This document shows, in pieces, positions 1 to 64,000 of a DNA stretch of 64,000 bases. Position numbers and translations under genes: made by a program. Source of the stretch: Paraescarpia echinospica (Eukaryota > Annelida > Polychaeta > Sabellida > Siboglinidae); contig CM034542.1 of NCBI GenBank assembly GCA_020002185.1, positions 59,814,097-59,878,096 of the forward strand. The letters run 5' to 3'. The notes beneath the pieces are model-generated. The model made no database searches and was not told where the DNA came from. It saw only the letters and a list, made by a program, of their open reading frames with translations. Numbering within the stretch: position 1 is the stretch's first letter; the number at the start of each line of letters is the position of its first letter.

Positions 1-528
1 ATAGTTTTCAAAGAATGTTTAAACGGTATGTCTCAACACATTGTACTCGACAGAAAGCCACCTTTCGAAGTCATCGTGTGCGTATCACACACAAAATTAT
101 GTGTATTTCTGTTTGTGGAGGAAAACTGTGAACTAATCTACATGAAAGCATCACAAGCAGTAGAAGTATTAAGCATAAAGGCGTTTAAAAAATTATAAGT
201 CCCATCTTCTATCTATGTACTAGATCTAAGAAAAACATCAAAATAATTCTAACAAGACATTACGTAGTCTAGACTCTGTATATTGCATTATGTGTGAAAT
301 TTAAATATTTTGTAATATGTTGTAATAGTACAATAAGTAACCATACTGGTTGTGGGTGCAATGAACCAAACACAAGTATTACACTTCTGTTCACCCCTTT
401 CCACCAACACATATGAGTATTTTTTGTTCACGTGTTGAAAATGTTGTATTTTGGAATAACGGGATGTGCAATTGTTTTATGTTGTTGTTGGAAATAAATT
501 ACTTACTTATTTATTTACTTTAACAAGA
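1..528. other. Intergenic sequence, no feature seen
   Basis: AT-rich sequence upstream of OSCP1. No convincing open reading frame, repeat array or RNA gene is visible. Confidence 0.5.
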
Positions 529-1208
529 TTTAACAAGATTGCCATCCAGAAAATTACTCTGGATGGCAGGTGGACAAGGAAGCCTTTTGGCTTATCGAGA
601 GTCCAATACTTTTTATCTACATGTATCCCGCCTTTTTAAGGTGTGTGTCGATTTTATTTTTAAACATATTCACGCTACTAGCACCAACACAATCAGGAGA
701 TAATCTGTTCCATTCATTTACAGTCCTTTGTGAGAATGAGAACTTTCTTATATCTAATCTACACTGCTCCTTTACTAATGTAGCTTCATGTCCTCTGGTC
801 CTTCTATTTTTCTTAACTGAGAAAAAAGTGTTTCTATCAATATTTTCATAACCATTCAATATTTTAAACACTTCTATGTGATCTCCTCTCAATCTCCTGG
901 TCTCTAATGTTGTTAAACCACATTCTTTTAGGCGTATTTCGTAACTAAGATCCCTCAGATTTGGTATCATTTTAGTCGCTCTCCTCTGTACTCTTTCTAG
1001 CATATCTATGTCCTTCTTGCGATATGGCCTCCATGCTTGTATACAATATTCTAAATGAGGCCTCACTATTGTTTTGTACAGCGGTACTATTAATTCTTTT
1101 TTCTTATACGCTATATTTCGCCTAATTAATCCAAGGATTTGATTTCCCTTTGACGCTGCAATTCCGCACTGCTCTGAAACCTTCATATCAGCACTAATGG
1201 TTAACCCT
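529..1208 (-). mobile_element. CR1/L2-like LINE, 5'-truncated copy (3' end of reverse transcriptase ORF)
   Basis: Read on the minus strand, 1186-617 encodes the C-terminal part of a non-LTR retrotransposon ORF2: the segment after the RT catalytic core, with KDIDMLERVQRRATK, LRGDHIEVFKILNGYEN, RKFSFSQRTVNEWNRL and a C-terminus near KKAGYM. It runs 189 residues without a stop. Two longer copies of the same family lie at 28419-29493 and 46126-47768. Similarity to them stops abruptly near 1208, which is typical 5' truncation. The 3' end has an inverted repeat (541-567) followed by two copies of a short direct repeat (AATCTTGTTA on the minus strand). That stem-loop plus microsatellite tail is the CR1/L2 type. 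Classification is by motif resemblance only. Confidence 0.85.
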
Positions 1209-1526
1209 CACTTACATAATGTTATCAATACAATTCCACTTTACACACACGCATGCATGCACATAACACGTAATAATTATTCATAAATTAATGGAAGACA
1301 CCTTCATGTCTAAACGCAAAAAATGCCCACAAAAGGCAATATCAACGATTCATGTAAAAACGGAGCGCAGACATCTGGTAAATCTGGTCCTCCCAGTGTG
1401 CGCGGTCCTTCAGGTCCGCCCGTTCTTGGTCCGCCCTTTGGGTCGCCGAGAACGCACGCTTCGCGGAAATTTAGCGTGACATTTTGTTGGACAAGGCATA
1501 ATAACGCATTTTCTTATAATTTTACA
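1209..1526 (+). promoter_or_regulatory. Probable OSCP1 promoter and 5' UTR
   Basis: This lies directly upstream of the OSCP1 start codon. 1360-1470 is noticeably richer in G+C and CpG than the surroundings, as expected for an invertebrate promoter or first exon. No TATA box was assigned and the transcription start is unknown. The LINE ending at 1208 sets the upstream limit. Confidence 0.35.
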
Positions 1527-1638
1527 ATGTCGCTGAAAACGTTACCCCTCCTTTTTATAAATTTGGGAGGTGAGATGATGTATATATTAGATCAGCGATT
1601 GCGAGCACAAAACATACCTGACGAAAAAGCCAAGAAAG
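1527..1638 (+). CDS. OSCP1: OSCP1 exon 1
   Basis: This exon holds the start codon and encodes the conserved N-terminus MSLKTLPLLFINLGGEM through DEKAKK. The donor is GTGAGG at 1639, phase 1. The start is chosen because the OSCP1 N-terminus begins here and the upstream in-frame methionine (1323) gives no family similarity. Confidence 0.95.
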
Positions 1639-4600
1639 GTGAGGGAACATGAAATGAGGAATAAAATTAAAAAGATTGAAATTGAATGTGGCGAACGGTG
1701 CACCGACGTAAACACGATGCAATCCCAATGTGAACACAATTTTATTCTTCTTAGACCTAATATTGAAACGTCGATTAAAACTTCCTGCATTCCCAATGAC
1801 TGGAAAGAGGCTAAAATATCAGCAATTTATAAAAAAGGAAACAAGAAATTAGCTAGTAACTACCGCCCAATAAGTTTAACAAGCATAGTTTGTAAATGTA
1901 TGGAAACAATTATTAGAAATCACATCACAAACTACATGAAAGTAAATAATCTATTTAGTCAAAAACAATATGGATTTATATCTGGCCGATCAACAGTACT
2001 ACAATTAATCAAAATAATAGATGACTGGACTAAAGAAATGGATAAGGGCAACCACACTGATGTTATATATATGGATTTCCAAAAAGCCTTTGACACCGTG
2101 CCACACAAAAGATTAATTAGCAAATTAAAAAGCTTCAACATTTCAGAAGAACTGATTAACTGGATAGAATCATTCATCACAGATAGAAAACAAAAAGTTT
2201 CAGTAAACGGAGATGAGTCTAGCTGGAAAGAGGTAATATCAGGGATACCCCAGGGTTCCGTTCTAGGACCCTTACTTTTTGTTCTATATATTAATGACCT
2301 CCCAGATCTAACAAATTCAAATACATTTCTATTTGCTGATGACATAAAGATATTTAGAACAATAACACATGTAGATGATCAGGATGTACTTCAACATGAT
2401 TTAAGCATACTAGAACAATGGAGCGACAAGTGGTTGTTAAAATTCCATCCCGATAAATGTGTACACATGGAAATTGGGAAAAATAATATCGGTGAAAGTA
2501 AATATTTTATGGCAACAAATAATGTCAAACATGCTCTTGTCACCACAGACAAACAAAAAGATTTAGGAGTAATTATTGATTCAAAACTTTCTTTTGATGA
2601 TCACATCAACCAAGTGGTTAATAAAGCAACCAGAATGACAAAAGTAATCAGAAGAACTTTTCAATTCTTAGACACATACACTTTCTTGCCACTATACAAG
2701 ACTATGGTTAGATCCCACCTAAATTATGCAATAGCAGTATGGTATCCATTTAAGACGAAACATAAAATAGCCATAGAAAATGTCCAGAGAAGAGCCACAA
2801 AAGAACTACCTGGTATGAGGGACTTATCATATATTGAAAGACTAAAATTACTTAAGTTACCCACATTAACATAACGTAGATTAAGAGGAGATATGATTGA
2901 AGTGTATAAAATAATGCATAACATGTATGACAACACATCTGCACCAAACCTTCCTAAATGGGAGGATGTGGCATCACGATCCAGTAACAGAGGACACTCC
3001 CTTAAACTGTTCAACCAAAGAGCAAAACTAAACATAAGAAAAAATGCATTCCCACTTAGAGTGGTTGAACCATGGAACAGTTTACCTGATTCAGTAATAC
3101 AAGCAAAATCAATAAACACATTTAAAAACCGCCTTGATAAATTCTGGTCAACCCAGGAGATATTATACGACTATGAAGCCCCACTAACATTAAGCACTGG
3201 AACCGGAAAACACAAACTCTTAATACTAGACCCCAAAGAAGAAGATCTGATCATTGAGGAACCGAGAGGATCCTGCGATCAGAACAGTCCTAAGGTATCC
3301 TAATTTATAGAACAGCTTGCGCCACTTCTAGACGGCATAATCTTGTGAGGCAAATACATATTTGAGGAACTAATAACACATGTAATAGGCCCACTAATGC
3401 ACAAATATAACAAAAAATGATACAGGAGCATTACAATACACAAAGCCAAAGGTTGTGTAACATGAACACAAACATTATGCAAACAATGTATTGCACCATG
3501 ATAGTATTACTCCATCAGCTACAACTACTAAAGGTAGAATTATGCATCTTAGTACTTATTACAAAGTCCCAATAATTTGGGCTTCAAGGAAAAATATAAT
3601 GAGTGATAGGGTTGTAGGTGTAACCATGGACACCAAATATAAACAGTGTCCATTAATTATGTACCAGGCAGAAACAACAGGTGGTGATATTTCCACCAAA
3701 GTCACCAGATTGCTAGCCACCAATAAGGTCTACATAATCACAAATGCAGGTTCACATAGAAATCTTCCAAATTAATATGATATGTGTATTAATGGTTCAC
3801 GTGTAACAAGGTTGAGCAGGTAACAACTGAAGACACCAAACTTACCCTCACTGTACATTGCTTGCTGTTTTTAAAAAGAGGCCAATGACATCATGACATG
3901 ATGCTATCTGCCAGTCTCTGCACACTAGGTACACATTATCTTGAAAGATGACACAGTGTTGCAGCTGTCAGGTGTGATGCATGGTTGCAGTGTAACATCT
4001 ATTTGAGGACACGATAAATACCTAAACTCCCTATGCCATATTTGGTACATTTCAAATGCAGTATTATTAAATTCACCGCTGATGTAATACTGTATATGTG
4101 ATGCCCTTTCTGTATAATAAGTGTAAAGCAAGTGGTATCCTAAAAATATGGATATAGGTATGTGGTTGAAAGTGTAACCAATGTGGACACCACATGTTAC
4201 ACGTGCAACCACAAGTTTGCAGCCCCCTATCAGTGCTACACATGGTATCCCATCATTTTTTTGTTGGATCCAAGTAATGCACACATTGAACTATGCCAGG
4301 ATGCATCAAATAGAATGCATGTTGTTTCATTCACAGCTTGGCAACTAAAAACAAATTTACCCCGTTTCCATGTCACAAGTTAGACTGGCAAAATCAGCCT
4401 TCTGTGACGAGACGTGCACTTACAAATAAACGGTTGCTACATCAAGGCTACTTTTATGTCTAATATATCTACCAAGTATAATGTATCATTTGGTGTGAAA
4501 TGCTTGCCATTGTTAGCAGCAATTATTGTAAACAATGTACATGAAATCTACATGCTAAAAGGTTTGCCAACTTGTGAACTTACCCATATAGGCTATGGAT

Positions 4601-7600
4601 ATGAACGATAAATAATTGACTGCCCTGCCCGGCCCCTGCCCTGGTCTGAGACTGATGGCGATGCAGTCGCTGAGTCGATGGAATGACATGGAATAATAAT
4701 GACACATCAAAAGTCGTCATTCATCAGACCTGGGGTAGATAGCACATTTCTGATTCCGATTCCAACTAACTTTTTTTATTCCGATTCCATTCACACTAGC
4801 GATTCCAATTCCACCCAAACCGATTCCAATTCCACTACTTTTATATTGACCGATTCCAATTCCGGAATTAGAGTCGGAATCAGCCTTTGATTCTGCAATC
4901 GGAATCACCCCAAGTCTGTCAGTCATGACACATGTAGCTACATTGTAGCAATGTAGGCCTAGAGAAAGTTCAAACCTTGCATGTAGTTTGTCCTGATACA
5001 TCCATGCTTTAAAATGGTATTAACCAGAAACTAACTTGCAATTCTGGACGAGTAAATTCATGTCAAAGCAACAGTAACTGGCGGCCTAGGTTACCGTGAA
5101 ATAACTGGCAGCCTAGGTTACTGTGAAATAACCCATATATATATATATATATATATGGCTATAATTTATCATGGCTTTATATAAATGGTGAATTATCTTA
5201 TTGTAGACATGCAGAAAGCAGGTATGTTGACTAAGTGTCTTTCCACGCAAATGTATAAAATTATTATATATCGTTTTACTGCACTGCAACATTGCAATTG
5301 CAAACATATTTTGTTGTTTTCACTGCAATAATATACATTTATGTGCAGTGCATGTACACGGCCAGCATATCACACACATACACAATGCACACAGCTTGCA
5401 GTTGCAGATTATCATACATTTAACTGCATGAACATTTGTTATAAAATTTAGATTTTTCTCTAGCAAGGCATGTTTTATTTGTAATAATTTATTTATGATT
5501 TTTGGTGATAGTCCAGAGTCCCGCAACTGTATCTAAATGTTAAATATTATAATCACTGCCAATTATTCACATGATGCAGTAACAATAACGTCTGTATCAC
5601 TATCTGACCAGAATGACCCAGCTTTGCATGGACAAAAATCCACGACAACATCGTTGATATGTGTGTAACAAATTATGTGTCTCATTTCAGATTTAGCATT
5701 TGCCAATGTCCAGAGTTCAGCATACCCTTTGTCCTTTATCCACACTGCAAGGTGGTACCATACTAGATACTGGTGCAGGTTGTCTGACATATCCCTTCAT
5801 AACACTCAGATAGCAGTACTTGGCACAAGGCCGGCTTAGCACTGTCTCTTCTAATAATAAAGCAGCATATTATTATGGACTTCCTGGCTTATGCTTAGTT
5901 AAGCAAATTAAAAAGCTATTGTTTGCGTAAGTGGATTTTCACTAGGGCTTCATTGCACATCATTGTGCAGAAATTTAATAAGTTACAACAAAATAGCTTT
6001 TGGGCGATTCCATACGTGTCATACGGGACATCCAGAGGTTGTTTTTTTATTTTTAGAACACAACCATGCAAACACCAGCTGTTATGTAACTAACAGAGAG
6101 TCCTCCCATATGATAACTTATCCCAATTGTCAACAGTGCTTATTAAATTCTTGTGAAGATTTAATTAGTAAAAAAATGGTGTGTCATAAGAGACAGAGAA
6201 TAAATAATTTTTTGGTGAACATTAAATTGGAAAATTCTATGAGTTGATGATAAAAACATTCTTGAAACTTATTTTAAAAATAGATAATGATCATAACAAG
6301 TAGTCAGAAGTTGTTTAATTAAAATATAAGCTTTTTATTGTATTGACAAGTTGTTGTACCTGAGAAAAGTACAGACAGCCAAAAAGTGTTGTACGGGACA
6401 TCTTTGAATAACATCACAGTTAACACTTGAAATTCCTTCTGATCACCCTTTTTATTAACAATAAGCTGAAAGTATGTCACAGATATGCAGGTCTTTAATT
6501 CAGTATTTGTACATAATGATAAAAACTTAACATAATTTATGATAAATCTCTTGAAGCTCTCCATGAATCTTTGACGAACCTATACAGATCAGAAATAACT
6601 CCCTGGCCCTAACCCTAACCCTAACTCCCTGGCCCTAACATAGTCATAGCAGGAGGTTTTAACCTTCCTCATATCAACTGGCGCAACCAACAAACCACAA
6701 GCAGCAGAACTGCCATCAAACACAACAAACTAATAGAAATAATGAGTGAATTTGGATTGCAAAACATGATAAATGACCTCACACGAATCGATTCTGGCAA
6801 TATCCTTGACCTAATACTCACCTCAAATCCGTCCATAATCATCAACACTCACACCACTCCCGGCATGAGTGATCATGAAGCCGTATCCTTCAGTGTCAAC
6901 CTAAACCCAGTTAGCAACAGGAAACCACCACACAAAGTATTTCAATACAAATCCGCAGACTGGGGCAAACTTAAAGATGGCATTACCCAATTAACAACAG
7001 AATACTTTGACATGGACCCCAATTCACGAGACATTAACACAAACTGGATCTTTTTTCGGACACAACTTGCCAAACTGGTCAACAATGCCTAGTCGCAACA
7101 CCAAAGCTAAAACCCACCTCACTTGGATAACACGGAAAATAATAAGAATGCAACGAAAACACAACAGAAGCCACAGAAAAGCAATAGAAACTGGACTTAT
7201 TAGTGATTGGGAAAAGTTTTAAGAACTCAGCAGGCAAGCCACTAAGGCTGCAGCCAAATCTTACAAAGATTACATAAACAACAACATTGGAGACTGCATA
7301 AAAACAAACCCTAAACAATTCTGGTCATTCATCAAAGCAAACAAATGAGAAAACATTGGCATTCCCACACTGCAAGTAAACGAACAACCAATCATCAATG
7401 ATCATGACAACGCAAATGCACTGAACAACCAATTTATTTCCGTGTTCACCCAAGAAATCTACCCTATCCCCCAACAAGCACCTTCCTCTTACCCTAATAT
7501 GCCCACTGTTGAAATCGGGATAGCTGGAGTAAACAAGCAACTGGAAAATCTAAACCAAAACAAAGCTACTGGCTCAGATGAACTCCCAGCCAGAGTTCTT

Positions 7601-10600
7601 AAAGAAACTGCAGAGGAAATAGCTGCCATTATCACACACATCTTCCAACAGTCATACAACACATGCAAACTCCCCGATGACTGGCTCCAAGCACTAGTAA
7701 CTCCAATACACAAAAAAACACAAATCTTACCTCGCAAACTACAGATCAATATCGCTAACATACGAAAACATCCAATCTCTCGTATGCCTCTTTGCAGATG
7801 ACATCATTGTATATATGTAAAATCACCTCCAAAACCGACCATGACATTCTTCAAACTGACCTGATCCAACTCCAACATGGTCTGACAAATGGCATATGGA
7901 ATTTAACATTTCTATATGTGTCCACCTCCCAATAACAAACAAAACCCAGACTTCACTCTTCGGCATGCCACTCGCTACAGTATCCAGCCATCCATATCTC
8001 GGAGTAAAATTAGATTAAAAATTAACCTGCATGACATCACAAGGAGTAGAATTGATGCCACATTTCCCCAACGTTTGCAGTCATGAATGACATCACAAGG
8101 AGTAGAATTGATGCCACATTTCCCCAACGTTTGCAGTCATGAATGACATCACAAGGAGTAGAATTGATGCCACGTTTCCCCAATGTTTGCAATGATGAAT
8201 GACATCACAAGGAGTAGAATTGATGCCATGTTTCCCCAACATTTGCAGTGATGAATGACATCACAAGGAGTAGAATTGATGCCACGTTTCCCCAACGTTT
8301 GCAGTGATGAATGACATCACAAGGATTAGAATTGATGCCATGTTTCCCCAACGTTTGCAGTGATGAATGACATCACAAGGAATAGAATTGATGCCACGTT
8401 TCCCCAACGTTTGCAGTGATAAATGACATCACAAGGATTAGAATTGATGCCATGTTCCCCAACGTTTGCAATGATGAATGACATCATAAGGAATAGAATT
8501 GATGCCACGTTTTCCCAACGTTTGCAGTGATGAATAACATCATAAGGAATAGAATTGATGCCACGTTTCCCCAACGTTTGCAGTGATGAATGACATCACA
8601 AGGATTAGAATTGATGCCACGTTTCCCCAACGTTTGCAATGATGTATGACATCACAAGGATTAGAATTTATGCCATGTTTCCCTAATGTTTGCAGTGATG
8701 AATGACATCACAAGGAATAGAATTGATGCCATGTTCCCCAATGTTTGCAGTGCTCCATGACATCACAAGGAATGTAATTGACGCCATGTTTCCCAATGTT
8801 TGCAGTGATGAATGACATCACAAGTAATAGAGTTGACACCATGTTCCCCAATGTTTGCAGTGATGCATGACATCACAAGTAATATAATTGACGCCATGTT
8901 CCCAATGTTTGCAGTGATGCATGACATCACAAGTAATAGAGTTGACGCCATGTTCCCCAATGTTTGCAGTGATGCATGACATCACAAGTAATAGAGTTGA
9001 CGCCATGTTCCCCAATGTTTGCAGTGATGCATGACATCACATCACAAGTAATAGAGTTGACGCCATGTTCCCCAATGTTTGCAGTGATGCATGACATCAC
9101 AAGTAATAGAGTTGACGCCATGTTCCCCAATGTTTGCAGTGATGCATGACATCACAAGTAATAGAGTTGACGCCATGTTCCCCAATGTTTGCAGTGATCA
9201 CATCACAAGTAATAGAGTTGACGCCATGTTCCCCAATGTTTGCAGTGATGCATGACATCACAAGTAATAGAGTTGACGCCATGTTCCCCAATGTTTGCAG
9301 TGATGCATGACATCACATCACAAGTAATAGAGTTGACGCCATGTTCCCCAGTGTTTGCAGTGATGCATGACATCACATCACAAGTAATAGAGTTGACGCC
9401 ATGTTCCCCAATGTTTGCAGTGATGCATGACATCACAAGTAATAGAGTTGACGCCATGTTCCCCAATGTTTGCAGTGATTCATGACATCACAAGTAATAG
9501 AGTTGACGCCATGTTCCCCAATGTTTGCAGTGATGCATGACATCACAAGTACCATGTTCAACACGAGGTTCATGGAGGAACTGTTCAAGCCCCAAGAAAT
9601 CTACTCTAAGAAGGCAATGCGCACGGTGTTTGACCGACTGGCGCATGCATCCATCATGCGACTAAACGCAGCCAGCATGGACAAAGTAGGTGTGGCAGAT
9701 GTGTCAGTATTCACTCCATGCCACCACAGAAAAATGCGTAGCATGGTCTGTGCAACTCGCCGTATTTGTCAAGCAATTGATGAAAATGTACCAGTAACTA
9801 GAATTGGTTAACAAATTCAGCTGCTTTTCAGTAATTTTTTATTTACGTCGTAACATTTTATCTTTTAAAACCTTAAATTTGTTCTTAATTTTTTTACTTG
9901 AATAGTATGTTTAAATTACATATTTAAGTAGAACCGAGTACTTTATCAATGAAAATAACTCCTATTTTTGGCATTGGCATGTCTATTGTCTTGAAATTGG
10001 TATTTTGGAATTGGTATTTTTAGTTGGGATTTGGTGTGGTGTAATTGTATGTAATTGGAAATGATATAATGTAGTTTGCCCCAAGTTTAGGTCTGGAGTG
10101 TGTAATACCTGTATGTGTAATTTGCAATTTCTAGAATTTTCATACCAGATAAAAAATCACTGGCTTTTTATTAAACCTACTGGCGTCATCATTGGCTGAA
10201 TATATATTATATAGAAACTTGCACAAGTAGCAGGTAAAATGGGTAGAAATCAAACATTTGTTCATGCTTGTATCTGTGTATGTATAGGATAAACAACATG
10301 CAGTGAAAAAACGACGCGTTCATGTGGGGAACCAGGTAGAGCTCTACAGTTTGTCAGTTGTTGCTTTACAGATAACACGATTCCGCCAGTTTCATTACAA
10401 TTTATAAATGGAAGAACAATTTAGTGTAATGTGTAAAATTTGTTTTATTTTATTCTTAGGACTTTCTGTTGTGTTCAACGTGTTTTGTTGGCGTACAGTA
10501 AAACCTCATTAACTGGAAATGCAAAGATCTAAACCCATTCGTTGTCTTATCTCGGTTTCATCATACGTAGTAATCTGATGCGACGGAAACCTCGCTAACT

Positions 10601-13600
10601 CGAATAGTAGGCTTGATTTTCGAGTTAACGTGGTTTTACTGAAGTGTGTCTGATGGGATTAAGACGTCCAATCGGTTGAACTAACACTGAGATAACATAT
10701 TGGTTTCTAAGAAACTAAAACTACAAAACTTTGCATTTATGCGTAAATTGTATCCGTGACTCTCAGTACTATGAATCAATGGTAAGTGCTCAAAGTTGCA
10801 CTCATCATTTTGACCTGTTTTCAAGTATCCCTAACATAACAAATTTTTACAAAATGAAATTTGCTGAATATCAATTCCGTTAGAAATGTATCGGATGCAC
10901 AAAGTGTGTCAATATCCAACTTTTGTAGAACGGACTGTAGTTAGCGCGCTTGTGCAGTTCTGTGTTTCCTCGGCTAGCGGCATGTTTGTCAGACAACGAT
11001 TGTGGCAATAAACAACTCACTATGATACCAGGGGGTAAAGAGTGAAACATGGTGGCAGCGACTAAAGCGCCCAAACCTCCGGCGATACATTAATGTGATT
11101 AATGCAGTACTTTGCTGATGGTCATTGACGAAACGGTGATATCGTAGTGCACTGAATCCTCGCACGAGCGTGTCGTAGGAGCTACAGTCGATTCACCATA
11201 AGTCTGTCACGATGGCCGCTGAGTAAGCGCGTGCAGCGCCTCTCGCAAATGTCAATCCGCCGCCGCTACTAATCTTGAAAGATCAACCAATTGAAGAATG
11301 GGCGATGTTCAAGAGGCTGTACAAGAACTACGCTATCATCACGAAGTTGCAACAACAAGATAAAGCGTATCAGCTAGCCGTACTTCTCAATGCAATGGGA
11401 CCCGTGGGTGTACAGCTATACGATGATTTGACATTCGCGGAAGGAGAGGAAAATGAAGATACTACCGTCATCATGGCAAAACTTGATGCTACAATTCAAG
11501 GTGAACTGAACGAGACGTACGAGCGCTACGTGTTCAACAAGCGGAATCAAGGTGTGAACGAAACCTTTGGTGCGTATTTATCGGCACTCAGATTATTAGC
11601 AAAATCATGCAATTTCTGTGACTGAACGACTCGCTGATAAGAGACCGCATCCTCATGGGCATTCGAGATCCCGCTAGTCGTAAACACCTGCTGCAGAAAA
11701 GGAAGTTGACGCTGAAGATGACCATAGATATCTGCCGTTCTGATGAGGCAGCAAACAAACAGATGAAATCTATGTGTGACACAGATCAGATACACAAAGT
11801 CAATTGTTGCGGTGATCACACAAGAAAACCTAGATACCGTGACGCACACAAACAGAAACAACACATTAAACGCAGCGACAGCGACAAGAGGCTGAACTGT
11901 AAATTCTGTGGACGCACACACCAGCAGAGGAAAGAAAATTGCCCTGCGTGGGGGAAAACATGCCACAAATGTAGAAAACAAAATCATTTCTCGAACTGTT
12001 GCCAGGTAGGAAACAAGAAGGTGCACAATATCGCTGCGTCAAAGAGAGCGGACGAGACCACCATGGGTCTGCGTAAGGCTTCGGACAATAGAGGTCCGAT
12101 TTACGCACAACTAAAATTGAACGGCAAGCTGGCGAAGCTTCAAGTTGACAGTGGGGCGACCGTGAACGTCCTGCCCGAGAAGTACGTCAATAAAGAGGAT
12201 ATTGTGACTTCCAATGTAACGCTACACATGTGGAACAAGACGACTCGAGCTGTTGTTGGCAAGACACAATCAGTCGTAGAGAACCCCGCAACAAACAAAA
12301 AGTATGCAGTGTGGTTTGAAGTCGTCCAAGGAGACTTCACACCTCTCATCGGCAGGCAGGCCACAGAAGAAATGGGCCTCATAACCGTAAACTACGGAAG
12401 TTTCAAGCTGATGCACGAGGTAACGTCGACAAACGTATTGGAAAAGTTCAACGACGTTTTCGAGGGAGGGTTGGGAAGCCTACCGGGAAAGGTCCATCTC
12501 CACATGGAACAGGACGCGGTATCCGTGCAGTGCCCGCCGAGAAGAGTCCCCATCACACTGAAGAGCAAGTTGAAGACGGAACTGGACCGTCTCGTGAAGA
12601 TGAGAGTCATCTGTCCAGTCACCGAGCCCACCAAGTGGTGTAGCCAAATATCTATACAGACAAAGAAGGACACGTCGTTGCGTGTCTGTATAGACCCGAG
12701 ACCACTAAACAAGGTCTTACACCATGAACTTTTACCCGCTACCGACAATGGACGAGGTGCTACCAGAGATGTCCACGGCACGAGTATTCTCGAAGCTAGA
12801 TCTGCAATCAGGGTACTGGCACTGTGACCTCGACGAAGAGAGTAGCCTGCTGACTACCATCATTACACCGTTTGGTCGGTACCGATGGAAGCGTTTACCA
12901 TTCGGGACGAACGTCGGCGCTGAGATATTCCAGCAGAAGTTGAACCAGGCCCTTGAGGGTCTTGAAGGTGTCATCTGCGTGGCGGATGACATAGTCGTCT
13001 TCGGCAGAGACGACCACGACAAGAAGCTGCGTTTGCTGCTCATGCGATGTCGTGAAGCTGGCATCAGACTCAACCGGAAGAAGTGAGAGTTCCGGACGAA
13101 CGAGATAAACTTCATGGGACATCTGGTCACCAGTGAAGGACTGAGAGCAGACGAGAAGAAAGTTGAGGCCATCATAAAAATGGAGAACCCAAACGACGTG
13201 AACGGCGTCCAGAGGCTGCAGGGCACGGTTGGGTATTAGTCGAAGTTCTTGCCGGGCCTCTCCGATGTCATGGAACCCATCAGAAGGTTAGCGCATCCTG
13301 ACGTTCCGTGGAAGTGGTCAGAACAACAAGAAAGAGCGATGGAGAAGTTAAAGCAGCTGACGACACAGTCCGATCCTCGCCTACTATGAGCCTCAAGCCG
13401 AACTTGTCATCGAGTGCGACGCTAGCGAAACTGGACTTGGTGCAGCTCTCCTACAAAAGGGGAGACCTATCGCCTACGCTAGTCGATCACTCACTGATAC
13501 GGAGACTATATATGCGCAACTTGAGAAAGAATGTCTTGCCATCGTTTTCTCGTTGGAACGTTTCCACCAATACACATTTGGGCGAAGGACAATTGTACAC

Positions 13601-16600
13601 AGCGACCACAAACCTCTCGAAATGATCGTAAAGAAGCCACTGTATAAAGCTCCGAGGAGATTGCAAGGAATGCTCCTGCGGATGTTGCAGTACGACACGA
13701 AGGTCGTCTACCACAAAGGGAAAGAGATGTATATCGCAGATATTCTCTCTCAGTCATACCTGCAACACCAAGGCGGTACCGACAATTTCGGAGCTGTGAA
13801 TGCTGTGAAGCAGCTGCCAATCAGCACAGAACGCCTGGCAATGCTGAAGGCACACACGGAGAGCGACGAGACTCTACAGACACTGAAGCATGTCATACAG
13901 CGAGGGTGGCCCGAGACGCGTGATGAAACCCCAACTAGCATCCATGCGTATTTCAGCATGAGAGACGAACTAGCAGGGCACGCCGGTTTAGTCTTCAGAG
14001 GAGAAAGAGTAGTCATCCCAGATGGAATGAGGAAACTCACGAAGGAGTGTCTCCACAGCTCACACCTTGGTGTGGAAAGTGTCCTGTGACGAGCAAGAGA
14101 ATGTATCTATTGGCCTAACATGGCATCAGACATCAAACAAGTGGTTGAGAACTGTGAGGCGTGCAGAACCTATGAACGAGCACAACAAAAAGAAACGTTA
14201 ATGCAACAAGAGACACCGACGAGACAATGGGAGAAAGTCGGAGTGGACCTGTTCAGCTGGGAAGGTCGTGACTATCACGTATTGGTCGATTACACAAGCA
14301 ACTTCTGGGAAGTCGACAGGATGACTTCAACGACCACAGCAAGCGTGATAAAAACTATGAAAGCACACTTCGCTAGAAATGGCATCCCATCAGTCATAAT
14401 TAGCGACAACGGGCCGCAGTACGTCTCGGACGAATCCCAGAGATTTGCTGTGAAGTGGGACATCGAGCATCAGACCAGCGCACCAGGCCACCAGAGCGCC
14501 AACGGAAGAGTGGAAGCAGCCGTGAAAGCCGCAAAGCTGATGTTCACCAAATGCAAGAAGTCACAGACAGACCCATATCTAGCATTTCTAGAAATCCGAA
14601 ACACACCGACACAAGGGGTTGGAAGCAGTCCAGCACAGAGACTGTTAAACAGACGAACGCGAACATTACTCCCGATGACAACAACACTTCTGGCGCCATG
14701 GGGCGAAGAATACTTGAGAAAAGACAGGGTCAGAATAAGCAAACAGAAGGAGAAACAAGGAAAAAACTATAACAGAACAGCGAAAGATCTTCCGATCCTC
14801 GAGGAGGGCGATATCATTCGCATGAAGCCGTTCCGTCCTGGTCAAAAGGCATGTACTGTTGGTTCATACAGGCGGAATCGAGTGCACCTTAGACGAACAC
14901 ATGAGGACGAGACAAACCCGCAGACGCAGGAGCCAGCAACGGAGATGACACCTGAGCCATCCGAACCGGCAGATCAATCACCGGAGATGAGTGACGCCAC
15001 GGTGACGACTCCACGAAGATCTGTGCGACTCAAGAAACGATCTACTCGTCTGGCGGACTATATTACCAACCTGTGACTTTGCCTTATGTTTATTTCTATT
15101 TTATAATTGAACGTTTAACTAGTGTTAATAAGTTGTAGTTGTAGACCATTGAGCCACTTTAGCGCTATATAGATAGTGTTTTATTAGTAAGTTCTTATTT
15201 TTCTTTGTTTAGAAAAGAAGGGATGTGTCAATATCCAACTTTTGTAGAACGGACTGTAGTTAGCGCGATTGCGCAGTTCTGTGTTTCCTCGGCTAGCGGC
15301 ATGTTTGTCAGACAACGATTGTGGCAATAAACAACTCACTATGATACCAGGGGGTAAAGAGTGAAACACAAAGATTTGTAACACTTGATAAAACTGTATA
15401 TTTATTTTGCTCCTATGTTGACAGCTGTATGACCTGATGACAATGGCATTCAAGTACCAGGTCTCACTAGTTCTACGACCACGTGACATTCTGCTTGTGA
15501 CACTCAATCACATGGACGCCATCAAGCAGTTTGTTGCCGATTCGCCAAGCATCACGACACAAGTTGACAATGTCTACCGTCTGTTTATACATGTATGTAC
15601 ATGTTATATGACTGTCTCATGTTGGCATTTTCCAGCAATCTAGTAGCGTCTAATGAGCAGCTGAACTCTCTCGGCTTCAGAACTAGCTGTTCTTTGTATT
15701 CTTTCTAGCTTAGCTATGTCCTTCTTACAACATAGACCATAACTGACACACATTTATGCAGTGTTCTAAATAACTTCTGACTAATGCTTTTCTACACGGC
15801 TGTATTGTATGTAACCCTTAAGAGAGCAGCGATTCACATTGCTCTGTCGTATTCACACTACTGATTAGTAACAATTGTTACTCCTATGTCCTTTTTCTTT
15901 ACGGTCGTCCCTAGTATGGTATCTCGGTCGTTTTCATGTGCTGTATTTACATTTCTCAACATTGAATAACAGCAGGTCTGCCATTTTTCAGACCATGTAA
16001 CAAATTTGTCTAAATAATTATGTGGGTTTTGTGTAACTCTAAACCTTTTGCAAACACTTATCTGTTTTAATAACATTGTACACCAAGCAGGCTACCTGCC
16101 TTTCTGTGCTTGTGTATTTTAATAACACTGTACACCAAGCAGGCTACCAACCTTTCTGTGCTTGTGTATTTTAATAACATTGTACACCAAGCAGGCAACC
16201 AACCTTTCTGTGCTTGTGTATTTTGAAATAACATTGTACACCAAGCAGGCTACCAGCCTTTCTGTGGTTGTGTATTTTAATAACATTGTACACCAAGCAG
16301 GCTACCAACCTTTCTGTGCTTGTGTATTTTAATAACATTGTACACCAAGCAGGTTACCAGCCTTTCTGTGCTTGTGTATTTTAATAACATTGTACACCAA
16401 GCAGGTTACCAGCCTTTCTGTGCTTGTGTATTTTAATAACATTGTACACCAAGCAGGCAACCAACCTTGCTGTGCTTGTGTGTTTTAATAACATTGTACA
16501 CCAAGCAGGCTACCAGCCTTTCTGTGCTTGTGTATTTTAATAACATTGTACACCAAGCAGGCTACCAACCTTTCTGTGCTTGTGTATTTTAATAACATTG

Positions 16601-19600
16601 TACACCAAGCAGGCAACCAACCTTTCTGTGCTTGTGTATTTTAATAACATTGTACACCAAGCAGGCAACCAACCTTTCTGTGCTTGTGTATTTTGAAATA
16701 ACATTGTACACCAAGCAGGCTACCAGCCTTTCTGTGCTTGTGTATTTTAATAAAATTGTACACCAAGCAGGCAACCAACCTATCTGTGCTTGTGTATTTT
16801 GAAATAGCATTGTACACCAAGCAGGCTACCAGCCTTTCTGTGGTTGTGTATTTTAATAACATTGTACACCAAGCAGGCTACCAACCTTTCTGTGCTTGTG
16901 TATTTTAATAACATTGTACACCAAGCAGGTTACCAGCCTTTCTGTGCTTGTGTATTTTAATAACATTGTACACCAAGCAGGCAACCAACCTTGCTGTGCT
17001 TGTGTGTTTTAATAACATTGTACACCAAGCAGGCTACCAGCCTTTCTGTGCTTGTGTATTTTAATAACATTGTACACCAAGCAGGCTACCTGCCATTCTG
17101 TGCCTGTGTATTTTAATAACATTGTACACCAAGCAGGCTACCAGACTTTCTGTGCTTGTGTGTTTTAATAACATTGTACACCAAGCAGGCTACCTGCCTT
17201 TCTGTGCTTGTGTATTTTAATAACATTGTACACCAAGCAGGCTACCTCCCTTTCTGTGCTTGTGTATTTTAATAACATTGTACACCAAGCAGGCTACCAG
17301 CCTTTCTGTGCTTGTGTATTTTAATAACATTGTACACCAAGCAGGCTACCTGCCTTTCTGTGCTGTTTAAATGAAATGTTTTCTGTGTTTCCAGCACTTT
17401 GCTTCACTAACGATGGGAGAGTTCATGCTGATACGACAGACCCTTCTAAACTTCTTCCAAGACATGCACATCAGGGTGAGTTGTAAGGACAGACCCTTCT
17501 AAACTTCTTCCAAGACATGCACACCAGGGTGAGTTGTAAGGACAGACCCTTCTAAACTTCTTCCAAGACATGCACACCAGGGTGAGTTCTTCCTTCCTTC
17601 CTTCCTTCCTTCCGTCCGTCCTTCCTTCCTTCCTTCCTTCCTTCCTTTTTGCATCATTGATTAAGCCTGCCAATTTTGAAACTCTTTGTTTGTTTGTATT
17701 TACGTTTTCCTGCGACAGGTGTCAATATTCCTGAAGGACAAGGTGCAATCTTCCAATGGCCACTTTGTGCTGCCGACTGACGGTCCAATACCCTGGGGCA
17801 CAGAACTCCCGGGAACTATTCGGTAAGAATATGTTATTCAGCACAGAATCCACAGATATATCTGCTATGTCTGAACTGCATCATACAGTGTTTGCTAAGA
17901 GTTGTTTCTCACTTGTTCTCACTTGTACATTTTGGATTTTGGTAATAATTGTCTAGTAATTTGCTAGAAAGCATTGTTTGTAAAATAATTGCCATGCCAT
18001 TTCAGTTATATTTAATGAAACAATATTGTCCTTGGCATTTTTTCACATGCAGGAAAATATGACTAGTTTGATACCTAGTTATAGTTTTTTTTAGCCACTA
18101 GGATGTAGTCTAGTACGTTTGCTAGTGCAGCAATTACATGCTTGTTTTGAATTAAAGATTTTTAATAAATGTTTTAAACATAAACTAACATTGTTTTTTC
18201 AGACTGCCTAAAACATTATATGATATTCTTGACCAACAAATTGAATGTTTTTCATTATTTTGTGCTATTTTTATGCTTTTAAAGACAACTACAAAATATG
18301 CACAAAAATCTCCTCAAAATGGCATTTTATTTCATTTTTAGCAAAACCTGGATAGAAAAATTAGTATGTTTTTAAGTACAAATATGTTATTGACATTCTT
18401 ACCAGAACAACCATTTCTGTCTGAGATTATACATGTTTGCTTTCATGCACACTGCGCAGACAGACTGCACAGACACACACATCACACCCGCACATCACAC
18501 ACACAAACACACACACAATGTCTTGTTAAAAACTAAACATATTGAAGCAGTCGGGAATTATACAAGATGACATTGAGTGCAGACACTAGTAGATGTTATA
18601 ACATATTGAAGCAGTCAGGAATTATACAAGATGACATTGAGTGCAGACACTAGTAGATGTTATAACATATTGAAGCAGTCAGGAATTATACAAGATGACA
18701 TTGAGTGTAGACACTAGTAGATGTTATAACATATTGAAGCAGTCAGGAATTATACAAGATGACATTGAGTGCAGACACTAGTAGATGTTATAACATATTG
18801 AAGCAGTCAGGAATTATACAAGATGACATTGAGTGCAGACACTAGTAGATGTTATAACATATTGAAGCAGTCAGGAATGATACAAGATTACATTGAGTGC
18901 AGGCACTAGTAGATGTTATAACATACTGAAGCAGTCAGGAATTATACAAGATGACATTGAGTGCAGACACTAGTAGATGTTATAACATATTGAAGCAGTC
19001 AGGAATTATACAAGATGACATTGAGTGCAGACACTAGTAGATGTTATAACATATTGAAGCAGTCAGGAATTATACAAGATGACATTGAGTGCAGACACTA
19101 GTAGATGTTATAACATATTGAAGCAGTCAGGAATGATACAAGATTACATTGAGTGCAGACACTAGTAGATGTTATAACATATTGAAGCAGTCAGGAATTA
19201 TACAAGATGACATTGAGTGTAGACACTAGTAGATGTTATAACATATTGAAGCAGTCAGGAATGATACAAGATTACATTGAGTGCAGACACTAGTAGATGT
19301 TATAACATATTGAAGCAGTCAGGAATTATACAAGATGACATTGAGTGCAGACACTAGTAGATGTTATAACATATTGAAGCAGTCAGGAATTATACAAGAT
19401 GACATTGAGTGCAGACACTAGTAGATGTTATAACATATTGAAGCAGTCAGGAATTATACAAGATGACATTGAGTGCAGACACTAGTAGATGTTATAACAT
19501 ATTGAAGCAGTCAGGAATGATACACGATGACATTGAGTGCAGACACTAGTAGATGTTATAACATATTGAAGCAGTCAGGAATTATACAAGATGACATTGA

Positions 19601-22600
19601 ATGCAGACACTAATAGATGTTATAACATATTGAAGTAGTCAGGAATGATACAATATTACATTGAGTGCAGGCACTAGTAGATGTTATAACATACTGAAGC
19701 AGTCAGGAATTATACAAGATGACATTGAGTGCAGACACTAGTAGATGGTATAACATATTGAAGCAGTCAGGAATTATACAAGATGACATTGAGTGCAGAC
19801 ACTAGTAGATGTTATAACATATTGAAGCAGTCAGGAATTATACAAGATGACATTGAGTGCAGACACTAGTAGATGTTATAACATATTGAAGCAGTCAGGA
19901 ATGATACAAGATTACATTGAGTGCAGACACTAGTAGATGTTATAACATATTGAAGCAGTCAGGAATTATACAAGATGACATTGAGTGTAGACACTAGTAG
20001 ATGTTATAACATATTGAAGCAGTCAGGAATGATACAAGATTACATTGAGTGCAGACACTAGTAGATGTTATAACATATTGAAGCAGTCAGGAATTATACA
20101 AGATGACATTGAGTGCAGACACTAGTAGATGTTATAACATATTGAAGCAGTCAGGAATTATACAAGATGACATTGAGTGCAGACACTAGTAGATGTTATA
20201 ACATATTGAAGCAGTCAGGAATTATACAATATGACATTGAGTGTAGACACTAGTAGATGTTATAACATATTGAAGCAGTCAGGAATTATACAAGATGACA
20301 TTGAGTGCAGACACTAGTAGATGTTATAACATATTGAAGCAGTCAGGAATTATACAAGATGACATTGAGTGCAGACACTAGTAGATGTTATAACATATTG
20401 AAGCAGTCAGGAATTATACAAGATGACATTAGGTGCAGACACTAGTAGATGTTATAACATATTGAAGCAGTCAGGAATTATACAAGATGACATTGAGTGC
20501 AGACACTAGTAGATGTTATAACATATTGAAGCAGTCAGGAATGATACAAGATTACATTGAGTGCAGACACTAGTAGATGTTATAACATATTGAAGCAGTC
20601 AGGAATTATACAAGATGACATTGAGTGCAGACACTAGTAGATGTTATAACATATTGAAGCAGTCAGTAATTATACAAGATGACATTGAGTGCAGACACTA
20701 GTAGATGTTATAACATATTGAAGCAGTCAGGAATTATACAAGATGACATTGAGTGCAGACAGTAGTAGATGTTATAACATATTGAAGCAGTCATGAATTA
20801 TACAAGATGACATTGAGTGCAGACACTAGTAGATGTTATAACATGCTGTGTCACTAAGTGCATTGCGTTCCAGTGAAAGCGTGCCTGCTTGTGAGAGACC
20901 TGCCCACACTCAGAGTTCAACTTAGTCACTGTAGGTCTTGTGAATTTTGTCAGCTGGGTGTCTGTTGCAGGATCTACACATTGAACGGGGAACAGAAGAA
21001 GACGATGCAGTTCAATTGTGGGGGAAAGTGGCAGCACATCAAGTCAGAGGGGTCATTTGACATCAGGGGTGACAGAGGCACTCACTTAGGAACTAACATG
21101 TAAGTACGTCATACAAGTCAGAGGGGTGTTTGACATCAGGTGTGACAGAGGCACTCACTTAGGAACTAATATGTAAGTACGTCATACAAATCAGAGGGGT
21201 GTTTGACATCAGGGGCGACAGAGGTACACACTTAGGAACTAACATGTAAGTACATCATACAAGTCAGAGGGGTGTTTGACATCAGGGGCGACAAAGGCAC
21301 ACACTTAGGAACTAACTTGTAAGTACGTCATACAAGTCAGAGGGGTGTATGACATGAGGGGCGACAGAGGCACACTCTTAGGAACTAACATGTAAGTACG
21401 TCATACAAGTCAGAGGGGTGTATGACATCAGGAGCGGCAGAGGCACACACTTAGGAACTAACATGTAAGTACATCATACAAGTCAGAGGGGTGTATGACA
21501 TCAGGGGCAACAAAGGCACACACTTAGGAACTAACTTGTAAGTACGTCATACAAGTCAGAGGGGTGTATGACATGAGGGGCGACAGAGGCACACTCTTAG
21601 GAACTAACATGTAAGTACGTCATACAAGTCAGAGGGGTGTATGACATCAGGGGCGACAGAGGCACACTCTTAGGAACTAACATGTAATTACGTCATACAA
21701 GTCAGAGGGGTGTATGACATCAGGGGCGACAGAGGCACACACTTAGGAACTAACATGTAAGTACACCATACAAGTCAGAGGGGTGTATGACATCAGGGGC
21801 GACAGAGGCACACTCTTAGGAACTAACATGTAAGTACGTCATACAAGTCAGAGGGGTGTATGACATCAGGAGCGACAGAGGCACACACTTAGGAACTAAC
21901 ATGTAAGTACACCATACAAGTCAGAGGGGTGTATGACATCAGGGGCGACAGAGGCACACTCTTAGGAACTAACATGTAAGTACGTCATACAAGTCAGAGG
22001 GGTGTATGACATCAGGGGCGACAGAGGCACACACTTAGGAACTAACATGTAAGTACACCATACAAGTCAGAGGGGTGTATGACATCAGGGGCGACAGAGG
22101 CACACTCTTAGGAACTAACATGTAAGTACGTCATACAAGTCAGAGGGGTGTATGACATCAGGAGCGGCAGAGGCACACACTTAGGAACTAACTTGTAAGT
22201 ACGTCATACAAGTATGAAATCTGGGTTTCTATCAAATGGATTTTGGTGGTTAGACATACATATCTATGAACATGAAAGTTGATTATGAAATATAGCTAGT
22301 AAATAAAACTACAAAATACTTTATAATTAAGATGAGTTGCCATCTTTAGTCAACTGTTGGCATTTTGGAAATGGCTGGAGGAGGAATGAGTATATCCTAT
22401 GTAAGGTCATGGTGCAGCAACTGATGTGATTGGTTGATGTGGTTGCAAGTACAACTGATGTGATTGGTTGATGTGGTTGTAGGTGCAGCAACTGATGTGA
22501 TTGGTTGATTTGTTTGCAAGTACAACAATTGATGTCATGGGTTGATTTTTGTTGCAAGTACAACTGATGTGATTGGTTGATTTTGTTGCAAGTACAACTG

Positions 22601-23172
22601 ATGTGATTGGTTGATTTCGTTGCCACTGCAGCAACTTATGTCATTGTTTGATTTTGTTGCAGGTGCAACAACTGACTTGATTGGTTGATTTGGTTGCAGG
22701 TACAACAACTGATGTGATTGGTTGGTTTTGTTGCAGGTACAACGACTGATGTGATTGGTTGATTTGGTTGTAAGTACAACTGATATGATTAGTTGGTTTT
22801 GTTGCAGGTGCAACAACTGATGTAATTGGTTGGTTTGGATGCAGATACAACAATTGATGTGATTGGTTGGTTTGGTTGTAGGTACAACGTATCACGCCCG
22901 GCCCTGGAAGCCAAGGTCAGCGGCCCTCATGTCATTTCTTCGTCCACGGCAGAGGGGGTGAGAAGTTACCTTTGACTTTCTACTACATTGATTTGATGAT
23001 TACTAGACCAAGGTAGCTTTGCTGGTGTACACATAAAGCTATGGCTATGAACAAATGAATAGTGTAAAAGCTCCCATGATAGCTGCATATAATTGCCTTA
23101 ATGGGAGCCTCCCTGACCTTACAATGAATATGATATTGTAGTTTATGTGCTTATGATGGTAAAAATAAATAC

Positions 23173-23236
<64 letters not shown>

Positions 23237-23380
23237 CGTCCGTCCGTCCGTCCGTCCGTCCGTCCGTCCGTCCGTCCGTCTGTCTGTGTCTGTGTCTGTC
23301 TGTCTGTCTGTGTGTATGTCTGTGTGTCTGTCTGTGTGTCTGTCTGTGTGTCTGTCTGTGTGTCTGTCTGTCTGTCTGTG

Positions 23381-23427
<47 letters not shown>

Positions 23428-23460
23428 GTGTCTGTCTGTCTGTGTGTCTGTCTGTCTGTG

Positions 23461-23531
<71 letters not shown>

Positions 23532-26500
23532 GTGTTTGTCTGTGTCTGTCGCTGTTTTAAATTAAAAATAAACTTTTAATATCTTCACAATGTTCATGCT
23601 ACCAAAATGTGGATAAACAGCACTGATGAAAACCAGAAATGAAACATTTTTGTTTTTGTCAATATTTGTTTAGCTGTATTCCTATTATAATGTAATTGTA
23701 CAGACATTAATTTTAATATTGTTTGAAGTGTTTGTGCATACAGTTTGTGACAGATTGGCGAGGTCTGCGTAACTAGATGGTTCAAGTCTAGTGGGGTTCA
23801 GTATTAACTATTTCAATGCTTGTGAATGAGGCAGCAACCGTGAACTACGCAACAAGGAACAAAGGAAATATAATTAATTTGATTACATATATAATCACCA
23901 AAGAACTCTTATAATAAAAAGAAAATCAAAACATCTATCCTCTAGGCTACCCTACCTCGGCTCTCAGATAATCTTTGATACTCAAAAGAAAATAATTGAA
24001 CGGCCCGTTCAAAAAACTAAGTATTATTCACATACAAGGGAAATTCACGAAGTCACATCAGGACGCAATGACCGTTCGTCGGAAGTATCCGTCCTGTTGC
24101 CTGTCCGCCGTCCCGTTGACCCGCCGGCTCGCTGACCCGGCTCAGCCGACTGTTTGCCAGAAATGTTCTTCCTGCTGTCCGCCAGGGTGGCACTTGCCAT
24201 TACAGCCCTGTTATATTCTCTCTATTCTACACGGGCTGTGATCTCTACAAGATCTCTCTAGGCATCAGGGTGGCACTTGCCATTACAGCCCTGTTATATT
24301 CTCTCTATTCTACACGGGCTGTGATCTCTACAAGATCTCTCTAGGCATCAGGGTGGCACTTGCCATTACAGCCCTGTTATATTCTCTCTATTCTACACGG
24401 GCTGTGATCTCTACAAGATCTCTCTAGGCATCAGGGTGGCACTTGCCATTACAGCCCTGTTATATTCTCTCTATTATACACGGGCTATGATCTCTACAAG
24501 ATCTCTCTAGGCATCAGGGTGGCACTTGCCATTACAGCCCTGTTATATTCTCTCTATTCTACACGGGCTGTGATCTCTACAATATCTCTCTAGGCATCAG
24601 GGTGGCACTTGCCATTACAGCCCTGTTATATTCTCTCTATTCTACACGGGCTGTGATCTCTACAAGATCTCTCTAGGCATCAGGGTGGCACTTGCCATTA
24701 CAGCCCTGTTATATTCTCTCTATTCTACACGGGCTGCGATCTCTACAAGATCTCTCTAGGCATCAGGGTGGCACTTGCCATTACAGCCCTGTTATATTCT
24801 CTCTATTCTACACGGGCTGTGATCTCTACAAGATCTCTCTAGGCATCAGGGTGGCACTTGCCATTACAGCCCTGTTATATTCTCTCTATTCTACACGGGC
24901 TGCGATCTCTACAAGATCTCTCTAGGTATCAGGGTGGCACTTGCCATTACAGCCCTGTTATATTCTCTCTATTCTACACGGGTTGTGATCTCTACAAGAT
25001 CTCTCTAGGTATCAGGGTGGCACTTGCCATTACAGCCGTTATAATCTCTCTATTCTACACGGGCTGCGATCTCTACAAGATCTCTCTAGGTATCAGGGTG
25101 GCACTTGCCATTACAGCCCTGTTATATTCTCTCTATTCTACACGGGCTGTGATCTCTACAAGATCTCTCTAGGCATCAGGGCGGCACTTGCCATTACAGC
25201 CGTTATAATCTCTCTATTCTACACAGGCTGCGATCTCTACAAGATCTCTCTAGGCATCAGGGTGGCACTCGCCATTACAGCCCTGTTATATTCTCTCTAT
25301 TCTACATGGGCTGCGATCTCTGTTTGCTGCCTGTCAATTTGTATATACAAAGTCCTAATAGCATAACACATGACTGGATTGAACCAATTAAATAAATAAG
25401 AATGCGATAATGAGCCCTACCTAATTTATGCATCATGAAAACACCCCTATAATAATGTAATCTTCCACGACGACGTGAGTTAATTAAACGCTAATTATAA
25501 CCATGCTTCACTGGGCGGACCTGCGCTAGGCTACAAATAATTACGTAACACAATCTACTGTGTCTACGACTTTAACAAAATGACCAAGAAATAAAATTCT
25601 GAAAATATATAAATAGAAGAAACGCTACACAGTCGTAATACATACATGTGTACATGTGTACATGTGTACATGTGTACATGTGTACATGTGTACATGTGTA
25701 CCAGTCCTGTCATTCCAACTTGTATTGCTCAAGCAAATGAATGATGACTGATGTTGTTATTATTAAAATACTTTTTCTTAAACTTACTCATACACAAAAT
25801 GTGATCACAAGTTGGATCACTGTATTGCCTCGTCAAATGCTTTATACACATGCAAATAGCTCTGGGCATTACATCTGTGCAGTTCTGATTTCATAGTCAC
25901 AAATGTTGAATCATGAGTTATTTTGTTACGTCACGAAACCGTCATCATGCTCAGAATTTGTTGTTTTAAAACGGACTGCGTCAATAAAGAACTTGGTTCC
26001 TAATATTGACTTTGAATTGGCTAAACTTAAACTTTAGAAATGTGAAATAAATACAAATGGTTCTGTTGTGACTTACTGTCATATGTAAGCGTACTGTCAT
26101 TGTTTGCAAAGATGCCATTTGATATAAGTAGTTCATGAAATCTGGTTATGACAAAATGTAATGTTTGTATTTTGTTGTAGGATTGAGCCCTAGCCCCCAA
26201 CCCTCTGGTTACTGACATGTTTGTATTTTGTTGTAGGATTGAGCCCTAGCCCCCAACCCTCTGGTTACTGACATGTTTGTATTTTGTTGTAGGATTCAGC
26301 CCTAGCCCCCAACCCTCTGGTTACTGACATGTTTGTATTGTGTTGTAGGATTCAGCCCTAGCCCCCAACCCTCTGGTTACTGACATGTTTGTATTTTGTT
26401 GTAGGATTCAGCCCTAGCCCCCAACCCTCTGGTTACTGACATGTTTGTATTTTGTTGTAGGATTCAGCCCTAGCCCCCAACTCTCTGGTTACTGACATGT

Positions 26501-29500
26501 TTGTATTGTGTTGTAGGATTCAGCCCTAGCCCCCAACCCTCTGGTTACTGACATGTTTGTATTTTGTTGTAGGATTCAGCCCTAGCCCCCAACCCTCTGG
26601 TTACTGACATGTTTGTATTTTGTTGTAGGATTCATCCCTAGCCCCCAACCCTCTGGTTACTGACATGTTTGTATTTTGTTGTAGGATTCAGCCCTAGCCC
26701 CCAACCCTCTGGTTACTGACATGTTTGTATTTTGTTGTAGGATTCAGCCCTAGCCCCCAACCCTCTGGTTACTGACATGTTTGTATTTTGTTGTAGGATT
26801 CAGCCCTAGCCCCCAACCCTCTGGTTACTGACATGTTTGTATTTTGTTGTAGGATTCAGCCCTAGCCCCCAACCCTCTGGTTACTGACATGTTTGTATTT
26901 TGTTGTAGGATTCAGCCCTAGCCCCCAACCCTCTGGTTACTGACATGTTTGTATTTTGTTGTAGGATTCAGCCCTAGCCCCCAACCCTCTGGTTACTGAC
27001 ATGTTTGTATTTTGTTGTAGGATTCAGCCCTAGCCCCCAACCCTCTGGTTACTGACATGTTTGTATTTTGTTGTAGGATTCAGCCCTAGCCCCCAACTTC
27101 TGGTTACTGACATGTTTGTATTGTGTTGTAGGATTCAGCCCTAGCCCCCAACCCTCTGGTTACTGACATGTTTGTATTTTGTTGTAGGATTCAGCCCTAG
27201 CCCCCAACCCTCTGGTTACTGACATGTTTGTATTTTGTTGTAGGATTCAGCCCTAGCCCCCAACCCTCTGGTTACTGACATGTTTGTATTTTGTTGTAGG
27301 ATTCAGCCCTAGCCCCCAACTTTCTGGTTACTGACATGTTTGTATTTTGTTGTAGGATTCAGCCCTAGCCCCCAACCCTCTGGTTACTGACATGTTTGTA
27401 TTTTGTTGTAGGATTCAGCCCTAGCCCCCAACCCTCTGGTTACTGACATGTTTGTATTTTGTTGTAGGATTCAGCCCTAGCCCCCAACCCTCTGGTTACT
27501 GACATGTTTGTATTTTGTTGTAGGATTCAGCCCTAGCCCCCAACCCTCTGGTTACTGACATGTTTGTATTTTGTTGTAGGATTCAGCCCTAGCCCCCAAC
27601 CCTCTGGTTACTGACATGTTTGTATTTTGTTGTAGGATTCAGCCCTAGCCCCCAACCCTCTGGTTACTGACATGTTTGTATTTTGTTGTAGGATTCAGCC
27701 CTAGCCCCCAACCCTCTGGTTACTGACATGTTTGTATTTTGTTGTAGGATTCAGCCCTAGCCCCCAACCCTCTGGTTACTGACATGTTTGTATTTTGTTG
27801 TAGGATTCAGCCCTAGCCCCCAACCCTCTGGTTACTGACATGTTTGTATTTTGTTGTTTGTTGTTTGTTGTAGGATTCAGCCCTAGCCCCCAACCCTCTG
27901 GTTACTGACATGTTTGTATTTTGTTGTAGGATTCAGCCCTAGCCCCCAACCCTCTGGTTACTGACATGTTTGTATTTTGTTGTAGGATTCAGCCCTAGCC
28001 CCCAACCCTCTGGTTACTGACATGTTTGTATTTTGTTGTAGGATTCAGCCCTAGCCCCCAACCCTCTGGTTACTGACATGTTTGTATTTTGTTGTAGGAT
28101 TCAGCCCTAGCCCCCAACCCTCTGGTTACTGACATGTTTGTATTTTGTTGTAGGATTTAGCCCTAGCCCCCAACCCTCTGGCTACTGCGCAACTGGATCT
28201 GCTCTCAAAACTGATTGGCAGAAATGAAACAAAAGGTGGAACGCCGGAGTTCCGACTGAATCTTTTTAACACAGACGAGGAGGAAGAGTGCGTACTTATT
28301 CCTTCTCCGGGCCGTAATAGTGTTGGTACATGCTAATGGACTGTAATTCATTTTCTATTAAGGCATCACTTTGATTATTTAGAAACGTCTGCCACAGTTA
28401 TGTTAACAATTGAAGTTTAACAAGATTGCTGCCATCCAGAAAATTAACTCTAGATGACAGATGGACAAGGAAGCCTTTTGGCTTATCGAGAGTCCAATAC
28501 TTTTTATCTACGTGTATCCCGCCCTTTTATGGTATGTGTCAATTTTATTTTTAAACATTCACGCTACTAGCACCAACTCAATCAGGAGATAATCTGTTCC
28601 ATTCATTTACAGTCCTTTGTGAGAATGAGAACTTTCTTTTATCTAATCTACACTGCTCCTTTACTAATGTAACTTCATGTCCTCTGGTCCTTCTATCTTT
28701 CTTAACTGAGAAAAAAATATTTCTATCAATATTTTCATAACCATTCAATATTTTAAACACTTCAATCTGATCTCTCAATCTCCTGATCTCTAGTGTTGTT
28801 AAACCACGTATTTCATAACTAAGATCCCTAAGTTTTGGTATAATTTTAGTTGCTCTTCTCTGTACTCTTTCTAGCATATCTATGTCCTTCCTGCGATATG
28901 GCCTCCACGCTTAAATACAATATTCTAAATGAGGCCTAACTATTGTTTTGAACAGTGGTATTATCAGCTCTTTTTCCTTATAAGTTATGTTTCGCCTAAT
29001 TAATCCAAGGATTTGATTTCCCTTTGAAGCAGCAATACTGCACTGCTCTGAAACCTTCATATCAGCACTGATGGTTAACCCTAAGTCCTTTTCTTTTACA
29101 ATAGTACTTATTACAGAACCTCCCATTGTGTATTGTACATCTTCGTTCCCATGTCCTGTGTGGAGGCATTTACATTTCCCAAAATTGAACAACATTTGCC
29201 ATTTTTCAGACCATTTTATCAACCTGTCAAGATCATCTTGTAAATGCTGTCTATCTTCATCACGTTTAATCCTTCTAAACAATTTTGTATCATCCGCAAA
29301 TTTCAACACCTTGCTTGTTATATCATCATCCATATTAAGAATAATATAAGTCCCAGTACTGATCCCTGTGGTACTCCACTCAAAACTGATTTCCAGTTTG
29401 AAGCCTCCCCATCAACTACTACCCGTTGTCTTCTGTGAATTAGCCATTTTTCTATCCAGTTAATTAAACCATTTCCTATGCCATGGGCCTTTAGTGTTGA

Positions 29501-32500
29501 TGTTAATGAAATGTTGAATAATGTTGCAACACCTCACTGGGGGAGGGGGGTTGGGGCACACAAAAAACTATAGTGTCTCTGGTGTGTAATATAACACTAA
29601 CATCACCAGAAATGATGTGGAGTAATCAACAGAAGATATACAAGTAATACAACGTGTGCTTTTGTACGTTTATGCAAAATCGAGACAATTGTGTGTGCAC
29701 GGCGAACATCCCATCGACATTCAACTTAATGCACTATCTGTTCATTATTAGTGTGCAACTTTGTCTAGACTACAGTAATAACACAGGCGTTGGTGAACTA
29801 GAAGACACCAGTGGAGACCTGAATGAGTGTTTTTTGTTCCCAGAGAAGCAGCTATGATGCAGCCAATGGAAGCCGCTCAAGCCAAAGTGATCAAGATAGA
29901 TGCCTCAAAAGTAGGTTGCATGATCACACTTTTTTCTTTGCTTCAAGATTTTACTACAACTTTCCCCACAATACAGTCTATTCATGTCCGTACTGCCTGC
30001 CAGACTGTTGCATAATAGTTCAGATTGACACTGTTTTAAAATAAATTTAAATCCTTGGAAATTATATGAAAATACACTTAGTGTCTTTAGGGCCATTTCA
30101 TAAATGTGGGAGTTGCCACAGTAAGCCCAGTCAGTGTCCAGTTTATTGTTCACTACAAACAGACCCAGTCAGTGTCTAGTTTATTGTCCATGACAAACAG
30201 ACCCAGTCAGTGTCCAGTTTATTGTCCACTACAAACAGACCCAGTTAGTGTCCAATTTATTGTCCACTAGAAACAGACCTAGTTAGTGTCCAGTTTATTG
30301 TCCACGACAAACAGACCTAGTCAGTGTCCAGTTTATTGTCCATGACAAACAGACCCAGTCAGTGTCTAGTTTATTGTCCACGACAAACAGCCTCACCCAG
30401 GATAAAATTTTTGCCAGTCCAAATTTTTTCCGACATGCTACAAAGCGCAGTCGGGCAAGTTGTTTCATTATAACACATTTAATTGCCACAATTTTCAAAA
30501 TTATTAACAATACCATAAGAAATTAGCAAACATATTTAACGTGGAATGCCAATTTTTATATACAATTAAAATGTGTGTATACAAATTGTATACAAGGTCT
30601 GATGGACTACGGAAGCTTGAAATTTGAAAGCATTCGATTTTTTGTTGTACAAGTATCATATAATAATATTAGAAATACTACAGTTCGATTTTGTTTAATT
30701 TCTAAAACAAAATATTAGATTGACAAATATTGTTTTTAATAAGTCGCCATGCAATGGCCGTAATCAGTTACAGTTATTAATTAAAACATTGTGTATTCAT
30801 GTTGCTGTGAATGTTTCAATTGTTAGACTATAAATCAGTCAAGACATTAATTAATTTAATTAGCAAGCGACGCGTAGCTTCATGCCTTGGACCACCCAAC
30901 ACGCGACCAAACAACGCGCGATGAACGGGACTCACCACGGCAATGCCCTAAAAATAGCGCAGACATAACTAAATCTAGCACAGTCGCCATATGTTCAGCC
31001 TGAATGCTCCACTGCAGGCTGATTATCGCAATCCTGTTAAAAAATGATGCGACATCGTCAAACAAAATCTAGTTTCCGCACTTGTAAATTTAATTATCAC
31101 ACAACATACATAATTTGAATAGTGGAAAACTGACAAATGGCATCGGTGATGCACGAAGTTGTATATCGGGCGATAACATAGGTAAACCGACATGTTTACA
31201 CTTCAACTGATCGTAACAGTTTTGTTTCTCTGACGGCATCAATTTCGTGTAACATCAACAGTCAGGGCTGCCTACCTAACAAAAACAATTTCCATAATGA
31301 TCCCCGTCGCACCCCGCCCCGCTCCCTGGTCCACAGGGTTGTCAATCAAACCTTTCTCTGAAGTAGATACAGTGACAAGTCCAGCCTGTTGACAGTGCCT
31401 GGGAATCCAGGAAGTTGCTCATTTAATCATCAAAAGTAGATATACTTTGTTTCAACATAATTATTGTGTGCTACACTGTAACTCCTGTCGGCAGTTAACA
31501 TCTTCTTTAGCACTTCAAAGGGATGCTTGTTTAGCAACATCCAATAAGTTACATTGTGTTAATTACAGCTGTCAAAGTGCCTGCATGGCCAGACATGTCC
31601 AAGTGTTTACGTCTGTAGAGCATCACCGTGAGAAAGACAGCGCCAGTGAATAGCCAATAATCATCCAACGAGCTTCTAAATTTACAACACACAGCAGGAA
31701 CATTATAATTATTACTAACAATCAATGACAAAAGTTAAATTGTTCTATTAAAATAAAACCTTTCAATACAAAATTGATAGTTTTATATTGCAATTACAAT
31801 AATTATAATACTCATTTTATATTATTCTAAGACATTTTATAATTATATCCATAACTTTCAGAAAACCATAACTATTTAATGGTTCTACCGAACGTCATCT
31901 TCATTTATTTTTTTCACTATATAATTCTACACCTGTACATTTTATTAATGTCTAGACGTGCATTAATGACACTGATAATAATAATATGCTCACGTGTCAC
32001 ATGCCACGCAGTCAACAGCAGGCTGGTGGCAGTCAAAGTTGTAACATTGTACACAGGCACAGCAACGGATGACGTCACCATACTGACTTAGTAGAACTTG
32101 TAGTGGATTAAATATGTGTTGATAAATTGTAACAAGTGAATGAGACAGTTTCTTCAGGGCATCTCGAGCAGCAGTAATTATAGATTTAGCAATTCTTTAA
32201 TGTATATCATTTTCTGTAGTCGGATATTTGTATTCCCGTAATACGGCGGCAGTTTCCGTAATGCTGTAATCTGAGGTGAATTTCCGTAATGAATACAAAG
32301 AATCCGTAATGGTAGGCAGCCCTGTAATGGTAGGCAGCCTTGCAACAGTGAACACCAACACATCTCCCCGTTGGTTGATTAAAATCCAAATATGATTACA
32401 AGTGTGGGTTTTCGATTTGCCGCGACCTGTGTTTTTGCGAAAACCGTACCTTCGCGACGCGCTGTTGGCATGAAATTCTTAGCGCGCATTTTCGCTAAAT

Positions 32501-35500
32501 CATGGACGACAAGTTGGTAAAATAAAGGAATTATTCTAAAACCTTTATACCATTGTAAAGAATGTTATGTTGTCGTTCCAATGATATTAAATATGTACCA
32601 TTTAATGCGGACTGAACGATGTAAGGACTGCGTGACCGGTGGTTTGTCATAGTTTTGCACCAGATCTGGCCAGATCCAACAGCCACAGCGGCCGCTGTGG
32701 TAATGCTAGTTAGTTACTGTGATAGTCACTGTTGTCTGTTAGTGGTCGCCGGTGCCTTTGATGCGGTTACAATTACGTCTAGGAAATCGTTTGGGAACGG
32801 AAAGAGCGGGTTCTTCCCAGGCACTAATAATAACAGCAATACACTCAATTGGTGCCTGCGTAACATCACCCAATCAGTTCACTAAACTGTCCAATCAACG
32901 AGAGCTTATTGGAACTCCCTGCCCTGATTATTTGGTCTACGCAAGTGTTGCCTGCTTTTCAAACAACCACCGCTAGCGGTTAGGTGACAATTACCCTAGC
33001 AAGTCGAGGCCTTAATTGGTTTCTGGCGTGTGTCGGGCAGATGGCCAGGCAATACGAGTGGTCGATTTTTAAAACCAATCTCAGTACATTTTGTAACTGG
33101 CTTCGCGGCAGTTTCAATGACGCCGTAAAAATGGCATGAGCGGGCTGTCCAGCGCAAAAATACGGCATGAACGGATATGGAAGCACCAGCCTGGCGGACC
33201 CGTCCACAATCAATTTCACCCCGTCCAAAATCGCGATTTTCGAATTTTACCCGTCCAAATGACGGGTGGACGGGTCTCTGGGTGAGGCCCTGACGACAAA
33301 CAGACACAGTCAGTGTCCAGTTTATTGTCCACTACAAACAGACACAGTCAGTGTCCAGTTTATTGTCCACGATAAACAGACCCAGTCAGTGTCCAGTTTA
33401 TTGTCCACGACACAAACCGACACAGTCGGTGTCCAGTTTATTGTCCACGACAAACAGACACAGTCATTGTCCAGTTTATTGTCCACGACAAACAGACACA
33501 GTCAGTGTCCAGTTTATTGTCCACGACAAACAGCCCTAGTCAGTGTCCAGTTTATTGTCCACTACAAACAGTCACAGTCAGTGTCCAGTTTATTGTCCAC
33601 TACAAACAGACACAGTCAGTGTCCAGTTTATTGTCCACTACAAACAGACCTAGTCAGTATCCAGTTTATTGTCCACTACAAACAGTCACAGTGAGTGTCC
33701 AGTTTATTGTCCACGGCAAACAGACTCAGTCAGTGTCCAGTTTATTGTTCACTACAAACAGACCTAGTCAGTGTCCAGTTTATTGTTCACTACAAACAGA
33801 CCTAGTCAGTGTCCAGTTTATTGTCCACTACAAACAGTCACAGTCATATATTATAACAAAAACTAGACAATATGATTCCTTGTTTCTCAAAACATTGCTT
33901 TTTAATGTTTGCTTAAATGTTTGCAATAAATCAAACTACTGAAGGTATTTTAACAAATGAGGCATTGTCTTAGAGCTTGTTATTTTTGGAAACCAAAAAG
34001 TTACAAAATTTAATTTGTCATAATTTTGAGACTTAATACCCACTTTCCTCTGGCAGGTGACATATGTTACAAATTGTTTTTTTTAATAAATTTGTTGTTA
34101 TATTAAAGAATGTGTAATACTCATTGTTGTTGTTAAACTACATAATATTCATGTTTGCTTTTTAGTAATATATATTCTGTAAAACGATACTCTGTATACC
34201 TTCTGATACTTGCATATTTTGTGAAAAAATCACAAAGTACTAAAGAAACAAAGTCTAATAGTTTTTACTGTAAAATCTTGTTATGTAGTTTCAACTATGT
34301 CTACTCTTTCATTGCCCTAGTGTGGTTTAGTAAAGCATAATTTGTTAATGTCATTTGACTGTTATCCTCGATATGTGTTTACTGGTTAAACAGTAGACTA
34401 ACTTCACCATCATGATGTTTTGATGGTTTTGTTAGATACTAAAATGCGTCTGTTATAAACAATAGCAAGGTGTGCGTGCGTGCGTGGGTGGATGTTGGTG
34501 TGTGTGTGTGTGTGCGGGCGGTCGGGTGGGCGGGCGGGCGGGCGGGCAGGCGGGCGTGCGTGAGTGCGTGTTATTTATAAACATTCACACAGCCAGCATT
34601 AACACAATCAGTAGATATTTTTGTTTATTGCGTGTTCTTGGGAATACTGAACAGTTCTATTACCTTTTAGTTAATGTTGGGTCTGACATTAATTTAAGTT
34701 ACAGTTTGTCTGATGACACAAGAACTGTATAGAGATGTTGTATAAAGGAATTGGTCTGTCGGTGTCGATACTGTGTAGGTTTTATTTTTGGGCAAAATGA
34801 ATTTGAAATTAGACAAGTGAAAAAATTGACTTGAGACACATTTAACACTGTGTGTTCTGTTTGCCCCACAGAAAGGTGGAGAGTACGGAACTGAGTTAGG
34901 GTTAACCCTACCTTGAGGAAACACATTTAACACTGTGTTCTGTTTGCCTCACAGAAAGGGGGAAGTACAGAGCAGAGTTAGGGTTAACCCTACCTTGAGG
35001 AGTCACCTTTAACCCTGTGTTCTGTTTACCCTACTGCCAGGGGAGAGCACGGAACTGAGTTACGGTTAACCCTACCTTATGAAGTCACCTTTAACCCTGT
35101 GTTCTGTTTGCCCTACTGCCACGGGAGAGCACGGAACTGAGTTAGGGTTAACCCTACCTTGTGAAGTCACCTTTAACCCTGTGTTCTGTTTGCCCTACAG
35201 CCAGGGGAGAGCACGGAGCTGAGTTAGGGTTAACCCTACCTTGTGGAATCACCTTTAACCCTGTGTTCTGTTTGCCCTATTGTCAGGGGAGAGCACGGAA
35301 CTGAGTTAGGGTTAACCCTACCTTGTGAAGTTACCTTTAACCCTGTGTTCTGTTTGCCCTACAGCCAGGGGAGAGCACGGAGCTGAGTTAGGGTTAACCC
35401 TACCTTGTGGAGTCACCTTTAACCCTGTGTTCTGTTTGCCCTACAGCCATAGGAGAGCACGGAACTGAGTTAGGGTTAACCCTACCTTGTGGAGTCACCT

Positions 35501-35707
35501 TTAACCCTGTGTTCTGTTTGCCCTACAGCCATAGGAGAGCACGGAACTGAGTTAGGGTTAAAGTGGAGTCACCTTTAACCCTGTGTTCTGTTTGCCCTTC
35601 AGCCAGGGGAGAGCACGGAGCTGAGCCGCATCATGGGAGAGTTGGATGTGGGGGAGGCAGGAGGGGATGACCAGGACCTCCTTGACCTGATGGACAGCGC
35701 AAACTGA
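1527..35707 (+). CDS. OSCP1: OSCP1 (organic solute carrier partner 1), complete ten-exon gene
   Basis: The spliced coding sequence joins 1527-1638, 9531-9685, 15425-15592, 17395-17475, 17719-17822, 20971-21099, 22882-22957, 28154-28287, 29844-29910 and 35603-35707. This gives 376 codons plus TGA, close to the roughly 380 residues of vertebrate OSCP1. All nine introns are GT-AG and every phase matches (1,0,0,0,2,2,0,2,0). Recognised segments include LPLLFINLGGEMMYILDQRL, FMEELFKPQEIYSKKA, MTMAFKYQV, GEFMLIRQTLLNFFQDMHIR, VSIFLKDKVQ, LAPNPLATAQLDLL, FRLNLFNTDEEEE and LSRIMGELDV. The vertebrate protein was named for raising organic solute uptake and has since been linked to cilia; no enzyme motif is known. 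There is no signal peptide or clear membrane segment. The gene is odd for its introns, which are dominated by minisatellites made from its own splice junctions. Confidence 0.95.
1740..3310 (+). mobile_element. Non-LTR retrotransposon (jockey/CR1-like), 5'-truncated RT ORF with one in-frame stop
   Basis: This sits inside OSCP1 intron 1 in the sense orientation. From about 1780 it encodes reverse transcriptase blocks: IPNDWKEAKISAIYKKG, NYRPISLTSIVCK, QYGFISGRSTVLQL, VIYMDFQKAFDTVPH, SGIPQGSVLGPLLF and the catalytic FADD at about 2332, then the thumb and C-terminal segments RDLSYIERLKLLKLP and RVVEPWNSLPDSV. The endonuclease and 5' half are missing. One TAA at 2872-2874 interrupts a frame that otherwise stays open to 3303, so the copy is recently dead. 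It differs in sequence from the minus-strand LINE family at 529, 28419 and 46126. The element ends are approximate; no poly(A) tail or target duplication was identified. Confidence 0.88.
4750..4905. repeat. Degenerate minisatellite of GATTCCAATTCC units
   Basis: The motif GATTCC(A/G)ATTCC recurs about six times, interrupted by unique sequence, and ends in an inverted version (GGAATC). It looks like an old, decayed array. Confidence 0.6.
5047..5130. repeat. Two-copy 30 bp direct repeat
   Basis: A unit containing AACTGGCGGCCTAGGTTAC and ending GTGAAAT is present twice in tandem with three or four substitutions. It is followed by a TA microsatellite. Confidence 0.7.
6590..8027 (+). mobile_element. 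LINE fragment (endonuclease C-terminal part plus start of RT), broken and internally deleted
   Basis: The plus strand encodes the end of an APE-type endonuclease (VIAGGFNLPHINW, then SGNILDLILTSNPS and TPGMSDHEAVSF, the conserved SDH motif). The linker follows (FQYKSADWGKLKD, TKAKTHLTWITRK, NPKQFWSFIKANK) and then the first RT block (NKATGSDELPARVLKE, LPDDWLQALVTPIHKK). After about 7725 the RT core is deleted, joining to a remnant of the FADD region (ADDIIVYM) near 7797. Several in-frame stops are present (7090, 7220, 7346). It is the same family as the longer copy at 47770-50030. Its 3' limit, GVKLDLKLT at about 8020, runs directly into the intron 1 tandem array. The 5' edge carries short CCCTAA repeats (6605-6640). 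Confidence 0.85.
8028..9530 (+). repeat. Tandem array A: ~55 bp unit carrying the exon 2 acceptor and exon 2 start
   Basis: There are about 27 head-to-tail copies of a 55-56 bp unit. Each contains TTTGCAG followed by GTGATGCATGACATCACAAG-like sequence. The last unit runs straight into OSCP1 exon 2 (9531), whose first bases are TGATGCATGACATCACAAGT. The distal half (8028-8760) is more diverged (GATGAATGACATCACAAGG); the half next to the exon is nearly uniform. Some units have an extra ATCAC. Every unit is therefore a decoy 3' splice site plus about 20 nt of exon. Confidence 0.95.
9531..9685 (+). CDS. OSCP1: OSCP1 exon 2
   Basis: Encodes VMHDITSTMFNTRF through SMDK, including FMEELFKPQEIYSKKA and RLAHASIMRLN, all strongly OSCP1-like. 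The acceptor is TTTGCAG at 9524-9530 and the donor GTAGGT at 9686; start phase 1, end phase 0. The acceptor is the last of about 27 tandem copies. Confidence 0.95.
9686..10495. other. OSCP1 intron 2, 5' part, nothing recognised
   Basis: AT-rich unique sequence without a recognisable gene or repeat family. Confidence 0.5.
10496..10641. mobile_element. MITE with pogo/Tigger-like terminal inverted repeats
   Basis: This 146 bp element begins CAGTAAAACCTCATTAACT and ends AGTTAACGTGGTTTTACTG, so its ends are inverted repeats over roughly 19 bp with two mismatches. Inverted repeats of the CAGT(A/G)AAACC type belong to pogo/Tigger-like Tc1-mariner elements. A TA precedes the left end; the right-hand TA is not preserved. 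It is non-coding and would need a transposase supplied in trans. Confidence 0.7.
10905..11049 (+). repeat. 5' LTR of the Gypsy element
   Basis: 145 bp, starting TG and ending CA, preceded by the target duplication CAAAG. It contains an AATAAA (CAATAAACAACTC) that could serve as the LTR polyadenylation signal. Confidence 0.96.
11212..15076 (+). pseudogene. Gypsy gag-pol, multiply disrupted
   Basis: Remnants appear in order. The gag capsid-like region is at about 11275-11622. A CCHC-type zinc-knuckle region lies at about 11900-12000 (CKFCGRTHQQ, CHKCRKQNHFSNCC). The aspartic protease motif VDSGATVNVLP is near 12147. RT has FSKLDLQSGYW and the catalytic VADDIVVFG near 12980. RNase H is within about 13400-13750. 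The integrase zinc-binding remnant is near 14050 and the integrase core runs from 14120 (VGVDLFSW, IISDNGPQY, ANGRVEAAVK giving the D,D,E residues). Lesions seen include a TAA four codons after the gag ATG (11224), TGA at 11623, a frame change before 11655, another near 12720, TGA at 13084, TAG at 13237, further frame changes between 13300 and 13550, and TGA near 14087. It cannot make its own proteins. Confidence 0.93.
15224..15368 (+). repeat. 3' LTR of the Gypsy element
   Basis: 145 bp, differing from the 5' LTR at two positions (GCGCGATTGCGC against GCGCGCTTGTGC). It is followed by the target duplication CAAAG and, 51 bp later, by OSCP1 exon 3. Confidence 0.96.
15425..15592 (+). CDS. OSCP1: OSCP1 exon 3
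   Basis: Encodes LYDLMTMAFKYQVSL through VDNVYRLFIH. The acceptor is GTTGACAG at 15417-15424 and the donor GTATGT at 15593; both phases 0. The Gypsy element ends only 51 bp upstream of the acceptor, so the branch point must lie within the target-site side or the LTR edge. Confidence 0.94.
15640..16069 (-). mobile_element. Decayed relic of the CR1/L2-like LINE family
   Basis: On the minus strand, 16076-15858 reads LDKFVTWSEKWQTCCYSML and TTVKKKDIGVTIV. These match the corresponding part of the intact-looking copy at 46222-47126 (LIKWSEKWQMLFNFGKC, TTVKEKDLGLTIS). Nucleotide similarity continues down to about 15660 (AAGCTAGAAAGAATACAAAG). It is much more diverged than the other copies, so it is an older insertion of the same family. 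Its upper end joins tandem array B. Confidence 0.75.
16070..17364. repeat. Tandem array B: 52 bp unit, about 25 copies, intron 3
   Basis: The unit contains ATTGTACACCAAGCAGGCTA and CTTTCTGTGCTTGTG. Variants (GAAATAACA, TGGTTGTG, CAACCAACC) recur in the same order about 580 bp apart (from about 16220 and 16800), which shows a higher-order duplication. The array ends about 30 bp before exon 4. No exon sequence is recognisable in the unit, although CCAAGCAG is acceptor-like. Confidence 0.95.
17395..17475 (+). CDS. OSCP1: OSCP1 exon 4
   Basis: Encodes HFASLTMGEFMLIRQTLL and NFFQDMHIR, a core OSCP1 segment. The acceptor is GTGTTTCCAG and the donor GTGAGT at 17476; both phases 0. The 3' end of this exon and its donor are repeated twice more immediately downstream. 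Confidence 0.95.
17476..17586 (+). repeat. Duplicated exon 4 end with 5' splice site (two extra copies)
   Basis: A unit of about 56 bp consisting of the last 37 nt of exon 4 (from CAGACCCTTC) plus GTGAGTTGTAAGGA is present three times in a row, the first being the functional exon end. The extra copies carry CACACCAGG in place of CACATCAGG. Reading through the true donor meets an in-frame TAA in the second copy. Confidence 0.95.
17587..17647. repeat. TTCC/GTCC tetranucleotide microsatellite
   Basis: About fifteen TTCC units with a short GTCC interruption, starting exactly where the last duplicated donor ends. Confidence 0.95.
17719..17822 (+). CDS. OSCP1: OSCP1 exon 5
   Basis: Encodes VSIFLKDKVQSSNGHFVLP and TDGPIPWGTELPGTIR(split), closely OSCP1-like. 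The acceptor is TGCGACAG and the donor GTAAGA at 17823; end phase 2. Confidence 0.95.
17823..18536. other. OSCP1 intron 5, unique part
   Basis: AT-rich sequence without a gene. A short impure CA-repeat lies at about 18471-18518, directly before tandem array C. Confidence 0.6.
18537..20842. repeat. Tandem array C: 64 bp unit, about 36 copies, intron 5
   Basis: The unit contains ATATTGAAGCAGTCAGGAAT, ATACAAGATGACATTGAGTG and CAGACACTAGTAGATG. Copies are nearly identical. A recurrent variant (GAATGATACAAGATTACATT) and a rarer one with GCAGGCAC recur at intervals, so multi-unit blocks were duplicated. No exon sequence is recognisable in the unit. Confidence 0.97.
20971..21099 (+). CDS. OSCP1: OSCP1 exon 6
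   Basis: Encodes (R)IYTLNGEQKKTMQF, GGKWQHIKSEGSF and DIRGDRGTHLGTN, matching the OSCP1 segment that ends GTNMY. The acceptor is TCTGTTGCAG and the donor GTAAGT at 21100; start phase 2, end phase 2. The next exon supplies the G of ATG and TAC (MY). The last 60 nt and the donor are amplified downstream. Confidence 0.94.
21100..22212 (+). repeat. Tandem array D: 73 bp unit of exon 6 end plus 5' splice site, about 15 extra copies
   Basis: Each unit contains the end of exon 6 (AAGTCAGAGGGG, GACATCAGGGG, GACAGAGGCACAC, TTAGGAACTAACAT) followed by GTAAGTAC. With the functional exon end there are about 16 donor sites. Nearly all keep GTAAGT; one near 21685 has GTAATT and some have AACTTGTAAGT. The array starts at the true donor and extends into intron 6. 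Reading past the true donor gives ATG-TAA, so use of any later donor would truncate the protein. Confidence 0.96.
22410..22881 (+). repeat. Tandem array E: ~37 bp unit carrying the exon 7 acceptor
   Basis: About 13 imperfect copies contain GATGTGATTGGTTG followed by TTGTTGCAGGTACAAC. The last copy ends in the functional acceptor and first bases of exon 7 (TTGTAG, then GTACAACGT). The array sits at the 3' end of intron 6, opposite array D at its 5' end. Units are more diverged than in arrays D and G. Confidence 0.93.
22882..22957 (+). CDS. OSCP1: OSCP1 exon 7
   Basis: Encodes (M)YNVSRPALEAKVSGPHVISS and STAEG. The acceptor is GGTTGTAG and the donor GTGAG at 22958; start phase 2, end phase 0. 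This is the less conserved part of OSCP1, placed by reading frame, phase and the preceding TNMY motif. Confidence 0.88.
23166..23551. repeat. CTGT/CCGT tetranucleotide microsatellite
   Basis: About 385 bp of CTGT units with a block of CCGT (23230-23280) and interspersed GTGT. It is open in several frames, which produces meaningless cysteine/valine/serine reading frames. Confidence 0.98.
23552..24185. other. OSCP1 intron 7, unique part
   Basis: No gene recognised. The last 100 bases are GC-rich and lead into tandem array F. Confidence 0.5.
24186..25325. repeat. Tandem array F: 83 bp unit, about 14 copies, intron 7
   Basis: The unit contains GGTGGCACTTGCCATTACAG, CTCTCTATTCTACACGGG and CTACAAGATCTCTCTAGG. 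Two copies lack CCCTG and about seven bases around it (near 25035 and 25200). No exon sequence is recognised in it. Confidence 0.96.
25326..26162. other. OSCP1 intron 7, unique part with a 10 bp microsatellite
   Basis: Mostly featureless. At about 25643-25700 the decamer GTACATGTGT is repeated six times; the repeat is partly self-complementary. Confidence 0.6.
26163..28153 (+). repeat. Tandem array G: 56 bp unit carrying the exon 8 acceptor and first ~34 nt of exon 8
   Basis: There are about 36 copies, nearly identical. The unit is TTTGTATTTTGTTGTAG followed by GATTCAGCCCTAGCCCCCAA and CCCTCTGGTTACTGACATG. The last unit is the functional exon 8 start (28154), differing only by GATTTAG and GGCTACTG. 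One unit has an expanded TTGTTTG stretch near 27855. This is the largest set of decoy acceptors in the window. Confidence 0.97.
28154..28287 (+). CDS. OSCP1: OSCP1 exon 8
   Basis: Encodes DLALAPNPLATAQLDLLS, KLIGRNETKGGTPEFRLN and LFNTDEEEE, matching the conserved APNPLA and FRLNLF..TDEEEE segments. The acceptor is TTTTGTTGTAG and the donor GTGCGT at 28288; start phase 0, end phase 2. Confidence 0.95.
28419..29493 (-). mobile_element. CR1/L2-like LINE, 5'-truncated copy in OSCP1 intron 8
   Basis: The minus strand encodes part of the RT and downstream region: KVLKFADDTKLFRRI (catalytic FADD near 29300), LIKWSEKWQMLFNFGKCKC, LGLTISADMKVSEQC and ERVQRRATKIIPKLRDLSYE. A stop at about 28912, a four-codon deletion in DLSYE(...)GLTT and a rearranged 5' end show it is dead. 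The 3' end has the stem-loop region (28431-28458) and one copy of the AATCTTGTTA-type tail. It is in the same orientation as the copies at 529 and 46126. Confidence 0.88.
29494..29843. other. End of OSCP1 intron 8
   Basis: Unique sequence with a short poly-G stretch (29551-29558). No feature recognised. Confidence 0.5.
29844..29910 (+). CDS. OSCP1: OSCP1 exon 9
   Basis: Encodes EAAMMQPMEAAQAKVIKIDA and SK. The acceptor is TTGTTCCCAG and the donor GTAGGT at 29911; start phase 2, end phase 0. The VIKIDA segment corresponds to VINIQA in the vertebrate protein, which supports this frame over the alternative reading of the same bases. Confidence 0.85.
30115..30387. repeat. Tandem array H, left part: 38 bp unit
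   Basis: About seven copies of a 38 bp unit containing CAGTGTCCAGTTTATTGTCC and ACTACAAACAGAC. The array is interrupted at 30388 by a transposon and resumes at 33293. Confidence 0.95.
30388..33292. mobile_element. Non-autonomous hAT-like DNA transposon, 2905 bp, inserted into array H
   Basis: The left end is CAGCCTCACCCAGGATAAAA. The right end, read inward on the minus strand, is CAGGGCCTCACCCAGAGAC. The shared terminal inverted repeat is CAG(GG)CCTCACCCAG. The element is flanked by a perfect 8 bp target duplication, ACGACAAA (30380-30387 and 33293-33300). An 8 bp duplication and CAGGG-type ends are the hAT superfamily signature. No reading frame inside resembles a transposase, so it is a non-autonomous or decayed copy. 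Because it landed in an already repeated array, the duplication was checked at the junctions: removing the element restores one continuous repeat unit. Confidence 0.85.
33293..33845. repeat. Tandem array H, right part: 38 bp unit
   Basis: About 14-15 further copies of the same unit as at 30115-30387, ending before unique sequence near 33846. It is open in several frames, giving reading frames without meaning. Confidence 0.95.
33846..34849. other. OSCP1 intron 9, unique part
   Basis: AT-rich and without a recognised gene. A GC-rich impure GTGC/GGGC microsatellite lies at about 34470-34565. Confidence 0.6.
34850..35602 (+). repeat. Tandem array I: ~82 bp unit carrying the exon 10 acceptor and exon 10 start
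   Basis: Nine copies precede the functional acceptor. The unit is TGTTCTGTTTGCCCTACAG, then CCAGGGGAGAGCACGGAGCT, then GAGTTAGGGTTAACCCTACC and a spacer. The exon 10 start (35603) is CCAGGGGAGAGCACGGAGCT followed by GAGCCGC. Acceptors vary (CTACAG, CTACTG, CTATTG), so some decoys have lost the AG. Each unit except the last contains the palindrome TAGGGTTAACCCTA. Confidence 0.96.
35603..35707 (+). CDS. OSCP1: OSCP1 exon 10 (terminal)
   Basis: Encodes PGESTELSRIMGELDVGEAG, GDDQDLLDLMDSAN and stops at TGA 35705-35707. The SRIMGELDV and DDLLDLMD patterns match the OSCP1 C-terminus. The acceptor is GCCCTTCAG; start phase 0. Confidence 0.95.
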   Translation, partial: PGESTELSRIMGELDVGEAGGDDQDLLDLMDSAN

Positions 35708-37360
35708 CGGCGACCATGGGACACTTGTGACACACACAGTTGCTCACAGTAAATGGTTGCATAATAATGACCTTCAGATGCAGAAATGTGTCATTGAGGA
35801 ACAAACATGAACAAACTGGTTGTCAACTGCGACCAGTTTGGTGTTTGTGAGATTTGCGTTTGTTCAGGTGTGTAAAATGATGTTGTTGGACAAAATGAGT
35901 ATTTTTTTGTAAAATTCTGCATTCGTTTGCTCACATGTCAGTGGCATAAAGTGTCACTGCACTAGTGTTTTGAAATTGAACATCCCAAAATGGTAGTAGA
36001 TTTTACTCGGCTTACTGAAGTACTCAGAACACGGTAGCTCACCCTGCAGGCTTGCCCAGGAGAATGTTGTCACTTTGCAATGTTTGGCTGGTGTAAGTTC
36101 ATCTTATTTGATCATTTGTGCTTTATATTTTATCCTCTTGTGTTGCTTCACTTCACATATGACACTATTTCAAGCCATCTGTGATAGGCAGCATTGAGAG
36201 ACAGAGAGTTCAATTGTGAAGGAACATACTCAAGTTGAACAAGATGATTTAGACAGAGCAGTGACAATTACTGTGGGAAGGCCTAGCCACTAGCAGTGTT
36301 GTGACGTTACAAATGATACTCAGTGCAGACAGTTGTGTGTTTTACATGTTTCGGAATATATTGATGTTCTACAATCCTACATTCTTAAGTAAATTAAATG
36401 ACATTTTGGTGATAAAATAGTCTCTAATGGCTGATCAAGCAGTGTCACGGAAGGCAGGTGACATGTGTCGGTTCCGACTCTCAGACTAATCATTTCCGCA
36501 ATCCTAGAGTGTTTCTACTTGACAAACACCAGAAAATGTATTGAAATTATAATTTGTGTCGAGTCATGGGGAAAGTGTACCATTCCATGCATATTTGTGG
36601 AATACGGGGTATAACATAATATCTGGGCAGCAGACTATTGACATGCATTTATTACAGAAGTGTGGAGAAAAATTGCATGAAAGATTTTCTGTAGTTGTAA
36701 AGTACACAAAACAAGTATGAAACTGGACTGTGTGTAACATGTTGATACAACAATCGCTTTTATATGAATGTCTAAGCATTGATTTTGTTTACATTATGCA
36801 TGCTAAAATATATAGGTTATATATATATTTGGGCATGTCTTGTTGCTAGGTCTCTTACTATTATTTTTACATTGTTGTGTTTCCACCGTTTCCCTTATGA
36901 AAATATACCATGGTGTTTTGAAACATGTAAACCACGTTAAAATACCACGGTATACCATATAATGAGAGCAGTTCACGGAAAGCCAGCATGTATATTTTTG
37001 TATGGGTTGGTATTATATATTATGTGAATATTCAAAATGGTACTAGTGTTATTTATGTAATTTCTAATTGCGTGTGAGAGGAAGACATAAGTTAAACAGT
37101 TGTTGCTGTTGTACTCAGATGTACTGGAATCACGGTGATTGTGTCACAAGTTGAATCCTGTGCTGCCGTCAGTCATATTGCCATTGTAGGAGACATTCCA
37201 AGTTACATGTGAAACAGAACTATTTTATTGTTGTTAATGACAGAAGATAGACATTCCATCTTGCCATTATACATTCTAGAAAATCTATCTGTCCACAGTT
37301 GTTTTGTGTTTTGTTGGATTAAATGATTTACATGAATAAAATTGTTGTTCTCATATCTGC
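35708..37360 (+). other. Probable OSCP1 3' UTR
   Basis: No coding sequence is seen after the stop codon. The first canonical AATAAA with a GU-rich stretch behind it is at 37335, giving a 3' UTR of about 1.6 kb if used. Earlier cleavage cannot be excluded. Confidence 0.5.
37335..37340 (+). terminator. Candidate OSCP1 polyadenylation signal
   Basis: AATAAA followed by TTGTTGTTCTC and TGTGTTTGTCTTGTGG, a suitable downstream element. Confidence 0.5.
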
Positions 37361-37523
37361 GTGTTTGTCTTGTGGAAGTGTTTCAAACTAAACATTATAC
37401 TTTCATAATAAGTTATAGTTACAAAACAGGCGTCATGATGGTGACTTGGTTTTTAAAATTACTAGCTACATCTGTGACCTTCGGAAGTTTTATTCAGTCC
37501 ACATTGCCTCAGTTGAGCTGTAC

Positions 37524-37645
37524 AAGTTCCTGGTCCTTGAGTAAGGGGATTAGCAAGTTCCTGGTCCTTGAGTAAGGGGATTAGCAAGTTCCTGGTCCTT
37601 GAGTAAGGGGATTAGCAAGTTCCTGGTCCTTGAGTAAGGGGATTA
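37524..37645. repeat. Tandem array J: 34 bp unit, four copies
   Basis: The unit is AGTTCCTGGTCCTTGAG followed by TAAGGGGATTAGCA. The last copy ends in TTAACTTG. It lies between the OSCP1 3' UTR and the MECR 3' end and overlaps the end of a small minus-strand reading frame. Confidence 0.95.
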
Positions 37646-37878
37646 ACTTGTCGATCACAGGTAGTGTTAATACTTCTTTTCAGGGGACTAGTTGGTAAAC
37701 AATGTCTTGGCAGTAAGAACTCAACCATGCTAGGATCAAACAATCTGGTTACACCTGGTGGGTTAATTTTGTACCACTGCAGATTTCCATTGAATCCTGT
37801 GGATCTAAACATTTCAGTTCTTTTGAGCAATTTGCCAAACTGTCCATATACACCAATTGTCCCCTTGGCTGTTGACAT
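37612..37878 (-). CDS. Hypothetical small ORF, 88 codons
   Basis: The frame runs from ATG at 37878 to TAA at 37612 on the minus strand. The first 55 residues (MSTAKGTIGVYGQFGKLLKR, then GFNGNLQWYKINPPG and LFDPSMVEFLLPR) have a mixed composition, unlike random low-complexity frames. I do not recognise the family. The C-terminal PLTQGPGTC is encoded by the last unit of the 34 bp array, so the frame probably ended elsewhere originally. It could be an exon, a fragment of a mobile element or chance. Confidence 0.25.
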   Translation of the reverse strand: MSTAKGTIGVYGQFGKLLKRTEMFRSTGFNGNLQWYKINPPGVTRLFDPSMVEFLLPRHCLPTSPLKRSINTTCDRQVNPLTQGPGTC

Positions 37879-37879
37879 T

Positions 37880-38731
37880 TGTTAAATAAAAATAACCAAC
37901 TTAGTGCAAAATACTTTTACCTATTAACACTGTTAAATGGGGTCTATGCCATTTGGACACAAAACATTTGGTATAATGCATTACATTGTGTAATGCAGAG
38001 CACATTTTGTTATAATTTTAGAAAAAAATATCTGACCACAAACATTACATTTTAAAATGTTTTGTAACATATGGACATGAACATGTGCTTTCAAATACTG
38101 TTATCAAAGTCCGACTAAAGAACAGATGTTTGCAAAACAGTCTTTGTTCTAGCAAATATTATTACTGACAGAAAATAAAAGCATTACCTTAAAAAGAACA
38201 GACATAATGTCACTAGTGTTTTGTTGTGATCATTAAATAACATGACAAAATGTCATCAAACCAAGTCTTGTGGTTAAATATATGACCAAATGTGTATTGT
38301 GCTATATCCTGCACCCATCAAGAAATGATAACACTTGGTGCATTGATTAGCCAATGTGGTATACATGAATATGCTGTGTTGGACATCAACAAAGTGCTCT
38401 CGCTATCTGACACAACACCAAGTATTCTAATGCAAAATGGTGCAATTTTTTAATCTCAGCTTTGCAATTTTTCTGATATGCACAGAAAAACAACATAAAG
38501 CAAGAATGGTTCAATATTTCTTCAAGAAGGCTTGTTTAAAATGGGAGATCAAATGTATCAGGTCTCTTGATCTGTTGCTGACAGCAGACGAGACGTTTTA
38601 ATATAGTTTTATAAAACTATTGGTCCGTATTTATCTGGCAGTGTTCATTTCATCCTTTGTTGATTTGGATTAGTAATAACAAATCATATAAGGCATAATC
38701 CACAAAATGACAGTAAGATCAACTATACTGT
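37880..38731. other. Spacer and probable MECR 3' UTR
   Basis: AT-rich. On the minus strand, ATTAAA at 38602-38597, about 130 bp after the MECR stop, is a possible polyadenylation signal. Nothing else was recognised. Confidence 0.4.
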
Positions 38732-39850
38732 CTACAACAATGATTTGTCCATTACAAGAATCTGTTTCTGTGTTGTGTATGGCTCCATAGCTCTTTTGAT
38801 GCCGTCTTTGAAGTGTTCAAGTGGCACGCGTCTGTAGATTGGTGGCAGTAGTTGTCCTTTTCGCACCAACCCACACAGATATAGCCACATTTCGCGCCGT
38901 TTCGGACTGTTGCTATGTTCCTTGTTCCACTGCGACAGCCAGAACCCGCGCAGCCTGGCGTCTTTGAAGATGAATGAGCCAGTAGGTACCATCAATGGCC
39001 TTTTTGACATGCCTCCATACGTGACCATCGTACTCTTCTGTTCGATGTACTTCAGTATGTCTGCGACACCCTTTCCACTGACACAGTTTAAAGCCAGCTT
39101 AGGCTTTGGCAGTGTTGCCATGAGGGTCTTCATCTGAGTGGAGTGAGCGAAGTCTTCTGTGATCACATGGGTGGCACCCATGTCTATCAGCCAGCTCACT
39201 AGCTTATCAAGGTTTGGTCTGTCCCGCACAATGTTCACAGTCTGTAAACCCCTTGCGGCTGCGATCTGAATAACAGCTTGCCCCACAGCACTGTTGCCTC
39301 CATTCTGAATGACCACATCTCCCTTATCCAAGTCCTCAAAGTCTGTCAGCATGCGATACGCCGTACATGGATTCACGGACAGTGTTACAGCGCTCAGCAG
39401 TGGGATGTCATTCGGTATCTTCCACAAGTCCTCTTCGCCGCACACTGTGTACGTTCTCCATGTCCCTATTCCCGAGACTATATTCGGCACTACCCAGTCC
39501 CCCGCTTGAAAACGCTTCACGTCCGTCCCCACGCTTAGCACCTCGGCAACGCCGTCAAAGCCGGCGATAAGAGGCAGGTGTAGTTTAATGGGGTACACAC
39601 CCTGAATCATGTTGAGATCTGCCGGGTTAATCGGTGCTGCCAGCATGCGCAGGCAGATTTGGTTGGACTTCAGCGACGAAGGATCAGTTTCAAGTGTCAA
39701 TGTCTTGCCCTCGAGCACTTTCATGGGATCTCCATGCTCTTTATAAGTGACAGCGAAGTATTCCGTGCTTGTCCCGACGATAGTTCGTGCGATGTTCACC
39801 ATCGGCACGCAGTATGCTCGGCTCCGTATGAAACGACAGAATATGGACAT
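38732..39850 (-). CDS. MECR: MECR, mitochondrial enoyl-[acyl-carrier-protein] reductase (trans-2-enoyl-CoA reductase), single exon
   Basis: Encodes 372 residues, the usual MECR length (human 373). MECR uses NADPH to reduce trans-2-enoyl-ACP, the last step of each cycle of mitochondrial fatty-acid synthesis, which feeds lipoic acid production. It belongs to the medium-chain dehydrogenase/reductase family. Visible features are MLAAPINPADLNMIQG at 69-84 followed by the catalytic-type Tyr86, GDWVVP near 117, LSVNPCTAYRML near 157, the NADPH-binding stretch NGGNSAVGQAVIQIAAARG at 183-201, NIVRDRP near 206, LALNCVSGKG and the C-terminal FWLSQWNKEHS. The first 25 or so residues (MSIFCRFIRSRAYCV) are basic and hydroxylated, as expected for a mitochondrial targeting peptide. 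The frame is intact without introns, whereas vertebrate MECR has many. It is head to head with ACAT2. Confidence 0.94.
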   Translation of the reverse strand: MSIFCRFIRSRAYCVPMVNIARTIVGTSTEYFAVTYKEHGDPMKVLEGKTLTLETDPSSLKSNQICLRMLAAPINPADLNMIQGVYPIKLHLPLIAGFDGVAEVLSVGTDVKRFQAGDWVVPNIVSGIGTWRTYTVCGEEDLWKIPNDIPLLSAVTLSVNPCTAYRMLTDFEDLDKGDVVIQNGGNSAVGQAVIQIAAARGLQTVNIVRDRPNLDKLVSWLIDMGATHVITEDFAHSTQMKTLMATLPKPKLALNCVSGKGVADILKYIEQKSTMVTYGGMSKRPLMVPTGSFIFKDARLRGFWLSQWNKEHSNSPKRREMWLYLCGLVRKGQLLPPIYRRVPLEHFKDGIKRAMEPYTTQKQILVMDKSLL

Positions 39851-40380
39851 GGTGATGTCTAATTATGACTAAGCCTAGGCTAAGATGAACCTAATAAATG
39901 TCTGTCTACAAATTCACTGAATATCGCTTTGAAAAAACAGTGATAAGCAATACCAAGCAAAGTCCCGTCAAAAGTCAATGTAACAGATAAATGACTACCA
40001 AATATCAAACAAGCCTAACGTTGTCGAAGATTTTTGACTGAGATCGCACTTTGACAGCAGCACCATCGTAAACATGGGCGAATAAACTGTGACATCCTGC
40101 AGAGGGCAGCACTAAAGCCGTAAGAAACCGAATTATTCCAAAAAAGTTATTGTTAGCTTATGATCACCACCGAATATTTTATAACCTAATCGCAAGATTT
40201 TTAAAATAAAAAACGCTGACACAAAATATTTAAAAAATGGTAATCACACCATATCTCCGGAAACATCCGAACCTCGATCGAACCACTACGGCCGGCCAGT
40301 GACACTCGCGACGCAAATCGAACCATATACGCCGGCCGGTGATAGAAGTCGTTCGAGAACACGCTACGTACAGAGTAAAC
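39851..40380. promoter_or_regulatory. Candidate shared (bidirectional) promoter of MECR and ACAT2
   Basis: The two start codons lie 530 bp apart on opposite strands. The ACAT2 side is CpG-rich and contains two imperfect copies of a segment with CGAACCACTACGGCCGGCCA and CGAACCATATACGCCGGCCG (40272-40340), a local duplication in the 5' leader. No TATA box was assigned. Confidence 0.5.
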
Positions 40381-62241
<21,861 letters not shown>

Positions 62242-64000
62242 GTAATTACCTACATACTTCAGAATGACAGTACTTTATACTGACATGCTCGTAGGTCAGT
62301 GTCAACAATATACTTTCTAATGAGAGCATTGTGTCCAGCAGCTCGCAAATCTGTAAGAGCTTTTCTAGAATAAAAATTCCAATAATCCAAAAACAGTAGG
62401 ATGTGGGTGGGTCTTGAATAATAATAATAATAATAATCATATTAATTTTATATATAAAGTCATATCCATTAATGTTTGCAGTGCTGCACATAAAGCTAAT
62501 ACATAAAAAATACAAATAAAACACTTTTAAAAGAAAAATACATAACTTAAAATAATACAAATCAGTAGATTTAAGCAAATTCTTGTTTATGTATAAATAT
62601 ATAAATAAGTAGATTGTTTACTTAAGATAAAATTAATATAAATATCACTCCACCAAGCTAATTCATCAATAAGAAATATAAACATCAAATAGTTAAAACA
62701 AGTAAAGCAGGGTTTACATGGATTAGGAGAAGATCTGTGTAATTACACCAGAAACCAATTGGGGAGGAATAATTTTGTTGAAATTTCATTCCCGGCTGAA
62801 TTTTTTACAATATTTGGCTTTCTATTCAGTGGATTGGTAATGTATAAATTGTGCCATTGTCTTTTGGGATACCATTTGGGGGAGTCAATTCTGACCAGTC
62901 GGTTTGGGATTATTGGCATTATTTTATATTTATGAATGAATGGTCATATACAATGGAAATCTCTCTTTTCTTCAACAATAACAGATATAATATAGTGGCT
63001 AATTATTAAATTATACATGTAAACAATTGTTGAAAATGGGCAAGAAGAAGTGTAACACTTATAATCACTAGCCCTGTTACACTATTGTACAACACAGTAC
63101 AAATTTACACGTTGAGGCATCACCAAGAATACATAAGACATAATTATCATGTTCAAATCATGGCAGGCCGTTTGTAAAAAAGAAGTTAAAGTACTAATAT
63201 AACCCTAACGCCAGTCATTTTGTCAAAAATATCTACTCATTAAATACATAACTATTCAATAATTATTATTTGTTTTTAAAAAGATCAGTAGAAAATGTAT
63301 AAAGCAGACATGAAGAGATTACATCACACATTAAATGAATAGTACTGTTAGAATAAAAACTTAAAAACCGAGTACATGATTACATTAATGGCCATTACAT
63401 GTACATTGTTTACAACTTCCTGGTTGTTACAAGATGTAGGAGTATTTTTAAATTATTATTATTGTCATCACTAATTTATCATATATCTTGATTGAAATTG
63501 TATTATTGTACGATGTACAATTACCAATCTGACAGCAAAAAAAGTATCTACTTAGAGCACAATTAAATGTGCTAGTTGCAATGCACCAGGGGGGAGTAAA
63601 CAAGTTTACACCACAACTCTCCCTGTTTCCAACTAACCATTAATATGAATACATACAATTTATATATATGTATATGTCTATATATATATATGTATGTATG
63701 TAAATATATAATTATGTATGTATATATATATATGGATGTATGTAAATATATAATTATATATATATATGGCCCGCTATTCAAACATAGTTCAAAGGATACA
63801 CACAACTAATACACCATACAATGTGTAATAAATGTGGGCTAACAATGTGTAAAAATGTTTGCATTAGCATGAGTGACTAATGTTTGAGAATTATTTTCGT
63901 CTAAATACTATTTAATCGATACCATGCAATACGCAACTTTCCGTGTGCATTAAACTGAGAAAGAAACATGCTTTATTCTAATATTAAATATTATGTGCAA
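62242..64000. other. ACAT2 intron 4, start
   Basis: AT-rich intron sequence to the window edge, with an ATA microsatellite (62409-62437) and TA/TATG repeats (63660-63768). No exon 5 was found, so the rest of ACAT2 lies beyond 64000. Confidence 0.7.

Follow-up and report, generated by a model that had tools for sequence, protein, structure and literature searches.

Minisatellites that cross exon-intron boundaries, repeating the splice site together with a piece of the neighbouring exon, are real in the tubeworm Paraescarpia echinospica and occur in several parts of its genome. Five genes, distributed over four chromosomes, carry them, and in two of these genes, OSCP1 and ACAT2, the junction lies inside a tandem unit at 9 of 32 splice sites (18 in OSCP1 and 14 in ACAT2). 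We consider it probable that these minisatellites began as tandem duplications straddling an exon-intron junction, which were tolerated since the exon-side copy splices correctly.

Arrays crossing exon edges in OSCP1 and ACAT2

The window, that is, the whole stretch of 64,000 nucleotides that was analysed, contains OSCP1 and the first part of ACAT2. The ten exons of OSCP1 and exons 1-7 of ACAT2 were rebuilt as continuous frames, and the splice sites of OSCP1 are consistent. The exons within the window are as follows.

1527..35707, forward strand: OSCP1 gene, ten exons; open frame over all joins, agreement with relatives' proteins, Pfam Oscp1 on two exons
1527-1638, 9531-9685, 15425-15592, 17395-17475, 17719-17822, forward strand: OSCP1 exons 1-5
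20971-21099, 22882-22957, 28154-28287, 29844-29910, 35603-35707, forward strand: OSCP1 exons 6-10
40381-40426, 52600-52734, 53739-53920, 62124-62241, forward strand: ACAT2 exons 1-4 (gene entry 40381..62241); open frame, 90% identity to Ridgeia piscesae

Exons 5-7 of ACAT2 and its last exon lie outside the window, within the 15 kb that follow it. The coding sequence linking exon 7 to the last exon was not found there, and an assembly gap, a run of 1000 N, begins at that point (relative position 75857). The OSCP1 joins match the protein of one relative (96% identity, from a 1705-base contig) and the OSCP1 of Lamellibrachia satsuma, and the ACAT2 joins match the ACAT2 protein of Ridgeia piscesae. 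Among the matches listed, the OSCP1 protein derived from the window reaches 89% with L. satsuma and 70% with the next named match, Lineus longissimus; the corresponding values for ACAT2 are 90% with R. piscesae and 69% with Patella caerulea, the next match named by organism. The deposited L. satsuma OSCP1 protein carries a 15-residue insertion at the join of exons 2 and 3, perhaps reflecting a mis-annotated splice site. Human OSCP1 has a stretch that predicts an extra short exon; this exon was sought in the tubeworm gene and not found, and the stretch behind it is also absent in four aligned invertebrate relatives.

The initial annotation had placed seven junctions inside arrays that repeat the splice site and a piece of exon. 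Using TRF at the positions given there, we found arrays carrying 7-60 bp of exon at these junctions. The seven junctions thus stand, although they were counted against thirteen exons and the window holds 14. The crossing arrays, those in the window established by TRF and unit alignment, and one non-crossing array are given below.

8028..9549, forward strand: array of 55-56-bp units over the OSCP1 exon 2 acceptor; exonic part of the unit, 19 bp
17435..17588, forward strand: array of 53-bp units over the OSCP1 exon 4 donor; exonic part, 41 bp
21040..22213, forward strand: array of 73-bp units over the OSCP1 exon 6 donor; exonic part, 60 bp
22411..22888, forward strand: array of ~37-bp units over the OSCP1 exon 7 acceptor; exonic part, 7 bp; the weakest case
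26161..28187, forward strand: array of 56-bp units over the OSCP1 exon 8 acceptor; exonic part, 34 bp
34851..35625, forward strand: array of 82-bp units over the OSCP1 exon 10 acceptor; exonic part, 23 bp
61773..62141, forward strand: array of 27-bp units over the ACAT2 exon 4 acceptor; exonic part, 18 bp
Relative 66257-67644 and 68966-69229, outside the window: arrays over the ACAT2 exon 5 and exon 6 donors
16065..17364, forward strand: non-crossing array of 52-bp units, stopping 30 nt before the OSCP1 exon 4 acceptor

Boundary arrays are thus found at both 5' and 3' boundaries, namely at five acceptors (OSCP1 exons 2, 7, 8 and 10; ACAT2 exon 4) and four donors (OSCP1 exons 4 and 6; ACAT2 exons 5 and 6). 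The two ACAT2 donors, which were absent from the initial annotation, are among seven ACAT2 splice sites beyond the window. The remaining 23 of the 32 sites are uncrossed: two have an array ending 20 or 30 nt before an acceptor (the former, at ACAT2 exon 7, being excluded from the crossing count) and 21 have neither.

The units are arranged head-to-tail, as in an ordinary minisatellite (about 10-100 bp per unit), and measure 27-82 bp, each combining 7-60 bp of exon with 8-59 bp of intron; the arrays are up to 37 units and 2 kb long. The four donor arrays include only 8-13 nt of intron per unit, little beyond the donor consensus, and the acceptor arrays include 9-59 nt. With the true junction included, the acceptor AG is kept in register in 24/28, 7/13, 36/37 and 7/10 units of the OSCP1 exon 2, 7, 8 and 10 arrays, respectively, and in 10/13 units at ACAT2 exon 4. 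The donor GT, counted in the same way, is in register in all units at OSCP1 exons 4 (3/3) and 6 (16/16), and it is retained in 28/36 and 6/8 units at ACAT2 exons 5 and 6. In each array the functional exon edge belongs to the end unit on the exon side, and the reading frame is intact. The claim that the true edge is the terminal unit was therefore upheld, as frames are uninterrupted and the joins of relatives agree. Judging from these reading frames and relatives' proteins, the exon-side copy is presumably the one used in splicing.

When 20 arrays were compared with one another, the only sequences to match were the two parts of a single 38-bp array that is interrupted. Given that the units are otherwise unrelated, the arrays appear to be of independent origin, in agreement with the earlier view that they did not spread from one source. 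The interrupted array (30126-33846) is split by ~2.9 kb of unrelated sequence, and its pieces match at 90%, from which it follows that the insertion is younger than the array. The number of edits relative to the exon copy increases with distance in the exon 2 and exon 10 arrays of OSCP1 (the exon 2 list includes some misaligned units), and no significant trend was found in the six other arrays with enough units.

Minisatellites make up 33.8% of the window, and arrays were found in 3 of 5 small stretches of chromosome interiors. An intact single-exon zinc-type alcohol dehydrogenase-like gene (38735-39862, reverse strand; PF08240 and PF00107) lies between OSCP1 and ACAT2. We take it to resemble MECR; its uninterrupted frame is odd among intron-rich neighbours, and it is possibly a retrocopy. 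Open frames in OSCP1 intron 2 (11227-15073) presumably resemble an LTR retrotransposon polyprotein, and intron 1 has reverse-transcriptase-like frames too. At ~4690 on the reverse strand of stretch L017, a 27-bp array (11.9 copies) ends ~4 nt from the acceptor of a coding-looking exon of a third gene; this case is left uncounted, and a search of the exon gave no Pfam family and no PDB match. All 10 kb of stretch L018 and the start of L017 consist of a satellite with a 326-bp period.

The CCT sample and the expectation by chance

The CCT chaperonin family of Pfam was picked, blind to repeats, for its several multi-exon genes, and was followed through the assembly (1.084 Gb, 3111 contigs). Out of 52 profile matches, two long single ones on C6 and four of a second copy on C9 were omitted, leaving 46 exon matches in nine loci, which were examined in slices reaching ~400 bp beyond each. 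These offer at most 92 edges, some of which are gene ends, and exact edges were derived only where an array is nearby. Acceptors in three of the nine loci lie inside boundary arrays.

C3: CCT epsilon acceptor array, 30-bp units, 7 bp of exon
C4: CCT eta acceptor array, 65-bp units, 30 bp of exon
C11: CCT gamma acceptor array, 54-bp units, 38 bp of exon

At CCT epsilon, the 30-bp-period row of TRF stops 4 nt short of the exon, and another row, of longer period, extends 7 bp into it; the last copy repeats GTTGCAG/GAGGTGA, and the site is counted as crossing, like OSCP1 exon 7. Four further CCT arrays end 1, 9, 23 and 25 nt from an exon edge, and no crossing array was found in the other six CCT loci (C1, C3, C8, C9 and two on C12). 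The pattern therefore extends beyond the sites first named, both to ACAT2 past the window and to CCT genes on three other chromosomes. Two copies of one CCT locus with near-identical profile scores are found on C9 (12.289-12.295 Mb and 12.372-12.378 Mb), representing either a recent duplication or unmerged haplotypes. On C11 (50466505-50468913) and C3 (55147376-55149694), CCT exon matches ~2 kb apart are reported in a single open frame of ~835 residues, which is puzzling.

The initial annotation had called for a comparison with random placement. If 18 arrays are placed at random in the window, they cross 0.61 times on average, whereas 7 crossings are observed; at least 7 occur in 0 of 20,000 placements, and circular shifts reach 7 crossings in 8 of 9,143 cases, both tests having used ACAT2 edges that were off by up to 4 bp. 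The excess over random placement is clear; even so, the comparison is unfair, since an intron stripped of its arrays can be short. Once arrays are shrunk to one unit, five of the introns concerned measure only ~100-900 bp. We therefore used a seed model, in which each array is reduced to one unit and the seed may fall anywhere in the shortened intron or over either edge. This model expects 2.9 crossings and 9 are observed (19 arrays, 15 complete introns), with a P of about 2e-4 that is too small, because 7 of the 9 crossings had prompted the study. For the ACAT2 continuation alone, 2 of 3 arrays cross against about 1.05 expected, and for the CCT sample alone 3 of 10 cross against 0.95 expected (P=0.06). 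Array ends fall within -60..+30 of an exon edge in 11 of 14 cases in OSCP1 and ACAT2 and in 7 of 10 in the CCT genes, above a flat spread, with the interval having been set after the data were seen and three of the CCT distances being taken from a profile match rather than a derived edge. An edge preference beyond tolerance is suggested by these comparisons. The proposal that something starts duplication at exon-intron borders was overstated in its original form, given that the seed model and the CCT sample leave a smaller excess. We prefer the alternative offered beside it, namely that duplications are tolerated since the terminal copy preserves correct splicing.

Origin of the arrays and competing explanations

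The exon pieces in the OSCP1 and ACAT2 arrays encode residues that are conserved in distant animals, and the CCT exons match solved CCT subunits of other eukaryotes. Since the repeated pieces encode conserved residues, the exon is the older part and the source of the repeats. In the exon 8 array of OSCP1, 30 of 33 listed units encode Asp-Ser, as do both tubeworm relatives, and 2 of the 33 have a stop at the position of the serine codon, whereas the exon copy in the window encodes Asp-Leu. The serine shared by array units and relatives implies that the copying at exon 8 preceded this change in the exon.

We infer that tolerance, rather than function or a targeted process, accounts for the position of the arrays. 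A tandem duplication, some tens of bp long, would copy both the exon edge and its splice site. The exon-proximal copy would still yield the correct mRNA, and the intron-side copies, being spliced out, would be nearly neutral, while duplications entirely within coding exons would be purged by selection. Unequal exchange or slippage could then enlarge the array and, with it, the intron. The shortness of the introns without their arrays, for which the seed model already expects 2.9 crossings, and the abundance of minisatellites in this genome speak for this account. Exon definition that chooses the shortest exon may explain how some 35 upstream acceptors at OSCP1 exon 8 are bypassed. Use of such decoys would be harmful, given that 13 of 13 correctly placed neighbouring decoy splice sites give a stop (16 were tried; 3 were misplaced and left out, one of these without a stop).

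Tolerance alone does not easily account for 9 crossings where 2.9 are expected, nor for array ends lying near edges beyond a flat spread. These observations favour a different view, which we regard as rather unlikely, that splice junctions themselves raise the rate of tandem duplication, whether through AGGT or CAGG words, nascent RNA and R-loops, or paused replication. The clustering of array ends at edges, including the four CCT arrays that stop just short of one, and the very short intron portion of the four donor units point in the same direction. Against it, seven of the nine crossings are the very cases behind the start of the study, the excess in the clean sets (the ACAT2 continuation and the CCT sample) is modest, and most splice sites of the two genes (23/32) are uncrossed. 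An extension of this view is possible and yet on balance doubtful: that vestimentiferan exon-intron borders are preferred duplication starts, and that boundary minisatellites have thereby lengthened introns throughout the genome, in a process separate in origin from the amphioxus mirages described below.

It could also be speculated that tandem duplication of an exon piece containing AGGT gave rise to the introns in the first place, as in the model of Rogers, and that the arrays are its remains. Repeated exon pieces with splice sites are the trace expected from this process, which has been proposed for amphioxus globins in the available text of PMC3087553. Such an origin requires an identical unit at both ends of the intron, however, and we find no intron of OSCP1 or ACAT2 with related arrays at both ends; only the intron between OSCP1 exons 6 and 7 is crossed doubly, with unrelated units, and we judge this explanation very improbable. 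We give equally little credence to selection keeping the arrays, for example as splicing enhancers or for alternative isoforms. The retention of splice dinucleotides in many units would fit with it, but recent expansion alone predicts the same, the array sequences are unrelated and the neighbouring decoys lead to stops.

Least probable of all is an assembly artefact. Tandem arrays are indeed hard to assemble and the ACAT2 region does contain a run of N, but units differ by several substitutions in most arrays, arrays unrelated to one another are found at unlinked genes, and no frame is broken at the junctions; copy numbers in the assembly may nevertheless be wrong. An effect of the chromosome end was rejected: the window ends ~77 kb from the end of the C12 contig, but the CCT cases lie >4 Mb from contig ends. 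A search of the last 7 kb of C12 for three-fold runs of the two motifs TTAGGG and CCCTAA found none.

Known systems and significance

The initial annotation knew of no genome in which introns are lengthened in this way, but named precedents exist. Minisatellites over exon-intron boundaries in amphioxus have been termed mirages and are described from Adh3, the globins BflGb6 and BflGb9, troponin C and PGBD5, where they are reported to leave splicing undisturbed, according to the accessible parts of the sources (PMC3087553; PMC3902484). As in the tubeworm, mirage repeats span a 5' or a 3' boundary, the genuine boundary is the end copy and many units carry splice signals (accessible parts of PMC3087553 and PMC3902484). 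The differences lie in the host, an annelid here instead of a cephalochordate, in the density of 9 out of 32 splice sites in two genes, and in array size, with up to 37 units and 2 kb here and 3-6 units in globin BflGb6 in the portions available. Splicing and somatic instability have been studied in amphioxus, where PCR across the Adh3 repeats in several individuals and tissues is reported.

Intron gain after Rogers is similar in that exon sequence and a splice signal are duplicated and the extra copy becomes intron, as outlined in the available text of PMC3443670; it differs in that existing introns are seemingly lengthened here and no array of the same unit occupies both ends of an intron. 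Among annelids, the first introns of earthworm metallothionein genes are likewise enlarged by tandem repeats of minisatellite size, although no repeats spanning exon edges are described in the accessible text (PMC12783039). No report of boundary-spanning arrays in tubeworms was found in the literature searched, including the available parts of PMC9921365, PMC10192322 and PMC8476170, a search that mostly covered papers outside subscription. The tubeworm arrays are hence a known kind of structure, found in a distant phylum and dense in two genes.

A structure which the literature compared here, in its accessible parts, reports only from cephalochordates is now found in annelids, with two dense genes and cases on four chromosomes. 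The published genomes of Ridgeia, Riftia and Lamellibrachia allow the arrays to be dated. Two questions also become testable. One is whether tandem duplication is promoted by splice junctions; the other is how a single site is chosen by the spliceosome among dozens of near-identical adjacent ones, for which the OSCP1, ACAT2 and CCT cases are natural experiments in splice-site choice.
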